Shown here in pieces: positions 1 to 64,000 of a stretch of DNA of 64,000 bases (its first letter is position 1; every line of letters starts with the position of its first letter). The position numbers and the translations under genes were made by a program. The notes under the pieces are model-generated. The model was not told the DNA's origin. It ran no database searches and saw nothing but the letters and a program-made list of their open reading frames with translations. Source of the stretch: Lentisphaerota bacterium (lineage in GTDB: Bacteria; Verrucomicrobiota; Kiritimatiellia; RFP12; UBA1067); NCBI GenBank assembly GCA_015061665.1, contig SUWC01000007.1, forward strand, positions 1 through 64,000, in the 5' to 3' direction.

Positions 1-405
1 CCAGAAATCGAGCGCCCACTCCTTGTTGAACTTCCCTGGGTCGTTGCCGATCGTCATGATAAAGTAAAGCCCAAGTTCCTTCGTGAGCTTCACAGCTTTG
101 TCGATCACCTCCACGCGATAGCCGGGCGCGCGCGAGCCTTCTGCCGGATATTTGAGGTCGCAGCCTTCTGCATAGTCGTGAACGGCGTTCAATCCGACGA
201 GCTTAAGCTGCTCAAGGCTCTCGCACTTGTGGGACGCAACGCAACCGCGCAGCAATGCGCCGTTGTCGGCAACAAGGGTCGTTCGCTCCGTGTTGATGTG
301 CGGCCTTCCGCGCGGGATGGGAATCTCCGCCCCCTCCGCAAAGGAAACACACGATGCTACGATTATCGCCGCGGCGAAAGAGACTGCAGTATGATTGATT
401 TCCAT
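1..405 (-). CDS. Secreted glycoside hydrolase, GH5/cellulase-like, N-terminal part (truncated by window edge)
   Basis: Not in ORF track. Reverse-strand translation from ATG at 405 gives MEINHTAVSFAAAIIVASCVSFAEGAEIPIPRGRPHINTERTTLVADNGALLRGCVASHKCESLEQLKLVGLNAVHDYAEGCDLKYPAEGSRAPGYRVEVIDKAVKLTKELGLYFIMTIGNDPGKFNKEWALDFW, open to position 1. Signal peptide plus TIM-barrel start typical of GH5-like enzymes. Confidence 0.6.
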   Translation of the reverse strand, partial: MEINHTAVSFAAAIIVASCVSFAEGAEIPIPRGRPHINTERTTLVADNGALLRGCVASHKCESLEQLKLVGLNAVHDYAEGCDLKYPAEGSRAPGYRVEVIDKAVKLTKELGLYFIMTIGNDPGKFNKEWALDFW

Positions 406-443
406 GCGCTCAATTATACTCAATCTCAACCCTGGAACTCAAT

Positions 444-457
444 AGCCCATTTGGGTA
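444..457 (-). promoter_or_regulatory. 14-bp near-palindromic operator site A (AGCCCATTTGGGTA), with -10 ATTATA at 413-418
   Basis: 25 bp upstream of TATAAT (minus strand) for the GH5-like gene. Confidence 0.55.
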
Positions 458-490
458 GGACGATTTCGTCGGCATCAACCCGCCCTTATT

Positions 491-509
491 ACGCGGCAGG
501 ATGCCGCGT
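491..509. repeat. REP-like palindrome ACGCGGCAGGATGCCGCGT
   Basis: Same family as 34079-34097 and 34123-34141. Confidence 0.6.
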
Positions 510-537
510 CGCCATTATTCGGACACCCTTTCGCGCA

Positions 538-1779
538 CTATTCATTGACGCGGACGTTGACGGCGTTTTCGATCCGGTCTGGCTTGAGCGCATTGGCGAG
601 GCGGACGTTCTCCATGACAACGCCGTCGATCGGAACGCGCTTGTCGCCGCGCAGGTCGACAAGGCGCTCCGCCTCCTCGACGGACACGTTCTTCATGACG
701 AGGTTCTTGATCGGCGTCACGCGCACCTCGTGCGTCGGGAAGTCCTTCCACTGGTAGACGACGTCAGTCGCCACGGACATTACGCCGAAACGGACCTTCT
801 TCGCCGTGACGTTCTCCATCCTGATGTTCTCTACGAATCCGCCCCGGCGCTCGTTCGTCTTCACGTAGAAGAGGCGGAACGCCTCGCTCTCAAGGATGCA
901 GTCGTGCATGTAGACGTTGCGAACGCCTCCGGACATCTCGCTGCCGACTCCAAGAAGGACGTGTCCGTTGACGATTGTGCAGTTCCTGACTTCGATGTTC
1001 TCGCTAGGCGTGTCGAGACGCCATGCGTCCTGGTTGCGCCCGGACTTGATGACGACCGCATCGTCGCCTTGGTCGAAGCGGCAGTTCTCTATAAGGACGT
1101 TCTTCGTCATCTCCACGTCGATGCCGTCGTTGTTGTGCCCATGGGCATAGACGTCGAGTCCGCGGACAACCGCGTCGCTGCAGAGGAAGAGGTGTATCGT
1201 CCAGAACGGCGACTCGCGTATCCTGAAGTCCTCGAGCCTTATGTTCTTGCAGCGGTTGAACTGCATCAAATGCGGCCTTACGTTGGACTCCGGAATCTTC
1301 GTCAGGTCGCGCTCCTCCATGGGCGCGTTGAAGCTGCACCAGTCGTAGAGTCTACGCGTCGCCTCCATGTGCCCCTTGCCGCGTCCGAACCAAGTGCGCC
1401 AGAACTGCATCTTCGGGGCGAACGTTCCTTTGCCCGTGATCGCGACGTTCGTGCATCCATAGGCATAGACGAGCGGAGAGTAGTTCAGGCACTCCACGCC
1501 CTCCCAGCTCGTCGGCACTGCGGGAAGGTAGTCCTGCGGATTGTCGGAGAACACTATCCGCGCGCCTTCTTCGAGATGCAGCTCGATGTTGCTCCTAAGG
1601 CGCAGCGGCCCAGCGCTGAAGTGCTCGCCTGCCGGAACCACGACCCTGCCGCCGCCCTTCTCGGCAACTGCGTCAATCTCGCCCTGCAGCGAAAGCGCCG
1701 CAGCCAGAATCAATGTCGTAACCATTCTTCGTTTCCTTTCTTTTAGATTCAATAAACCGATCTTGCGACGCTTGCGCAT
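538..1779 (-). CDS. Glycoside hydrolase family 28 (polygalacturonase-like)
   Basis: ORF 413 aa; right-handed beta-helix motifs including HGHNNDGIDVEMTKNVLIENCRFDQGDDAVVIKSG, characteristic of GH28. Internal start (MVTTLILAAALS) possible. Confidence 0.9.
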   Translation of the reverse strand: MRKRRKIGLLNLKERKRRMVTTLILAAALSLQGEIDAVAEKGGGRVVVPAGEHFSAGPLRLRSNIELHLEEGARIVFSDNPQDYLPAVPTSWEGVECLNYSPLVYAYGCTNVAITGKGTFAPKMQFWRTWFGRGKGHMEATRRLYDWCSFNAPMEERDLTKIPESNVRPHLMQFNRCKNIRLEDFRIRESPFWTIHLFLCSDAVVRGLDVYAHGHNNDGIDVEMTKNVLIENCRFDQGDDAVVIKSGRNQDAWRLDTPSENIEVRNCTIVNGHVLLGVGSEMSGGVRNVYMHDCILESEAFRLFYVKTNERRGGFVENIRMENVTAKKVRFGVMSVATDVVYQWKDFPTHEVRVTPIKNLVMKNVSVEEAERLVDLRGDKRVPIDGVVMENVRLANALKPDRIENAVNVRVNE

Positions 1780-1782
1780 CCG

Positions 1783-4700
1783 TCAGCGCACCAGCAGTCT
1801 CCAGTCCTTCACGCGCCCCGCCGACTTGCCCTGGCGCGGCGTGTAGCGGATGCCGTAGATGTCGGTCTTCTTGTCCGCGGTGAACTCGATCCAGTGCGGT
1901 ACGGAGCGGTTGGGCGCGATCCAGCACGCCTCGACCTGTCCGTCGATCGCATTCTCGGCGACTCCGTCCTCGCGTATCTCCTCCTCGCTGTCAACGCCAG
2001 TCACCTGAAGGCCCATGGACGTGATCGGATTACCGTCCTTGCCAAGGAAATCGAATTCCGCGACGGACGCGGTGTTCTTCGAGTCGTAGACAGAATCGGC
2101 GACGAAGGTGAATACGCTGCCGCGCATCGGCTTTTCGAACATAGCCACCTGCGCGGCCTCGCCCTGCGGGAAGGTTCCGGACGCGGCAAGCTCTCCTCCG
2201 CCCATCTTTGCGGAAGGACGCTTCTTGGAATTGAAGTCAAGCTCCGGCCTGAGCACGTCGAGTACGGGCTTTGCCGTGAAGGCGACCTCTGCGCCCTTCT
2301 CACCGGGGCCGAAGAAATCAAGAACGACGACGCTGTTCTTCCCCTTGCGAAGCCAGCATCCGGGGACGTAGAGAGTCTGCTGCGGGCCGATGCACCAGAA
2401 GCGGCCGAGGTTGCGTCCGTTGACCCACGCGATTCCCTTGCGCCAAGACGACATGTCGAGGAACGTGTCCGCGGGAACTTCGTCCGCCACCTCCAGCTCG
2501 CCCGAATAAAGAGCCGGTGCATCCGCGTCGCCCGAGAACGCGCCGCCTGCCGCAGCCCTGGCGGAAACGTCCTCTCCGTCGGGATCAATCGGCATCATGC
2601 GCGCGACCCAGCCGGTCAAAGTGGTGCGGTCGAGGCGGATCGGACCGTTGAGCCCCTTGCGGTCCTCCATGCCACTTGACGAATTGATGCGTCCCATCGC
2701 CTCAACGACGATCTGCAGCTTCCGCGCCTTGCCGTCCCTACCGCGCGGCACATGGACCTTGAGTCCGCGATGGCGGCGGTCGAGAGTCCCGAGGCGCTTT
2801 CCGTCGAGGAACACGTAGCCGAAGTCGTGGATGTCTCCGAAGCGGATGTCGCCTCCGATTTCCGCAGGGACGAACGTCTCGTAGCTGACGAGACCGAAGC
2901 CCTGTCCAAGCCGCTCCATGAAGACTGGCGAGTCTATCTTGACTTCGCGCGTGCAGAGCGCGTCGACCGAAGCCGTGCGGCGCAGCGCGACGCTTCCGTA
3001 GTCCTTTACCGGAATCGGCTGCGGCATTTCGCGGATCGTCTCGCCGGGATTCAGATGTTTTGCCATGCGGTCGCGGAACTTCGCGAAGGACGGGTTGGGC
3101 GCGCCGTGTTCGTTGATCGGCGCCTCGTAGTCGTAGCTCGTCACATTGGGGACGAACGGATTGCGGCAGCCGACCCATCCGCCGAACGACGTCCCTCCGT
3201 GGGCCATGTAGAGCGAAAAGCTCGCGCCGTGCTCGAGCATCCAGTCGATCGGGCCGAAGAACTCGCGGTCGCTCTTTGCGTAATGATGGGCCTGCCCCCA
3301 CGTGTCGAACCAGGCGGGGTAGTATTCCGAGCACATGAGCGGTCCCTTCGGCTGGAACTGGCGGATTACGCCGAAGCGCTGCTCGGGGTCTCCGCCGAAG
3401 TTCGCTGCCTGGAAAAGCTCCGGGATAAAGCCGTTCTGCGTTACGCGCGGAGGGTTGCACGCATAGAGAGGGACCTCGAACCCGGCGTCGATCGTGGCCT
3501 GGCGGAGCGCGCGCATGTAGTTGACGTCGTTCCCGTGGAGTCCGTATTCGTTCTCGACCTGCACCATCAGGATCGGACCGCCGCGCGTGACCTGGAGCGG
3601 CGCGAGCACGCGTCCGACCTCGGTGATCCACCTCTTGGCAGGCTCCAGCCAGCGCGGATCGGAGGAGCGCATCGAAATAGGCTTCGCGCCGCCATCGGTG
3701 TCGTTCGCCATCAGCCACCACGGCGCGCCGCCGCCTTCCCATTCGGCGCATGCGTAGGGCCCTGGACGAAGTATCACCCACAGCCCCTCTTCCTGCGCCA
3801 TCCGGCAGAACGCAGCGGCGTCCGCCATTCCGTCCCACTTGAACTTCCCGGGCTCGCGTTCGTGGTAGTTCCAGAACATGTAGCAGCCGACTGCGTTGCA
3901 TCCCATTGCGCGGAGCATCTGAAGCCTGTGGCGCCAGTATTCGCGCGGGATGCGCGCGTAGTGGATCTCGCCGCAGTGTATCTTCAGGGGAGCGCCGTCG
4001 AGGAGGAAACCCGAATCGCCGATCTCGAAAGTGCGCCCGTGCGTGCAAGGCGGAAGATCGACGAAGACTTTTTCCCTTACGCCTTCGCCCCATGGCAGGA
4101 CCTTCAGAGTCAGGCTCTTGGTCCCCTTCGGCATACGGCGAAGCGCGTAGCGTATCGGAGTTCCCTTCCAGAAATCGTCCTGAACGAGGCGTCCATCCGC
4201 ATAAAGGCGCGCCATGTCGCCTTCATACGAAATCTCGACCATCCCGTCGCCTTCCGAAAACGGAACCTCGTACTCCGCCGCCGCATTCCACGCATCCTCG
4301 TCGGGCGTCTGCGCGACGCCGTTCTGTCCGATCGCGACAGGCGGAGGAGTTCCGGCGGACTTCAGGAGCTTTAGGTCGGCAACGGAAAGGCGGCGGCCTT
4401 CGGCATTCTGCGGACACCGGCCTGCGATGGTTCGTCCGTCAAGGAGGCGCTCCACCTTGCCGTCCTTCTCTACGCCGATCCAGCATTCACCGTCGGGCTT
4501 TATGCGGCGCACGTAGTCGTTGTGGAAGACGAAGCGCCCGCGCCTCGTCTCGTTCTTGCTGACGAACACGGGGTCTTCCGCGGCAAACTCCTCCCCGTAG
4601 TCGCGGCAGAACCGAGCAAGCGCGCGGATGAGCCAGTACGCCTTCTGCGGTTCGCCGAATTCAGAGATCGGCGCCTGGAACTCGTAGCTGACGCGCGGCA

Positions 4701-5805
4701 GGTCGTTGTAGTTGGTGAAGAGTCCGCGCTGGCTCTCGGCCATGTTGACGCCGGCGTCGGTCGGATTCGTCCCGCCGTGGTACATGTAGAAGCCCGGCAG
4801 ATTCGAGCCGGAGCCGAGCTTGACTACGGCGAGCGCAAAAGCGTCCATTGGCTCCATGTTGAGGCGACGGTGGTAGCTCGAAGCCATGCCGCCGCCGAGT
4901 TCGCACGTGAAGTAGGGATAACGGTCCGCGCCGTTTGCGTCCTCCGCCTTCTGGCTGCCAAGGGCGTCCGTAGCGATGACGGACGACGTACGCGCGGGGC
5001 GCATCTCGAACGCCTTTCTGTAGTCGCCGGGCATCGACTTGAGGGTGCGGTCCCAGAACCCCTCTGCATAGTCGCCGTAGAGCGGAACCATCTCGCCGAA
5101 AGTCGTCTCGCCGCCATTCAGCTTGGGCCACCCGGTGCGGGTGTATAGCGGGACGTCATAGCCGATCTTTACGGCAAGCGCCTTGAGCGCCTGGTAGTAT
5201 GGCCAGGGGCCGCGGCTTTCGTTCTCGAGCTGGATGCCGACTACGGCGCCGCCGTTCTTCCAGAAATGCGGGGAGACCTCCGTGAACACGCGGCGCCAGA
5301 ACCTCTCGGTCTGGGCAAGGAACTCGCCGTCGCGCGACCTGAGGCGCTTGCGCCATTTTCCGTCCCCTTTGTCGCTTCCCCTGAACTTCTCGATCAGCCA
5401 GTCGGGGAATCCGCCCTCGCGCACTTCGCCATGAACCCACGGCCCTATGCGCACGATCGCCATGAGCCCGGCCTTCTCGACTTCGCCGAGGAAAGCCGAG
5501 AGGTCGCGGTTCCCCGAGAAGTCGTACTCCCCCTCGCGCCACTCGTGGTGGTTCCATATCACGTATGTCGAGACGATGGAGACGCCGCCTTCCTTCATCA
5601 ACTGCAGCGAGCGCGACCATTCGTCGCGGGGGACGCGGGAGTAGTGCATTTCGCCCATGACGGGGACGATCGCCTTCCCGTTCAGGCGCAGGCACCTTGA
5701 ATCGACGTCTATCCTGTCGCCGTTCGGTGCGACCGAAGACGCAGAGAATTCGGCTGCGGCGCAGAGCGCAGCGCAAGCTGTGAAAAGTATTATAATGTGT
5801 TTCAT
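1783..5805 (-). CDS. Tandem double-GH35 beta-galactosidase-like protein with C-terminal discoidin-like (F5/8C) region
   Basis: ORF 1370 aa; likely start MKHIIILFTACAALCAA at 5805. Two GH35-like catalytic regions: RLNGKAIVPVMGEMHYSRVPRDEW...IQLENE and LLDGAPLKIHCGEIHYARIPREYWRHRLQMLRAMGCNAVGCYMFWNYHE...MVQVENEYG. Confidence 0.88.
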   Translation of the reverse strand: MKHIIILFTACAALCAAAEFSASSVAPNGDRIDVDSRCLRLNGKAIVPVMGEMHYSRVPRDEWSRSLQLMKEGGVSIVSTYVIWNHHEWREGEYDFSGNRDLSAFLGEVEKAGLMAIVRIGPWVHGEVREGGFPDWLIEKFRGSDKGDGKWRKRLRSRDGEFLAQTERFWRRVFTEVSPHFWKNGGAVVGIQLENESRGPWPYYQALKALAVKIGYDVPLYTRTGWPKLNGGETTFGEMVPLYGDYAEGFWDRTLKSMPGDYRKAFEMRPARTSSVIATDALGSQKAEDANGADRYPYFTCELGGGMASSYHRRLNMEPMDAFALAVVKLGSGSNLPGFYMYHGGTNPTDAGVNMAESQRGLFTNYNDLPRVSYEFQAPISEFGEPQKAYWLIRALARFCRDYGEEFAAEDPVFVSKNETRRGRFVFHNDYVRRIKPDGECWIGVEKDGKVERLLDGRTIAGRCPQNAEGRRLSVADLKLLKSAGTPPPVAIGQNGVAQTPDEDAWNAAAEYEVPFSEGDGMVEISYEGDMARLYADGRLVQDDFWKGTPIRYALRRMPKGTKSLTLKVLPWGEGVREKVFVDLPPCTHGRTFEIGDSGFLLDGAPLKIHCGEIHYARIPREYWRHRLQMLRAMGCNAVGCYMFWNYHEREPGKFKWDGMADAAAFCRMAQEEGLWVILRPGPYACAEWEGGGAPWWLMANDTDGGAKPISMRSSDPRWLEPAKRWITEVGRVLAPLQVTRGGPILMVQVENEYGLHGNDVNYMRALRQATIDAGFEVPLYACNPPRVTQNGFIPELFQAANFGGDPEQRFGVIRQFQPKGPLMCSEYYPAWFDTWGQAHHYAKSDREFFGPIDWMLEHGASFSLYMAHGGTSFGGWVGCRNPFVPNVTSYDYEAPINEHGAPNPSFAKFRDRMAKHLNPGETIREMPQPIPVKDYGSVALRRTASVDALCTREVKIDSPVFMERLGQGFGLVSYETFVPAEIGGDIRFGDIHDFGYVFLDGKRLGTLDRRHRGLKVHVPRGRDGKARKLQIVVEAMGRINSSSGMEDRKGLNGPIRLDRTTLTGWVARMMPIDPDGEDVSARAAAGGAFSGDADAPALYSGELEVADEVPADTFLDMSSWRKGIAWVNGRNLGRFWCIGPQQTLYVPGCWLRKGKNSVVVLDFFGPGEKGAEVAFTAKPVLDVLRPELDFNSKKRPSAKMGGGELAASGTFPQGEAAQVAMFEKPMRGSVFTFVADSVYDSKNTASVAEFDFLGKDGNPITSMGLQVTGVDSEEEIREDGVAENAIDGQVEACWIAPNRSVPHWIEFTADKKTDIYGIRYTPRQGKSAGRVKDWRLLVR

Positions 5806-5840
5806 GATCCAATTATACCAAAAGACGCCGCATTGAGCAT

Positions 5841-5854
5841 TACCCAAAAGGGTA
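5841..5854 (-). promoter_or_regulatory. Operator site B (TACCCAAAAGGGTA), with -10 at 5812-5817
   Basis: 23 bp upstream of TATAAT for the double GH35 gene. Confidence 0.65.
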
Positions 5855-5981
5855 CGGGCGAATGCGGCCTTGCCACATCGATCAGGTGCGCGCAAGCCCG
5901 AAAAAGCGGGCGAAAACGGGGCAAATTATTCTTTCAGAGGCGAAAAATAGCGATTTTATTGACTTTTTTGCGCTTCCCCCC

Positions 5982-6010
5982 TTGCAAAGCCCCGATTTTA
6001 GTGATATATT
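5982..6010 (+). promoter_or_regulatory. Putative sigma70 promoter for the HU gene
   Basis: TTGCAA (5982-5987), 17-bp spacer, TATATT (6005-6010), about 53 bp before the HU start codon. Confidence 0.45.
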
Positions 6011-6063
6011 ATAGGCATAATCACGAAGGGAATCCTCCCGAGTGAAACAAAAGGACAGAAACA

Positions 6064-6369
6064 ATGGCAAAGAAACTCCCGCCCGTTCCGACCACCAAGA
6101 GTGGCATCATGGCAGCAATCGCTGAGGCCGCCGGCATCACCAAGAAGCAGGCCGTCGCAGCTTATGATGCTGTTGTCGACATCGCAATCCGCGGTGCCAA
6201 GCAGGAAGAGAAGGGCATCACCCTTCCCGCTATCGGCAAGGTCAAGCTTGTCAAGCGTCCTGCGCGCATCGGCCGCAACCCCGCCACGGGCGAGCAGATC
6301 AAGATCAAGGCTAAGAAGGTCGTCAAGATCGCCGCGTGCAAGGCTTTCAAGGACGCCATCCTCGGCTAA
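6064..6369 (+). CDS. HU/IHF family DNA-binding protein
   Basis: 101 aa; GIMAAIAEAAGITKKQAVAAYDAVVDIA...GIGRNPATGEQIKIKAKKVVKIAACKAFKDAI-type HU fold. Confidence 0.92.
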   Translation: MAKKLPPVPTTKSGIMAAIAEAAGITKKQAVAAYDAVVDIAIRGAKQEEKGITLPAIGKVKLVKRPARIGRNPATGEQIKIKAKKVVKIAACKAFKDAILG

Positions 6370-6389
6370 CCCTGATACTTGCAGAAACG

Positions 6390-6426
6390 AACAAAACGGG
6401 CGCGGTTTTTCCGCGCCCGTTTTGTT
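6390..6426. terminator. Bidirectional intrinsic terminator between HU and the M50 protease
   Basis: Perfect 16-bp stem AACAAAACGGGCGCGG / CCGCGCCCGTTTTGTT with TTTTT loop and flanking A/T tracts; lies between convergent genes. Confidence 0.85.
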
Positions 6427-6427
6427 T

Positions 6428-7222
6428 TCACCGATAGTCGCTGTAGCGCCAGGAGCTTTCCATCACGGCAAGCTGGTACTCGCGATATCCCTCGCGCCAT
6501 ATCATCCACGCTATGAGCAGCGAGACGAAGCCCCAGCTGCGTCCGTTGAACATTCGCCAGAATCCGCTCAGCCCGACGAGGATCGCAACGCCGCGACCGA
6601 CGACCATTGCGATGTACGTTGCCTTCACTCGCGTCAGGAACGGCGTCATCGCGCTGCGGAAGACGCGTCCGCCGTCGAGCGGGAAGCCAGGCACGAGGTT
6701 GAAGAACCCGAGTACGCCGTTCATGATGGCCAGGTAGCAAGCCATCGACATGACCCACTCCTTCGACGCCTCGTAGGCTATGCCGCCGGAAAAGCCGACG
6801 TTTATGCCGAAGGAACCCCACACCATGGCCCAGACGTAGCAGAAGGCGTCCCACAAGCCGCCCTCGACTGCAATGAGCGCAATCGCGACGATGCCGGCGA
6901 ACGACAGCGCGAAGGAGACGAGCGGGCCCGCAACCGCCGTCAGGAACTCCTGGCTCGGCTTGCGCGGCAGGGCGATAAGCGACGCGCATCCGCCGAGAAG
7001 CGAAAGCGTTATGTCGCGCGTGTCGTATCCGAACGCCCTCGCCGTGAGCGAGTGGCCGAATTCGTGCGCGGTAATCGAAATCAGCAGCAGAAGCGCCGAC
7101 GCAAGTCCGTCAGCAAACGAGCCGCCGCCCGTGACGAACATTACGAGAAGGACGACGAGCGATATGTCGAGGTAAATCGGAATTCCGAACATCTCGCAAA
7201 GACGAAATCTGCTTGGTATCAT
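6428..7222 (-). CDS. Site-2 protease family (M50) zinc metalloprotease
   Basis: 264 aa polytopic membrane protein with HEFGH motif (ITAHEFGHSLTARAFG) and NLVPGFPLDGGRVFRS motif. Confidence 0.9.
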   Translation of the reverse strand: MIPSRFRLCEMFGIPIYLDISLVVLLVMFVTGGGSFADGLASALLLLISITAHEFGHSLTARAFGYDTRDITLSLLGGCASLIALPRKPSQEFLTAVAGPLVSFALSFAGIVAIALIAVEGGLWDAFCYVWAMVWGSFGINVGFSGGIAYEASKEWVMSMACYLAIMNGVLGFFNLVPGFPLDGGRVFRSAMTPFLTRVKATYIAMVVGRGVAILVGLSGFWRMFNGRSWGFVSLLIAWMIWREGYREYQLAVMESSWRYSDYR

Positions 7223-7235
7223 GACAATCCTCCTG

Positions 7236-8207
7236 TTACATGGGTTTTACGGACTTCAGCACGGCGTAGCCGCGCCGCCTTATGATCTCAACGGACGGAA
7301 AGAAGCGCGCCTGGACCGGCTCCAGCCCGGCCGCGTTCTTGCACACGGAGTAGCACACCCCGCCAGGCTTCAGCGCGCGAGCCGCCGTCTCGAGGAACAC
7401 CTCCGCGATCCTGTAGTCGCTGTAGTAGGGCGGATTGCCGACGAACACGTCGAACGTTCCGTCCATCCTCGCAGGCATCCCGTTGTCCGCAAGGACAACC
7501 TCCGCCGGAATCCCAAGGTTCTTCGAGTTGAGCTCCGCCGCCTGGGTAGCGCGCGAACTGGAATCCACCATCACGAGCTCCACTTCGCCTACCGCGCCCG
7601 CAACGAGGAATCCGACGAGACCGCAGCCGCAGCCCATGTCGAGGAGTTTGATTGGTGAATGGGGATTGGGGGCGGAGAGCTCGCGGCTGGCGACCTCCGC
7701 AAGGGCGAGACCGCCTTCGTCAAGCCTGCGGTGGCAGAAGCACCCTGGGAACGACGTGAACTCCATCGGCCTGCCGCCGGGAACGGACGCCTTCCACTTC
7801 GCGCTGAAGTCGCGCACGCGCGACGGATCGTCCGCAATCTTCGCGAGCAGGTCGTTGCGGTCGCGCTCCTTTCCGATGAATTCGACCTCGACGCGGCACG
7901 GACGCCCTTCCGAGCCCGTCGTCTTCGCGGCTAGGATATGGCACTGCTGGAGCAGGTCGAGCGCAAGCTCGCCTGACATCAGCCTCGGTCCTGTTCTGAA
8001 CTTTACGAGATCCCAGTCGCCTTCCGGAATGTTCGGCGAGCACACCGCCTTGATGTGGTGCGCCTTCTCTATCGCATGCCGGTCGTATATGTCGATGCAG
8101 TGGCAGGTGACGCCTTCAGCCGCCGCCCATTCCGCCGTCACGCGCTTTCCGTGCTTCCGCGACTCGTAAAGGTCGCACGCCTTGTAGCCAACAAGCAGGG
8201 TCTTCAT
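7236..8207 (-). CDS. Class I SAM-dependent methyltransferase (RsmC/RlmG-like small-domain methyltransferase)
   Basis: Start MKTLLVGYKACDLYES at 8207; LLDMGCGCGLVGFLVAG motif I and NPPY motif (FVGNPPYYSD). Confidence 0.85.
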   Translation of the reverse strand: MKTLLVGYKACDLYESRKHGKRVTAEWAAAEGVTCHCIDIYDRHAIEKAHHIKAVCSPNIPEGDWDLVKFRTGPRLMSGELALDLLQQCHILAAKTTGSEGRPCRVEVEFIGKERDRNDLLAKIADDPSRVRDFSAKWKASVPGGRPMEFTSFPGCFCHRRLDEGGLALAEVASRELSAPNPHSPIKLLDMGCGCGLVGFLVAGAVGEVELVMVDSSSRATQAAELNSKNLGIPAEVVLADNGMPARMDGTFDVFVGNPPYYSDYRIAEVFLETAARALKPGGVCYSVCKNAAGLEPVQARFFPSVEIIRRRGYAVLKSVKPM

Positions 8208-8230
8208 TGCAGCACTCCAGTCATGGTTTG

Positions 8231-10186
8231 TCAATCTTCGCCCTTGAGCTCCTCGAGCTCGATGGACGCGTTCTCCCAGTCCGCCGTGTATCTGTCGATC
8301 TCCGCCTGGATGACGCGGACCTTCCGGTTGCACTCGGCGAAGTTTGTCGTCGGAGTCGGGTTGAAGAGTTCGGCGGACGCCTCGTCCAGCGCCTTCTGGA
8401 GCTCGTCCAACTTCTTCTCGGCCGTCTCGACGCGCTTTCTGAGTTCGCGCAGCTTCGGCGCTATCGCCTCGCGCGCCTCGGCGCGCGCCTTGCGAAGCTC
8501 CTTGCGGGACATCTTCTGCTGGTCCTGTCCGGCAGCAGGTTCCGTCGCCTTCTGCCTGACCTCGGGACGGACCGTCTTCGCCGCCTCGAGCTTCTTCTCG
8601 CAGTAGTAGTCGTATCCGCCCGGATACTGGCGTATGCCATCGCGCGTTATCTCGAGGATGGAAGTCGCCGTCGCGCGCACGAAGTCGATGTCGTGCGAGA
8701 CGAGCAGGATCGTGCCCTTGTACTTCTGGAGCGCGTCCTGCAGCAGGCGCCTTCCGTCTAGGTCAAGGTGGGTAGTCGGTTCGTCGAGGAGGAGGAAGTT
8801 TGGCGCGGTTAGGAAGAGTCGCAGGAACGCGAGTCGTATCTTCTCTCCGCCCGAGAGGACGCCCGCGGGCTTCTCGACGTCGTTTTCGTCGAACCCGAAC
8901 GCGCCCAGCTGGTTGCGGAACACCTTCTCGGGCCCGCCGCCCTTTGCGTCCCACGCGTTCTTCGCGTTGCGGTAGACCGAAACGTCCGGCGGAATCGTCT
9001 CGGCGAACTCCTGGCTCAGGTAGCCCGTAACGACGTTGTGCCCGAGGATCGCCCTGCCCTCGGTCGGCTGGCGCGTCCCCGCGATGATGCGCATGAGGGT
9101 CGTCTTGCCAAGTCCGTTGTATCCGATGAGCGCAACCTTGTCGCCGCGAGTGACCTGGAAGGACAATCCCGAAAAGACCTTCTTCACGCCGTCGTAGCTG
9201 AAGCCTAGGTCCTCGCACCTGAACATCTCGATTCCGCTGGGCGGCGGCTCGGCGAGGCGGAGCCGTCCCGAGTTCGTGTAGCGCTTCGGAAGGACGATCC
9301 GCTCCTCGTCGATCTTGTCGATGAGCTTCTGCCTGCTCTGCGCCTGTGCGGCCTTGGTGGCCTGGGCGCGGAATCGGTCGACGAACCGCTGGAGCTGCTC
9401 GCGGTGGTGGTCCTGGTTCTCCTTGGCAGCCTTGAGATGCTCGTAGCGAACTTCGCGCTCCGTCATGTACCAGTCGAGGTTTCCCTCGTAGCGCGTCGCC
9501 GTTCCCGCGTCGACTTCGACGATTATGTCCGTCAGCGTCCTGAGCAGGTACCTGTCGTGCGAGATCAGCATCAGCGTTCCGTCGTACGCCTTGAGGAACT
9601 TCTGGAGCCAGTCTACGGCGGGGAGGTCGAGGTAGTTCGAAGGTTCGTCGAGGAGCAGGAGGTCCGGCTTGGACGCGAGCACGCGAGAGAGCTCGGCCCT
9701 CATGCGCCATCCGCCTGAAAACGACTTGAACGGCTTGTCGAATTCGTCCGTCGAGAAGCCGAGTCCTCCCAGGGCGATCTTCACGCGCGTCTCTATGTCG
9801 TATCCGCCGAGGTGCTCGAACTGCGTCTGCAGCTCGCCGTACCTGCGCATCTTGACGGGGTCGGAGAGGTCTGCCTCCAGTTCCTGCATCTCCGCCTCCA
9901 TCTCGGCAAGGCCGGGGATTCCGCGAAGCGAATACTCGAGGAGCGTCTCCCCCTCGCTGTCCGGCTCGGGATTCTGACGCGTCCACCCGATGCGGGGCGA
10001 GTTCTCGATTATGAGCTCGCCGGTGTCGGTGGACATCTCGCCGAGGACGATCTTGAACAGCGTCGACTTGCCCGATCCGTTCGGACCAACGACGCCTACA
10101 CGCTCGCCCTTGTTCACGCGGAAGGTGACGTCGGCAAGGACGTCCTGATGCCCGTAGTGGACGGATATGTTGCGAAAGTCAAGCAT
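8231..10186 (-). CDS. ABC-F family ATP-binding protein
   Basis: 651 aa; two Walker A motifs (GPNGSGKST, GYNGLGKTT), two ABC signatures (FSGGWRMR, LSGGEKIR), C-terminal coiled coil; no TM domains. Confidence 0.93.
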   Translation of the reverse strand: MLDFRNISVHYGHQDVLADVTFRVNKGERVGVVGPNGSGKSTLFKIVLGEMSTDTGELIIENSPRIGWTRQNPEPDSEGETLLEYSLRGIPGLAEMEAEMQELEADLSDPVKMRRYGELQTQFEHLGGYDIETRVKIALGGLGFSTDEFDKPFKSFSGGWRMRAELSRVLASKPDLLLLDEPSNYLDLPAVDWLQKFLKAYDGTLMLISHDRYLLRTLTDIIVEVDAGTATRYEGNLDWYMTEREVRYEHLKAAKENQDHHREQLQRFVDRFRAQATKAAQAQSRQKLIDKIDEERIVLPKRYTNSGRLRLAEPPPSGIEMFRCEDLGFSYDGVKKVFSGLSFQVTRGDKVALIGYNGLGKTTLMRIIAGTRQPTEGRAILGHNVVTGYLSQEFAETIPPDVSVYRNAKNAWDAKGGGPEKVFRNQLGAFGFDENDVEKPAGVLSGGEKIRLAFLRLFLTAPNFLLLDEPTTHLDLDGRRLLQDALQKYKGTILLVSHDIDFVRATATSILEITRDGIRQYPGGYDYYCEKKLEAAKTVRPEVRQKATEPAAGQDQQKMSRKELRKARAEAREAIAPKLRELRKRVETAEKKLDELQKALDEASAELFNPTPTTNFAECNRKVRVIQAEIDRYTADWENASIELEELKGED

Positions 10187-10961
10187 TGCGGAATCCTTTC
10201 GAGACGCCCTCGCGCGGAAGGACCTCTAGCTCGATGTCGGTCCTCGACATGGACCTGAGCATGTCCCGCATCGTGTTCTCGGCGAGGTGCGGCTCGTTGC
10301 ATTCGCCAGAAAGATGACCGAGCGCGAGGTACCTGAGGCGCGGCGATGCGAAGCGTCGCACAAGGTCCGCCGCGTCGTCGTTCGAGAGGTGCCCGCGCGG
10401 ACCGCGTATCCTCCGCTTCAGGCTTTCGGGGCGCTCGCTCGACGCGAGAAGGCCACAGTCGTAGTCGGACTCCAGGGTCGCCGCGTCGGCCTCGCGCAGC
10501 TTGGTCCCGATGAAGTCGAGAGGCGTGCCGACGTCGGTCGCGTGGAAGTACGTAAACCCATTTGCCCGCACGAGGAACGCAACGGGATCCGGCACGTCGT
10601 GCGGAATCGAAAACGGCTCGACGGCGAAGCGCCCGACATTGAAGGACTGTCCGTTCTCAAACGTGAAGAACTCCGAAATGTCGACTCCGACAGAGGCCGC
10701 GATCGCCTCGGCGGTCATGTAGTTCGCAAAGAGCGGAACGTCGGGAAAATGCTTGTGGAACACCTCTATCCCCATCGTGTGGTCGGAGTGGTCGTGAGTG
10801 AAGACTATCCCCACGAGATGCGCGAGGTCTACGCCCGCCTGGCTGGCCCTTCTGCAAAGCTCCTTGTAGCGCACCCCGCAGTCGATCATGAGCCACGAAT
10901 CGCCGTCGCCCACGCAGTACGAGTTGCCGCAGCTGCCGCTTCCTAGTGATACTATCGTCAT
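10179..10961 (-). CDS. MBL-fold metallohydrolase (YycJ/WalJ-like)
   Basis: Start MTIVSLGSGSCGNSYCVG at 10961; THDHSDH metal-binding motif. Confidence 0.87.
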   Translation of the reverse strand: MTIVSLGSGSCGNSYCVGDGDSWLMIDCGVRYKELCRRASQAGVDLAHLVGIVFTHDHSDHTMGIEVFHKHFPDVPLFANYMTAEAIAASVGVDISEFFTFENGQSFNVGRFAVEPFSIPHDVPDPVAFLVRANGFTYFHATDVGTPLDFIGTKLREADAATLESDYDCGLLASSERPESLKRRIRGPRGHLSNDDAADLVRRFASPRLRYLALGHLSGECNEPHLAENTMRDMLRSMSRTDIELEVLPREGVSKGFRNA

Positions 10962-11554
10962 TTGCTGTCTTTCCTGTCGTCTTTGAAATTCACTTCGAAC
11001 GCCGTGCCGTCCGGAAACCTCGCGCGAAGGGTCCACTCCTCCTCCACTCCGTCCGCCTCGAACCGGTCGAGGAACTTCGCCAGCTGCGGCACGCGCGGCT
11101 TGCCGAGGACATGGAAGCTCCCTCCGTCCTTCGCGTCGTCTTCCTTGTACAGGACGTCGAAAGCCGCGAAGAAGCCCGAGAAGTCGCCGTCCTCGGCAAC
11201 TGCGAAACGCGAGTAGCCCGGCAGGTCGCTCAGCGGCTTCGTCACGACCTCGTCCTCGTTGGAATACACGTACGACGTCTTGTCCGCGCGGAACAGCGAA
11301 TCGAACGGATCCACCACGCGCCATTCGAAATCCACGCCTGGCCTGATGCGGTAAGTTCCCTTCGACACGAACCTCTCGCCGGTCGGAAGCGACTTGGTCT
11401 GGACAAACGAGCCGGTCGTCTCGTTCGTGGACGCGAGCTTCGCGCGCACGCGCTCTGGCACTTCACGCGCGAAGCCGTCCGTCGCCTCCGCGCCGGACGC
11501 GCGCAGGGACGCGCATGCGACAAGCGTCAGAACTGCAGCAAGCCGGACGAGCAT
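10958..11554 (-). CDS. LolA-like outer-membrane lipoprotein carrier protein
   Basis: 198 aa; signal peptide; GSFVQTKSLPTGERFVSKGTYRIRPGVDFEWRVVDPF typical of LolA/APE-cluster LolA-like proteins; 4-bp overlap with MBL gene. Confidence 0.72.
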   Translation of the reverse strand: MLVRLAAVLTLVACASLRASGAEATDGFAREVPERVRAKLASTNETTGSFVQTKSLPTGERFVSKGTYRIRPGVDFEWRVVDPFDSLFRADKTSYVYSNEDEVVTKPLSDLPGYSRFAVAEDGDFSGFFAAFDVLYKEDDAKDGGSFHVLGKPRVPQLAKFLDRFEADGVEEEWTLRARFPDGTAFEVNFKDDRKDSK

Positions 11555-13149
11555 GTCGCATCCCCTTCCCTGTATTCGTAGGCAAACTCGCCTTCGCCCC
11601 TGCGACGGACCGAAAACCCGATCTCAGCGCCCGGCGAAATGATCTTCGTGAACTTCATCCTCTTTACGCACTTCAATGCGCCAGACGAGCCCGCAAGGCG
11701 CGAATAGCGGACCGCGAAGCCGACCTGGGCAACGCCCGGGAGGATCGGCATGCCGGGGAAGTGCCCATCGAAATACGGCGCATTCGCATCGAAGACAAGC
11801 TTCGCCTCGTAGCAGCCTTCCGACTGCGATTCGGAGAGCACTTTGGGCTCGACAAGCGCCGAGTCCAGTATTTCCTTCACCGTCTGCATAACGACCTTTC
11901 CCTGCGCATTGCGCGGCAGCGACCTGACGTACCTGAACTTCTTGGGGACAGTGCCCTTCGGGAACACCGGAAGCATCATCCTGCGGAGCTCGAGCGCGTC
12001 GGGCCTTTCACCGTCCTTCCTGACGACGACACAGCCGATGCACGGTCCGCGCCGTCCCTCCACGACTGCGAGCGCACACTCGTCGAAGCCGAGCGCCCTG
12101 ACCTTCTCTTCCATCTCGGCGAGGTTGACGCGCTCCTCGTTGATCTTGACCATGCGGTCCATGCGCCCTAGCAGACGGAAGCTGCGCCCATCCGCCGCAA
12201 GCTCCACCCCGTCGCCCATCACGTAGCGAGGCGCAAACGAAAACGGCGAGCTCACCTCGAGCCTCGGCGCGGCGGAGACTCCGTCGCGAAACGCGGAGAC
12301 CCTGACCGGAGGGAACACCTCCCACGGCACGTCGCCCTTCGCAAGCGCGTCCGCAGACTGACGGCGCGACGCGACGCCGCCCGTCTCGGTAGAGCCGAAT
12401 ATCTCGCGCGGCGCGAGCCCGAAGACGCGCTCGGTCTTCGAGGCGACGTCGGACGTCAGCAGCGCCCCGCTCGTCGTTATCTCCACGCAGTTGCGCGGAA
12501 CGTCGTAGCCGGACGCATAAGACGTAAAGCGGGAGAGAAAGCTCGGTGTCGTTACGAGGAAGACGCTCCCGGCGTTCTTCATCTTCGCAAGCAGCGACTC
12601 GGGTGTCATTATGACCTCGGGGTCTACGCGGCAGCCGAGCGCCTTCGGGAGCATTGTCCGCCAAAGCGTGCCGTACATGTGCCCTGGCTCTATCGTGCAA
12701 AGGAACACGGTATCGTCCGCGGAAATCCTTCCCCTGTAGAAATCGCGGTGGAACGCGACCTCCTTCGCCAGAGACTCGAACGTCTTGACGATGGTCTTGG
12801 ACTTGCCCGTCGAGCCGCTTGTGTGGAACGTCACGTTGAACCTTTTGCGGCGGATGCGCCCCTCGACAAGGAACGTCATCGGCACGACGACCGCCGGGAG
12901 GGCAAGCGTAACGTACCAGAGATAATTTGGCCAGGCGAAAAACATCCTGGAAGCGGCAAAGGAAACGATGTTTACTGCCGACAGCGAAAGCAGTATCCAG
13001 AACCAGACCCAGGTCAGCCTTCTGCAGTATTCAACTGCGCCATCCGGCAATATCCCGCCCGATATGCGCTCGGCGAAGCGCAGACACGCGGGCTTCCGCC
13101 CCGGAAGAAGCGAAAGCCCGAACAGAAATGCGAATATCGCCGACAGCAT
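11527..13149 (-). CDS. Fusion: COG4648-like membrane domain + AMP-ligase (acyl-CoA synthetase-like) + ApeI/FabZ-like hotdog dehydratase
   Basis: 540 aa; N-terminal two-TM region (RFAERISGGILPDGAVEYCRRLTWVWF...); adenylation motif HTSGSTGKSKTIVK and FGSTETGGVA; C-terminal YFDGHFPGMPILPGVAQVGFAVRY hotdog dehydratase motif. Confidence 0.82.
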   Translation of the reverse strand: MLSAIFAFLFGLSLLPGRKPACLRFAERISGGILPDGAVEYCRRLTWVWFWILLSLSAVNIVSFAASRMFFAWPNYLWYVTLALPAVVVPMTFLVEGRIRRKRFNVTFHTSGSTGKSKTIVKTFESLAKEVAFHRDFYRGRISADDTVFLCTIEPGHMYGTLWRTMLPKALGCRVDPEVIMTPESLLAKMKNAGSVFLVTTPSFLSRFTSYASGYDVPRNCVEITTSGALLTSDVASKTERVFGLAPREIFGSTETGGVASRRQSADALAKGDVPWEVFPPVRVSAFRDGVSAAPRLEVSSPFSFAPRYVMGDGVELAADGRSFRLLGRMDRMVKINEERVNLAEMEEKVRALGFDECALAVVEGRRGPCIGCVVVRKDGERPDALELRRMMLPVFPKGTVPKKFRYVRSLPRNAQGKVVMQTVKEILDSALVEPKVLSESQSEGCYEAKLVFDANAPYFDGHFPGMPILPGVAQVGFAVRYSRLAGSSGALKCVKRMKFTKIISPGAEIGFSVRRRGEGEFAYEYREGDATCSSGLLQF

Positions 13150-13162
13150 TGGCGGAAACGGG

Positions 13163-13423
13163 TTACTCTTCGTTCACGAGCTTCGCCACGACGGACACGA
13201 CGTCCGACAGTGTTCGTATCTGGCGGAAGTCCTCCGGATTCACCTTCTTGCCGGTCTCCTGCTGGAGGCGGACGACAAGGTCTACGGCATCGATCGAATC
13301 TAGGTCAAGCTCCGTGAACAGGTTGACGTCCGGAGTCAGCCTTTCAGGCGCGACGTCGAACTCCTCGGAGAGTATCTTCCTTATCGTCGCCTCAATCTGT
13401 TCTTTGCTCATTGCCATTTTCAA
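13163..13423 (-). CDS. Acyl carrier protein
   Basis: 86 aa; phosphopantetheine site LDLDSIDAVDLVVRLQ. Confidence 0.88.
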   Translation of the reverse strand: MKMAMSKEQIEATIRKILSEEFDVAPERLTPDVNLFTELDLDSIDAVDLVVRLQQETGKKVNPEDFRQIRTLSDVVSVVAKLVNEE

Positions 13424-13442
13424 ATCTCCTTCTTCCTGCTCT

Positions 13443-13718
13443 TCAGCCGTTTTTCTGCGCTATGACGTAGTCAGCAAGCGACTTCACCGAATGGAACGTC
13501 TTCTTGTTGTCGGCTGGGTTCTTCGAAAACGCGACCCCGAACTCCTTCTTGATCGCCATTCCAAGCTCCAGCGCGTCGATGGAGTCAAGACCGAGCCCTT
13601 CTCCGAAGAGAGGGGCGTCGGTCTCGATTTCGCCGGGCGAAACATCCTCGAGGTCGAGGCTGGAAACTATGACTTCCTTGATTCTTGCAGCTGTTTCTTC
13701 AAATTGCATTTTTCTCAC
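13443..13718 (-). CDS. Acyl carrier protein
   Basis: 91 aa; phosphopantetheine site GLGLDSIDALELGMAI. Confidence 0.88.
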   Translation of the reverse strand: MRKMQFEETAARIKEVIVSSLDLEDVSPGEIETDAPLFGEGLGLDSIDALELGMAIKKEFGVAFSKNPADNKKTFHSVKSLADYVIAQKNG

Positions 13719-14329
13719 TTCTTCTTGCCGCCGTTCTTGGGCGGTGGTGGTGTAGAGGGCTTCTTGGGTGCGGGCGCGTGCGGCTTCGCAACAGGCTTCG
13801 GCGCAGGAGCAGGATGCTTCACCGCAGGCTTCGGCGCAGGCGGCTGGACCTTCTTGGCAAAGCGCAGGTCGTTGGCCATCGGCGTCTTGTCATGATGGTG
13901 CTTGTCGTGATGGTGCGATTCATGATGCCTGTCGTGGTGCCTGCCATAGTACGGCGGCGGCCTGTCGCGGTCGTGAATGAAGATGACGTCCGGCCCGTTG
14001 TCCTGCGGCAGCTTGTAGCCGTAGCCACGGCAGTTCGGACACTTCTCCGAATACCAGAAATGCTCCTTGACGCCTGTGCCGTCGCATTTCGGGCAGACCT
14101 TCGCGCCGACCGGCATGACCGTTCCATTCGGAAGCGTCAATCCCTGCTGAACGACGACCTGCGGCTGGACGACGGTCTGCTGTACTACGGGTACGTACGT
14201 GCCGTCGGGCTGCAGTATGACCTGCTGCATCGAGCCATCGGCCATCTTCATGTACATGGGCTGGACGACCGTCTGGGCGTAAGCAGCCGACAACGCGGAG
14301 CATGCCGCAATCAGCATAAGTTTCTTCAT
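13715..14329 (-). CDS. Secreted protein with DnaJ-type CxxCxGxG cysteine motifs, His-rich segment and Pro/Lys/Ala tail
   Basis: Start MKKLMLIAACSALSAAYAQ at 14329; VCPKCDGTGVKEHFWYSEKCPNCRGYGYK; HHDRHHESHHHDKHHHDK; PAPKPAVKHPAPAPKPVAKPHAPAPKKPSTPPPPKNGGKKK. Confidence 0.7.
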   Translation of the reverse strand: MKKLMLIAACSALSAAYAQTVVQPMYMKMADGSMQQVILQPDGTYVPVVQQTVVQPQVVVQQGLTLPNGTVMPVGAKVCPKCDGTGVKEHFWYSEKCPNCRGYGYKLPQDNGPDVIFIHDRDRPPPYYGRHHDRHHESHHHDKHHHDKTPMANDLRFAKKVQPPAPKPAVKHPAPAPKPVAKPHAPAPKKPSTPPPPKNGGKKK

Positions 14330-14343
14330 GGCGTGTCCTTTCA

Positions 14344-15357
14344 TTAGGTGGTTTGTGGTGAAACGAATACGTCCTCGCCAGGCACAAGCGGACGTCCGCG
14401 CAGGAAGTCCCCGCCGCTCATGAGCGAGGAGCCCTCGGGCTTGAGCTCGGTGAGCTTGATGGCCGTGTCGAGACACTTTACAATCGGTCCGGCGGCACAG
14501 TCCTTGGTCTTCACCGTGACGCACTTGAGAACAGTCCCCGGCACTGCGTCGCGCCACCCGGGCTCGAGGTTGCTGACGATTTCCGCGCGCGTAACGATTA
14601 CACGCCCCGTGCTGCCCTTCTTGCGGAAGCGTTCGGGCAGGAAGGTGTAGCAGCCGGGCCACGGAGAGTATGCGCGTATCTTGCGCTCCGTGACGATTAC
14701 TGGGTCGGACCAGTTGATCAAGCCGTCCGTCTTCTTGAGCTTTCCGGCGAAAGTCGCGTCCGCGTCGTTCTGGGGCATCTCCGGCGGAAGCTGTCCTCTG
14801 CCGAGGAGCCGCAGCGTCTTTGCAAGCGTGACGCCGCCCGTCGTGGAAAGGTCGTTCATCAGCTCCCCGCCGGTGACGTCCGAATAGATCGGCTCGTAGC
14901 TCTGCATCATGATGGGGCCGGAATCCATCCCCTCGGTCATGCGCATGACGGTAACGCCGGTAAGCTTGTCGCCAGCGGCAACTGCCGCGACAACCGGCGA
15001 CGCGCCGCGGTACTTCGGCAGAAGCGAGAAATGACAGTTGACGCAGCCGTACTTCGGAAGGTTGAGAAGCGCGGGACGAAGGAACTGCCCGAACGCAACG
15101 ACCGCGATGACGTCAGGGTTCCACTCCCTGATCTTCGCCATCGCCTCGGGAGAATTGACGTTCTCAGGCGAAATTACGCACTTGAATCCGTGAACGACGG
15201 CAAACGCCTTGCAGGGGCAGGGCGTCAGCCACTTTCCCCGGCCGGCTGGACGATCGGGCTGCGTGACGATTCCGACAACCTCAAGCTCCTCCTCGCGCAT
15301 CAACGCGCGAAGGCAGACGGCTGAGGCCGCGCTGGATCCCATGAATACTACTCTCAT
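14344..15357 (-). CDS. fmt: Methionyl-tRNA formyltransferase
   Basis: Start MRVVFMGSSAASAVCL at 15357; NCHFSLLPKYRGASPVVAAVAAGDKLTGVTVMRMTEGMDSGPIM is Fmt-specific. Confidence 0.93.
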   Translation of the reverse strand: MRVVFMGSSAASAVCLRALMREEELEVVGIVTQPDRPAGRGKWLTPCPCKAFAVVHGFKCVISPENVNSPEAMAKIREWNPDVIAVVAFGQFLRPALLNLPKYGCVNCHFSLLPKYRGASPVVAAVAAGDKLTGVTVMRMTEGMDSGPIMMQSYEPIYSDVTGGELMNDLSTTGGVTLAKTLRLLGRGQLPPEMPQNDADATFAGKLKKTDGLINWSDPVIVTERKIRAYSPWPGCYTFLPERFRKKGSTGRVIVTRAEIVSNLEPGWRDAVPGTVLKCVTVKTKDCAAGPIVKCLDTAIKLTELKPEGSSLMSGGDFLRGRPLVPGEDVFVSPQTT

Positions 15358-15397
15358 ACTTTTAGGGAATATTATATCATATATAGCCCTTGGGAGT

Positions 15398-15772
15398 GCG
15401 CGGCGAATAAGCCAGATTCTGTTCACCCCTTTCGGGGCTCCGATCATTCATCTAAGCAATCAACCCGGAATCTCAAGGCACCCCTTGCGAGGCGCCGCCG
15501 GACGGGCAGCCCGTCGATTCCCTATTTGATCTTGCTCCGGGGAGGGTTTGCCCTGCGCGCGTCGTTTCAGCCGCGCCGGTGGTCTCTTACACCGCCATTT
15601 CACCTTTACGTCCTCGCTGTTCGCTCGAACGCAGTCTGTTCTCTGTGGCACTTTCCATCACGCGGGATTTCCCCGCGTCTTTCGTCCTTGACGAACGAAT
15701 CCCCTGCCCTGTGGAGTCCGGACTTTCCTCAGCCTCTCGGCCGCGATCGGTCACTCACGCACCGCCCAAGGG
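15398..15772 (-). ncRNA. rnpB: RNase P RNA (bacterial type A-like)
   Basis: Reverse strand contains canonical GAGGAAAGTCCGGACTCC near the 5' end, GGTGAAATGGCGGTGTAAGAGACCACC, and ACAGAATCTGGCTTAT at the 3' end. Ends approximate. Confidence 0.93.
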
Positions 15773-15786
15773 CGAAATCGAAATCA

Positions 15787-16515
15787 TCAGTCGCGATAGA
15801 GCATGCGGCCGCACATCGTGCACGCCACAATGCGCTGCGGCTTGCCCGCCTCGCCGTTCTTGGCGTTGGCGTCCGTCAGCTGCGCGACGCTTGGAGGCTG
15901 AACCAGGTTGCAGCCGTCGCACACACCGCTCTGCGTCAGCGGGACGACAACGGGCCAGCGCTTCGTGCGAAGGCGCTCGTAGTAGAGCTTGGCCTTGGGA
16001 TCGGTCACGAGCTTTGCCTTCTCGACGCGCTCCTTCTGAGCCTCATCAAGCTCGGCCTTGACCGCCGCTATGCGCTCGTCTAGCTCGGAGCAGACCGCGT
16101 CGATGCCGCTCTTCGCCTCGTCGAACATCTCCTGCGCCTTCGCAACGCGCGCCTCGGCGCTAGGAATGTCGTCCATCGCGGAAATCTGGCTGGCCTCCGT
16201 CGCCTCTAGGTCGTGGGAAACGAGGTCGATCTGCATCGAGTACTGCTGGTACTCCTTGTTGCTGGAAAGCCCAGCCTGGGTCGTCTTGAGCTGCTGGATG
16301 CGCTCCTTGAGGGCCTGCGCGTCGGATTCGTAGGACTTGACTCGCTCCTGAGACTGCTGGAGCCCGGCCTTAGCTGCCGTAAGATCGGCGCTTACACCTG
16401 TCAAACGCGCCATCTCCAATGCCTTCCGGCGAGGAAGATCCTTCATCTCATGCTCGAGTTCGCGGATTCTTCCGTCAACCTCCTGAAGCTCAATGAGCGC
16501 TTGAATAACCGTCAC
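15787..16515 (-). CDS. Zinc-ribbon coiled-coil protein (C4-type zinc ribbon domain family)
   Basis: Likely GTG start at 16515 preceded by AAAGGAG; long coiled coil; CDGCNLVQPP...IVACTMCGRMLYRD zinc ribbon. Confidence 0.82.
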   Translation of the reverse strand: MTVIQALIELQEVDGRIRELEHEMKDLPRRKALEMARLTGVSADLTAAKAGLQQSQERVKSYESDAQALKERIQQLKTTQAGLSSNKEYQQYSMQIDLVSHDLEATEASQISAMDDIPSAEARVAKAQEMFDEAKSGIDAVCSELDERIAAVKAELDEAQKERVEKAKLVTDPKAKLYYERLRTKRWPVVVPLTQSGVCDGCNLVQPPSVAQLTDANAKNGEAGKPQRIVACTMCGRMLYRD

Positions 16516-16569
16516 GGGTTTTCTCCTTTGGTTCTGCCCTGCCCTCGGCACACGCCTTAGGCTTGAAGT

Positions 16570-16647
16570 TGGGGCAGGAGACGGGACTCGAACCCGCAAC
16601 CCTCAGAATCACAATCTGATGATCTAACCAATTGATCTACTCCCGCC
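16570..16647 (-). tRNA. tRNA-His (anticodon GTG)
   Basis: Reverse strand GGCGGGAGTAGATCAATTGGTTAGATCATCAGATTGTGATTCTGAGGGTTGCGGGTTCGAGTCCCGTCTCCTGCCCCA; cloverleaf, GTG anticodon, extra G-1 opposite C73, encoded CCA. Confidence 0.96.
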
Positions 16648-16651
16648 ATCA

Positions 16652-16727
16652 TGGAGCCAGGTAAGGGACTCGAACCCCCGACCTGCTCATTACGAATGAG
16701 CCGCACTACCAACTGTGCTAACCTGGC
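16652..16727 (-). tRNA. tRNA-Thr (anticodon CGT)
   Basis: Reverse strand GCCAGGTTAGCACAGTTGGTAGTGCGGCTCATTCGTAATGAGCAGGTCGGGGGTTCGAGTCCCTTACCTGGCTCCA; loop TTCGTAA, encoded CCA. Confidence 0.95.
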
Positions 16728-16813
16728 CTTTGTGATTGAGAGATAGTATATCAAAATGCGGTCCTCGCAGTCAATGGGGAAAATGACGAAAAATGAGTTT
16801 TGGGTCCCTTTCC

Positions 16814-19800
16814 CTATTTCTTGACCGTCAATTCGACGACTTTCCTCTTGGTGTCGGTCTTCAGGTCGACGCCGGAAATGTACCCGACAAGCGAAATCAG
16901 CTCGCCGCAGACGATCGGGCTATTCTCCCTCGCACGGTAGACCTCGCAGTTCGTCAGGTTCTTGTCCTTGCCGTTGTCGACGAAGAGCTCCGTAAAGCCG
17001 ACGCACGCGTCGATCTCATGTCCCCCGGCCTTCACAGTCACCATCGGGACGAACGGCGTGGGGCTGAGCTTCCTGAGCCACTTCTTCTTCGCCGGAATCC
17101 GCTTCGGCTCGTGGACGAACTCAAGTTCCGCGCCCGCGGCCTTGAGAGCCTCGAGAACCGGCACGTATGCGCAGGAGACCCCGGTGTTGTCGTCGAACTT
17201 GACGGGGCGCCCGAATCCGTGGGGGAACTTGACCTCCACGCCATTCACTAGGACCTTGTACTTCTCCCCTTCGCCCGTCGTCACCGCCGCGAGGTCCTGC
17301 ACCGCAGGCGCCGAGGTCCTGCGCGCGAACGTCCGAGTGTTCGCGGCAAACGACTGCATGGACGCGGACGCAAGGCCGCCCTTGACCTCGACGGGCTTCA
17401 GCTCAAGCGGAACCTCACCGCTCTGTCCGTCTTCACAGCGCCACTTGAGCGTCGCCTTCCCTGGCATGCGCCCGGCCTTCGCGAACACGCGCGCCAAGCC
17501 GCACTCGAGGTTGACGAAGTCCTTGCCGATCGGAGACGCCTCGCCGAAGACGCCGGAGTTCCATCCGCCCATGAACACTGGACAGTTAGGAGTTCTGAGT
17601 TGAGAGCTGGGAGTTGCGGCATGCTTGTCCGGTTCAAAGGACAGTTCAAATGAGATCTTCTCCGAGGCAAACGGATGGACCGTGCCGCTTGCGTCGACGA
17701 GGCGGAAGTCAACCATGACAATGTCCGAGCCGTCGGCGAGCCAGCCTTTGGGTCCCGTTCTGACGGCAGTCTCGATCTTGCCTTCGCCGGCGAACGACTT
17801 GACCGCGTGCCGCGCTATCTCCTTGCCCGCCTTGTCGCGCGCAATCACCTCGGCCGTGCCGGATTCGGTGATGTCCACGTTCGGGAACGCATAGACGAAC
17901 ACATGGTCGGGCTTCGCGTTGACGCCCTTGGACTTTCCGTTGACGACGAGCTCGACGGACGCGCAGTGCACGGACCCGATCGCGTAGACCGTCTTGTGCA
18001 GCGGGTCGCGCTGAGCCTTCTCCCCGGTCTCCTCCATGAAGTGCCCGTTGAACTTCTTGACGGGATACCAGTATGTGTCCTTCGTGAGCTTCGGATAGCT
18101 CCAGTGTCCGACGAGCATTACCGCCGGGTCTTCGGACTGCATCACGCGGAAGACGTCGAAGCTCTCCTTCGGCAGCCTCACCGCGTCGACGCGACCAGAC
18201 GAGCGGCAGTTCTCGCTGAACGACTGGCGCCCGTGCTGGTTCGAGTCTGTCCAGCAAAGCGCAGCGCACGCGGCGTATGTCTTCGCGCCCCTGCCGAAGC
18301 TGCGCGCGCCGTAGAACTCCGCGTACTCCTTCGCCGTCGAAAGCGCAAAGTCCTCCTGCGTCTGGTCGTAGACGTCGAAGCCCGTCTCCTTCTTGCCGCC
18401 GTTGAGGAAGCGTCCGCGGTAGTCGTAGTCGGGCGGCGTGAAGTCGTCCCACGACCGGCGCGGCGACTCCTGGCGCGCGTACTCGGTCTCCATCATCGGC
18501 ATGAACTTCCCGAGCGCCTCCATCGACCTGAACGCCGGCATCTCGTGGCGGTGCAGCATCGTGCCGACGTACTCCGCCTCCGCGACCTGCTCCTTCGTCT
18601 GCAGCGTGCGGCAGCCCATGAAGCGGTATCCGTCGGGATCGACGACCTTCTTGAGCTCGACCATCTCCTTCATGTGCGCAGGCGAAATCTGGTTGTTGCC
18701 CGCCTCCCAGAACATCACGGACGGCGAATTGCGGAAGTAGATCATCGCGTCGCGCATCGCCTCGGTGCGCTGCGCCCAGCTGCGGCCAGCGACATCTCCC
18801 TCCTTGTCGCCGGCAGGCACGACATTTACGACGCCGAACTTGTCGCACGCCCTGACAGGCGCGGGCTTGGGCGCGACGTGCATCCAGCGGACGAAGTTGG
18901 CGTTCGACTTGCGGATAAGCGCAGCGTCGTAGTCCTGCATCCAGTCGGGAGCGACGCCGATCGCGGCCCACTCGTGGGTGGAGCGCTGGGCATAGCCGGT
19001 GAGCCAGATGTTCTTCCCGTTGAGGAGAATCCCGCCCTTCGCCGCGTCGTACTTCACTTCGCGGAAGCCCGTCCGTATCGTCTCGCTGTCGATGACATTG
19101 CCGTCCTCCCCGACAAGCGTGACGACCACGTCGTAGAGGTGCGGGGTGTCGGGGGACCAGAAGACGAGCCCGCTCGCGCGGCACTCTGCCTCAAGCGCGG
19201 CAGTCTCCGGCGAAGCGACGCGCGTCGGCTGCGGCGCGCTTTCGTAGACGTCGCTTTCAAGCGCGGTGTGGAAGACTTGCCCAGCATCAGTGGCGGGAGC
19301 GACTACATGACTGGGGGAAGCGGCGTCCCGCCGCTTCATCACAACGACTGCATCTTCCTTTTCCCGAAGCGGCGGGACGCCGCTTCCCCCAGTTAGACAT
19401 TCCCTAATCTCTACCTTCACATTCGCCTTCACAGGCGATGCGCTTTCGTTCCTGACCTCCGCCCTGACGCAGATCGTCGCCTCGCCCTTCTCGAAGTCGA
19501 AGTCCTTCGCCGTCACGTAGGTTCCGACCGTCTTGAGGTTGTTGTAGTAGGGAAGGGTCAGATACGTCTTCGAATCCTTGAGCACGAGCGAGACGTTTCC
19601 GACGAGACCTCCCTGGACCTCGTTGAAGTCAGTTGAATTCCACTGGTACGCGGCACCGCTCATGTCGCCCGGCTCGTGTCCGGGAATCGTCTCGTGCATG
19701 AAGAGCTTCGCGCCGCGCGCCGCGCAGTTGTCCGTCGCGACGCAGAGGACGTTCTCGCCCGCCTTCAGGAGCGCCGTCACGTCGAACGCGCACGGCGCGA

Positions 19801-20260
19801 TGCCGGCCTCGTAGTATCCGGCGAACTTTCCGTTCGCCCAGAGGTACACCGACTGCCGCACCGTCTCAAACGTAATAAACGCCTTCCCCATTCCCCGTTC
19901 CCCATTCCCCGTTCCCTCCGGAAGCGAGAAGCGCTTCCTGTAGAACGCCATGCCGCGCCAGAAACTCGCCTCGCCCGCATCCACTGCGCGGTCGTCGAAG
20001 CTGTCGTGCGCGTTTATCGGGTGCGGAACCGAGACCGTCTCCCACGACGAGTCGTCGAACGCGGGATCCTCGACCTTTACGCCCGCAGTCTCGACGCTGG
20101 CCTTCGCCTGCGAGAGCGGAATCGTCTTCGGCGCCTTCGTGAACTTCCAGTCGGCGTTCAGGCTGAAAGTATTGCTGAAGTCAGATGTCCGGCTTGCGGC
20201 GGAATCGGCATAGACTCCAAATCCGACTGCGAGAGCGATGACTGCGATAATTTGTTTCAT
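16814..20260 (-). CDS. Glycoside hydrolase family 2 (beta-galactosidase/glucuronidase-like), secreted
   Basis: 1148 aa; signal peptide MKQIIAVIALAVGFGVYADS; GH2 sugar-binding and TIM domains (WLTGYAQRSTHEWAAIGVAPDWMQDYDAALIRKSNANFVRWMH); internal in-frame repeat-derived inserts. Confidence 0.85.
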   Translation of the reverse strand: MKQIIAVIALAVGFGVYADSAASRTSDFSNTFSLNADWKFTKAPKTIPLSQAKASVETAGVKVEDPAFDDSSWETVSVPHPINAHDSFDDRAVDAGEASFWRGMAFYRKRFSLPEGTGNGERGMGKAFITFETVRQSVYLWANGKFAGYYEAGIAPCAFDVTALLKAGENVLCVATDNCAARGAKLFMHETIPGHEPGDMSGAAYQWNSTDFNEVQGGLVGNVSLVLKDSKTYLTLPYYNNLKTVGTYVTAKDFDFEKGEATICVRAEVRNESASPVKANVKVEIRECLTGGSGVPPLREKEDAVVVMKRRDAASPSHVVAPATDAGQVFHTALESDVYESAPQPTRVASPETAALEAECRASGLVFWSPDTPHLYDVVVTLVGEDGNVIDSETIRTGFREVKYDAAKGGILLNGKNIWLTGYAQRSTHEWAAIGVAPDWMQDYDAALIRKSNANFVRWMHVAPKPAPVRACDKFGVVNVVPAGDKEGDVAGRSWAQRTEAMRDAMIYFRNSPSVMFWEAGNNQISPAHMKEMVELKKVVDPDGYRFMGCRTLQTKEQVAEAEYVGTMLHRHEMPAFRSMEALGKFMPMMETEYARQESPRRSWDDFTPPDYDYRGRFLNGGKKETGFDVYDQTQEDFALSTAKEYAEFYGARSFGRGAKTYAACAALCWTDSNQHGRQSFSENCRSSGRVDAVRLPKESFDVFRVMQSEDPAVMLVGHWSYPKLTKDTYWYPVKKFNGHFMEETGEKAQRDPLHKTVYAIGSVHCASVELVVNGKSKGVNAKPDHVFVYAFPNVDITESGTAEVIARDKAGKEIARHAVKSFAGEGKIETAVRTGPKGWLADGSDIVMVDFRLVDASGTVHPFASEKISFELSFEPDKHAATPSSQLRTPNCPVFMGGWNSGVFGEASPIGKDFVNLECGLARVFAKAGRMPGKATLKWRCEDGQSGEVPLELKPVEVKGGLASASMQSFAANTRTFARRTSAPAVQDLAAVTTGEGEKYKVLVNGVEVKFPHGFGRPVKFDDNTGVSCAYVPVLEALKAAGAELEFVHEPKRIPAKKKWLRKLSPTPFVPMVTVKAGGHEIDACVGFTELFVDNGKDKNLTNCEVYRARENSPIVCGELISLVGYISGVDLKTDTKRKVVELTVKK
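19311..19395. repeat. In-frame inverted repeat pair (GGGGGAAGCGGCGTCCCGCCGCTTC ... GAAGCGGCGGGACGCCGCTTCCCCC) inside GH2
   Basis: Encodes TGGSGVPPLREKEDAVVVMKRRDAASPSH, low-complexity insert breaking a GH2 domain. Confidence 0.7.
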
Positions 20261-20320
20261 GGTGTATACTCCTGTTCCGTTCTGTCACTGACATTATAGC
20301 ATTTCCGCCCTATCGATTCA

Positions 20321-21022
20321 TTACTCCAAAGTGTAAGCTGCGACTTCGCCGAAGGTCCCGACCCAGACGTCGGCCTGCATACTCACCCATTCAAGATGCT
20401 TCTTCAGCTCTTCGGGGGTCTCCCATGCGTCGTAGCCGCGCTTCATCCCGTGCGACATGAAGACGATCCATCCGCCCTTCTTCCGCGCCGTTTCTACGAG
20501 CGAGTTCATTTTCTCCGCCGTCATTGCACCGCCGGCCGCTTTCTGGGACATCCGCACGGCAGGAAGCCCCGCTTCCTTCGCCGTCTCCTCGACGGACGAT
20601 CCGTCAGCGCCGCGCTTCGCGTTGAATGGCGAAGCGAAGCTGACGCAGGGAAGTCCAATCTCGCGCTCGACCGACTCCTTGCCGCGCCGCATGTCCGCGA
20701 AAATCTCCTCGCGCGTCATCTTCGAATATTTGCCGTGGGACGCGCCGTGCGTGCCGATCTCCATCCCGGCATCGGACATCTCCTTGAGCTGCGCCCAGGT
20801 CATCAGCGGCGTTCCGCGCTCGGCCTTCGACTTGAGGCCCTTCGGGTCGCCCACCTTGTCCGTTATCGGAAAGAACGTCGCCTTCAGCCCCACTTCCCGG
20901 AACATCGGGAACGCGACTTCGTACTGATCTGCGAGCCCGTCGTCAAACGTGTATGTGACCGCACACCTCTTCCCGTCTGGGAAGGCCATCGCGGCGGCAA
21001 GCAAGATCGGAAGCATTGTCAT
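20321..21022 (-). CDS. Polysaccharide deacetylase (NodB homology domain)
   Basis: 233 aa; AVTYTFDDGLADQYEVAFPMF and EIGTHGASHGKYSKMTREE motifs. Confidence 0.87.
   Translation of the reverse strand: MTMLPILLAAAMAFPDGKRCAVTYTFDDGLADQYEVAFPMFREVGLKATFFPITDKVGDPKGLKSKAERGTPLMTWAQLKEMSDAGMEIGTHGASHGKYSKMTREEIFADMRRGKESVEREIGLPCVSFASPFNAKRGADGSSVEETAKEAGLPAVRMSQKAAGGAMTAEKMNSLVETARKKGGWIVFMSHGMKRGYDAWETPEELKKHLEWVSMQADVWVGTFGEVAAYTLE
20322..20335 (-). promoter_or_regulatory. Operator site C (TACTCCAAAGTGTA), with -10 at 20293-20298
   Basis: 23 bp upstream of TATAAT for GH2; overlaps last codons of the deacetylase gene. Confidence 0.65.
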
Positions 21023-21032
21023 GGCACAGCCC

Positions 21033-23621
21033 TCAGAATCCGTAGGTGCTCTTGAAAGGACGATAGACCTTCACCTCGGGAAGCTTCAGGCCCTCGACTT
21101 CGGAAAGCCTTATCGAGCCTTTCAGGACGAGATTCGTGAACGAGAAGTCCACGCCGGGGCGGTTGGACTTGCCGCCAAGCGTCATGAGGACGTCGTGGTG
21201 CGTCAGAACGACTCGGCCGTCGACGTTCTCGACGCTGAAGGTCATGTCGGAGCCGTCGGCGTTCTCCATCTTGACGCCCTTCGCGCCGTCGGACACGACC
21301 GCCCAGCGCGACTCCATGCGCGCCCCGTCGAAGTACAGGTCGCGCTTGTCCTTCGCCCAGACGCCGAAGTCGTTGTGGAGCTTCTTGCCTGGATAGCTGC
21401 GGTAGGGCCCGAGGCCCGCCCAGTCGATGCGCGTCACGGCTTCGCCGAGATCAAGCGCTAAACCGCACTCGACGAGGACGCCCTTGCACTTCTCCGACGG
21501 AACGAGCTCGTAGTCGACGACACCGTCCTTGATGCGGATCGTTCCGTCGATGTGCTGCTTCTCCTTCGGGTTGTCGTACTTCGACCAGCGGACCTTGACG
21601 GACCCGTCCTTGTTGACCTTCTTGACCTCGGGCTTCAAGATGTACGGATCGTACCAGTAGAGGAAATCCTTCGACTTGCCGATCGTCTGCGCCTGCGGCA
21701 CGACCGTCATCTTGCGCCCGACACGCAGAAGAAGCTGCTCTGGGGTAATGGGGAACGGGGAATCCGCCTTCGCCGCGGCTACGGCGGACAAGCGGGGAAC
21801 CGGGAACGGAGTGGAGATTGTTTCCCAGTCCGCGGGCTTCTCGACCTTGGGCAGGCCGGGGAACGCCTTGTAGAAGCGAGCCATCAAAAGCGCGGACTCC
21901 TTGGGCGTGCCGTCGGCATAGCAGATGCCGTCCGTGCCGCGCTCGCCGTAGCTGTCCCAGAACGTCTTGTCGTCCACCCAGACGCCCTGCACGTCCTTAG
22001 TCGTCTTGCGCACCTTGTCCTTTGTTTTCTCCTTGGGCTGCGGGTTGCCGTTCTCGTCGTATCCCAGCGGGAACGCGCCGTCGGTCTCGACGGCCTGGTC
22101 CTGCCACATCCAGACGCTTCCGCCTGCGAAGTTCTCGCTCGCGAGAATGCGCGGCCAGCGATCCTCGAACTGCGAAAAGCCGTTGCCGCAGGCATGCGAG
22201 AACTCGGTCTGGAAGAACGGCTTCTTGAGCGTGCGGCAGTACTTGAAACGCTCCTCGTCGAAGTAATGCCCCGAGAAGACGTCCACCAGCTCGCTGTCGG
22301 GATTCTGCGTCCACTCCCGAAGAGAGTCCCATGTCTGCGGCAATGCGCGAAGGCGCGTCGGGTCCTTCGCCTTCGCGTACTTCAAGACGGCGATCGTGTT
22401 GGACCGCACCTTGTTCTCGTTGCCGAACGTCCACATGAACACGCACGGATGGTTCTTGTCGCGGCGGATCGTCCGCTCCGTCCGGTCGATGAGGAGCGGC
22501 TCGTAGCTGTCGTTTTTCAAAAGCCCAGATCCGCGCGAGCCGAACGGCACTTCGTCCACGACGTAGAAGCCGAGCTCGTCGGCGAGTTCGTAGAAGTCGA
22601 CGCCGAAGGGATAATGCGCCGTCCTGATGTAGTTGACTCCGAGGGCTTTCATCTTCAGCATCTGCTCGCGGCGGAGCTCGCGCGTGATGGCGCGGCCGAC
22701 CTTCGGCATGATCTCGTTCCAGCACACGCCCCGGAAGATTGCGCGCTCCCCGTTGATGAAGATCGACTTTTCGTCCGAGGAAACTTCGCGGATGCCGACC
22801 TTCTCGCGGACGGTCTCGCCGTTGTACGAGACCTCGAGCGTATAGAGGTTCGGCGTCTCGGCTGTCCAGAGCCTGGGGGCTCGAAGAGAAAGGGACGCAA
22901 GAGACTTAAGAGACGAGAGGGACGCGGCGACTGCACCGTCAGGCGCGATGAGTCGTACGGCGACCGGCTTCTCGGCACCGCCTGCGACATCGACCTTCAC
23001 CTCGGCACACCAGTCGTCGCCCTTCACGCGGCGTGAGACGAACGTGACGTCGGCGATCCATCCGTCGGAGGGCACGGAAAACATCTCGACGCTCCTGAAG
23101 ATTCCCGCAAGGCACCAGCAGTCGTTCGTATCCCACAGCCATCCCGGCACGCGCGTCTTGACGGCCACCTTGATTTCGTTCTCGCCCTTCTTCAGCGCCG
23201 AGGTCACGTCGAACTGGTGAAGGTTGTACGCGCTCGTCACGTCAGAGGCGATGCGCACGCCGTTGATCTCGAGGTCGTATCCGAAGAGAACGCCGTCAAG
23301 CCGCAGCATCACCTTGCGCCCTTCCCACATAGGATCGTAGGCGAACGTGCGCACGTACGTTCCGGTGAGGTTCTGCATCTGGTTGCCGTACTGCGGATGC
23401 TTGTAGCCCTGTGTCTCCCAGTTGCCGGGCACGCGGATCTTACCGGACTCTCGCGTCACTGCGTCCGGCTTCTCGTCGTCGTTGCGGACGAGAGTGAAAT
23501 CCCATTCGCCGTCGAGGGACGTGATTTCGTCCGCTTCGCGCAGGGGATACACCCATTCCTCGGCAATCGCGCAAAGTGCAAAGCCCGCCAAGCAGGCAAC
23601 TAATCCATTTTTCCAAATCAT
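21033..23621 (-). CDS. Glycoside hydrolase family 2 beta-galactosidase (LacZ-like)
   Basis: 862 aa; signal peptide; GVNYIRTAHYPFGVDFYELADELGFYVVDEVPFG, FMWTFGNENKVRSNT, C-terminal small-chain-like domain (GLGPYRSYPGKKLHNDFGVW). Confidence 0.9.
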   Translation of the reverse strand: MIWKNGLVACLAGFALCAIAEEWVYPLREADEITSLDGEWDFTLVRNDDEKPDAVTRESGKIRVPGNWETQGYKHPQYGNQMQNLTGTYVRTFAYDPMWEGRKVMLRLDGVLFGYDLEINGVRIASDVTSAYNLHQFDVTSALKKGENEIKVAVKTRVPGWLWDTNDCWCLAGIFRSVEMFSVPSDGWIADVTFVSRRVKGDDWCAEVKVDVAGGAEKPVAVRLIAPDGAVAASLSSLKSLASLSLRAPRLWTAETPNLYTLEVSYNGETVREKVGIREVSSDEKSIFINGERAIFRGVCWNEIMPKVGRAITRELRREQMLKMKALGVNYIRTAHYPFGVDFYELADELGFYVVDEVPFGSRGSGLLKNDSYEPLLIDRTERTIRRDKNHPCVFMWTFGNENKVRSNTIAVLKYAKAKDPTRLRALPQTWDSLREWTQNPDSELVDVFSGHYFDEERFKYCRTLKKPFFQTEFSHACGNGFSQFEDRWPRILASENFAGGSVWMWQDQAVETDGAFPLGYDENGNPQPKEKTKDKVRKTTKDVQGVWVDDKTFWDSYGERGTDGICYADGTPKESALLMARFYKAFPGLPKVEKPADWETISTPFPVPRLSAVAAAKADSPFPITPEQLLLRVGRKMTVVPQAQTIGKSKDFLYWYDPYILKPEVKKVNKDGSVKVRWSKYDNPKEKQHIDGTIRIKDGVVDYELVPSEKCKGVLVECGLALDLGEAVTRIDWAGLGPYRSYPGKKLHNDFGVWAKDKRDLYFDGARMESRWAVVSDGAKGVKMENADGSDMTFSVENVDGRVVLTHHDVLMTLGGKSNRPGVDFSFTNLVLKGSIRLSEVEGLKLPEVKVYRPFKSTYGF

Positions 23622-23711
23622 ATCTTCTCCTTTCGATTAGATGAGGGGGCTTGCGCCGTTACAGACGGTAGACTTATTTCATGGCGTCTCCAGGACTCTT
23701 CGCGCCCATCC

Positions 23712-25553
23712 CTACTTAACTAAAATGACAAGCCCTTTTCGACGGAGCACGATGCCGCCCTGCGACGCTTCGTACTTTAATTTGTAATTGACCGTACTGC
23801 CGTTTGCCTTGACGGTAAGGTTTTCAAGACCGTTGACCGAGCCGCATGCCAGCACCACAGCTCCGTCAGCAAGGGCGAGGTTTCCAACGTCGATCACCGC
23901 CCCCGGCATGAACGTCGCTTTGCCCGTGACCACGAGTGTTCCGTTCGTCACCGTTCCGCCGATTGTCGCGGAAGCGAATGTGTCCGTCTGTCCGCCAAGA
24001 TCGAGCGTCGTGCCGGATTCGACCGTCAGCGCGCCTGTGCCGCCATACGCCGCCGAGAGCGTCAGCTTGCCGCCGCCCGCAACCGTCAGCTCGCCCTCGC
24101 CGGTGATGGCATTCGCGATGACGATATCCAGACAGTTGACATCGATCGTGCCGCCGCCCGCGCTGACGACAAAGGCGATTCCCTCGGGCGCGAACGTATT
24201 GGCGCTTGGCAGAGCCTTCAGCGTGCCGCCGTTGAAAAACAGCTTGCTCGTATAGTCCGCATGCTCACGGGCAAAGCAGCCGGTCTCCAATGTGCCGCCG
24301 TTCACATTCAGCGTCGGCCCGTCGCCGGCATAGGGCGCGACACGGATGGTTGCCGCAGACATTGTACCGCCGTTTACATTGACTGTCGCCGCCGCACGCC
24401 GTTGGCTGGCGAGATTGAGCCTTTCGCCCACCGTAAACGTTCCGCCGTTTACATTCATCGTGCCGTGCGGATATACGACATTGCCCGCTACGCTGAAAGT
24501 CCCGCCGTTGATCGTGATGTAATCCTGGCTCCAATCGCCCTCGGTCGTGTAGGGCTGCTTGCCGACCAGCAGATTCCCTCCGACAGAATAGCATCCACTT
24601 TCCACGGAGAAATACACATCCGATCCCTTATTCGCAGTATCGCCGATCGTCATGTCCGAGGTTCCCGCAATCAAAAGACCATAGGATGCATTGTCATCCT
24701 GCGCCGCGAACACGACGGGCGCAATAGCATTCCCGCCAGAAACGGCAACCGCGTCACTTGTCTGCAGCGCAGCGCCGAAGACGATGGATCCTGTCACCGC
24801 GCCCGACGTCCATTCCGTAATGCCCGACGGCAACTGACCTTCGAATGCGAAATCGTCCAGGCCCGCCCACTGGCGTCTATCCGTTGAGTAGTGCGCTGTT
24901 TTGACGGTCAGATTCCCAAGCGTTACATAACTGTCGGACACTGTGACCGGCGATTCGAACAGATCGGAATTGTCGGCCATCTTCCTGACGGATAGCGTGA
25001 CTTTATCCGCGATTTTGTCGCCAGCTATCGTAATATGCAGCCAGTTGGCATTGTCATTGGATACACTGTATTTCGTCAAGCTGGATGTGTCGATTGAAGC
25101 GAGCACATCCGATGTGCCCGCTCCCTTGCACACGTCCATTCCTTCATTTTGCTTCTTGCCGTACAGGTTAAAAAGCTCATTACCGTTCGAACCGTATGCC
25201 ACAAGGCCGTAGACCGTCGCAGTGTTATCATTCACGCCATACGTCGGTGCGTAGTCGAACTCCATCGTATACCCGCCGTCCGCAAGTTTCACTTCGTAAG
25301 GGAAGTTAATCGTGGAAGTGATGCCGCCTGAAACGGTTCCCGATTCAGCGTCGGAAAGGACGAGGTAAGTTTCGCCGTTCTTCTGGGTGTTCGATCCAGT
25401 CACTTTTGTCGCAGTGGCCTTGGCATTGAGCGAAACATACTTCGCAACCTCCGCCGCATTGTCGTCGCCGAAGTTGCATGTCCAGTTGAATGTGGAATCG
25501 GCCAAGACTCCAAATCCGACAGCGAGAGCGATGACTGCGATAATTTGTTTCAT
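23712..25553 (-). CDS. Secreted beta-helix / autotransporter-like repeat protein
   Basis: 613 aa; signal peptide MKQIIAVIALAVGFGVLADS; repeated VNGGTxxxG motifs; C-terminus GGIVLRRKGLVILVK. Confidence 0.7.
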   Translation of the reverse strand: MKQIIAVIALAVGFGVLADSTFNWTCNFGDDNAAEVAKYVSLNAKATATKVTGSNTQKNGETYLVLSDAESGTVSGGITSTINFPYEVKLADGGYTMEFDYAPTYGVNDNTATVYGLVAYGSNGNELFNLYGKKQNEGMDVCKGAGTSDVLASIDTSSLTKYSVSNDNANWLHITIAGDKIADKVTLSVRKMADNSDLFESPVTVSDSYVTLGNLTVKTAHYSTDRRQWAGLDDFAFEGQLPSGITEWTSGAVTGSIVFGAALQTSDAVAVSGGNAIAPVVFAAQDDNASYGLLIAGTSDMTIGDTANKGSDVYFSVESGCYSVGGNLLVGKQPYTTEGDWSQDYITINGGTFSVAGNVVYPHGTMNVNGGTFTVGERLNLASQRRAAATVNVNGGTMSAATIRVAPYAGDGPTLNVNGGTLETGCFAREHADYTSKLFFNGGTLKALPSANTFAPEGIAFVVSAGGGTIDVNCLDIVIANAITGEGELTVAGGGKLTLSAAYGGTGALTVESGTTLDLGGQTDTFASATIGGTVTNGTLVVTGKATFMPGAVIDVGNLALADGAVVLACGSVNGLENLTVKANGSTVNYKLKYEASQGGIVLRRKGLVILVK

Positions 25554-25614
25554 GGTGGTTCCTCCTATTTTGTTCTGACGATGGTATTATAGCATTTTCG
25601 CCCTGTCGTTCCCT

Positions 25615-25628
25615 TACTCCAAAGTGTA
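25615..25628 (-). promoter_or_regulatory. Operator site D (TACTCCAAAGTGTA), with -10 at 25586-25591
   Basis: Identical to site C and same 23-bp gap to TATAAT. Confidence 0.68.
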
Positions 25629-25640
25629 GTAATTTAAAAA

Positions 25641-28541
25641 TCAATCGGCAACCGGCGTCGCGCTGACCTTTACGCGATAGAAAGCGACACTGCCGACGCT
25701 CTCAAGCACTGGCTTGGCGGGCGAGACGGTTGTGCCGGTCGCAAGGATGCGTTCTCCTTCGGCCGTGACGCTCTCTATCGACGTTCCTCCGACGATGGAG
25801 TAGTAGAGGCCAGGTTTTGCATTCGACAGGGTAAGCGTTGCCGCATCGGCATCTACAAGTTCAGCGCAATCGATCGTCGCCAAAGTCGCGTCCGGTGCGA
25901 CAGCCGTCTCATCCAGCGAAACGGTGACGACAAAAACACCATCGGCGCCTTCCTTTTCAATTGCAGTCCTTTTGAAATAGGCGGCATATCCTTCCTCCGT
26001 CACAACTGAAGTTACATCGGCGGGGCGAGCTGGGAAGCTCACCTTTGCAGCGGCCGACTCAGCATCTGCGTCCTTGATTGCCACTCCGTCATCTCCAGTC
26101 GCGCCAGTGATCTTCACCGTGCCCGATGTGCCAGGGTTGAGCGTTCCCGTGAAACCGCTCATGTCGCCGTTAAGCGTGATTACGCCTCCTCCGTTGCGGT
26201 TTGACAGGCTCACATTGCCACCGCCTGCCAAGGTGCCGTTCAGCGTGATCTTTCCGCTCGCACCCTGCGAATAAAACGTGACATTGGCGCCATTCTCAAT
26301 ATCAAGGCTGTTGTCGATGACAAGCGAACCGTATACCTTTGTCTGGATTTTGATCTTGTTGCCGAGAATCAACCTGCCCGCACCAGAGAAAGACGGCTGC
26401 GTGATTGCACGTTCTGTCTTGCCATCGCTGCTTGCGAAGGTTGTACTGGCATTGAGCACAATGTTGATTCCCTCGGCATCTAGATTGTCGGCAAAAGTGA
26501 CGTTGGCGCTGACATTGAAGAGTACCGTAGCGCCTGCGCCTGGCAGGTTCAGTGGCGCCTCGCCGTCCGCCCACGCCCAGTTCTGGATATTGTTCCACAG
26601 CGTGTCTCCGCCTTTTCCCGTCCATGTGAAACGCGATGTGTCGCCCGTATTGCGTGCGTAAAGCGTCGCTGACTGCGCGTGTTCATCGCCCTCGGAAATG
26701 GAGAAGAACGCCTTTCCCTCCGCGAGTGTGGCCATTCCGTCCGCACGTATGAACACGAGCTTGCCGCTCGCGTCCACGCCTTGCGCAAAGTTGAAGAAAT
26801 CGTCGCCCGTCGTCGGCTCGAGGATGCCTGTAGAAGGCTGGACGGCAAGGAGATTTTCGCCGCTGAACGCCGCACCCTCGCCGGATTCCAGCGTGTAGTT
26901 TCCCGCAGTGCCCTGCACGACGACCGCCTCGCCGATGTTGAACGCACCGACCTCGCTCATGGAAAGTAGCGTCGGATAGCCCTTCACTGTTCCAACCGCA
27001 TAAGCCTTGACCCCCGCAGGCAGGACGAAGTTTGACTCGTACAGGTTGCCGAACGTGCCCCAGCCGTCTTCGCCAATCTCCAGCGTTACTGCTGGCATTT
27101 CTTCCTTTGGCACGAAACGCGCGCCGACCAGCGTGCCTTTTCCAAGTTCGAGGCAATAGACTCCCGCGCCAGTGTTCTCCGCCTTGAGATGCGTCACGGC
27201 ACCCGCTTCCGCAGCCTGTTCGTCAACAAGCTGTCCGTTCAGGTAGAGACGCACGGTGGCGGCGTTTTTTGCGACGTAAAACACCTCGAACGCGCCAGAG
27301 CGCCCAACGTTTACCGCGACGGCATGCCCCACGCCGGATGCACCTGCCGTAGTTGTGCTGGAAAGTTTGTCGCTGTTGCAGTCGTAGACGGAATATGCGC
27401 CCTTTGAAACCGAGGTCGGCGAAGCGTCTCCGAGCGTCCATTCTATCCTAGCGGCGGCGTCAGCATACTTGACTTTGCGGCTGTTTGTGTTTTCTGCATG
27501 GAAGTAGATGCCGTCCATATCCACGATTGAAGTTGCGATATCGCCAGTGCCGTCGTTCCATGTCCACGTCGTTGTGCGGTTTACGACGTGTTCCGCGCCG
27601 AAAACCGGCTTCCGGACGCAGTATTCCACATCGACCTTCTCCCCTTCTATCACGCCCTCGTCGATCATGCGGTTGTAGAGGCGCTGGCCGAACAGGATGG
27701 AGCTGGCCGCGTCGAAATGGACGCTGTCGCGCATCGTCAAGTCGTAGAGATCGACGACGTGCATATTGTTGTCGTCGTCCGCTTCTATAGACTGCAAGGC
27801 GCGGTCGACAGCTACGGAGAACTGCTGGCTCTTGCGCGGAATGGAGCCGCAGAAGAACGGCAACGTCCCGCAGTCTATCCCCAGTTTCGCGTAAAGGTGG
27901 TCGCGCAAGTACGCGACCATAGCCGTCAGGTTCGCTTCGTAGTCCGTCGTCTTCCTGTCGCTTTCGCCCTGGTGCCAGATGATGGCCTTGACGACAGGTG
28001 TATCGCCGCCGGCCCTGATTGCATCAATCGCGGCGTCGATGTTCTCAATCCATGCCTTCATCATCGACTGGCCGTCGTAGGTGACGCCGCCCTGATCGAA
28101 CGTACGCCCCGCGCTGACGGTGGCGGAGAGGAACGCCGCGTCGACAGACCAGTGGTACCCGCTGCCGTAGGCGGGGAGCCAGGCGTTCGCGTGGCTGGAG
28201 GGAGAATTGTTGACGCTCGGACTGATCGACGTGCCGCCAAAGCTGGTCTTCGCGACATAGAACGTCTCGCCCAGAGCCTGCCCGATCAGATAGTAGACTT
28301 CAGCGTCGTACGCCCATCTGCCTGTCGGGGCGAACGCGGCGAACTTCCCAAGCTCCGTTTCCGAAAGCGGCGCATGGACCGATGCGAGCGCGAACTCGTT
28401 GCGTTCCAGGCATTCCGGCAGTTCGCTGACTGGCACGCGCCCTTCGGTGTTTGACTGCCCTCCGACGAGGAAGAGCGAAACTTCCTTTCCTTCGGCGCAG
28501 AAAAGCGCGGCGATGGCGAAAACAGCTACTGTGATTTTCAT
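25641..28541 (-). CDS. Secreted sialate O-acetylesterase-like (SASA/SGNH) protein with beta-helix C-terminal half
   Basis: Start MKITVAVFAIAALFCAEG at 28541 with upstream GGAGG; LFLVGGQSNTEGRVPVSELP, AIIWHQGESDRKTTDYEANL; C-terminus SVAFYRVKVSATPVAD. Confidence 0.83.
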   Translation of the reverse strand: MKITVAVFAIAALFCAEGKEVSLFLVGGQSNTEGRVPVSELPECLERNEFALASVHAPLSETELGKFAAFAPTGRWAYDAEVYYLIGQALGETFYVAKTSFGGTSISPSVNNSPSSHANAWLPAYGSGYHWSVDAAFLSATVSAGRTFDQGGVTYDGQSMMKAWIENIDAAIDAIRAGGDTPVVKAIIWHQGESDRKTTDYEANLTAMVAYLRDHLYAKLGIDCGTLPFFCGSIPRKSQQFSVAVDRALQSIEADDDNNMHVVDLYDLTMRDSVHFDAASSILFGQRLYNRMIDEGVIEGEKVDVEYCVRKPVFGAEHVVNRTTTWTWNDGTGDIATSIVDMDGIYFHAENTNSRKVKYADAAARIEWTLGDASPTSVSKGAYSVYDCNSDKLSSTTTAGASGVGHAVAVNVGRSGAFEVFYVAKNAATVRLYLNGQLVDEQAAEAGAVTHLKAENTGAGVYCLELGKGTLVGARFVPKEEMPAVTLEIGEDGWGTFGNLYESNFVLPAGVKAYAVGTVKGYPTLLSMSEVGAFNIGEAVVVQGTAGNYTLESGEGAAFSGENLLAVQPSTGILEPTTGDDFFNFAQGVDASGKLVFIRADGMATLAEGKAFFSISEGDEHAQSATLYARNTGDTSRFTWTGKGGDTLWNNIQNWAWADGEAPLNLPGAGATVLFNVSANVTFADNLDAEGINIVLNASTTFASSDGKTERAITQPSFSGAGRLILGNKIKIQTKVYGSLVIDNSLDIENGANVTFYSQGASGKITLNGTLAGGGNVSLSNRNGGGVITLNGDMSGFTGTLNPGTSGTVKITGATGDDGVAIKDADAESAAAKVSFPARPADVTSVVTEEGYAAYFKRTAIEKEGADGVFVVTVSLDETAVAPDATLATIDCAELVDADAATLTLSNAKPGLYYSIVGGTSIESVTAEGERILATGTTVSPAKPVLESVGSVAFYRVKVSATPVAD

Positions 28542-28603
28542 GCGGACATCCTCCATGAGTTTATGCATATCGGCATTTTAACATTTCGTGTCCGTCTCGC
28601 CAT

Positions 28604-28617
28604 TACTCCAAAGAGCA
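28604..28617 (-). promoter_or_regulatory. Operator site E (TACTCCAAAGAGCA), with -10 at 28575-28580
   Basis: 23 bp upstream of TAAAAT for the SASA-like gene. Confidence 0.6.
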
Positions 28618-28637
28618 ATCACTGGGAAAAAACCTAT

Positions 28638-28651
28638 TACTCTTCGGGGTA
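28638..28651 (+). promoter_or_regulatory. Operator site at the sensor kinase promoter (TACTCTTCGGGGTA), with -10 TAGAAT at 28676-28681
   Basis: 24 bp upstream of TAGAAT; start codon begins 6 nt after the -10. Confidence 0.58.
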
Positions 28652-28687
28652 GTGCACTGCAATCGCGAAATATGGTAGAATACTTGC

Positions 28688-30082
28688 ATGACAAGGACCT
28701 TTACCGGAATGCACGCTGTCCGCGCCCTGCGCATCGCAGCGTTTGCTGCGCTGTGCGCACTACACGCTGGGGCGTCCGGCAAGGACGTTGCCAGCGTCAG
28801 GGGCTACGTGACATTTTCGGACCGCGAAAGGATTGTCGTCGTAAGCGACGTAAAGCCGCATTCGAACGGCAGGCTCATACGCCTTGTTCATGAAGACGGC
28901 ACACGCGCTGTCGGTCCCACGCAGTTCCAGGAAGGCGAACGCATCATTGCGACCGGAATCTGGAAGGGCGAAGGCAAGAACCGCGAGCTAGTCGCGGGCT
29001 CCGTCACCAAAAAAGGCAGGGTGAAACTGGATGAGCCCAATTCGCCGAAGGCATCCGACCTGCGACGCGGATATCTGCACCTCAGACGAGTCAGGATAGC
29101 CGGCACGCTCGGCAGCATCGATTTCGAGACGGATGAAAACGGCGACGTCAGAACATATCTGGGAATCCATTTCCCCGCAAGAAAGCTGCATGCGGCATGC
29201 ATCCACGCGGACGCTTCAAAACTCGGCCTCAAGCCGAGATGCAAGGTCGAGATAACGGGAGTGGTCTTCAACGTGTTCGACGCCAACGGAGTCGCCATTG
29301 GCACGCAGGTCGAGGTTGCGGGCCTTGAAAACGTCCGCGTTCTCGAACCGGTGCCGCCCGACATGCTCAAGATCGCCGGCGCCGCCCTAATAATCCTCCT
29401 GTCCGTCTCGATTGCCGCCCTCGCGGCGGCATGGGCGCGAACGTGGCGAAAGCGCCGCGAACTAGAGGTCATCGTCGCGGAGCGAAAACGCATCGCCGGA
29501 GAGCTGCACGACAACCTGGAGCAGCACTTCGCAGGCGCGAAGATACTTATCGCCGGAGCGCTGCGGATAAAGGACATGCCCGCCGCCGCGCGGACACTGC
29601 TCACGCAGGCAGCCCAGGTCATAGCGAACGCCAAGGTCGAGGTGCGCGACGCGGTCCTTGACCTGCGCAGCGACGATATGCTGAAGCTCGCGCCGGTCGC
29701 CGCGATGAGATCCCTAGCATCACGCCTCGCGGCGACAGGCGCGGCACGAGTGCGGACCAGACTCGAATCCTTGCCGGAGAAGCTGGCCGGATGCGTCCAG
29801 CGAGATCTCCTGTCCATCGTTCGAGAAGCGGTGACGAACGCGATAAAGCACGGACACGCGAAAAACATAGCGATAGTCGCCGATCCGGCGGACCGAGGGT
29901 TCATCCTGCGAGTGATGAACGACGGGGAGCCCTTCAACATTGACGAGGCGCTGGGTCCTGAAACAGCGCACTTCGGACTGGCTGGGATGCGCGAGCGCGC
30001 AGTCAGGAGCGGGATGAAGATTTCCTTCGGAACGAAAGGACGCTGGACAGGCGTCCGCATTGAAATTGGAGGCGCAGAATGA
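28688..30082 (+). CDS. Sensor histidine kinase (HisKA_3/HATPase) with N-terminal OB-like extracytoplasmic region
   Basis: 464 aa; signal/TM; ERKRIAGELHDNLEQHFAGAKI H-box; HGHAKNIAIVADPADRGFILRVMNDGEPF ATPase; FGLAGMRERAVRSG. Confidence 0.88.
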   Translation: MTRTFTGMHAVRALRIAAFAALCALHAGASGKDVASVRGYVTFSDRERIVVVSDVKPHSNGRLIRLVHEDGTRAVGPTQFQEGERIIATGIWKGEGKNRELVAGSVTKKGRVKLDEPNSPKASDLRRGYLHLRRVRIAGTLGSIDFETDENGDVRTYLGIHFPARKLHAACIHADASKLGLKPRCKVEITGVVFNVFDANGVAIGTQVEVAGLENVRVLEPVPPDMLKIAGAALIILLSVSIAALAAAWARTWRKRRELEVIVAERKRIAGELHDNLEQHFAGAKILIAGALRIKDMPAAARTLLTQAAQVIANAKVEVRDAVLDLRSDDMLKLAPVAAMRSLASRLAATGAARVRTRLESLPEKLAGCVQRDLLSIVREAVTNAIKHGHAKNIAIVADPADRGFILRVMNDGEPFNIDEALGPETAHFGLAGMRERAVRSGMKISFGTKGRWTGVRIEIGGAE

Positions 30083-30693
30083 CAAAGGTGTTTATCGTAG
30101 ACGACCATGCCGTGGTCCGCATGGGGCTCAAGGCAACCCTTCCCCTTGAAGGCGACGTCGAAATCGTCGGCGAGGCCGTTTCGGGCGACGGCGCGGCGCA
30201 GGCCGTCATTACGGCGAGACCCGATGTCACGCTTTTGGACATAAGACTGCCCGGAAAGGACGGTCTCGAGGTTCTCGCCGAGCTGATGAACGCGAATCCT
30301 GACGCCAAGGTGATCATGCTCACAACAAGCGAGGCAGACAACCACGTCTACGAGGCGCTGAAGCGCGGCGCTCGCGGCTATGTCGTAAAGGATCGCGACG
30401 CAGACGAGATACTGACTGCTGTGCGCATGGTCGCGAACGACGCGAAGTACATCCCGGACACCGTGCGCGCGCTTTACCGCGAGCGGCAGATGATGCCGGA
30501 CCTGACGGCACGCGAGCATGAAACACTCGAGATGATGGCAGCGGGAAGCCGCAACAGCGAGATTGCGGACAAGTTCGGTATTTCAGTCGACGGCGTGAAG
30601 ATGCACGTCAAGCACATCCTCGAGAAGTTCAACGTCACGGACCGAACCGCCGCCGTGGCCGAAGCGCTGCGCAGGGGCTTCATCAGACACTAA
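30079..30693 (+). CDS. NarL/FixJ (LuxR-type) response regulator
   Basis: 204 aa; receiver MTKVFIVDDHAVVRMGLKATL...VTLLDIRLPGKDGLE; LuxR HTH LTAREHETLEMMAAGSRNSEIADKFGISVDGVKMHVKHILEKFNV; 4-bp overlap with kinase. Confidence 0.94.
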   Translation: MTKVFIVDDHAVVRMGLKATLPLEGDVEIVGEAVSGDGAAQAVITARPDVTLLDIRLPGKDGLEVLAELMNANPDAKVIMLTTSEADNHVYEALKRGARGYVVKDRDADEILTAVRMVANDAKYIPDTVRALYRERQMMPDLTAREHETLEMMAAGSRNSEIADKFGISVDGVKMHVKHILEKFNVTDRTAAVAEALRRGFIRH

Positions 30694-30709
30694 CGTAACG
30701 ACATCAGCG

Positions 30710-32587
30710 TCACGACCCCTCTGGCTTCGATGCAGGCGTCAACGTCATGCGGTCGATGTCGGGCATCCACGCGGAGGCGTTCGACAAGCGTATGGAGTGT
30801 ACGCCCCCCGAAAGAGCCAGACGGACGGCGACATCACCTGGCTTTCCGCCTGTCGAGGGCGCGGCAACGGTTGCGGCACGCCTTCCGTCGATCTCAACGT
30901 CAAACGAGCGCTCGTCGACGGACAGATAGCGGAACGCTAGGCTGTATTCGCCGCCTGCGTCGATCTTCACGTCGTTCCAGACGAGGTCGTTGGTGGCGCG
31001 CTTTCCAAGCCAGCCAACAACCATCCCTCCCGATGCATCCGCATTGGCGACGGGATGCGCGGTCCCAAGCTTGACTGGATCGTGTAGCCCCTGGTAGTCC
31101 GTAAGATACGCGCACTCCGCCTCGTAGACGGAACGCTGGAAGCGCCGCTGGGCGTCGAAGCGGTAGAACTTTGCAGAATGCGGAGCCACCTCGACGTGGA
31201 CCGTACCCTCGAAGCAGCCTACGTCGCACTTCGCGACGAGGTCGAGCGCATCCACAACCCCGCCGAGGTCAAGCGCGTCCGCGCAGACCTTGAACTCATA
31301 GTCTTTTCCCGATGCGTTGTATAGGGCAACGTAGCGCGACGTGCCGAACTTCTCCTTGGCGTCCTTGACGAGGATGCAGGCGTCTCCGTCGCGGAAGACG
31401 ACGTAGGCCTGAAGGCCAAGGTCGTTCTGGTTCATAGCGAGGAGGTACGGGTTGGTGATGAGTTCCTTGGTGGACGAGGGGATGGTGCGGACATCGCAGC
31501 CGACCAGGAGCGGAGAGGACATGATGCACCACATTCCGAAATGGGCGGTCTCCTCGTTAGTCGTAAGGCCCGTGTCGGAGTGCTTTCCGAACGCCGTCTT
31601 GATCTTGCCGACAAGCTGCCCCACCTCAAGCATGTCCATGTCGTTGTAATGCCCAGGCGATGCGTATGCGCCGAGGTAGAGGTTCTTTTCGATTATCCCG
31701 CGCACCGACTTCCAGCTCGCCCTGATGTCCCCCGTCGTGCGCCAGGACTCCGCGATTCCAGCCGCCCATGTTCCGGGGAACGCCCAGCGGCAGATGTTGA
31801 AGCGGACATCCGTCCTGCCCGTTGCCTTGATCGCGTCTGCAATTTCGGTGTAGCGCGCCTTCTCGTCGAGCTTCTGGCGCTGTCCGCCGCAGTAGTCGAC
31901 CTTGATGAAGTCGAAGCCCAGCTCTTTGAAGTAGAGATTGCAGTCTTCGGCGTCGTGTCCGAAAAGCCCAGCTCCGACGCCCCCGGTGTCCTTGCCGTTG
32001 GGCCCGCCTCCGTAGTAGCTTCCGCACGTGTTCGCGCCTGCGTCGGAATACGTTCCGGCCTTGAGCCCGAGCGCGTGGATGCCGTCCACGGTCGGCTTCA
32101 TGCCGTTGGGGAAGCGTTCGGGGTGGAACCTGAGCCGACCGTCCTCGCCGTGGCCCCAGAAGAATCCGTCGTCGATGTTGACGTACGTGTAGCCAGCATC
32201 CTTGAGTCCGTTTGTCGCCATCGCGCGCGCGGTCTCGAGGATGATGGACTCCGAAATGTCTACGCCGAATGTGTTCCAGCTGGACCAGCCCATGAGAGGG
32301 CGTATCTTCGGGTCCTTCGCTGGCGGGATGACCGCGTCGTCCAGCAAACGCGCCGCGCGCGCCGCCATTGCCTCGGCGTCCGCACCGTCCAGCTTGGCGA
32401 GGTTGACGTAGGCCTTGCCCTCGTCGAGCTCGATACGGATGCGACTGTTGCACTTCGGGCAATCGCGGAACTCGACGCGTGGGTCGCGGGCATAGGCCTC
32501 TCCTGCGGACACCGCCGCAGCGCATGTTCCGGCTGCGGCGACGGCCAGCGCTGAAGCGGGGAGGATTCTCCAGGGTTTGCTGTTCAT
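30710..32587 (-). CDS. Glycoside hydrolase family 27 alpha-galactosidase-like, secreted
   Basis: 625 aa; PLMGWSSWNTFGVDISESIILETARAM, YTYVNIDDGFF, FDFIKVDYCGG motifs. Confidence 0.9.
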   Translation of the reverse strand: MNSKPWRILPASALAVAAAGTCAAAVSAGEAYARDPRVEFRDCPKCNSRIRIELDEGKAYVNLAKLDGADAEAMAARAARLLDDAVIPPAKDPKIRPLMGWSSWNTFGVDISESIILETARAMATNGLKDAGYTYVNIDDGFFWGHGEDGRLRFHPERFPNGMKPTVDGIHALGLKAGTYSDAGANTCGSYYGGGPNGKDTGGVGAGLFGHDAEDCNLYFKELGFDFIKVDYCGGQRQKLDEKARYTEIADAIKATGRTDVRFNICRWAFPGTWAAGIAESWRTTGDIRASWKSVRGIIEKNLYLGAYASPGHYNDMDMLEVGQLVGKIKTAFGKHSDTGLTTNEETAHFGMWCIMSSPLLVGCDVRTIPSSTKELITNPYLLAMNQNDLGLQAYVVFRDGDACILVKDAKEKFGTSRYVALYNASGKDYEFKVCADALDLGGVVDALDLVAKCDVGCFEGTVHVEVAPHSAKFYRFDAQRRFQRSVYEAECAYLTDYQGLHDPVKLGTAHPVANADASGGMVVGWLGKRATNDLVWNDVKIDAGGEYSLAFRYLSVDERSFDVEIDGRRAATVAAPSTGGKPGDVAVRLALSGGVHSIRLSNASAWMPDIDRMTLTPASKPEGS

Positions 32588-32614
32588 AGGCTGCTCCTGT
32601 CCTTCAAGGCGATT

Positions 32615-33805
32615 TCACGATCCTGCTGGCTTAGTGTAGTCGGTCTTGCCGCTCGGCGGGATATTCGGATTGGCGTCAGGCCTCTCCGGGTCGAACGAGC
32701 GGTATGCCTCGCGTATGGCGTCTTTCACAACCGGTATCTCGGCCAGACCTGCCGCGACGATGCGGGCCATCTCGTAGGCGCCGTACACATTGTGGTGCGT
32801 GTTGTCTATCTTGCCCTTGTTGTTGCACTGGATCGCGCAGGAGCCCTTCGCGCCCATCTTGCCCTGCATCCTGTAGCTTGCGTCGTTGAGGTCGATGAAC
32901 GGGACGCCCTTGGCGGCTGCGACGGACTTCACCGCCTCAGCATAGTCGGCGAGCGTCTTGGGCTGGTGCTCGCCAGTCGTCTCGTCGAAGCGACGGCGCT
33001 CGACGGGAGTGACGAGGACCACGAACGCGCCCTTTGCCCTGATGCGGTCGATCCAGTCGTTGAGCCTGCTTGTATATCCGTTCCCCGGCTCCTCGCCCGC
33101 GATCTTCTGGTCGTTGTGCCCGAACTGTATGACCACCCAGTCGTCCTTCTTCAGGTGCTCCAGTATCCGCGTAAGGCGTCCTTCTCCCTCAAACGTCTTG
33201 AGCGCGAGTCCGGAGCGGGCGAAGTTGGACACCGCCCAGCCCCTGGTCACGAAGGCGGGCAGAATCTGTCCCCAGCTGCCCCACGGCTCGTTCCGCTGGT
33301 CGGTTACCGTAGAGTCGCCGCAGAGGTAGATCGTGCGCGAGTCCGGCGCAGGCGCGACAATCGGCTTGAACGCAGGCATGTCCTCCTGCGGAGCGTCGCA
33401 GAACACCTCGAGCTGAAGGCGGCGGTTGCTCTTTTCGTCGCCGCGGCGCGTCGTGTACGGACCCGGCACGCGGGCGGTGAAAGACACGGACTTCGTCTCG
33501 CCGGCCTTCGTCTCCGTGCGGTCGACGGCGAGGCGGCGGCCCATGAACTTGACGTAGCTTGCGCACGGTCCCTTGCCGGTGCCGAGGGTCACCGTCACGT
33601 CGTAGTTGCCTATCTCCATCGGCTCGTCGTACCTTAAGGAGAAGAACTTGCCGCCCTTGGCCTCGACACGCCTTGTCTCGGCTGCTTTTTGGCGCTGTTC
33701 GCATCCATCCTGCGGATTCGCGCCCTGCGCTACGTTGGCAATCGTCGAATCGCCCACCATGAGAATTTCGGCGAGTATAATCGCGCCTGCTATAGTTGCC
33801 GTCAT
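32615..33805 (-). CDS. SGNH hydrolase, rhamnogalacturonan acetylesterase-like (CE12)
   Basis: 396 aa; TIYLCGDSTVTDQRNEPWGSWGQILPAFV, VVIQFGHNDQK, HHNVYGAYEMARIVAAGL. Confidence 0.87.
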   Translation of the reverse strand: MTATIAGAIILAEILMVGDSTIANVAQGANPQDGCEQRQKAAETRRVEAKGGKFFSLRYDEPMEIGNYDVTVTLGTGKGPCASYVKFMGRRLAVDRTETKAGETKSVSFTARVPGPYTTRRGDEKSNRRLQLEVFCDAPQEDMPAFKPIVAPAPDSRTIYLCGDSTVTDQRNEPWGSWGQILPAFVTRGWAVSNFARSGLALKTFEGEGRLTRILEHLKKDDWVVIQFGHNDQKIAGEEPGNGYTSRLNDWIDRIRAKGAFVVLVTPVERRRFDETTGEHQPKTLADYAEAVKSVAAAKGVPFIDLNDASYRMQGKMGAKGSCAIQCNNKGKIDNTHHNVYGAYEMARIVAAGLAEIPVVKDAIREAYRSFDPERPDANPNIPPSGKTDYTKPAGS

Positions 33806-33858
33806 TGTAGTTATCCTTTCTTACACTCATATTCTACCAAAAATACGCACCGCCGCAT

Positions 33859-33872
33859 TACCCACTTGGGTA
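33859..33872 (-). promoter_or_regulatory. Operator site F (TACCCACTTGGGTA), with -10 at 33831-33836
   Basis: 22 bp upstream of TAGAAT for the CE12-GH27 operon. Confidence 0.65.
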
Positions 33873-33892
33873 CTACACGCTTATCCCGACTC

Positions 33893-33991
33893 TTATGGCA
33901 AATGCTCAGTTGCAGTAGGGGGTTGCGTCGCTCCGCGACGCAACAAGAAAGGTCGTGTCGCAGTCGACTTCCAAGCAACTCCCATTCGCCT
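33893..33991 (+). repeat. Direct repeat copy 1 in the 1.3-kb non-coding interval
   Basis: Shares CTCAGTTGCAG(T)AGGGGGTTGCGTCGCTCCGCGACG and AAAGGTCGTGTCGCAGTCGACTTCCAAGCAACTCCCATTCGCCTTCCCTCGAGCGCTCCCGAT with copies near 34703-34875. Confidence 0.7.
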
Positions 33992-34078
33992 TCCCTCGAG
34001 CGCTCCCGATTAATTGATTCAATGCGAGAGCTGCGAGTGAAGGTGCTGTCTCCGTGTGGTTAGGCTGCACCTTTGGAG

Positions 34079-34141
34079 ACGCGGCTTCCAGCCGCGTATA
34101 ATACAGCCCACTTACAACCCCAACGCGGCAAGATGCCGCGT
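34079..34141. repeat. Pair of REP-like palindromes (ACGCGGCTTCCAGCCGCGT and ACGCGGCAAGATGCCGCGT)
   Basis: Two 19-bp palindromes in the intergenic region. Confidence 0.6.
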
Positions 34142-34702
34142 CTCCAAATTAACCCCCTCTTCCCTCTTCCCTCCTCCCCATTTCCCATTTCCATACTGCT
34201 TGCTTGTAAGGGCTTGGCTTCGTTCGTGGCAACGGTCCTCGCCTTTTGATACGGCCGATTTGCGCGTCCTCACGCGGCTCGGCAACCGCTAGGTTTGCCT
34301 TCGCCGCGAGTCCTGCTCAAATCGGCTCGTCTGAAAAGGTTCCGGTCCGCTCGGCCCCGATCGAAGCCAACCTTGCATTTTCGACAGCGTTCGCCGCGAC
34401 GCCTTCGCGCCGGACGCCCCGGCCCCGCAGCGCCGTCCGCCTCCTCCCGCGCCCATCATCGGCAATCCGCGTCGCCTGGCTTCGTCGCGCGACGACGTGG
34501 CTTGCGCCATGCCGCCGCGCGTCCTTGCCATGCTCGCGCCTTGCCGCGCTTGACGCGAGCCTGAGTCGTCCGACCTGCTCCGCCAGTTCGTCCGTCGCTA
34601 GTCGCCGCGTCTCGCTTGTGCCGCATTGCGCGCTGCCGTGCGTAGTCCTCCCCGGTCCAAAACCGGCTTCTCGCCACAGAGTCAAGCCGTTGCGGTCTCT
34701 AA

Positions 34703-34875
34703 GGGAAAGGTCGTGTTGCAGTCGACTTCCAAGTCACTCCCATTCGCCTTCCCTCGCGCGCTCCCGATTTATCTGATTTTGCGCGAGCGCGTGAATGTCC
34801 GTCGCGGAGCGACGGACCCCCTTGATAGCAACAGCTCAGTCGCTTGCAGGGGGTTGCGTCGCTCCGCGACGGAAC
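34703..34875 (+). repeat. Direct repeat copy 2 in the 1.3-kb non-coding interval, sub-blocks in swapped order
   Basis: AAAGGTCGTGTTGCAGTCGACTTCCAAGTCACTCCCATTCGCCTTCCCTCGCGCGCTCCCGAT followed by CTCAGTCGCTTGCAGGGGGTTGCGTCGCTCCGCGACGGAAC. Confidence 0.7.
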
Positions 34876-35152
34876 ATGGGATGGTAGGAGAGTTGTTTAC
34901 GAAGAGCCCAAATTCGTGTATATTCGTGTCGGGCGTAGCCCGGTTCGTGCCACTCGGCAAGCCGCCGCGGTTCGTGGTCGTGCGTCAGCGCCCGAGAACA
35001 GATATTGCCCACAATTTGGCATGTGACTACGCAGCACAGGTAAAATTACGATGAGAACATCAGTTTGGCATCGATAAACATTGGTCTAAATTTATTTTCA
35101 GCTTTACTGAAGTGGCAAAGGCGGGTTCTGCCAAAAATACGCCCCGCCGCAT

Positions 35153-35166
35153 TACCCACTTGGGTA
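35153..35166 (-). promoter_or_regulatory. Operator site G (TACCCACTTGGGTA), duplicate of F with degenerate -10 (CAGAAC) at 35125-35130
   Basis: Extended near-identity with F: GTACCCAAGTGGGTAATGCGGCGG(G/T)GCGTATTTTTGG. Confidence 0.58.
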
Positions 35167-35180
35167 CTACTAAACTGCAA

Positions 35181-37067
35181 TCACTGAAACAAGCCCGTCA
35201 GCCAGCTCCAGAAGCCAGACTTCTGCTCGCTGCGCACCGCCTTGCCCTCCGCAAAGGTGAACTCGTAAGTGCCGTCAAAGAGCGGCGCGGTGAACACAAC
35301 CCTGCTGAACCCGACGTTTGCAGTATCACACGACAGTTCTCCTCGTGGATTGCGTTCGACGGACCATGAACCAGGCCTGGACGAATATACAAGCATTCTC
35401 CGCCCGTTGGAATTCAACAGGACTCCGCCGTCTACGACAGATGCCTCGGTCCTCGTCTGAAACGCCCACCTGTAGGTGTGATCGCCGCAGACACCCCAGA
35501 AGGAGTCAGCGACCGTAAAAGCGCCGCCGGAGAGGCGAAAAGTGCGCTCGGCCGTTCCGACATAAGCCGGGTACAGCCCAGCCGTGTCTGCCGCGAAGGA
35601 CGCATCGTCGAGCTTCGCCAGCTTTACCGCCGCGTCGACCTTCGGCTGCTCGTCGTCGATGGTGAAGACGGAATGCGCGCGCTCACTGTACCTGAACACG
35701 CTCCACCTTGAGCTTGACTGCGCCATGTTCCATACGTCGATCCCGGCGGTCTCGAGCGTATTGTAATTCTCCGTCCCGCCGTCGCACACCCAGCGCACCG
35801 CCCATCCTGCGCCAAAGGTCTCGTAGACAAACGAGCCCGCATCCATGTGCCCGTGGCTGAAGGACGCCCTCCCTCCCTTGACTGCAACCCAGTGCGAGGA
35901 GTCGCCTATCAGACCGACAGGCTGTTCGTCGTGATGGAAATATCGCGCGCCGTCAAGCGGAGTGCGCCCTGACTCGCCTGGACGCCACCACATAGCGAAT
36001 GCGATCGGCCAGGAGATGCCGCACATCTTCGTCCGAGCACACTTCTCCAGCTTCTCGTTTTCGTATGCGTACCACTCGGGGTGACCGGACCTTGCGCCAA
36101 GCCAGAACATGCTCCACTCAACCCCGCGGTAAAAGCCGTCAGCGGTGGCGTTGCGGTCCGAAAAGTCAAAGTACTCACCGCTCGGTGCGGTTATCGCGTC
36201 TATGAAAGCGCCCGTTAGGGATACACCCGGCATGTCAAACAGTCCGAAATCCGTTCCGCACGTCTTGCCCAGCATGTCCATTAAAAGAACGTAGTAGTCC
36301 GTACCGTAGCTCCAGTAGGCCGGGCCTTCGGGGTAGACGCCGAAAGGAGCGTACGCCGTCGCGCCGGCTTTCGCCGCGCGGCAGCAGTCCGCTACAACTT
36401 GCGCGGACGACTCAAGCCGCCCTTCGTCTCGCGCGATTGCAAGCGCGGCCGCCGCAACGCCGCAACCGCATACCTGCGACCAGTTGATCTTGGAGTCCCA
36501 GAACCAGTGCCCGGCGGAAGCCGCTATGCACTTCTCCGCAAGGGCATCGGAGACCTTTTTCCTTTCGTCGACGGACATCACGTCCCAGCAGGCGTCATAT
36601 CCGAGCGCCACGCCAAGGCCGACCATGGCCGAATCCAGGAAATGCGAAGGATTCCAATCTACGTAGTCCGCCGCAGCCAGCATCTCGGCGATGCAGCGAC
36701 GCGCATACTTCCCGTCTTCTGTCGCAAGATAGGCCGCGGCGAGAAGGTGGCTCCGCGAACCGATGTCCGTCAGCATCCGCTTCCCGACAATGGTGCGCGG
36801 GAAAGGCGCCTTCGGCATGAGCTCGTCCGCCCTCGCGACAATGCTGGCGCGGAACGCGGACATCGCGGGCGAATCCTTACGGCCGAGGCGCCTGCGGAAT
36901 TCCCCGGCCCCGCCCTTTCCGTAGAGCAGGTATGGATGCCTTTCCGGAAGAGACGTCTCGAACGCTGCAAGCACGTCCGACTTGTCAGGGTGCCCTGCCG
37001 GCGGCCTTGCTCCGGCCGCCGCGAAGGACATGACAACGCCTGCCAACAGTAGAAGCGCCGCTCGCAT
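35181..37067 (-). CDS. Heparinase II/III-like polysaccharide lyase, secreted
   Basis: 628 aa; ASFSHGHMDAGSFVYETFGAGWAVRWVCDGGTENY typical of heparinase II/III family; signal peptide. Confidence 0.83.
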   Translation of the reverse strand: MRAALLLLAGVVMSFAAAGARPPAGHPDKSDVLAAFETSLPERHPYLLYGKGGAGEFRRRLGRKDSPAMSAFRASIVARADELMPKAPFPRTIVGKRMLTDIGSRSHLLAAAYLATEDGKYARRCIAEMLAAADYVDWNPSHFLDSAMVGLGVALGYDACWDVMSVDERKKVSDALAEKCIAASAGHWFWDSKINWSQVCGCGVAAAALAIARDEGRLESSAQVVADCCRAAKAGATAYAPFGVYPEGPAYWSYGTDYYVLLMDMLGKTCGTDFGLFDMPGVSLTGAFIDAITAPSGEYFDFSDRNATADGFYRGVEWSMFWLGARSGHPEWYAYENEKLEKCARTKMCGISWPIAFAMWWRPGESGRTPLDGARYFHHDEQPVGLIGDSSHWVAVKGGRASFSHGHMDAGSFVYETFGAGWAVRWVCDGGTENYNTLETAGIDVWNMAQSSSRWSVFRYSERAHSVFTIDDEQPKVDAAVKLAKLDDASFAADTAGLYPAYVGTAERTFRLSGGAFTVADSFWGVCGDHTYRWAFQTRTEASVVDGGVLLNSNGRRMLVYSSRPGSWSVERNPRGELSCDTANVGFSRVVFTAPLFDGTYEFTFAEGKAVRSEQKSGFWSWLTGLFQ

Positions 37068-37071
37068 CAGC

Positions 37072-38316
37072 CTACTCCATGTTCTTAAGGCGCAGCAGGG
37101 CCTCTAGGAAATAATAGTCGGCGTAGTTGAGCGGAACGTCTACCTCCTCTCCTCCTGGCTTGTGCGCGACGGAATGCTTCAGCAGCCAGTGGCCGACCTC
37201 GTCGCCTTCGGAGAAGTACGCGGGGGAGGCGAGCGAGGCGAGCTGCTTAACCGCGAATGCGCGGTAGGACGCCCCCTTCTCGCCGCCGACATGGCCCGAA
37301 AGCTCAAGGAGTCCGCACGCCATCACAGCCGCGGCGGAACTGTCGCGCTCCTCGCCGGGCGCGCCGTAGTCCCAGAAGGGAACCCCATCCTCTGGCATGT
37401 TTGGGTTGTTGATCGCGAAGTCGGAGACCTTCTGCGCAAACTCAAGGTACGACCTGTCCCCGGTCTCGCGGTACATCATCGTGTAGCCGTAGATCGCCCA
37501 GGACTGCCCGCGCGACCAGGCCGTCTCGCATGAGAGTCCCTGCCCGCGGCGGATTTCCTGCACGACGCCGAGAAAGCCCGGGCGCTGGTCGTAGTTAAGC
37601 ACGTGATACGTTCCGCCGTCCTTGCGGAAGTGGTGCTTCATCGTGACGGATGCGTGCGATCGCGCGACCTTGTCGTAGAAGTCTGCCTTTCCGCAGGCGT
37701 CCTCGAACGACTTGCATGGATGCTTGGCCGCCCACTCCAGGAGTTCGAGGTTCATCATGTTGTCTGGGATGACGAGGAAGTTCGTCTTGTCGCCGATCTG
37801 GCCCCAGCTACGGATGAGCCCGAGGTCCTCGCTGAAGCGCTTCGCGAGGCTTCCTGCGGTCTCGAAAAGGATCGCGTCGTACCTGTCGGTCTTGAGGATT
37901 CGACGGGCGTTGCCGTAGGAACAGTACATCAGAAATCCTGTGTCGTGGTGGGTGCTGTTGGACCTGTGCGGCTCCAGCAGCTCGGTCCAGACGATTGCGC
38001 GTTCCTTGAAGAACTTGTCGCCGGTAGCCTCATAGAGATACCAGAGCGCGCCCGGGTAGTGCCCGGAGGTCCACCAGCTGACGTCGCGCATGTCAAGTTC
38101 GCCCTTGGAGCGGTTGTAGCTGTACGGCAAGAGCTTTGTCCCGACAGTGCCCCTGTCCATACGTGCGGTCGCGGCCGCGTCGAGGGCCTTGTAGTGCGCG
38201 GCGGACTTCGTGAAAATCTCCGGAATCGCGGCCCTGAGCGCGCCTTCGCCCGCGTCGGCCCAGAGGGACGCCGATGCAACCATGGCCAGCGACACGACAA
38301 CTGCGTATTTCTTCAT
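37072..38316 (-). CDS. Unsaturated glucuronyl hydrolase-like (GH88/GH105)
   Basis: 414 aa; DVSWWTSGHYPGALWYLYEATGD, GFLMYCSYGNA, ETAWSRGQSWAIYGYTMMYRETGDRSYLEFAQKVSDFAINN. Confidence 0.9.
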   Translation of the reverse strand: MKKYAVVVSLAMVASASLWADAGEGALRAAIPEIFTKSAAHYKALDAAATARMDRGTVGTKLLPYSYNRSKGELDMRDVSWWTSGHYPGALWYLYEATGDKFFKERAIVWTELLEPHRSNSTHHDTGFLMYCSYGNARRILKTDRYDAILFETAGSLAKRFSEDLGLIRSWGQIGDKTNFLVIPDNMMNLELLEWAAKHPCKSFEDACGKADFYDKVARSHASVTMKHHFRKDGGTYHVLNYDQRPGFLGVVQEIRRGQGLSCETAWSRGQSWAIYGYTMMYRETGDRSYLEFAQKVSDFAINNPNMPEDGVPFWDYGAPGEERDSSAAAVMACGLLELSGHVGGEKGASYRAFAVKQLASLASPAYFSEGDEVGHWLLKHSVAHKPGGEEVDVPLNYADYYFLEALLRLKNME

Positions 38317-38356
38317 GACTGTTTTTCCTTTCCTTTGCGATTTTCTGCGGGGACGG

Positions 38357-40588
38357 TTATCTGATCACAACCGAAAAACCATACCTCGTCCTGCGGAAGT
38401 TCACGGAAATGTCGCCGTCGTCGTCGACGAAAACACGGGCCGCATAGTCTCCCATATTGCCGGACGTGCGGCACGTCACGCCTTCCAGCGCGTAGGGCGC
38501 ATACCGGCATCCCCTGACGATCTTGCAGGTTTCGCCCGCCTTCGGAACGTCCGTAGGCCTTCTGTCGGACGAAAGGACGATTTCGGCGCCAGGTTCGATG
38601 GTGAAGAACTCGGCGGAGAGAGACGGACGCTTGGCGTCGCCGAGCCTGAACTCAAGTGCCGCGCCCGACCTTACGTTGACGGGGCCTCCAACGACTCTGT
38701 CGGCGCTTATGACAGCCGATCCGGAATCGACATCGAGGCCAATGGTTGCCGGAAGGTCGGCCGCGATAGTCACCGAACCCAGTCCCGAGACACCGACAGC
38801 ACCGCAACCACGGATATCGGCTCTGAGGTCCATCTCCTGCGCCTCGGCAGGCGCTAGCGCCAGCTTGACGCTGTCCAGACGAATCGGCGAAGGCCCGGGG
38901 TTAAACTCTGATTCGACCGTGACGGTGTGGTGCTTCTTCGCCGGCATGTCGATCGTCAGGTGGTTGACCATAAGCGTGTCATGCGCGCCGTCTACACTCG
39001 CGCCGACTACGTTGGTCACCGCGACAAAAGAGAATCCGGTGCCGTCCGACGTTCCAGGATTGAAGCCCGGCACGTACTCCGGGTGAGTGCCGCCGTTGTA
39101 GTTGTAGTGGGCGCTGGCGATCTTCGCATAGACGTCGCCGAACTGCTCCTGCATCAGGAATCTTATGGAGTAGAGCGTGTTACCCCTGAGCCACTGGTAA
39201 TAGCTCTGCGTCGTGTAGGCCTGCGCCGTGCGGAGATAGTTGAACGCAACACTCCAGTTGGAAACCCCGTCCTTGTTGACCGCCATTGACGACGGACCGA
39301 GCGTGGCATCCGAAAGGCTGACGTCATCCCACAGTTTCACCCATCCGTCCTCGCGCAGGATGCACTCTCCGTAGTCGCCGACGATGTGCGAGGCGGGGCG
39401 GAAACGGACCTTGAGGTTTCGGATGGCGATCTTGCCGACAGTCTCTACGCCGTTCTCCCCGACAACATCCGTCACGTCGAGCGCCACGCCCGTCTGCACA
39501 TCCTGTCCAAAACCAGGGCCGAACGGCGAATCGATTGCCGCATAATTCGGGCTGTCGCCGGAGCCCTTGTACTGATGCCCAGCCCAGATCACGCGGCACT
39601 GCACGTCCGCATTCACCTGGTCGAACTGGACAACCGCTCCGGCACGGCGCTTCGAGTTGTTCTCGTCGACTTCGGCGAGCAGGTACATCTTCACCGTCGT
39701 GCCTCCGTTCGTCACGACGACCTGGTAGCTCTGGGCTTCCGCCCATGGCACCGTGACGACATGTCCACTCTGCTCAACCTTCAAGCTAACGTCGCCGCTC
39801 ATGCCGACTATGTCTTCAACGCGAAGGTTGCGCGCAACCGTCACGCCAGCAGACGAATCCGCGGGCTTTATGCAGGGGAGGTATCCGTAGGTCTCTTCGT
39901 CAAGCCCCGAGGTGTCCGTGCTGGTGAACACGATTTCCAACGGTGCAGCGGAAACATCGGCCCCTTCTCTCAAGACAAATCCGAGATCCGCAAGAGCGCG
40001 GACTTTGTAGGCGACAGAGTACAGCGTATTTGTGACCACATCAAGATCACCGCCTTCCGTCGTCATGTCCATCTGTCCGGCCGTATAGTTGGCCATGTAC
40101 CGTCCCTTCACGATTCTGGCCTTGACATCAAGACCTTCCTGTCGATACTGCATCACGAATCCGTATGTGGCGGATGACCCCTGGCCATTCATCTGAAGCT
40201 GGCACTGGACGGAGCCATCCACCTCGTTCGTCGTGACAAAGTAGCATCCGGCTTCCTGCCAGTAGCACTGGTCGCCGCTTCCGGCGCTGATCTTGCCTGT
40301 GAAGCTCGCGATGTCCGTCAGCTTGACGTTCTTCCAGACGACCTCGTCAACGCCGAGAGGACCGCCCTCTGGGTAGAACACTCCGGGGCGGACGGTGAGG
40401 GTCGCATTCGCAGGAACAACGTAACCTGCGCTCAGGCTCGTGTCCGCGTTGACTTCATGGCGGTCTGCCTCGGAAACGGCCGGCGCTGAGGCAAGAGCCG
40501 TTACTGATGCCATTGCCATGAATGCGGCGACGGCCAGCCTGATATCCTTTTTTACACTTGCGTCGAGTTTTGTTTTAAGGTCTTTCAT
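38357..40588 (-). CDS. Large secreted protein of unknown function (beta-rich), C-terminus YGFSVVIR
   Basis: 743 aa; signal-peptide-like region after MKDLKTKLDASVKKDIRLAVAAFMAMASVTALASA; no confident family. Confidence 0.7.
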   Translation of the reverse strand: MKDLKTKLDASVKKDIRLAVAAFMAMASVTALASAPAVSEADRHEVNADTSLSAGYVVPANATLTVRPGVFYPEGGPLGVDEVVWKNVKLTDIASFTGKISAGSGDQCYWQEAGCYFVTTNEVDGSVQCQLQMNGQGSSATYGFVMQYRQEGLDVKARIVKGRYMANYTAGQMDMTTEGGDLDVVTNTLYSVAYKVRALADLGFVLREGADVSAAPLEIVFTSTDTSGLDEETYGYLPCIKPADSSAGVTVARNLRVEDIVGMSGDVSLKVEQSGHVVTVPWAEAQSYQVVVTNGGTTVKMYLLAEVDENNSKRRAGAVVQFDQVNADVQCRVIWAGHQYKGSGDSPNYAAIDSPFGPGFGQDVQTGVALDVTDVVGENGVETVGKIAIRNLKVRFRPASHIVGDYGECILREDGWVKLWDDVSLSDATLGPSSMAVNKDGVSNWSVAFNYLRTAQAYTTQSYYQWLRGNTLYSIRFLMQEQFGDVYAKIASAHYNYNGGTHPEYVPGFNPGTSDGTGFSFVAVTNVVGASVDGAHDTLMVNHLTIDMPAKKHHTVTVESEFNPGPSPIRLDSVKLALAPAEAQEMDLRADIRGCGAVGVSGLGSVTIAADLPATIGLDVDSGSAVISADRVVGGPVNVRSGAALEFRLGDAKRPSLSAEFFTIEPGAEIVLSSDRRPTDVPKAGETCKIVRGCRYAPYALEGVTCRTSGNMGDYAARVFVDDDGDISVNFRRTRYGFSVVIR

Positions 40589-40667
40589 TTTGGCTCTCCT
40601 GATGCGGAGGTTTCCTTTGCCCCGCTTTCTGCCGCTATTTTAGCATTTCACCCCATTGATGTACAAC

Positions 40668-40681
40668 TGCACTTTGGTGCA
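40668..40681 (-). promoter_or_regulatory. Operator site H (TGCACTTTGGTGCA), with -10 at 40637-40642
   Basis: 25 bp upstream of TAAAAT for the 743-aa gene/GH88/heparinase operon. Confidence 0.58.
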
Positions 40682-40836
40682 GGGCGGACGTAGGGTTTTA
40701 AGAATGCTCCGCATTCAAATCTCGCGTTGAGATCCGGAGCGTTCGGTAGGGCGCAATCACCGATCGCGCCGCACAAACAGCCTTGCAGGATAGTTGGGCG
40801 GTTGCACTGAACAGAAGTTTATGCGATAATAGAGGC

Positions 40837-42927
40837 ATGTCCGACAGTGCTAAAAAATATCTGCTCGCTTCTCTGGCCCTGCTGGCTGCAGGGGCGTACG
40901 CCGACGAGCCGCGCACCATTCCCGTTGCAGAGGCGCGAAAGATCGCCGCAACGGGAGCAAGGTACGAAGTCGAGGGCGAAGTAATATCCTCGACGCGGTA
41001 CTGGAGCGCGATACAGGACGACACTGGCGTCATGCAGGTGCGCAACTGGACGTCGCCGTGGGAACTTGGCGACATAGTCCGCATGACGATTGAAACAGTC
41101 GCCCCTTCCAACGACTCTCCTGGCTACGTCCGCCGAATAGTACGCCGCTCGCAGGTGACAGGTCACCGCGCGCCTAAGCCTCCGCAAGAAGTCAGGTCTT
41201 ACGACGTGAGCCGCGGACGGATCGAGCCGCTCTCGCCCGTCATACTGCGCGGGACCGTGACGAGCGCGATTCCAGACGACATCGACGGCGCATGGAGTTT
41301 CCTGATCGTCGAAAGCGAAGGCGACCAGGCGATCGTTTCGCTGAGATGGCCGGACGCCTCGGCGCGCCGCGACATGTCGCACCTCATCGACGCCGAAGTG
41401 TCCGTCAGCGGCATATTCCTCCGACAGGGAGACGGCGGAAGACAATTCATGGGGCGCAACATTCTGATAGAAAGCACCAACTCCATATCAGTCGTACAGG
41501 CAGCGCCCGTCGACCCCTTCGCCTCGGCAAGTCCGCTCAAGCTGGACTGGCCGACTGACATAACGGCGATAGCGGACGGACACCGCCGACTCGCCGTCGG
41601 CACGGTGACGGCAAGCTGGATGGGGCGCAACTTCGTCCTGAAGACGGACGACGGGCACCCGATAACCGTGAAACTGCCAGCTGGACACGCGCTTCCGAAG
41701 ACGGGCATGCGCGTCGAAGCGGCAGGGTTCGTGCGGCAGACCCCATTCGTCATGAAGCTGTCGAACGGGCTATGGCGCGAGGTTGACGGGCCCGCCCCCA
41801 TGCAACTGCCGCTCCATGTCGAAGCAAGGCAGCTGTTCTCGGACGTCCATGGAAATCCCGTTGTAAACGTCCGCTATCACGGGCACCTCGTTAGCCTCAC
41901 GGGCACGATTAGGGAGGTGTTCAACCTAGACTCCCCAACGCGCATTCTCGCGCTCAACTGCGACGGAAACCCGATAATGGCAATTGCGGAGAACATGCAG
42001 CTGCCGCCCCCGGGAAGCGTCGTGGAGGTAACTGGCATCTGCATCGCAAACGAGAACTCGGATTCCGACGACCTGATCCGCCTGTCTGGGCTGACGGTCG
42101 TGCTTCGCGACCAAAGCGACCTCAAGGTACTGCAGTACCCGCCATGGTGGACGGTCGACCGACTGCTCGTCGTCATCGGCATTCTGTTCGCGTCGATAGC
42201 GGTCGCGGCATTCTGGGTGGCGTGGCTCAACAAGCTCATCAGAAGGCGCAGCAGAGAGCTGCTCAAGGAACAGATCGCGCACACCGAGTCCGAGCTGCGC
42301 ATCGGCGAGAGGACGCGACTTGCGGTAGAACTGCACGACTCCCTCTCCCAGAGCCTGGCTGCGCTTTCGTTCCAGATTTCGTCCGCGCGTTCCGCAAAGG
42401 CAGCCGGCATGGACGAGGCGGAGCGCGCTCACCTGTCGAAGGCCGAGAAGATGCTGGATGCCAGCCGGACGGAACTGCGGCACTGCCTGTTTGACCTGCG
42501 CAGCAACACGCTGGAGGAGCGCAACATAGAGACCGCGATCCTCAAGACGCTGAAGGCCGACACCGCCGAGGCCGAGATAAACATCGACTTCCACGTAACG
42601 CGCTCGCGCTTGAACGACACAACCGCGCACGCGACGCTGATGATCATCCGCGAACTCGTCTCCAACGCAATCCGCCACGGCGAGGCAAAGCACATCATGA
42701 TATCAGGCGGGATCAAAGGCAGCATCTTCTCATTCTCGGTGACGGACGACGGAACAGGGTTCGACGTAGCGAGCCGCCCTGGCCAGAACGAGGGGCACTT
42801 CGGCCTGGCCGGAGTGCATCAGCGGGTCAGCAACCTCGGCGGCACGTTCGACCTTCGGTCTTCGCCCGGCAAAGGGACTACGGCAACTGTCACGATTCAA
42901 CTGACCAACCACACCAAACATAAATGA
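40837..42927 (+). CDS. Sensor histidine kinase (HisKA_3/HATPase) with several N-terminal OB-like modules
   Basis: Start MSDSAKKYLLASLALLAAGAYA at 40837; RTRLAVELHDSLSQSLAALSFQISSAR; ELVSNAIRHGEAKHIMISGG; FGLAGVHQRVSNLGG. Confidence 0.9.
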   Translation: MSDSAKKYLLASLALLAAGAYADEPRTIPVAEARKIAATGARYEVEGEVISSTRYWSAIQDDTGVMQVRNWTSPWELGDIVRMTIETVAPSNDSPGYVRRIVRRSQVTGHRAPKPPQEVRSYDVSRGRIEPLSPVILRGTVTSAIPDDIDGAWSFLIVESEGDQAIVSLRWPDASARRDMSHLIDAEVSVSGIFLRQGDGGRQFMGRNILIESTNSISVVQAAPVDPFASASPLKLDWPTDITAIADGHRRLAVGTVTASWMGRNFVLKTDDGHPITVKLPAGHALPKTGMRVEAAGFVRQTPFVMKLSNGLWREVDGPAPMQLPLHVEARQLFSDVHGNPVVNVRYHGHLVSLTGTIREVFNLDSPTRILALNCDGNPIMAIAENMQLPPPGSVVEVTGICIANENSDSDDLIRLSGLTVVLRDQSDLKVLQYPPWWTVDRLLVVIGILFASIAVAAFWVAWLNKLIRRRSRELLKEQIAHTESELRIGERTRLAVELHDSLSQSLAALSFQISSARSAKAAGMDEAERAHLSKAEKMLDASRTELRHCLFDLRSNTLEERNIETAILKTLKADTAEAEINIDFHVTRSRLNDTTAHATLMIIRELVSNAIRHGEAKHIMISGGIKGSIFSFSVTDDGTGFDVASRPGQNEGHFGLAGVHQRVSNLGGTFDLRSSPGKGTTATVTIQLTNHTKHK

Positions 42928-43550
42928 CCATGGAAAAGACACGCATACTCATCGCAGACGACCATTCGCTCGTTAGGATGGGTCTGTCCTCCCTCATCGG
43001 ATACCAACAAGACATGGAGGTCGTCGGAGAGGCGGAGGACGGCGAGATGGCCGTGGAACGCACGCTCGCGCTCAAGCCCGACGTCGTGATCATGGATATC
43101 GTCATGCCGAAGCTGGATGGAGCGTCCGCGACGGAGCGCATACTCGCGGCCTCGCCTGCCACAAAGATATTCCTCCTAACGTCCTTCGGCAACTCGGCCG
43201 ACCTTCTGAAGGCAGTAGTGGCCGGCGCAAGGGGCGCGTTCCTCAAGGACTCGCCCAACGACCAGCTTCTCGACGCGGTCCGGCGCGTGGCAAAGGGCGA
43301 GACGGTCATACAGAAGGTAATCCAGCAGCAGATGGACGAGGCACCGTACCTGCTTTCGCTCTCACCACGCCAAATCGAGATACTGCACTCCGCGTCATGC
43401 GGGTTCAGCACGGAAGACATAGCTCGTCAGTTCGGCATCACGCCAGACGGCGTCAAGAAGCACTTCGCCTCCATCTGCGCGAAGCTGGGCGCTTCCACGC
43501 GGACAGAGGCGATAGCGATCGCACTGCGCAGGCAGCTGCTAAAGGTTTAG
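42924..43550 (+). CDS. NarL/FixJ (LuxR-type) response regulator
   Basis: 208 aa; KTRILIADDHSLVRMGLSSLIGYQ; LSPRQIEILHSASCGFSTEDIARQFGITPDGVKKHFASICAKL; 4-bp overlap with kinase. Confidence 0.94.
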   Translation: MTMEKTRILIADDHSLVRMGLSSLIGYQQDMEVVGEAEDGEMAVERTLALKPDVVIMDIVMPKLDGASATERILAASPATKIFLLTSFGNSADLLKAVVAGARGAFLKDSPNDQLLDAVRRVAKGETVIQKVIQQQMDEAPYLLSLSPRQIEILHSASCGFSTEDIARQFGITPDGVKKHFASICAKLGASTRTEAIAIALRRQLLKV

Positions 43551-43557
43551 CGGACCG

Positions 43558-46530
43558 CTACTTGCCCGCGATGTCGATTTCAAGGCGGAAGAACTCGACA
43601 GTCTGCTCGGCGGACGGCGCGACGGTGAACTCCGGGGCTGTGCCGGCATCTGTGCGCTCCGCATACGTTCCATTGACATCGGTGCTGGACATGAGCTTTA
43701 TGTCGAGCCTTACGTTGTCAGGAGGATTGACGCTGTTTCCAAGGCTGATCCTGAACTTGCCGTCCGAAGTGGGCACTATGTGCAGAAGAGGCTTGCTCAT
43801 TTCGACTGTCGGATTCAGTCCAAGCGAGTAGCACTCGAAGTAATTCAGTCCGTTATCGCACTTCGTAGCCGAATCAGGGGCAAGCAGCTCCTCCGCTTCG
43901 GCAACCGTCTTGCCGCTGAGATAATCGGACACGAAACCACTGCCCACAGCCACATTGTCCGAAGAAACGCGCACAATTATGTTTGTCGAGTAGAAGCTTC
44001 CGGTGAGCGACTTGAAGTTGCATGAGCCCTTGTATTCAACAGTCTGGATCGAGGAGCCGGAATTCGCGAACGGGAAGTTGCCGTTCCCGCCGTTCTTGAG
44101 CTGAACATTCCCCACCCAGACGGAATAATCCTGCGCGAGCAGGTCGAAAGTCGACACTACCGTATACATTTCTTCGGCGGACGGCGTCAGCCCTTCACCC
44201 TGCACGGTCAGCCACCCGGGGGTGTTGTTTATCCTTGTATAGACCTGGAATACGGTTTCGTTGTTCTCGTTTGCAAGTCTCACCCCGCCCTTGGCGCCGG
44301 CGGTAATCTCGACGGACGTGTCCGCAAAGTCGCAGAATTCGACGACATTGGTGAAAGTAACGATTCCGCCAGCCGCGCTGATCGCGGCAAACGAATTGTT
44401 CGAAAGCGGTGCGACATGAGTGGAGGAATCGTAGCTTGGCTGCGCAGTCCATGTGCCGGTGCCGCTGTGCTCATAGTCTTCGTTCACCCACCCCGAGTTT
44501 TCCTTTGCGACCCTTGAAGTCCCGACAAAATCTTCCTGCGATCCGCCGGACGCATGTATCGAATAGGCGCATGCCGCGCCTGGTACAAGCTCCGTCAATT
44601 CGAACGTCACGGTGCCGTTTTCATAGGTACCAACGAAATTCCTTCCGCCGAAAGTCAACGTCCATGTAGCGGTCGGGTCAGCGTGCGTCACGCCGACCGT
44701 AAGCTTAGCGCTTCTGAAATCGGCCTTATACACGATTGACGGCGTACCCCACGCAAACTGCTCGGACGCGGAATAGACAAGCCTGACGAAGCTGTCGTTG
44801 GAGTTCTCGCTGTCCACAATGGTGTGGCTTCCGCAGAAGTACGAGGTCCCGTTCGTGACAACCACTGGGCCGGCCCCTTCGTCGACTTTGATCTCAATTC
44901 CATCGAGAGCGCGGTCGGTGAACGTCAACGTTCCGGCACCGTTCTTCGTAATCGCCGGCTTTGCCACGCCAGCGGCCCTGCTCAACGGGACTGCAATCTT
45001 TGCGTTTTGGACTCCAGTGTCGAATGTCGCGCCGCCCGCCGCAATCTCATAAACCAGCTTGCCGGAAGCGTCCCTCTGCAGCCACGATGTTCCGTTCGGC
45101 GTACTATAAGGCTTAAGCGTTCCGCCGTTGAAAACCACCTTAGAGTCATTAGATACGGTTTCGTTGACGGCTCTGATTAAATTGGCCTTAAGGACCCCGT
45201 TCGGGAGTAGCGTTAAACGTTCAACTTTATTTGCAGTTGTTGCATTTGATGCAAATCGCACCTGATCACTGAGCTCCAGAGTTCCCGTGCCGGTCCCTCC
45301 GCCGATCACGGCATTGCAGGTTCCCTCCCCTTCTACGCCGAAAAAGAGCGAATTGGAATCCACAGTTCCGCCGGATACTTCAAGGGACCCGTTGGCATTT
45401 GCTTTGTTGCACAGATATATGCCGGAAGGAATGCTTACCGTTCCGTCCGACACAACAAAACGACCTTCACCGTTAACCCCGATAGTGGCCTTGTTTTTCA
45501 CAGACATAGCGCCTCCGGAAACAACCAAATCTCCATGGCTGTTTGCAGACTGTCCAGCAGATACTTCATACGCATAGACAGAACCCGAACTCAGCTCAAA
45601 TCTGGCAACAGAATTTGCGCCGTTGCCAATGCGTATGTAACCGTTTCTGTTGGTAACAGCCAGCGTTGCTCCGGACACAGAGACAAGTCCAGTGGAAGAG
45701 CTTCCGTTTCCAATAATGAAGGCGCCGCCGTTGATATCGACCTTACCGCCGGAGAGATTCATCTCACCGTAGGACGCGGTATTGACTCCGGCAAAGGCAT
45801 TACTGACGATTGCGAGACTTCCGCCTGTCATATCAACAATGCCCCTTGCGGAAGACTCGTAGCCGACTCTGAAATGCGAATTGGAAATCACGGCGCTTCC
45901 TCCGGTAATTTCTAAAAGGCCGGTCGCGCCACTCCTGTATCCGACGGAGAAATCGTTAGTGGCGGAGTGTTCTATGAGACCAGACGAAAGGACGACCTTG
46001 CCGAAATTGTCCGTTCCCGTTCCTGCGCCGATGCGGAACGGACCGCCTTTATTGTAGAGATAGCCACCCGCCACGGTGACGATGCCGGTTGCGCATGTAC
46101 TGGATGTGTCGTTCCTACCGCCTATGTCGAACGGCCCTGCTTCACCGCCCTGAAAGGTGGACCCGTCCGCATGCTCGAGCGTTCCGCCGTCCGTGATGTT
46201 GATCTCGCCCCTGCTGTGGTCCGCCGCTGCGACGTAGACGCCCTTTCTGAACTGAATGCCGTAGCCCTCACCGGAGACGTTCAGCTTTCCCGCGGCGTTC
46301 GACACGTTTTTGGGTATGAAGTCGCTGTTCGAGGCCGGACTGTAATACACGCGGTCATTGATGTTCGTCTCACCGTTGATAACATCATGGCCCGACCATT
46401 CCGTGCCCTTGTCCCATTTGATGTCGCTCGCCTCAACGCCGAAGGCATGAGATAGTAAAAGGGCCAAAAACGAGCAGCGCAGCAACTTTGCCACCGCGCT
46501 TCTTGACGATATTTTGGTAGATGTAGACAT
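43558..46530 (-). CDS. Autotransporter-associated beta-strand-repeat-like secreted protein
   Basis: Start MSTSTKISSRSAVAKLL at 46530 with upstream AAGGAG; repeats such as VSGGTVDSNSLFFGVEGEGTCNAVIGGG; C-terminus TVEFFRLEIDIAGK. Confidence 0.78.
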   Translation of the reverse strand: MSTSTKISSRSAVAKLLRCSFLALLLSHAFGVEASDIKWDKGTEWSGHDVINGETNINDRVYYSPASNSDFIPKNVSNAAGKLNVSGEGYGIQFRKGVYVAAADHSRGEINITDGGTLEHADGSTFQGGEAGPFDIGGRNDTSSTCATGIVTVAGGYLYNKGGPFRIGAGTGTDNFGKVVLSSGLIEHSATNDFSVGYRSGATGLLEITGGSAVISNSHFRVGYESSARGIVDMTGGSLAIVSNAFAGVNTASYGEMNLSGGKVDINGGAFIIGNGSSSTGLVSVSGATLAVTNRNGYIRIGNGANSVARFELSSGSVYAYEVSAGQSANSHGDLVVSGGAMSVKNKATIGVNGEGRFVVSDGTVSIPSGIYLCNKANANGSLEVSGGTVDSNSLFFGVEGEGTCNAVIGGGTGTGTLELSDQVRFASNATTANKVERLTLLPNGVLKANLIRAVNETVSNDSKVVFNGGTLKPYSTPNGTSWLQRDASGKLVYEIAAGGATFDTGVQNAKIAVPLSRAAGVAKPAITKNGAGTLTFTDRALDGIEIKVDEGAGPVVVTNGTSYFCGSHTIVDSENSNDSFVRLVYSASEQFAWGTPSIVYKADFRSAKLTVGVTHADPTATWTLTFGGRNFVGTYENGTVTFELTELVPGAACAYSIHASGGSQEDFVGTSRVAKENSGWVNEDYEHSGTGTWTAQPSYDSSTHVAPLSNNSFAAISAAGGIVTFTNVVEFCDFADTSVEITAGAKGGVRLANENNETVFQVYTRINNTPGWLTVQGEGLTPSAEEMYTVVSTFDLLAQDYSVWVGNVQLKNGGNGNFPFANSGSSIQTVEYKGSCNFKSLTGSFYSTNIIVRVSSDNVAVGSGFVSDYLSGKTVAEAEELLAPDSATKCDNGLNYFECYSLGLNPTVEMSKPLLHIVPTSDGKFRISLGNSVNPPDNVRLDIKLMSSTDVNGTYAERTDAGTAPEFTVAPSAEQTVEFFRLEIDIAGK

Positions 46531-46602
46531 GGTCCTGACTCCTTGTGGGTTACACGAAAAAGTATAGCAAATATGAATCCTCACAGTCTAGATGTTCGGC
46601 GC

Positions 46603-46616
46603 TACACTTTGGTGCA
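46603..46616 (-). promoter_or_regulatory. Operator site I (TACACTTTGGTGCA), with -10 TATACT at 46561-46566
   Basis: 36 bp upstream of TATACT, about one helical turn further than the others. Confidence 0.45.
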
Positions 46617-46732
46617 GTCAGTTTGCAACCTCCATGTCGGCCTGCCAAGCCATTCCAAGCGTAATTTGTCGCCTTCCTTGAAATTTGCTATACTGTCTTT
46701 CGAGGTCCTAAAAGCATACGGAGAGCAATCAA

Positions 46733-47236
46733 ATGAGACCACTACACATTTCCCTAGCCCGTTCGATTCTCGCGGCATCTTTCATGGCGTTGTCAGTCGC
46801 AGGATGCACTACGGTTGAGCAGACCGACTGCTATGACGACTCCTTCTGCGTGGAACCGACGGATGGCATGATCCTGCCCACCACCGTCACCAGCACGGAT
46901 TGCGCCGTCAGATTCGACTTCGGGGAGGTCATAACGGCCCGTCCGGTAATAACGGTGACCGGTCCGGCAAAAGCCGAAATAAGATACCGCACCTACAGCA
47001 ATGCTGCAGATGCGGTGGAATCGTCCTTCAAACTTCCAGACCTAGACTATCACGAGAAAGCCTCGGACATCATGTACAGACTTGTCATGATTACGGCTAC
47101 CCATGAATCGAAAGAGGTACGAAAGTTCAGGTTCCTTGACATTGAGCTGTCGAAAGGAGTCGACATACTCAGAACAGGGGGCATGCCGCCTTCTTCGCAG
47201 GCATCTTCTCCACGTCGGACAGCTCGACCTTGGTGA
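46733..47236 (+). pseudogene. Possible truncated lipoprotein gene remnant
   Basis: 167-aa ORF with lipobox-like MALSVAGC. C-terminal about 25 aa (GMPPSSQASSPRRTARPW) read through the 3' end of the convergent lipoprotein gene, suggesting lost continuation. Confidence 0.4.
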
Positions 47237-47666
47237 TCTTGGCAGGGAGACCCTTGATCTCGGCCGTGGCCTTACCGTAGACGAAATAGCTCTTGTTCTC
47301 AATGCGATAGCGCGTGGCGACGACGGAATCCGCGCCCGAGGCCGAGAGGGCCTTGGCGTATGCACCGCCCTTCGCGACATCCTCGATAGAAGGACCGACG
47401 AACGGAAGCTTCACACCGGTCGGAGCAAAGTCGGCGACATGATCTGCGGTTCCGCCCCACGTGATGGTGATCGGAATGATTCCAAGGTTGATCCAATGGA
47501 TCGTCTCGGTCGCAGAGACAGGATTCTGGTCAAGTGAATAGGATAGCTGCACTGCATCCCTCGTGAAGACATCAGGATGCACGATTTCATTGCCGCCGTC
47601 GTTCTTGTGAACACTCACGCATCCGGTAAGTGCAGCCGCAACCGCGACGAACATTAGCTTCTTCAT
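47169..47666 (-). CDS. Small lipoprotein of unknown function
   Basis: 165 aa; MKKLMFVAVAAALTGCVSV lipobox. Confidence 0.72.
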   Translation of the reverse strand: MKKLMFVAVAAALTGCVSVHKNDGGNEIVHPDVFTRDAVQLSYSLDQNPVSATETIHWINLGIIPITITWGGTADHVADFAPTGVKLPFVGPSIEDVAKGGAYAKALSASGADSVVATRYRIENKSYFVYGKATAEIKGLPAKITKVELSDVEKMPAKKAACPLF

Positions 47667-47908
47667 TGTCCTTTTTCCTTTTCATGAGCCCTGAATGTGT
47701 TACACGTCCCAGGAACCGGGCCAGTCCCTGTAACGTGTCGCCGCAGCGCGGCAATGGCGAAATGCGAGAAACATGTCGAGCATGACCAACGCGTCCCCCG
47801 CCTTTTTTCCTTTATTTTATCAAAAGCGAACGCACAATGCAATCGCAGGCAGAACATCGTAAGTCTCACCTTTGCCGTCCGCCGGACACGAAAGGCCGCT
47901 CCTTCTGT

Positions 47909-48439
47909 TCATTCTTCTTTCCACCGTATGTCTACTGGCTCGCCAATCATCTGCCTTATGACGGTCTCTGCCTGGTCTTTCGCAATTTTCATGTTGTCTT
48001 CGCTTCTTGCCGCCCGCGCGACAAGTTTATTTGCCTCCCCGGAGACCTCGGCCCACATCCTGTTTATGGCCTTGTCGGTGTAGCCCAGTGCGACCGACGT
48101 CTTGTATGGACGGCTCTTCTTCATGTTGGCGACGGCATATACCTCGGGAAGCGGAACTTCGACTGCATTCCTCTCCCCGTCTGACAGGAACCTGATCTTC
48201 GAAAGGTCGATCTGATAGAAGCCGCCGCCGTAGACGAGCCACATCATCTGCGATTTGCGGGACTTCGACGACAGCGTCATCGCTTCTGCCACGCCCACGT
48301 AAAGCACATTCACCTTGCCAATCCGCTGTATTCCCGTTATGGTCGGCTCATGCCGCTGCCAATTGTCGCAACTGCGAATCCCGAAGGTCAGAAGCACGGC
48401 AAGGACGACAACGAGAACTGCAAATACCTTACCTTTCAT
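47909..48439 (-). CDS. Membrane-anchored DUF4230-like protein
   Basis: Start MKGKVFAVLVVVLAVLLTFG at 48439; GGGFYQIDLSKIRFLSDGERNAVEVPLPEVYAVANM resembles DUF4230. Confidence 0.5.
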   Translation of the reverse strand: MKGKVFAVLVVVLAVLLTFGIRSCDNWQRHEPTITGIQRIGKVNVLYVGVAEAMTLSSKSRKSQMMWLVYGGGFYQIDLSKIRFLSDGERNAVEVPLPEVYAVANMKKSRPYKTSVALGYTDKAINRMWAEVSGEANKLVARAARSEDNMKIAKDQAETVIRQMIGEPVDIRWKEE

Positions 48440-48993
48440 TTCGCGTCCCCCGTGCCTGACGTCCATTCTATGCCTTCCAAAATCCGGCCCTGGACTGCGT
48501 AGAAGCCGTCAAGTATCTGTCTTGTCGCCACCTGGGCCTCGTGCAATATCTCAGGATCCTCGGCGGTCTTTCGGATGGAGTCGTGTACGCCCGCAAACAG
48601 ACGCTGATGGACCTTCGCGGCAGCATTTACAGTAGTGAAGCAGCTTCTGTCCGCGTCGAGCTGCTCCACGCTGTCGAATCGAATCGAACGTTCCTCTACG
48701 GACGGTATTGGCACTTTCTTCAACACGACTCCGTTTTCCGCCTTGCCCGGTTCCTGCACAATCGATCCGACAGGGACCTTGAGGAAGGCGCTGCCGCTGA
48801 CCCTGTACAATGCGGTAACGCCATCCTCGTCTATGGCCGCGATGTCCGCTACGACGACCTTGATTGGGACGAAGTCAGAAAGACGCTGATGCCCCGCGGA
48901 CCCCTCGTCTTCCCCGCATCCGCACAGTGCACCTGCCACAAGCAGGAAAGCAAAAGCCCTCGCAGACATCCGAAAAGACAATAGCACCTTCAT
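48436..48993 (-). CDS. Lipoprotein, DUF4230-like, paralogue of the downstream gene
   Basis: Start MKVLLSFRMSARAFAFLLVAGALCGCGED at 48993; ALYRVSGSAFLKVPVGSIVQEPGKAENGVVLKKVPIPSV; 4-bp overlaps with both neighbours. Confidence 0.5.
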   Translation of the reverse strand: MKVLLSFRMSARAFAFLLVAGALCGCGEDEGSAGHQRLSDFVPIKVVVADIAAIDEDGVTALYRVSGSAFLKVPVGSIVQEPGKAENGVVLKKVPIPSVEERSIRFDSVEQLDADRSCFTTVNAAAKVHQRLFAGVHDSIRKTAEDPEILHEAQVATRQILDGFYAVQGRILEGIEWTSGTGDAK

Positions 48994-49334
48994 TCGGCAT
49001 CCTCCATCCCGCTGCCGCACGAGGAGTCTGCATTTGCCGAGCCATCGTCCTTCAACGAGCTCGTCACCACGATTTCCATGTCGTCGTCAACCAATCCCTT
49101 GTTTAGAAAGTAAAACGAAAGGAACACAATGATCAACGCGGCAAATACACCAAGGACGTTCCAAAACGTAATGTTTGCGCCCTTGACATAGCTGACAATA
49201 CAATGGATTGATCCGAGCACGGATGCTCTCCCCGTTTTACATTGCGAACCATCCGCTGCCATTTCCACGGCATTGCCGTGTCCAATGACAATATCTGATT
49301 GCGCACTTTGCGCCTGCATTTGATCGTCTATCAT
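48990..49334 (-). CDS. Small single-TM membrane protein
   Basis: 114 aa; ITFWNVLGVFAALIIVFLSFYFLNKG TM helix; overlaps downstream start by 4 bp. Confidence 0.65.
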   Translation of the reverse strand: MIDDQMQAQSAQSDIVIGHGNAVEMAADGSQCKTGRASVLGSIHCIVSYVKGANITFWNVLGVFAALIIVFLSFYFLNKGLVDDDMEIVVTSSLKDDGSANADSSCGSGMEDAE

Positions 49335-49431
49335 ACCCGCCCTTTCGACCTGAATATTATATCAAATTGAAGCATGATTGTGGCAACCCTCATCTGCAAA
49401 GCCAGCCGCTTTAGCGTTCAGAGCGGATGCG

Positions 49432-50361
49432 TCACCTGTGCTTCGGGAGCGTCACGGAAAAAACGGTGCCGCGTCCAGGCGTTGACGAGAAGCCTACTTC
49501 GCCGCCGTAGAACGTGACGACGGCGTGAACGAGAGAAAGGCCCAGCCCGGAGCCGGGCGTGCTGCGTCCGCGCTCCGACCTGAAGAACCTGTCGAATATC
49601 TTCGGCTGGTCGCCTTTCGCGATTCCAATGCCAGTGTCCGAAACCGTTAACGAAACTTCCTTTGCCGTCTCGGACAACGCCGCCGCCACCCTTCCGCCGC
49701 GTGGCGTGAACTTAACCGCATTGTCGAGAAGGTTGCCCGCTATCTGCTGCAGCTTGTGCCGGTGGGCCATGAGGACGACGGGGTGCGACGGAAGGTCGAC
49801 ATCGAGGGCAACGCCATTCATTTCGGCAACGGACCCGAACAGCTCGGCGGCTTCGGACACGACCTGGCGGAAATCGACTTCGTGTGGCGGAGGCTCCCCC
49901 GCGCCGACGTAGTTGTTCGTTATCTCCGCATTTGCGTCGACAATTGCAAGGAGCTGCGCACATGACTCCGATACGGACGCGGCGTCAAGAGCGTCCGCCG
50001 CACCGCCAAGGACCAGTTGCGCGCTGCTGCTGATACGCGAAAGCGGAGTGCGGATGTCGTGGAGAACGCTTCTGACGAGATCTCGCGACTCGTCGTTCAG
50101 CAACTTAATGCGGCGCGAGAGCCGCCAGAAGATGAAAATGCCAACGGCAAGCGCGATTCCCTCCGACAAAGCCGTGCAAAGCGCGATCACTGCATAGACG
50201 CGCAGCGCCTCCCCCTCATGCCCAGCGCCGAGCGCGCGCTTGAGAAAGAACCATCCGGGGATACCGGCGATGGCCGTCGTGACGATCATCGAGCATGCGA
50301 GAAGCGGCACGCCCGCCGTCTGGACGAGGCGGTCAACAGCTGAGATCCTACCGAAGCGCAT
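49432..50361 (-). CDS. Sensor histidine kinase (HisKA/HATPase)
   Basis: 309 aa; two TM helices; LVRSVLHDIRTPLSRISSSAQLVLGG; DTGIGIAKGDQPKIFDRFFRSERGRSTPGSGLGLSLVHAVV. Confidence 0.92.
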   Translation of the reverse strand: MRFGRISAVDRLVQTAGVPLLACSMIVTTAIAGIPGWFFLKRALGAGHEGEALRVYAVIALCTALSEGIALAVGIFIFWRLSRRIKLLNDESRDLVRSVLHDIRTPLSRISSSAQLVLGGAADALDAASVSESCAQLLAIVDANAEITNNYVGAGEPPPHEVDFRQVVSEAAELFGSVAEMNGVALDVDLPSHPVVLMAHRHKLQQIAGNLLDNAVKFTPRGGRVAAALSETAKEVSLTVSDTGIGIAKGDQPKIFDRFFRSERGRSTPGSGLGLSLVHAVVTFYGGEVGFSSTPGRGTVFSVTLPKHR

Positions 50362-51010
50362 ATCCGAGCCCCCGCTTGGTCTCTATCAGCTCCGGCTCGC
50401 CCCGCGCATTCAGCTCCCTTCGGATGGCATATATCTTCGCCTCGACGACGTTCGTCTTGGCGGCCTCGAAATTCCACACTTCCTTGAGCAGAAACCCAGA
50501 TGACATCCACTTCCTGGGATTGCGTATGAACACTTCCAGCAGGCGGCGTTCCAGCCCGGAGAGATTCAGTTCGCGGCCGTTCCTGTAGAACAGGTCTCGC
50601 GACGAATCGAACACTAGGTCCCTGTATGCGACTTCCGAGCCGCATTCGTGCGCAGACCTGCGCAGGACCGCCTTTATGCGGGCGACAAGCTCGTCGGGCG
50701 AGAACGGCTTGACCATGTAGTCGTCGGCGCCGGACGAAAGCCCGGCGATGCGGTCCGCCGTCGAGGCAAGCGCGCTCAGCACTATCACCGGCGTTCTGTC
50801 CCCGTCCGTGCGCATCTTCGCCAGCAGCTCCTTGCCGTCCCCGTCGGGGAGCATGAGGTCAAGCACGACGATGTCGTACTGGTTCCTGGACATCAAGTCC
50901 ACGCCCTTGGCCACTGTATCCGCGACATCTGACGCAATGCCGGCGGCTGACAGTCCGAGCCTGATGAGCTTGACCTGATCGAAGTCGTCTTCTATCGCAA
51001 GAACTTTCAT
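50348..51010 (-). CDS. OmpR-family response regulator
   Basis: 220 aa; MKVLAIEDDFDQVKLIRLGL; winged-helix C-terminal LSGLERRLLEVFIRNPRKWMSSGFLLKEVWNFE. Confidence 0.92.
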   Translation of the reverse strand: MKVLAIEDDFDQVKLIRLGLSAAGIASDVADTVAKGVDLMSRNQYDIVVLDLMLPDGDGKELLAKMRTDGDRTPVIVLSALASTADRIAGLSSGADDYMVKPFSPDELVARIKAVLRRSAHECGSEVAYRDLVFDSSRDLFYRNGRELNLSGLERRLLEVFIRNPRKWMSSGFLLKEVWNFEAAKTNVVEAKIYAIRRELNARGEPELIETKRGLGYALR

Positions 51011-51055
51011 GGCTTATATTATACACTATTCCGCTAGAATGAGGGAATCTACACA

Positions 51056-52651
51056 TCACTTCTGCCACAGATCCGCGAGGCGGCCAGTGTACAGCGGATT
51101 GCGGTATTCAACGTCGATCTCGTCCTTCTCCCGTATGCGCATGGTCTCGTCCTCGCCCCATATCCACGACTCGCCGCCGGACAATACGGCAAAGAGCCAC
51201 TCCCTCGCTATGGCCAGCGCATCGTCGCCAAGCTCATGACCTCCAGCAAATGGCTTAAGGAGCACAAGACCGCCCGACTCGCGATAGCGCTGCGCGAACG
51301 AACGGCTTATGCGCATTCTGTCTTCATCGCGAAGTCCGCAAGTCACAAGCGAAGGCGCCTTGGTGCGCAACTCGCCCGCAGGATACACGCCGCATCCGTG
51401 AGCGCCCCATGCGGCAACCGACAGCTCCTTCGACTGCGTGAAAAGCGCCGCGCACTGTCCGCCCGCCGAATATCCGTAGAGAACTATCGGGCTCGCCTTC
51501 AGCCCGTAGCGCTTCCGAATCTCGGCGACGGCCTTGGCAAGCTTCTTGCCCGTGCCCGTCTCGGGATTCCAGTACTCGCCTTTCGAGAATGACGGCGAGA
51601 CAAGGAACGCCATTTCGCGATCCGCCAGAGCACCGAAGCCAAATTCCTTCAGCGTCTTTGCACCCGTCCAGCCGCGACCTCCGAAGAGCACGACAACGCG
51701 AGAGTCGGCGTCGTATTTCCGTGGAACTCGGCAGACGAACTCCACGCCAGCGACGGCAATGCGCACGATCTCGTCGGGGACTGGCGGCTCGACATCCTTG
51801 AATGCGGGCTTACCCCACGCCTCGGCAATAGCGCGGCTCGGCAGGCTCACGCGGTCAACGGGATTCACGAACTCGGCCTCCGCGCTTTCGACAGGATAGA
51901 ACACGTCGTCCTGGTCGTCACCTATGAACACCTCCTCGCCTTTCTTGCCCGAAATGCAATGCGAAAGAAACGCCCGCGCAAGGCGAAGTGAGTCGGGCGG
52001 CACGTCGTGCGGATGGTTCGGGAATGACTTCCAGATAACGTCGACGCCCTTCCGACGCGCCTTCTCGACGAACGCGCGGCTGATGACGTAGCGGGCAGAA
52101 TCGGCGTCGCCGCACGTGACGAGCCCCGGTACGCCGCGCATCGTCGCCTTCGGTTCGTGGAAGACTCCGCATGCGTGGCTTATCCATGCGCGGCACCGTC
52201 CTGGACGCCACGCCGGAAAGAGGTTCGCCGCCTGGCTTCCGGCGGAATATCCGTAGTAGCAGATCTTCGAGTCGTCGATCCTGTACTTGCGCTTCAACGC
52301 GGCAAGTGCGTCGAAAAGCGCCTGGCCCGACCACGCCTCCGGCGACCAGTAGTTGTCGTCCTGGAAACCGGGGCATACGAGGAACGCGCCGTTCGCGTCC
52401 GCCCAGTCCGACCAGCCGAGCTTCCCCGACGCTTCGTCTTTTCCCTTGCAGTTGCGGCCGCCGAAATACACAAGAACTGGATACGGCTTCTTCCGCTTCG
52501 CGTCGTAGCTTGCGGGCACATGGTACCAGAACGTCGCTTCGGCGTTGTGCGGCGCCTTCGTCGGGACCGTCACGGACTCGACGCTCGCCGCGCCATCAGC
52601 GAAAGCGGCCGCGATAGCAAACATAGTTGCAACAACAAGACTCTTTTTCAT
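51056..52651 (-). CDS. Secreted protein with two tandem alpha/beta-hydrolase (esterase) domains
   Basis: 531 aa; two GYSAG nucleophile motifs (ICYYGYSAGSQAANLFPAW and IVLYGYSAGGQCAALFTQ), each followed by HACGV / HGCGV and LVTCG. Confidence 0.82.
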   Translation of the reverse strand: MKKSLVVATMFAIAAAFADGAASVESVTVPTKAPHNAEATFWYHVPASYDAKRKKPYPVLVYFGGRNCKGKDEASGKLGWSDWADANGAFLVCPGFQDDNYWSPEAWSGQALFDALAALKRKYRIDDSKICYYGYSAGSQAANLFPAWRPGRCRAWISHACGVFHEPKATMRGVPGLVTCGDADSARYVISRAFVEKARRKGVDVIWKSFPNHPHDVPPDSLRLARAFLSHCISGKKGEEVFIGDDQDDVFYPVESAEAEFVNPVDRVSLPSRAIAEAWGKPAFKDVEPPVPDEIVRIAVAGVEFVCRVPRKYDADSRVVVLFGGRGWTGAKTLKEFGFGALADREMAFLVSPSFSKGEYWNPETGTGKKLAKAVAEIRKRYGLKASPIVLYGYSAGGQCAALFTQSKELSVAAWGAHGCGVYPAGELRTKAPSLVTCGLRDEDRMRISRSFAQRYRESGGLVLLKPFAGGHELGDDALAIAREWLFAVLSGGESWIWGEDETMRIREKDEIDVEYRNPLYTGRLADLWQK

Positions 52652-52744
52652 ATTCGTGTTACCGTTTTTGTTTTAGACAGGATTTACAGGATTGACAGGA
52701 TTTTCGGACAATTCCCTCTGCTATTCTTAATCTTGTTAATCATG

Positions 52745-53983
52745 TTAATCCTGTCTAAAAGAACATTCGGCAACGACAACGGCGTTTGTCGGCGGGTCGA
52801 AGAATTCGGTCGGAGAGACGAGCGTCAGCCTCGCCGAGGGGAACCGCCATGCAGACTCAGCCGCGTCGCCGAAAAGCCACACCTCGCCATCGTCTTCCGC
52901 GTCCGCGGGAACTCCAGGCCTTATGCAGAACCGCGCGCCATTCGGAAAACGTTTCGCCACCGACTTGAGACTCCATCCCTCGTCACGGTAGACGCACAAC
53001 CTGGTAGGGACGGCGTTCCATCGCCGTCCGCCAACCACATACTCCCCCTCCACCCTCGGCGTCACATCCGACCACACCCCAACCACCGCCGCACAAAGAG
53101 CAACCGCCACACCTGCAACCGTCAACACACGCCTCCGAACTCCACCAAGTCCAAAACTCTCTGCGCCCTCTGCCTCTCCGCATCTCTGCGTGAAACATCT
53201 TCTGCCCCACGCCGCCATCATCGCCAATCCCATCCCAACAAACGTGGCAAACAGCACCCACGCCAAAACAAAGTTAACCGCTCCATATCCGCCCATCTCC
53301 TTAAAGTCAAACAGTACATGCCAATCAAATACGGACGCCGAGAACGCCGAGACCGCGAGTCCCGCAAATGCAACCCACGTACGCCGCATTCTCCAGCCGA
53401 CACAAAGCGCCAGCGCGATGAACGCAAGCCACGCGCCCCCGACAAACGCGCCCATTTCGGCAAGCAGCGTCAGATGCGAGTTGACGAGCGTCCGCACCGT
53501 AATTCCGTCCGGCAGCATGAACGCAGACGCGATTTCGCCGGAGTTTCCAAATCCAACCCCAAGCGGGTTCGCCGCAAACAGCTTCAGACCCGCAAGCCAT
53601 ATCCTCGGCCTGTTCATCACCGCCCCGTCCAGCGCCAGCCTCGGCCACATCCACCATGCGGCAACCGCAAGCACAGCCAACGCGACCGACAGGGTAGGGA
53701 CGGCGTTCCATCGCCGTCCGCGCACGCTGGTGGGGTGCGCTGACCCCAGCGCGCCGCGCCACCACAACACCGCCGCCTCAATTACCAACACTACAAATCC
53801 TGTTCGCGAATACGTCATCGCGAGCATCACGCAAAGCGCGATGCCGATAAGCCGCCCTGCCCACCGCCACTTGCCGCACCATCCCCAGCAGAATGGAAAC
53901 AACGCGCAGATTGCAGCGGCGGCATGGTTGGGGTTCGCAAAGCCGAACGACCACCGCACCATCTCGTCGGACATGTATTCCAT
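52745..53983 (-). CDS. O-antigen ligase/polymerase-like membrane protein
   Basis: 412 aa polytopic; FGFANPNHAAAAICALFPFCWG, TYSRTGFVVLVIEAAVLWW, NPLGVGFGNSGEIA...TVRTLVNSHLTLLAEMGAFVGGAWL; contains two palindrome-derived GRRWNAVPT inserts. Confidence 0.72.
   Translation of the reverse strand: MEYMSDEMVRWSFGFANPNHAAAAICALFPFCWGWCGKWRWAGRLIGIALCVMLAMTYSRTGFVVLVIEAAVLWWRGALGSAHPTSVRGRRWNAVPTLSVALAVLAVAAWWMWPRLALDGAVMNRPRIWLAGLKLFAANPLGVGFGNSGEIASAFMLPDGITVRTLVNSHLTLLAEMGAFVGGAWLAFIALALCVGWRMRRTWVAFAGLAVSAFSASVFDWHVLFDFKEMGGYGAVNFVLAWVLFATFVGMGLAMMAAWGRRCFTQRCGEAEGAESFGLGGVRRRVLTVAGVAVALCAAVVGVWSDVTPRVEGEYVVGGRRWNAVPTRLCVYRDEGWSLKSVAKRFPNGARFCIRPGVPADAEDDGEVWLFGDAAESAWRFPSARLTLVSPTEFFDPPTNAVVVAECSFRQD
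53008..53029. repeat. Palindromic element GGACGGCGTTCCATCGCCGTCC, copy 1
   Basis: Identical 22-mer at 53698-53719; both within the O-antigen-ligase-like ORF. Confidence 0.75.
53698..53719. repeat. Palindromic element GGACGGCGTTCCATCGCCGTCC, copy 2
   Basis: See copy 1; both preceded by GGTAG. Confidence 0.75.
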
Positions 53984-54165
53984 GGCAACAATCTTTCGTC
54001 TGCTATTCTACCAGTACATCTGGCACTTGGGCAAAGCATATATCTCATGGCAGTGCCTGTAAGCCACACCAGGTATCTGCCGCAAAAACTGGACTTTGTT
54101 AACGATGAAGAAAAGCAAGAATCACTCCATTTTTGAGCTGGTGGTGACACATCGATTGCAACAAT

Positions 54166-55044
54166 TCACAACCCTCCCAACAAGTCACGATTCCAAGCAT
54201 CGCCCTTGATCGGAATGAAACATTGCTTCAAAGCATCTTTGAATTTAATTGACACCCTTAGGCCAAAGCCCAAAGATGAACTGTCATATGGTTCAGATGC
54301 ACAAGACTCCACAATTGTACTATCAGTTGTTGCCCACTCAAAATGCTCTACCTTCTTAGAGGCAAATCCCATCTTCCCCGAGATAGAGCATGAACACTTA
54401 AGGACGCCTGCCATGGTATACCTTGAACACAACAAAGCATATCTACCAGAATCGTCTGCATATAACGCAGCAATATAAACATCTCTTTCTTTCCCGCTAC
54501 CCACATAGGATATGCTCTTTATGACTTGAGGCAACCGTTTATAGATCGTCGGGCAAACAACGGGACGAAAACAGCCAACGCGCATTCCAACACCGTCAAT
54601 AAGGTCATTATTAATCGGTATTTTCACCAATAACCCTTGCTTTTCGGAAGCATTACAGACCAATGTGCGCCCCAAGTTAGGGACCTCGGACACTTCTAGA
54701 TTGAATCCGTTGTTAGCATAGCGCAACGAGGGAAATTGGACGGAATGCCATATCCCCGTCATGCAATTGTTATTTAAGTAGTAGCTGGTTCCCTCTCTTT
54801 CCAAAACATACATGTAATTTGTCAGACCATCATCCTTATCGGCTTGCCATGGATGAACAACGATTTTTAATGCATCACCACAGTAAACCTTCCCCGTTTG
54901 GATGGATGCCGACTTACATTTTAGTATTTCCCCGCACGGATCTATAATTGCATCAACAGCCAATCTACAGCCAGTGTCTGAAGAACGTGTAGCTACGCAA
55001 CCTGTGACTAGCAACAATGATGCCCAAACGAATCTCAGTTTCAT
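54166..55044 (-). CDS. Lipoprotein of unknown function; candidate immunity-type gene downstream of RHS
   Basis: 292 aa; MKLRFVWASLLLVTGCVATRSS lipobox; starts 10 nt after the RHS stop; lower GC than neighbours. Confidence 0.65.
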   Translation of the reverse strand: MKLRFVWASLLLVTGCVATRSSDTGCRLAVDAIIDPCGEILKCKSASIQTGKVYCGDALKIVVHPWQADKDDGLTNYMYVLEREGTSYYLNNNCMTGIWHSVQFPSLRYANNGFNLEVSEVPNLGRTLVCNASEKQGLLVKIPINNDLIDGVGMRVGCFRPVVCPTIYKRLPQVIKSISYVGSGKERDVYIAALYADDSGRYALLCSRYTMAGVLKCSCSISGKMGFASKKVEHFEWATTDSTIVESCASEPYDSSSLGFGLRVSIKFKDALKQCFIPIKGDAWNRDLLGGL

Positions 55045-55053
55045 CTAACACCT

Positions 55054-57588
55054 CTATTCTAGATATACCGTTTTGTTTTTTACAGTTGTCGATGTGTCTG
55101 CCAACAACAGAATCCTGTCCTGAACCCTCCAACTTTTTCTTGTGCAGCCCTCCAACAATGTAATCGCGTCCGCGATTGTGGCGGCTGCCCCTAGTTCAGG
55201 AATAGCCGTTACCAATGCCGACACGGCAACAATTGTAGAACCATTTTTCTGGTGCTTGAGCAAAGTCGACATGGCCGTATCTTTGGTAATGGTCAACTCA
55301 AAACTAATCTCGTGCCATTCTTCTCTAATAGTCGTTTCCGTATCTATACGGTAAGGGTGACCAGAGCCTATTGGGATGTAAATCGTATTTCCCGTTTCTG
55401 TTGTTGTATCTGACCTGATAAATCTTGAGACTACTTCCTTGTCGTCATCATTGAGAACGATAGTTCCATCAAGAAGCAAGTCCAAAACAATGTCCTTATA
55501 CGGAGGAACTATCTCATGATAACCCTTCTCGGCCACTCCAATTCCAACAGATGGTATAGGACCGTTGTCAGACATAATAGCAGTTGGATTACCTACCTTT
55601 GCGCCCCACAGATCCACTGCGCTCGTCACGCCGTTGTTGCAATATACCAGCTGGTTCCACCCATCCGGATAGCCCATGGGATCGGCGGACTGCCACTTCG
55701 CGAGGCCGGCGCGGTAGTTGCGCATTAGGAAGGAATGGCCGAGGCCTTCGACGAACGGTTTACCCGTGAAAAAGTTGGAGTTTTGAGTTGGAGAGTGGAC
55801 GGTTAAGTCTTCGCCGAAGGCGGTGAGCGCGGCGGCGGAGTACTTGCCGCCCTGCTTGGAGCCGACCGTGGTTCCAAGCGCATCGTTGAAGTACGAGGTG
55901 CCCTTCGAGGACGCGACCGGGTTGCCGCCTCCAATATGAGGCTCGTTCACGAACTGTTCGTCGCCGCGCTGGATGAGCGCGAGGCCGTCCCACTGGAAAG
56001 TTTCGGTGTCGGACGCGACAAGCGCGTCCCTCCCCGGACGAGACGAGCTCGTCCCTACCGTCGCGGAGGCAAGCTGGCCGTCGGCGTGGTAGGTGAAGGT
56101 GCGGGTCGTGTCGCCGTCGGTGACAGACATCACCTTGTCGAGGTAACCGTAGCGGTAGGTCTTGCTGCCCTCGCGGACGAGACGGCCTGCGGCGTCGTAT
56201 GCGTAGCGCGTCGTCACGCCGTCGGTCGTGGAGCTGACGAGCTGGTTCGCAGAGTCGAACGCGAAGGTGGTCGTGATGTAATCATCGGATTGCGGCGTGC
56301 GCGGGGCGCCCGCCCTACCGCTGCGGAGGATTTGCTTCTTGAGCATGTTGCCCGCCTTGTCGTAGACGTAGCGCTCAACCGCGTTGCCGTCGGAATCCTT
56401 GACCGCGAGAAGCTGCCCCTTCCTGTCGTACTCGTACGTCTGGCGGACGCCATTGGCAGTGCGCGCGACGACGCGGCCGGACTTCGAGTACTCGTATTCG
56501 ACCGAGGACTCGGGGTTGACCCTGCCGCCCAGGTACTTGCCCGCGAGCAGTCCACGCTTCGTGTAGGAGAAGTCTATGGGCGTTCCGTTCACCGTCTGCC
56601 TCGACACGCGCCCCGCCTTGTCGTAGCGGTACGAGACCGTCATGCCGTCCGCCTTCGTCTCCGAAAGACGCCCGAACTTGTCGTAGGCGCGGCTCTCGGA
56701 CGAGACGACCGTCCCCTTCCTGTCGCGTGTCGTGCGCGCGGTGCGGTTGCCCCATGCATCGTAGGAGTAGCGCGTGGAAAGGCCGTACTCCTTCCTCTCG
56801 GTGAGGCGTCCGAAGTGGTCGTAGGAGCACGTCTCCTTCGTCCTGCCGCGCGTGTGGACCGAAAGGCGACCCCACTTGTCGTAGGCGAACGTCTCGTCCT
56901 CGCCGCCGTCGTACTCGACGCGGACCGGACGGCGGAATTCGTCGTACTCCGTGCGGATGTGCCTGTCCTCGCTATCATTCCATTTGGACACGACCTCCTT
57001 GATGAGTCCGAGGTCATCGCGGACATAGTCCGTGAGCTGTCCTGCGGCGGTCGTGCGTGACTCAAGCCCGAAGCGTCCCCAGCCGAATCTAATCTCGTGT
57101 CCGTTCTCGTCGATCACGGACGTTCTGCGGCCAAGCGCATCATACGAATAAGCGCATTCCGAACCGTCGGGGAACTTCTCCGTCAAAACCTTGCCGAAGG
57201 CGTCGCGCTCGAACGACTTCGTGAGCCCGTCCTGGTCGGTGTATGCAACGGGACGTCCCATTCCATCGTATGAAACGTCAAGAGACGAGACGACATCGCC
57301 TTCGAAAAGGCGTTCCATGCGGGTCACGAGCCCCGCGTCGTTATAGTCGTACTTCGTCGTCATGCCGTCTGCGTCCGTCACGCTGACGGGCGTATGGAAA
57401 TCAATATAGCAAATCTTGGTGGCGTTGCCTATGGGGTCTTTGACCAAAACCGGGAATCCTGAGCGATTGTACGCGATCTCCGTAGCGCCGCGCCCGTCGT
57501 CCACGGACGTGACATCGCCGTGCCTGTCGCGGATTATGCGCGTCGCAAGCGCCGTTGTGCCGTCGGCGTTGAGGAGCGAAACAGCCAC
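55054..57588 (-). CDS. RHS/YD-repeat protein (5' end uncertain)
   Basis: 844 aa; many YD repeats (YDKFGRLSETKADGMTVSYRYDKAGRVSRQ); RHS core end FVEGLGHSFLMRNYRAGLAKWQSADPMGYPDGWNQLVYCNNG followed by a unique tip. Confidence 0.87.
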   Translation of the reverse strand: MAVSLLNADGTTALATRIIRDRHGDVTSVDDGRGATEIAYNRSGFPVLVKDPIGNATKICYIDFHTPVSVTDADGMTTKYDYNDAGLVTRMERLFEGDVVSSLDVSYDGMGRPVAYTDQDGLTKSFERDAFGKVLTEKFPDGSECAYSYDALGRRTSVIDENGHEIRFGWGRFGLESRTTAAGQLTDYVRDDLGLIKEVVSKWNDSEDRHIRTEYDEFRRPVRVEYDGGEDETFAYDKWGRLSVHTRGRTKETCSYDHFGRLTERKEYGLSTRYSYDAWGNRTARTTRDRKGTVVSSESRAYDKFGRLSETKADGMTVSYRYDKAGRVSRQTVNGTPIDFSYTKRGLLAGKYLGGRVNPESSVEYEYSKSGRVVARTANGVRQTYEYDRKGQLLAVKDSDGNAVERYVYDKAGNMLKKQILRSGRAGAPRTPQSDDYITTTFAFDSANQLVSSTTDGVTTRYAYDAAGRLVREGSKTYRYGYLDKVMSVTDGDTTRTFTYHADGQLASATVGTSSSRPGRDALVASDTETFQWDGLALIQRGDEQFVNEPHIGGGNPVASSKGTSYFNDALGTTVGSKQGGKYSAAALTAFGEDLTVHSPTQNSNFFTGKPFVEGLGHSFLMRNYRAGLAKWQSADPMGYPDGWNQLVYCNNGVTSAVDLWGAKVGNPTAIMSDNGPIPSVGIGVAEKGYHEIVPPYKDIVLDLLLDGTIVLNDDDKEVVSRFIRSDTTTETGNTIYIPIGSGHPYRIDTETTIREEWHEISFELTITKDTAMSTLLKHQKNGSTIVAVSALVTAIPELGAAATIADAITLLEGCTRKSWRVQDRILLLADTSTTVKNKTVYLE

Positions 57589-57689
57589 GGGCTCGCGTCC
57601 CTTAGCGTAGCCGAACGAGGCGACTGGCTCGACTGTCCGCTCGCCGCACGCCCTGCGCGAAGCCTTCGCGAAGTGAAGTCGACGCGCTC

Positions 57690-57755
57690 GGCGGCGACGG
57701 AAGCAAAACCCGCTAATGCGGCGAGTAGGAATGCTGCGATTGTCTTCGTTTTCAT
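57690..57755 (-). pseudogene. Out-of-frame signal peptide stub upstream of the RHS ORF
   Basis: MKTKTIAAFLLAALAGFASVAAERVDFT in a different frame from the RHS ORF; the RHS frame resumes as ASRRACGERTVEPVASFGYAKGREPVAVSLLNADG. Confidence 0.5.
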
Positions 57756-57794
57756 TACGATAGTTAACTTTATAAACGGTTAGGTTCGTATGGT

Positions 57795-58820
57795 TCAGAC
57801 CGTCCAGTTTGTTTCGTTTGACTCAAAGTTTTCAAGCTGCAGTGCATAGAAGGTCTTGGACGCACGCTTCTTAATCGACTCGTGAATTCTATCAAATGGC
57901 CAATAGTACCGAACTTGATAGGGCGCCTCGCCAAACGGATGATGGCGAGACTTCTCAATTGCCGCAAAATCGACATCGTCCGCCGAGACGATATCTTTAA
58001 ACTTCAGCCCGCGGCCAGAGGCCTTATTCATCATCCAAGCAAGCGAAATACGGCTCATGCCCTTGTCGTCGGCATAGCCACCGCCGACCTCAGAATGCAC
58101 TCCCGAGAACCACACCTGTTCTATACCATCTTCCGGCAAATAGTGCATTACCGGAAAGAAACGGCGTCGCTCGTCTGCGGCCATTGCGTGGTAGATGCGT
58201 TCTACCAAAGGCGACTTTAAGCCATTGAAAAAACCTCGATACCTGTCATTCTGCGAAGAAACGACATCCCATAGCCCCATCATAGCAATACTCGGAGAAT
58301 CATCAACACGATCTACCTGGAGACCATCAAGCCGATCAGCATCTTTTCGCATGAAAGCATCGACAATGCCATCTGAATCCGAAAGCAATTTCGCGACGCC
58401 CGCCCGATAGAGCAGCCAACTGAAAACATGGCAGATGTACGCCCCTCTGCTAAAGCCGAACAAGTAGATCTTGATCTTCACTCCCGCACGCCGACAAATA
58501 TTGTAGGCCTTCACCAGCTCGCGATATCCTTCCTTGACTGGCTGGTCTAGATCTGCCGCGAAGAGTCCGCCTTTCAACATATTGCCCTTAGCGGTTCCAG
58601 GACCCTCGACGTAAACCTCGTAAGTCAGTTCCGTATCGCCACTATCGTCTTTAAACGGCTCATCGGCACACAATGCGTCATGGAGTTTGAGGACATTAGT
58701 ACCCTCCTCGTTATCCTCGGTGTCTGGATTCTCCGTATTCCACGTTCCGTCGAAGCAAATCACGAGATTGCAGACGGAGACTCCATTTAGCATGCCCTTT
58801 AATCTTTTGACATTACCCAT
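57795..58820 (-). CDS. DUF2235-family hydrolase (Tle1-like phospholipase candidate)
   Basis: 341 aa; VICFDGTWNTENPD, IYLFGFSRGAYICHVFSWLLYRAG, VWFSGVHSEVGGGYAD are DUF2235 hallmarks. Confidence 0.88.
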   Translation of the reverse strand: MGNVKRLKGMLNGVSVCNLVICFDGTWNTENPDTEDNEEGTNVLKLHDALCADEPFKDDSGDTELTYEVYVEGPGTAKGNMLKGGLFAADLDQPVKEGYRELVKAYNICRRAGVKIKIYLFGFSRGAYICHVFSWLLYRAGVAKLLSDSDGIVDAFMRKDADRLDGLQVDRVDDSPSIAMMGLWDVVSSQNDRYRGFFNGLKSPLVERIYHAMAADERRRFFPVMHYLPEDGIEQVWFSGVHSEVGGGYADDKGMSRISLAWMMNKASGRGLKFKDIVSADDVDFAAIEKSRHHPFGEAPYQVRYYWPFDRIHESIKKRASKTFYALQLENFESNETNWTV

Positions 58821-58832
58821 CGTTACACCTCC

Positions 58833-59159
58833 CTACTTTTCAAGCCACCAGGTGACATACACTGGGGTTCGAAAACCCAAACACGAGATTCCCATTAGGA
58901 CCTGACTCCACGTCTGAGTGCATGTCACACGCCAAAGCCCGCGCTCCTCAATTTCGGAATTTGCGTCGGACTGTAATTGTTCGTCAAGGACTTGTTGCGG
59001 ACTTTTATTCCACCAGTTTCCTGTGTACGTGTTCTGGAAATACTCATCCGATTTCTTTGAATGCACCAACTTGGTTGCCGAACTCTGCAAGTCAACCGAT
59101 ACGCACCCAGCGAAAAGCATGAATACGGCAACTACAGACACTTTGGTTATCTTATGCAT
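58833..59159 (-). CDS. Small lipoprotein, possible partner/immunity of the DUF2235 protein
   Basis: Start MHKITKVSVVAVFMLFAGCVSV at 59159; lipobox FAGC; 12 nt upstream of the DUF2235 start. Confidence 0.65.
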   Translation of the reverse strand: MHKITKVSVVAVFMLFAGCVSVDLQSSATKLVHSKKSDEYFQNTYTGNWWNKSPQQVLDEQLQSDANSEIEERGLWRVTCTQTWSQVLMGISCLGFRTPVYVTWWLEK

Positions 59160-59345
59160 TGTAACTCCTTGTTTATCATAGCTTATGCAGACCATCTGCA
59201 AAGATGTATTTATATGATATCAAATCCCTGGTGTTCTGTGTCAAACTATTTGTTTACAATTTCGTAAAGTTGGCAGAGTGAAAAATTAAGAAGAAATTAT
59301 TTTCAAATCATCTTGAAATCATTTTCGTTTGATACAATACTAAGC

Positions 59346-59672
59346 ATGAAAACTTCTAAACGGCAAGAGCATAAATTGAAATGCATCGTCATCGGCGATC
59401 TTGAGTACGACCCTCAGCATCAGTGTCTGCTGCATGACGGGCTATTGGCTAATTTGACGCTCTGCGAATCGAAGATTGTCGCCTATCTGTTCAGCAACGA
59501 TCGCCGTAACGTTTCCGCACACGAGCTGCTGAGCTTTGCACTCGGATGCAAACCACAACAAAAGACTACAGCCGCCGAAAGACACATCTGCTCCGTCAGA
59601 AAGAAGATCGCAGCAATCGGTGCGACAACGACAATCAGGACTATCCGCAATCAAGGATATGTAATCAAATAA
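59346..59672 (+). CDS. Standalone OmpR-type winged-helix DNA-binding protein (no receiver domain)
   Basis: Start MKTSKRQEHKLKCIVIGDLEYDP at 59346; LTLCESKIVAYLFSNDRRNVSAHELLSFALG...TAAERHICSVRKKIAAIGATTTIRTIRNQGYVIK typical Trans_reg_C. Confidence 0.82.
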   Translation: MKTSKRQEHKLKCIVIGDLEYDPQHQCLLHDGLLANLTLCESKIVAYLFSNDRRNVSAHELLSFALGCKPQQKTTAAERHICSVRKKIAAIGATTTIRTIRNQGYVIK

Positions 59673-59987
59673 ACATTTGAGCCGCCTCTCCATCTCGCGC
59701 TGAACGGGAGATGGGCGCGGATCGCGGCAGCAGCATGGTCAGTTCTCTAAAATCGAAGCCTTGCAGAACAAGATCGACATAAAGAAACCTCTATATGCCA
59801 ACTTTCTGCCGCACTTAATGACCTCCCAAATCGACTCTGCGATCAAAAAGCCTTCGCCCTGCTCCTACAGTTCCTCTCGAACCCTCTCATTTTCGACACG
59901 TACTCCTTTTCCTCGCGATTTAACTCCATAGGCCATAAGTCAAGTTGCCACTGTCGTTCCCACGCCACCATGCATCTCACTCCAGAA

Positions 59988-60530
59988 TCATTTAACTAGA
60001 TCATCGCGCTTAAGTACTGCCGTCATTCTTTCCACATCACAGATGCTTTCCGCAACACCTTTTGCACGTAGATAGGTTTGCATCTTGAGAACGTCGGCTT
60101 TGTTCGTTCCTGAAGCCACAGCAACTGCCAGATTGGCGTATGTGACATAAAACCAAGATTCGCCTTCAGGCACACTCATCTCGACCTTCTTGACCCACGA
60201 TTTCATCGCAAAATCTTTGCTGCCATACATTCGCTCAACAGTCCAATTATGGTCATCGATTTCATTACCAATACATCCGCATATCAGGTAGCATAAACTA
60301 CCGCGCCCAGGTGTAGAATCCACAAGATCATAATGGTGAACCAACTTTCGTGCGTCTTCGATCGAACCCCGATAGACCATTGCTTCAAAAGCCTCCGCGT
60401 ATTCTTTCCCTCTCAAGATGCACTCCACGGCACAACTATATGGTCGATTCGCATTAGCCACTTTACGCCAAACAAACAACGATAACACCGCAACCGCTGC
60501 GACGACAAGGCTTATAGTCATTAATCTCAT
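59988..60530 (-). CDS. Membrane-anchored protein of unknown function downstream of orphan RHS tip (candidate immunity)
   Basis: 180 aa; N-terminal TM MRLMTISLVVAAVAVLSLFVW; starts 5 nt after the orphan tip stop. Confidence 0.62.
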   Translation of the reverse strand: MRLMTISLVVAAVAVLSLFVWRKVANANRPYSCAVECILRGKEYAEAFEAMVYRGSIEDARKLVHHYDLVDSTPGRGSLCYLICGCIGNEIDDHNWTVERMYGSKDFAMKSWVKKVEMSVPEGESWFYVTYANLAVAVASGTNKADVLKMQTYLRAKGVAESICDVERMTAVLKRDDLVK

Positions 60531-60535
60531 AATTA

Positions 60536-61216
60536 TTACTCCGGCATGAATTCAATAAAATTTCCAGGACGAGATTTATCCGGCTCCATCCTACCGTTAT
60601 TCAGCACATGAAACCACCAACTCCACGTCCTTTCCACGACAAAATACCAAACAATGGAATCTGCAGCATACACAGACACTCCAAGGATGTTTGCTAAACC
60701 TTGGCAAAAGACTGCTGAATCACTTCCTGTATAACACGACAACAGTTTGATGGGGCCGGTGCCATTCCATCCGTCTGGATACCCCATTGGATCGGCGGTC
60801 TGCCACTTGGCAAGGCCCGCGCGATAGTTGCGCATCCAGAAGGCATGGCCGAGGCCCTCGACGTAGGGCTTGCCAGTGAAGAATGGGGAATGGGGAACGG
60901 GGAATGGGGAACGGGAAGATTCGCCTGACGAGTTGACGGATAAATCTTCTCCAAACGCAGTGAGTGCTGCGGCGGAGTATTTGCCGTTGGACTTGGAGCC
61001 GACGGTCGTGCCGAGCATGTCGTTGAAGTAAGAGGTGCCCTTAGATGAGGCGACTGGGTTACCTCCTCCAACATGAGGCTCGTTCATGAACTGCTCGTCG
61101 CCGCGCTGGATGAGCGCAAGACCGTCCCATGCAAATGATTCGCGGACAAACTGTCCGTTGCAACTGGACGTTATAGCCCTCAGCATTCCGTCTGTGTAGC
61201 AGATAGACAAAATCAC
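60536..61216 (-). CDS. Orphan RHS C-terminal tip module
   Basis: 226 aa; starts inside RHS core (WDGLALIQRGDEQFMNEPHVGGGNPVASSKGTSYFNDMLGTTVGSK...), then GPIKLLSCYTGSDSAVFCQGLANILGVSVYAADSIVWYFV tip resembling CHAT/peptidase-like polymorphic toxin ends. Confidence 0.72.
   Translation of the reverse strand: MILSICYTDGMLRAITSSCNGQFVRESFAWDGLALIQRGDEQFMNEPHVGGGNPVASSKGTSYFNDMLGTTVGSKSNGKYSAAALTAFGEDLSVNSSGESSRSPFPVPHSPFFTGKPYVEGLGHAFWMRNYRAGLAKWQTADPMGYPDGWNGTGPIKLLSCYTGSDSAVFCQGLANILGVSVYAADSIVWYFVVERTWSWWFHVLNNGRMEPDKSRPGNFIEFMPE
60881..60918 (+). repeat. Short tandem heptamer-like repeat (GGGGAATGGGGAACGGGGAATGGGGAACGGG)
   Basis: Same repeat type at 19883-19917, 21742-21765, 63488-63520, 7651-7672. 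Confidence 0.65.
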
Positions 61217-61554
61217 CTTACCCTGTCCTGCATATACTTCTCAAGTGCTTCTATGTCCGTTGCCCATTCTGTCCAAAAGTATGAGAAATCCTCACTGTCG
61301 GCACCCCTGCTGATACTGTGCCGCTTCTCATAGGCATCAGACAGAAAACGCCTCATTAGATCGTCATCTCCCGTGTCGTAGGCCTTCTTTGATAATTCGA
61401 TAAAAAATACCAGGGCTCTCGACCGGCCTTCAAGGATCGAATTGTTTAGCCATTTATCATTAAGAGCCTTTTCACTACAAGCACCTAGAATAAACATCAG
61501 TACCGCTAGAGCTGGCACTATCCAACCATACCACAATTGTTTTCTTACTATCAT
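61213..61554 (-). CDS. Small lipoprotein/membrane protein, candidate immunity gene
   Basis: Start MIVRKQLWYGWIVPALAVLMFILGACSEKALND at 61554; lipobox; overlaps the orphan tip start by 4 nt. Confidence 0.58.
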   Translation of the reverse strand: MIVRKQLWYGWIVPALAVLMFILGACSEKALNDKWLNNSILEGRSRALVFFIELSKKAYDTGDDDLMRRFLSDAYEKRHSISRGADSEDFSYFWTEWATDIEALEKYMQDRVR

Positions 61555-61570
61555 CGCATTCACTCCTCTA

Positions 61571-61945
61571 TTACGTGGTCCACCCATTGTCCTCTAGATT
61601 TTTCATCCAAATATCCGATATCGAGCTGCCGCCGTGCCATCCAAAGACCAATCCTATAACCGACAGCCCAGTGAAGAAGTTGGAGTTTTGAGTTGGAGTT
61701 GGAGAGTGGACGGTTAAGTCTTCTCCAAACGCAGTGAGCGCGGCGGCGGAGTATTTGCCATCCTTCTTCGCGCCGACGGTCGTGCCCAGCGCGTCGTTGA
61801 AGACAAGGTTCTCGTCGGTAGTTGTTGAAAACAACCGAAACAACTTCGAGGACAACCTGAGAGAGGACGGCTCGCAACCGCGGGCCGATATCCGCCGCGC
61901 AGGTTGGCGCGGCGTCGTTCTTCTGTTGTATTTCAAGTTGTTCAT
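61571..61945 (-). pseudogene. Orphan/decayed RHS tip fragment
   Basis: Only NDALGTTVGAKKDGKYSAAALTAFGEDLTVHSPTPTQNSNFFTG is RHS core; N-terminus is unrelated sequence; tip GLSVIGLVFGWHGGSSISDIWMKNLEDNGWTT. Confidence 0.55.
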
Positions 61946-61989
61946 GTTGTTTTCAGTGCACTGAAATTATTGGAGACTATTATATCAAA

Positions 61990-62166
61990 TATAGTCGGTG
62001 CATGACTCGGTCGAATTCGAAATTCGAACAAGCCGCACGCTGCGAGCGCGCCGCCCCATCCCCAGCAGAACGGGGACAGCGCGCAGATAGCGGCGGCGGT
62101 GTGGTTGGGGTTCGCAAAACCGAATGCATGGCAAACCCAGCCGCCAGAAGTAAACTCTAACATCAA
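61990..62166 (-). pseudogene. Fragment of the O-antigen-ligase-like gene
   Basis: FGFANPNHTAAAICALSPFCWGWGGAL matches FGFANPNHAAAAICALFPFCWGWCGKW of the gene at 52745-53983; DNA near-identical around 62045-62125 vs 53875-53950. Confidence 0.75.
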
Positions 62167-62202
62167 ATTATCTGTACGGTTGAGGCTTCAGGGGTCAGAC
62201 AT

Positions 62203-62541
62203 CTATTCACGTTCTGCTATCTTTAACCTTAGTACCTTCGATGACATTGCATTTGCATCAACCAGGAACCGTATCTCACCATCCGTCCCTAGCCAATAAG
62301 GTTCGATTTTAAATATAAAACACCCTTGACGATCGGTACTCTCCACTTTCTTAAATCCATGCAAAAATGAGTTTTTGCCATACTGGGCATCTATGGCACT
62401 TTCGCACCTTGCAAACGCTCTGCAAAAACAGGACTCCTCGTTGGAAGAGGCAAAATATGCTAGTTGCACCAATTGTGCGCTTGCAAAGCCTCCTATCAAA
62501 GCAGCTACGCCCACACATATTATCCTAAACTGGATTTTCAT
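62203..62541 (-). CDS. Small membrane-anchored protein, paralogue of the adjacent upstream gene
   Basis: Start MKIQFRIICVGVAALIGGFASAQLVQ; CESAIDAQYGKNSFLHGFKKVESTDRQGCFIFKI aligns with neighbour. Confidence 0.62.
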   Translation of the reverse strand: MKIQFRIICVGVAALIGGFASAQLVQLAYFASSNEESCFCRAFARCESAIDAQYGKNSFLHGFKKVESTDRQGCFIFKIEPYWLGTDGEIRFLVDANAMSSKVLRLKIAERE

Positions 62542-62558
62542 AAAACAGCACCTCATTT

Positions 62559-62903
62559 TTACTGGCTTATAATTTTCACCTTGGCGTCCGAATCCGTCAT
62601 ATCGATGTTTACCAGCACCTCTTTAACGGAATCGCCTTCATGAACTGCAACTTGACATGCGTAAAATGCCGATTCGCCATCCTTTAGAATCCGCCAGAGC
62701 CCTTTTTGAAAAGCTCCAGTTCCATAGCTTGCGTCAAAAGCTTTCATCGCATGACAAACTGCCTCCGACAATTCAGTTTCATCCTGAATTTTCCATCGTG
62801 GCAGTCCCAACATGGCACATCCAGCGGCAACACCAAGAAAATAACAGCACACGAAAGACGACAAGAGTATTACACCTGCATTTTGCATAGCAAGCTTGTT
62901 CAT
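62559..62903 (-). CDS. Small membrane-anchored protein downstream of RHS (candidate immunity)
   Basis: 114 aa; MNKLAMQNAGVILLSSFVCCYFLGVAAG TM; AMKAFDASYGTGAFQKGLWRILKDGESAFYACQV; ATGA overlap with RHS stop. Confidence 0.65.
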   Translation of the reverse strand: MNKLAMQNAGVILLSSFVCCYFLGVAAGCAMLGLPRWKIQDETELSEAVCHAMKAFDASYGTGAFQKGLWRILKDGESAFYACQVAVHEGDSVKEVLVNIDMTDSDAKVKIISQ

Positions 62904-64000
62904 TCTGCGACCCTCCGAACCTTGTAGGATTTCCTTTGGACTGCGGGGTCAATGTACGCCCTCATATAACAGTCAGCACCTGCAACCAAATTATTATTTT
63001 GGCTAAGGTTTGACCCGACATCTATCCCAAGCCCCGCAAAAGCGCCAGCAACACTCGCCCAAGTCAACACGGCGGACGCTCCTCCTGTGACCACAATGGA
63101 AGCTACTGCAATCGCAGCACCGATTACAGCTGCTGCCACCCCTGCTGCCTTCAATGCTTTCTCCAAAGCAGATGACTCAAGAACATAAACATCATATACG
63201 TCGTTCCATGTTTTCAACATCCACAAATAGTCAAAGCCATCTTCACCGGAAAACCAATTGCCGCATTTTGTCTCAGTGACATTTGCCTCACCAGTTTTTA
63301 CCTTAATTGTCAGTGCACCGCACAAATCCACCGCACCCATTACCCCATTCCCGCAATACGCAAGCTGGTTCCAGCCGTCGGGATAGCCCATGGGATCGGC
63401 GGACTGCCACTTGGCGAGGCCAGCGCGGTAATTGCGCATGAGGAAGGCGTGGCCGAGGCCTTCGACGAACGGTTTACCCGTGAAAAACGGGGAATGGGGA
63501 ACGAGGAATGGGGAATGGGAAGAGTCTTCGGAAATGTCTTCCCCAAAGGCCGTGAGTGCCGCGGCGGAATACTTGCCGCCATGCTTGGAGCCGACGGTCG
63601 TGCCGAGCGCGTCGTTGAAATAAGACGTGCCCTTCGATGACGCGACCGGGTTGCCGCCTCCGACGTGCGGCTCGTTGATGAACTGCTCGTCGCCGCGCTG
63701 GATGAGGGCGAGGCCGTCCCAGAGGAAGGTTTCGGTTTGCGGCGCGGTGCGGGGCGCCCGGTGGTCGCCCCCTACCGTCGCTGACGCGAGCTGGCCGTCG
63801 GCGTGGTAGGTGAAGGTGCGCGTCGTGTCGCCGTCTGTTACGGAGAGAACCTTGTCGAGGTAACCGTAGCGGTATGTCTTGGAACCCTCCTTGACGAGAC
63901 GGCCCGCCGCGTCGTAGGCATAGCGCGTCATCACGCCGTCGGTCGTGGACGAGACGAGCTGGTTCGCGTCGTCGAAGGTGAAGGTCGTCGTGAGGTAATT
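62900..64000 (-). CDS. RHS/YD-repeat protein, C-terminal part (runs off window edge)
   Basis: RYAYDAAGRLVKEGSKTYRYGYLDKVLSVTDGDTTRTFTYHADGQLASATVG..., same RHS core as 55054-57588, distinct Ala-rich hydrophobic tip. ORF open to 64000. Confidence 0.88.
   Translation of the reverse strand, partial: NYLTTTFTFDDANQLVSSTTDGVMTRYAYDAAGRLVKEGSKTYRYGYLDKVLSVTDGDTTRTFTYHADGQLASATVGGDHRAPRTAPQTETFLWDGLALIQRGDEQFINEPHVGGGNPVASSKGTSYFNDALGTTVGSKHGGKYSAAALTAFGEDISEDSSHSPFLVPHSPFFTGKPFVEGLGHAFLMRNYRAGLAKWQSADPMGYPDGWNQLAYCGNGVMGAVDLCGALTIKVKTGEANVTETKCGNWFSGEDGFDYLWMLKTWNDVYDVYVLESSALEKALKAAGVAAAVIGAAIAVASIVVTGGASAVLTWASVAGAFAGLGIDVGSNLSQNNNLVAGADCYMRAYIDPAVQRKSYKVRRVAE

Follow-up and report, generated by a model that had tools for sequence, protein, structure and literature searches.

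A family of 14-bp operators preceding genes for secreted polysaccharide-degrading enzymes in a Kiritimatiellae bacterium from the gut is real, genome-wide and bigger than was first noted. The sites quite probably serve as operators for dimers of paralogous NarL/FixJ-type regulators, which would activate transcription in a class II-like manner and make up several local regulons. In the window, that is the whole 64-kb stretch of DNA analysed, we found 11 exact matches to TRCNC-N4-GNGYA versus 3.8 expected, a number reached by 0 of 100 shuffles. Nine of them belong to the ten sites that an earlier sequence-only reading had listed as fitting this pattern, and the tenth (444-457, AGCCCATTTGGGTA) departs from it on one arm. 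The remaining two matches, at 2113 and 29988, are G+C-rich and lie within coding ORFs without a -10 box. The ten listed sites are as follows, where d is the spacing between operator and -10.

444..457, minus strand: weak class A site TACCCAAATGGGCT, TATAAT at 413-418, d=25, no TGn
5841..5854, minus strand: class A operator TACCCTTTTGGGTA, extended -10 TATAAT at 5812-5817, d=23
20322..20335, minus strand: class A operator TACACTTTGGAGTA, -10 TATAAT at 20293-20298, d=23, before the GH2 gene 16814-20260
25615..25628, minus strand: class A operator TACACTTTGGAGTA, -10 TATAAT at 25586-25591, d=23, before the secreted protein 23712-25553
28604..28617, minus strand: class A operator TGCTCTTTGGAGTA, -10 TAAAAT at 28575-28580, d=23, before the SASA esterase gene 25641-28568
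28638..28651, plus strand: class A operator TACTCTTCGGGGTA, -10 TAGAAT at 28676-28681, d=24, before the HK1-RR1 operon
33859..33872, minus strand: class A operator TACCCAAGTGGGTA, -10 TAGAAT at 33831-33836, d=22
35153..35166, minus strand: inactive copy of the 33859 promoter with an intact operator, CAGAAC where the -10 is expected
40668..40681, minus strand: class A operator TGCACCAAAGTGCA, -10 TAAAAT at 40637-40642, d=25
46603..46616, minus strand: class A-like palindrome TGCACCAAAGTGTA, off-register, 36 bp to TATACT

Seven of these sites are strong. Of the others, 444 is weak, 35153 is a dead copy and 46603 is wrongly spaced; in the list of ten, two or three sites deserve removal or a lower weight. 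The earlier placement of nine sites 22-25 bp before a -10 box, and of one at 36 bp, was reproduced with the spacings given above, except at 35153. This 45-bp copy is 95.6% identical to the 33859 promoter with CAGAAC replacing TAGAAT, and was rejected as a working promoter on account of its decayed -10 and the lack of an intact ORF behind it. No -10 was found 22-25 bp from site 46603, and its membership of class A is doubtful. The gene behind site 444 starts with an ATG at 405 and runs off the window; its 135-aa fragment has no Pfam match. Site 5841 precedes a GH42-like/GH35 gene (1783-5805) with a leaderless-looking start, site 33859 precedes a GDSL esterase gene (32615-33805) and a GH27-like gene (30710-32587), and site 40668 lies upstream of 38357-40588, 37072-38316 and 35181-37067 (weak Hepar_II_III match). 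The secreted protein 23712-25553 belongs to no Pfam family. Sites 28604 and 28638 are both kept in the orthologous divergent promoter of genome G064.

A degenerate pattern chosen by eye within one window could arise by chance, as would befit the two of ten sites that do not look functional and the genome-wide scan with bare TRCNC-N4-GNGYA, which showed no enrichment (201 versus 288 with the reversed-pattern control). However, when the same pattern was combined with a spaced extended -10, it was enriched in the own genome (32 versus 7), with a pile-up of operator-to--10 spacings at 23-25. A stricter composite, TACNC-N4-GNGTA located 22-24 bp 5' of the extended -10 TGNTANNNT, was counted 131 times versus 12 across 115 genomes of the family. 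With a gap of N22-25 before TGN (d=25-28), which is out of register, it gave only 23 versus 15 in the family genomes, and outside the family the in-register composite showed no excess (5 versus 42). The in-register excess refutes chance for the family taken together, leaving it a practically negligible probability. The scan for spacing enrichment in the own and related genomes that the sequence-only reading had proposed was thus borne out; equal motif frequency in control sequence, which it held would speak against the motif, applies to the bare pattern but not to the spaced composite. We took off-spacing composite matches before QueF, purH and a class II tRNA synthetase to be chance.

The arms make up a 14-bp inverted repeat (7-0-7) and in class A match TACYC or TACAC, with sub-types TACCC, TACAC and TACTC, while positions 6-7 vary. 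Positions 4 and 11 covary, with complementary pairs in 87 of 116 operators. In a scan that assumed no motif, palindromy of the 14-mer upstream of 208 extended -10s at own-genome loci had its sole peak at d=23 and d=24, with 16 at each of these and about 3 at other spacings; many of the loci had originally been fetched because of a site.

With start sites inferred from the -10, the operator spans -49 to -36 and is centred at -42.5, in agreement with the earlier estimate of about -42. The unconstrained columns of the -10 at family sites show A at 93% and A at 81%, and a residual -35 (TTG; T 75%, G 60%) is located directly 3' of the operator. The seven good window sites have extended -10s (TGn), a feature missed by the sequence-only reading. 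The replacement of the -35 element by the operator, as proposed there, is too simple a picture, because the residual TTG is kept. Altogether the layout is of the class II type, with an operator near -41.5 that abuts a poor -35 in fixed helical phase. An operator abutting the -35 could also allow bound NarL-type regulators to block RNA polymerase, and NarL is able to repress as well as activate. Such repression is quite unlikely, since the -35 is degenerate, the promoters seem too weak for repression to be needed, and the spacing to the -10 hardly varies (22-25, mode 23), a constancy unnecessary for repressors.

A second operator class, class B (CCCNC-N4-GNGGG), sits at the promoter position of class A (68 versus 2). 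The fixed spacing to the -10 would also suit a 14-mer that is part of a promoter read by an alternative sigma factor. However, the -10 and -35 remnants are of the ordinary sigma-70 type, the 14-mer is an inverted repeat with co-varying arms, and two unrelated sequences occupy one promoter position, making this reading highly improbable. We also rejected the earlier notion of a single regulon under one regulator: with sub-motifs that go with particular regulator orthologues, and with class B besides class A, several local regulons are indicated. In the GerE recognition helix, the residue that follows VK is M, K, L, I, V, N or A at TACNC loci and T, S, D or E at CCCNC loci, with zero overlap between 9 distinct class A-locus and 10 class B-locus helices; this rule was formulated post hoc and tried by only three new distinct helices (L277, L290 and L288). 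Judged from these sequences, the choice between the TACNC and CCCNC half-sites may be set at least partly by this residue.

Two kinase-regulator pairs are encoded in the window.

28688..30082, plus strand: HK1, HisKA_3 histidine kinase with a signal peptide, one TM and a DesK/NarQ-like kinase core
30079..30693, plus strand: RR1, NarL-type response regulator (receiver + GerE), recognition helix SVDGVKMHVKHILEKF
40783..42927, plus strand: HK2, HisKA_3 histidine kinase, periplasmic sensor long; the start may be 40837
42924..43550, plus strand: RR2, NarL-type response regulator (receiver + GerE), recognition helix TPDGVKKHFASICAKL

Both regulators carry PF00072 followed by PF00196, the layout of a receiver and a GerE/LuxR helix-turn-helix, and each HisKA_3 kinase is encoded beside its regulator. 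The HK1 sensor is periplasmic and all-beta and resembles tandem OB folds. In sequence comparison with the PDB, VraR and DesR are closest to RR1, and NarL (1a04) also matches. RR1 falls below the curated NCBIfam cut-offs by which orthologues of NarL (137 bits versus 250) and NarP (122 versus 343) are called. RR1 is the most likely candidate binder of the TACTC/TACAC sites at 20-29 kb, beside which the window also has TACCC and TGCAC sites, and site 28638 ahead of its operon points to putative autoregulation.

The own genome has 23 HisKA_3 and 25 GerE genes. Across 61 genomes, whose species counts are not phylogenetically independent, site number correlates with GerE number (rho 0.63), also when AraC number and genome size are held constant (partial 0.68), whereas the partial correlation with AraC number is -0.36. 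For class B sites, a correlation of their number with AraC number (0.61) is seen as well. Operators precede HK-RR operons in the window and at loci L179, L183 and L194, and an RR gene at L290. An RR orthologue with helix SEDGVKVRLKHAYEKL goes with TACACTT(T/C)CGTGTA sites in 6 genomes. The proximity signal is modest: a regulator gene lies within 10 kb of 12 of 86 sites (~5% expected), and most sites are without one. Of 40 further regulator loci selected to try the helix rule, most were uninformative, and a single one had an operator of either class (A or B) properly spaced from an extended -10. Many paralogues must therefore act through other operators or on other targets. The sites might instead be operators of another DNA-binding family common in polysaccharide-degrading genomes (LacI, AraC, CRP-like or GntR); palindromic operators are typical of LacI, GntR and CRP, and AraC regulators are plentiful in the genus. 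We regard this as unlikely, since site number tracks GerE and not AraC, the family compared, operators are found on HK-RR operons, and the sub-motif goes with the regulator orthologue and its recognition helix. The NarL/LuxR-type regulator proposed earlier as probable agrees with the GerE correlation and the HK-RR operons, but the 14-bp site does not match the NarL 7-2-7 arrangement.

For activation by NarL-type dimers, the expanded HisKA_3 kinase/GerE regulator pairs would supply the regulators. Upon a presumed sugar signal, a regulator would be phosphorylated and its dimer would bind the inverted repeat next to the -35, contacting sigma region 4 and alpha of RNA polymerase at a promoter whose -35 is only a remnant (TTG) but whose extended -10 (TGnTAtAAT) is good. 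This would turn on the genes for secreted polysaccharide-degrading enzymes, often along with the operon of the kinase and regulator themselves, and the paralogues would differ in half-site, TACNC (class A) or CCCNC (class B).

NarL half-sites read TACYYMT and are paired as inverted repeats (PMC4886647). The NarL site adjoins the -35 in E. coli promoters under its control; in the ogt promoter it lies directly 5' of the -35, centred at -44.5 (PMC7419079). The E. coli NarX/NarL promoters of the yeaR-yoaG and ogt type resemble those described here in the NarL-type family, the TACYY-like inverted repeat and the operator directly before the -35. However, the NarL operator is 16 bp (7-2-7), whereas the arms of the 14-bp class A operator are 2 bp closer, and the promoters described here are centred at -42.5 and have an extended -10 and a remnant -35. 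Unlike in E. coli NarX/NarL, the targets are secreted carbohydrate-active enzymes, and there are many paralogous pairs with differing half-sites. The HisKA_3 core resembles VraS/DesK by fold, but the sensors of VraSR, DesKR and LiaSR are membrane-embedded, in contrast to the periplasmic, OB-fold-like sensor found here. The operators of these systems probably differ from ours as well. Polysaccharide utilisation loci of Bacteroidota likewise place clusters of glycoside hydrolase, lyase and esterase genes under signal-dependent control, by HTCS, SusR or ECF sigma factors. Here, in contrast, NarL-type pairs would be in control, and the sites are scattered over many contigs and single genes. A non-exhaustive search of the open-access literature found no description of the control of polysaccharide degradation in Kiritimatiellae. 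If our reading is true, it supplies a sequence rule that predicts, for a poorly cultured lineage of the gut, co-regulated secreted enzymes and their sensor, and the regulator/operator pairs form a natural NarL-type series whose specificity shifts with a single position of the helix.

Class A targets include GH2, GH10, GH28, GH43, GH84, GH95, GH106, GH88-SASA, NAGLU and RGL11, and class B targets include pectate lyase-pectinesterase, GH43, GH97 and GH3. By a crude call, signal peptides occur in 60 of 72 ORFs downstream of sites versus 344 of 1000 in the background, which supports the earlier claim that the sites precede secreted polysaccharide-degrading genes. Sites 20322 and 25615 have the promoter and signal-peptide stretch in common, and some unrelated enzymes have the same stretch from the operator through the end of the signal peptide. 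Such stretches look as if they had been passed as a cassette from one enzyme to an unrelated one. We put at slightly short of an even chance the broader possibility that regulons of this genus grow by copying this cassette (operator, promoter, start and signal peptide) under an expanded NarL-type family with co-diversified helix and half-site classes; if true, enzymes would be recruited into a regulon by joint transfer of promoter and export signal. A few in-register sites are located ahead of housekeeping-type genes, for instance those for a dihydroorotate dehydrogenase electron-transfer subunit and mannitol dehydrogenase.

In the window, the bare pattern TRCNC-N4-GNGYA occurs 11 times where 3.8 are expected. 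The source genome is a 3.44-Mb draft of 177 contigs, with the window on contig C174, and genome-wide the bare pattern shows no enrichment (201 occurrences vs 288 for the reversed pattern). When an extended -10 (TGn before a TATAAT-like box) is required at 15-35 bp, the pattern is enriched in the same genome (32 vs 7), and operator to -10 spacings concentrate at 23-25 bp. The sequence-only reading would have been refuted by equal motif frequency or a lack of spacing enrichment; the spaced composite shows neither. Across 115 family genomes, the strict composite was counted 131 vs 12 times in register and 23 vs 15 out of register; beyond the family, in 147 genomes of the class, the numbers were 5 vs 42 (all totals being summed per-genome rows). 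The operator-promoter architecture is therefore a trait of one family, mostly of one genus, whose genomes each hold between 0 and 18 strict sites. With no motif assumed, 14-mer palindromy upstream of 208 extended -10s peaks solely at 23-24 bp, a partly dependent test given that many of these loci were chosen for carrying a site.

Nine of the ten sites originally listed are exact matches, all intergenic or at gene ends; the tenth, 444-457, has one damaged arm and no TGn. An extended -10 lies 22-25 bp downstream at seven of the ten, the exceptions being 444, 46603 (spacing off-register) and 35153. The 35153-35166 site was rejected as a working promoter: it duplicates the 33859 promoter in decayed form, and the ORF downstream is not intact. 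Region 33950-35150 has repeated stretches in common with DNA upstream of 33859. Near-identical promoter-like stretches were also noted at window 59297 and about C174 position 66714 (L112:16714), with the sequence TTATTTT(C/A)AAATCA...CATTTTCGTTTGATA(C/A)AAT and different small proteins downstream, near the contig end.

Promoter anatomy was derived from 116 unique promoters. The operator consensus is TAC-N-C-N4-G-N-GTA (class A), in which positions 4 and 11 co-vary as complementary pairs (C-G 61, A-T 20, T-A 6). Directly 3' of it, at the -35 position, stands T/G-T-G, followed after 20 bp (mode) by TGN and then TANAAT, whose unconstrained positions are A in 93% and 81%. Setting the predicted -10 at -12 to -7 puts the operator at -49 to -36, with its centre at -42.5. 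At the nearest documented counterparts, the E. coli yeaR and ogt promoters, a single NarL dimer on a 7-2-7 site directly adjoining the -35 is enough or plays a part (PMC7419079); the repeat described here is 2 bp shorter. Phosphorylated regulator dimers would activate in a class-II-like manner. In 31 of 86 promoters an ATG lies 6-7 nt past the -10, and the transcripts probably lack a leader; such placement suggests leaderless mRNAs at about a third or more of site promoters. An ATG 6-8 nt past the -10 was also seen at window sites 5841, 28604, 28638 and 444, and elsewhere.

Among other palindromes in the same promoter position, CCCNC-N4-GNGGG (class B) is a common form, found with a spaced -10 68 vs 2 times in the genus. 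Its targets include a pectate lyase-pectinesterase, GH43, GH97, GH3 and a heparinase-like protein.

Class B operator sites (locus:position)
L101:14128
L118:224
L124:16894
L128:1766
L240:5200
L240:8938
L243:7891

The extended -10 typically follows at 24 bp, with pectin-degrading and other secreted enzymes behind. At L284:5420, the perfect palindrome CCCTAACATTAGGG has a -10 at 25 bp in both directions and a NarL-type regulator nearby; it is possibly a further operator type.

In-register sites of the same genome beyond the window precede GH84, GH10, GH27-GH106, GH43-GH2, GH95, GH28, GH43, GH2, LamG and very large repeat (PATR) proteins, and targets in relatives include NAGLU, GH43-GH2, GH88-SASA, rhamnosidases, RGL11 and GH2. 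Crude signal peptides were found in 60 of 72 ORFs downstream of sites compared with 344 of 1000 other ORFs at the same loci, a background that includes spurious ORFs.

When 96 site promoters were compared pairwise, several same-genome pairs proved alike from the operator's upstream edge through the signal-peptide end and no further. For instance, window sites 20322 (GH2) and 25615 (an unknown protein) are 86% identical over 135 bp, and GH95 on C24 and GH2 on C154 are 93% identical over 140 bp, their proteins sharing 92% of residues 1-25 and being unrelated beyond. A class B pair links L101 and L243.

Apparent promoter plus signal-peptide cassette pairs
Window 20171-20335 and 25464-25628: GH2 vs unknown protein; promoter, start codon and signal peptide nearly identical, mature proteins unrelated
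L098:16360-16580 and L111:200-420: GH95 vs GH2; promoter, start codon and signal peptide nearly identical, mature proteins unrelated

Divergence of a duplicated gene fails as the source of the C24/C154 similarity because GH95 and GH2 have unrelated folds. Cassette copying, or a new gene becoming fused downstream of a cassette, would explain this pair, and could be a way in which sites spread.

The genome has 25 GerE and 23 HisKA_3 matches. GerE genes range from 0 to 27 per species within a single genus, a sign that these two-component pairs have recently expanded or been lost. Over 61 genus genomes, the count of class A sites is correlated with that of GerE genes (rho 0.63, species being non-independent; partial 0.68 after allowing for AraC number and genome size) and not with that of AraC genes (partial -0.36). 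Operators lie upstream of kinase-regulator operons at window 28638, its orthologue L179:12310 in the relative genome G064, L183 and L194, and directly 5' of a regulator gene at L290. Both operators of the divergent 28.6-kb promoter are kept between the window and G064, unlike the intervening DNA. The window response regulator (30079..30693) is 96% identical in a near relative, a Kiritimatiellae MAG from roe-deer omasum. A regulator orthologue with helix SEDGVKVRLKHAYEKL accompanies TACACTT(T/C)CGTGTA sites in six genomes. Directly behind VK, the distinct helices of class A loci carry M, K, L, I, V, K, K, N and A, and those of class B loci T, T, E, D, S, E, E, E, E and S, a post hoc rule with which three later distinct loci (L277, L290, L288) are consistent. 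We take this residue to occupy the NarL Val189 position, among the base-contacting residues. For most sites a regulator within 10 kb is absent in these draft genomes with short contigs.

Structure prediction gives the sensor of the adjacent kinase (28688..30082) two all-beta units, and confidence is good (pLDDT mostly about 80-93 across residues 31-220). In Foldseek the model matched, among others, the tandem OB-fold protein Thermus SSB, and the kinase core matched VraS and DesK. As a guess, the sensor may respond to a soluble product of breakdown present in the periplasm. Periplasmic all-beta sensors occur in both window kinases (28688-30082, tandem OB-fold-like, and 40783-42927), and their repeated GVVT...-type motif is common to many HisKA_3 kinases of the genus.
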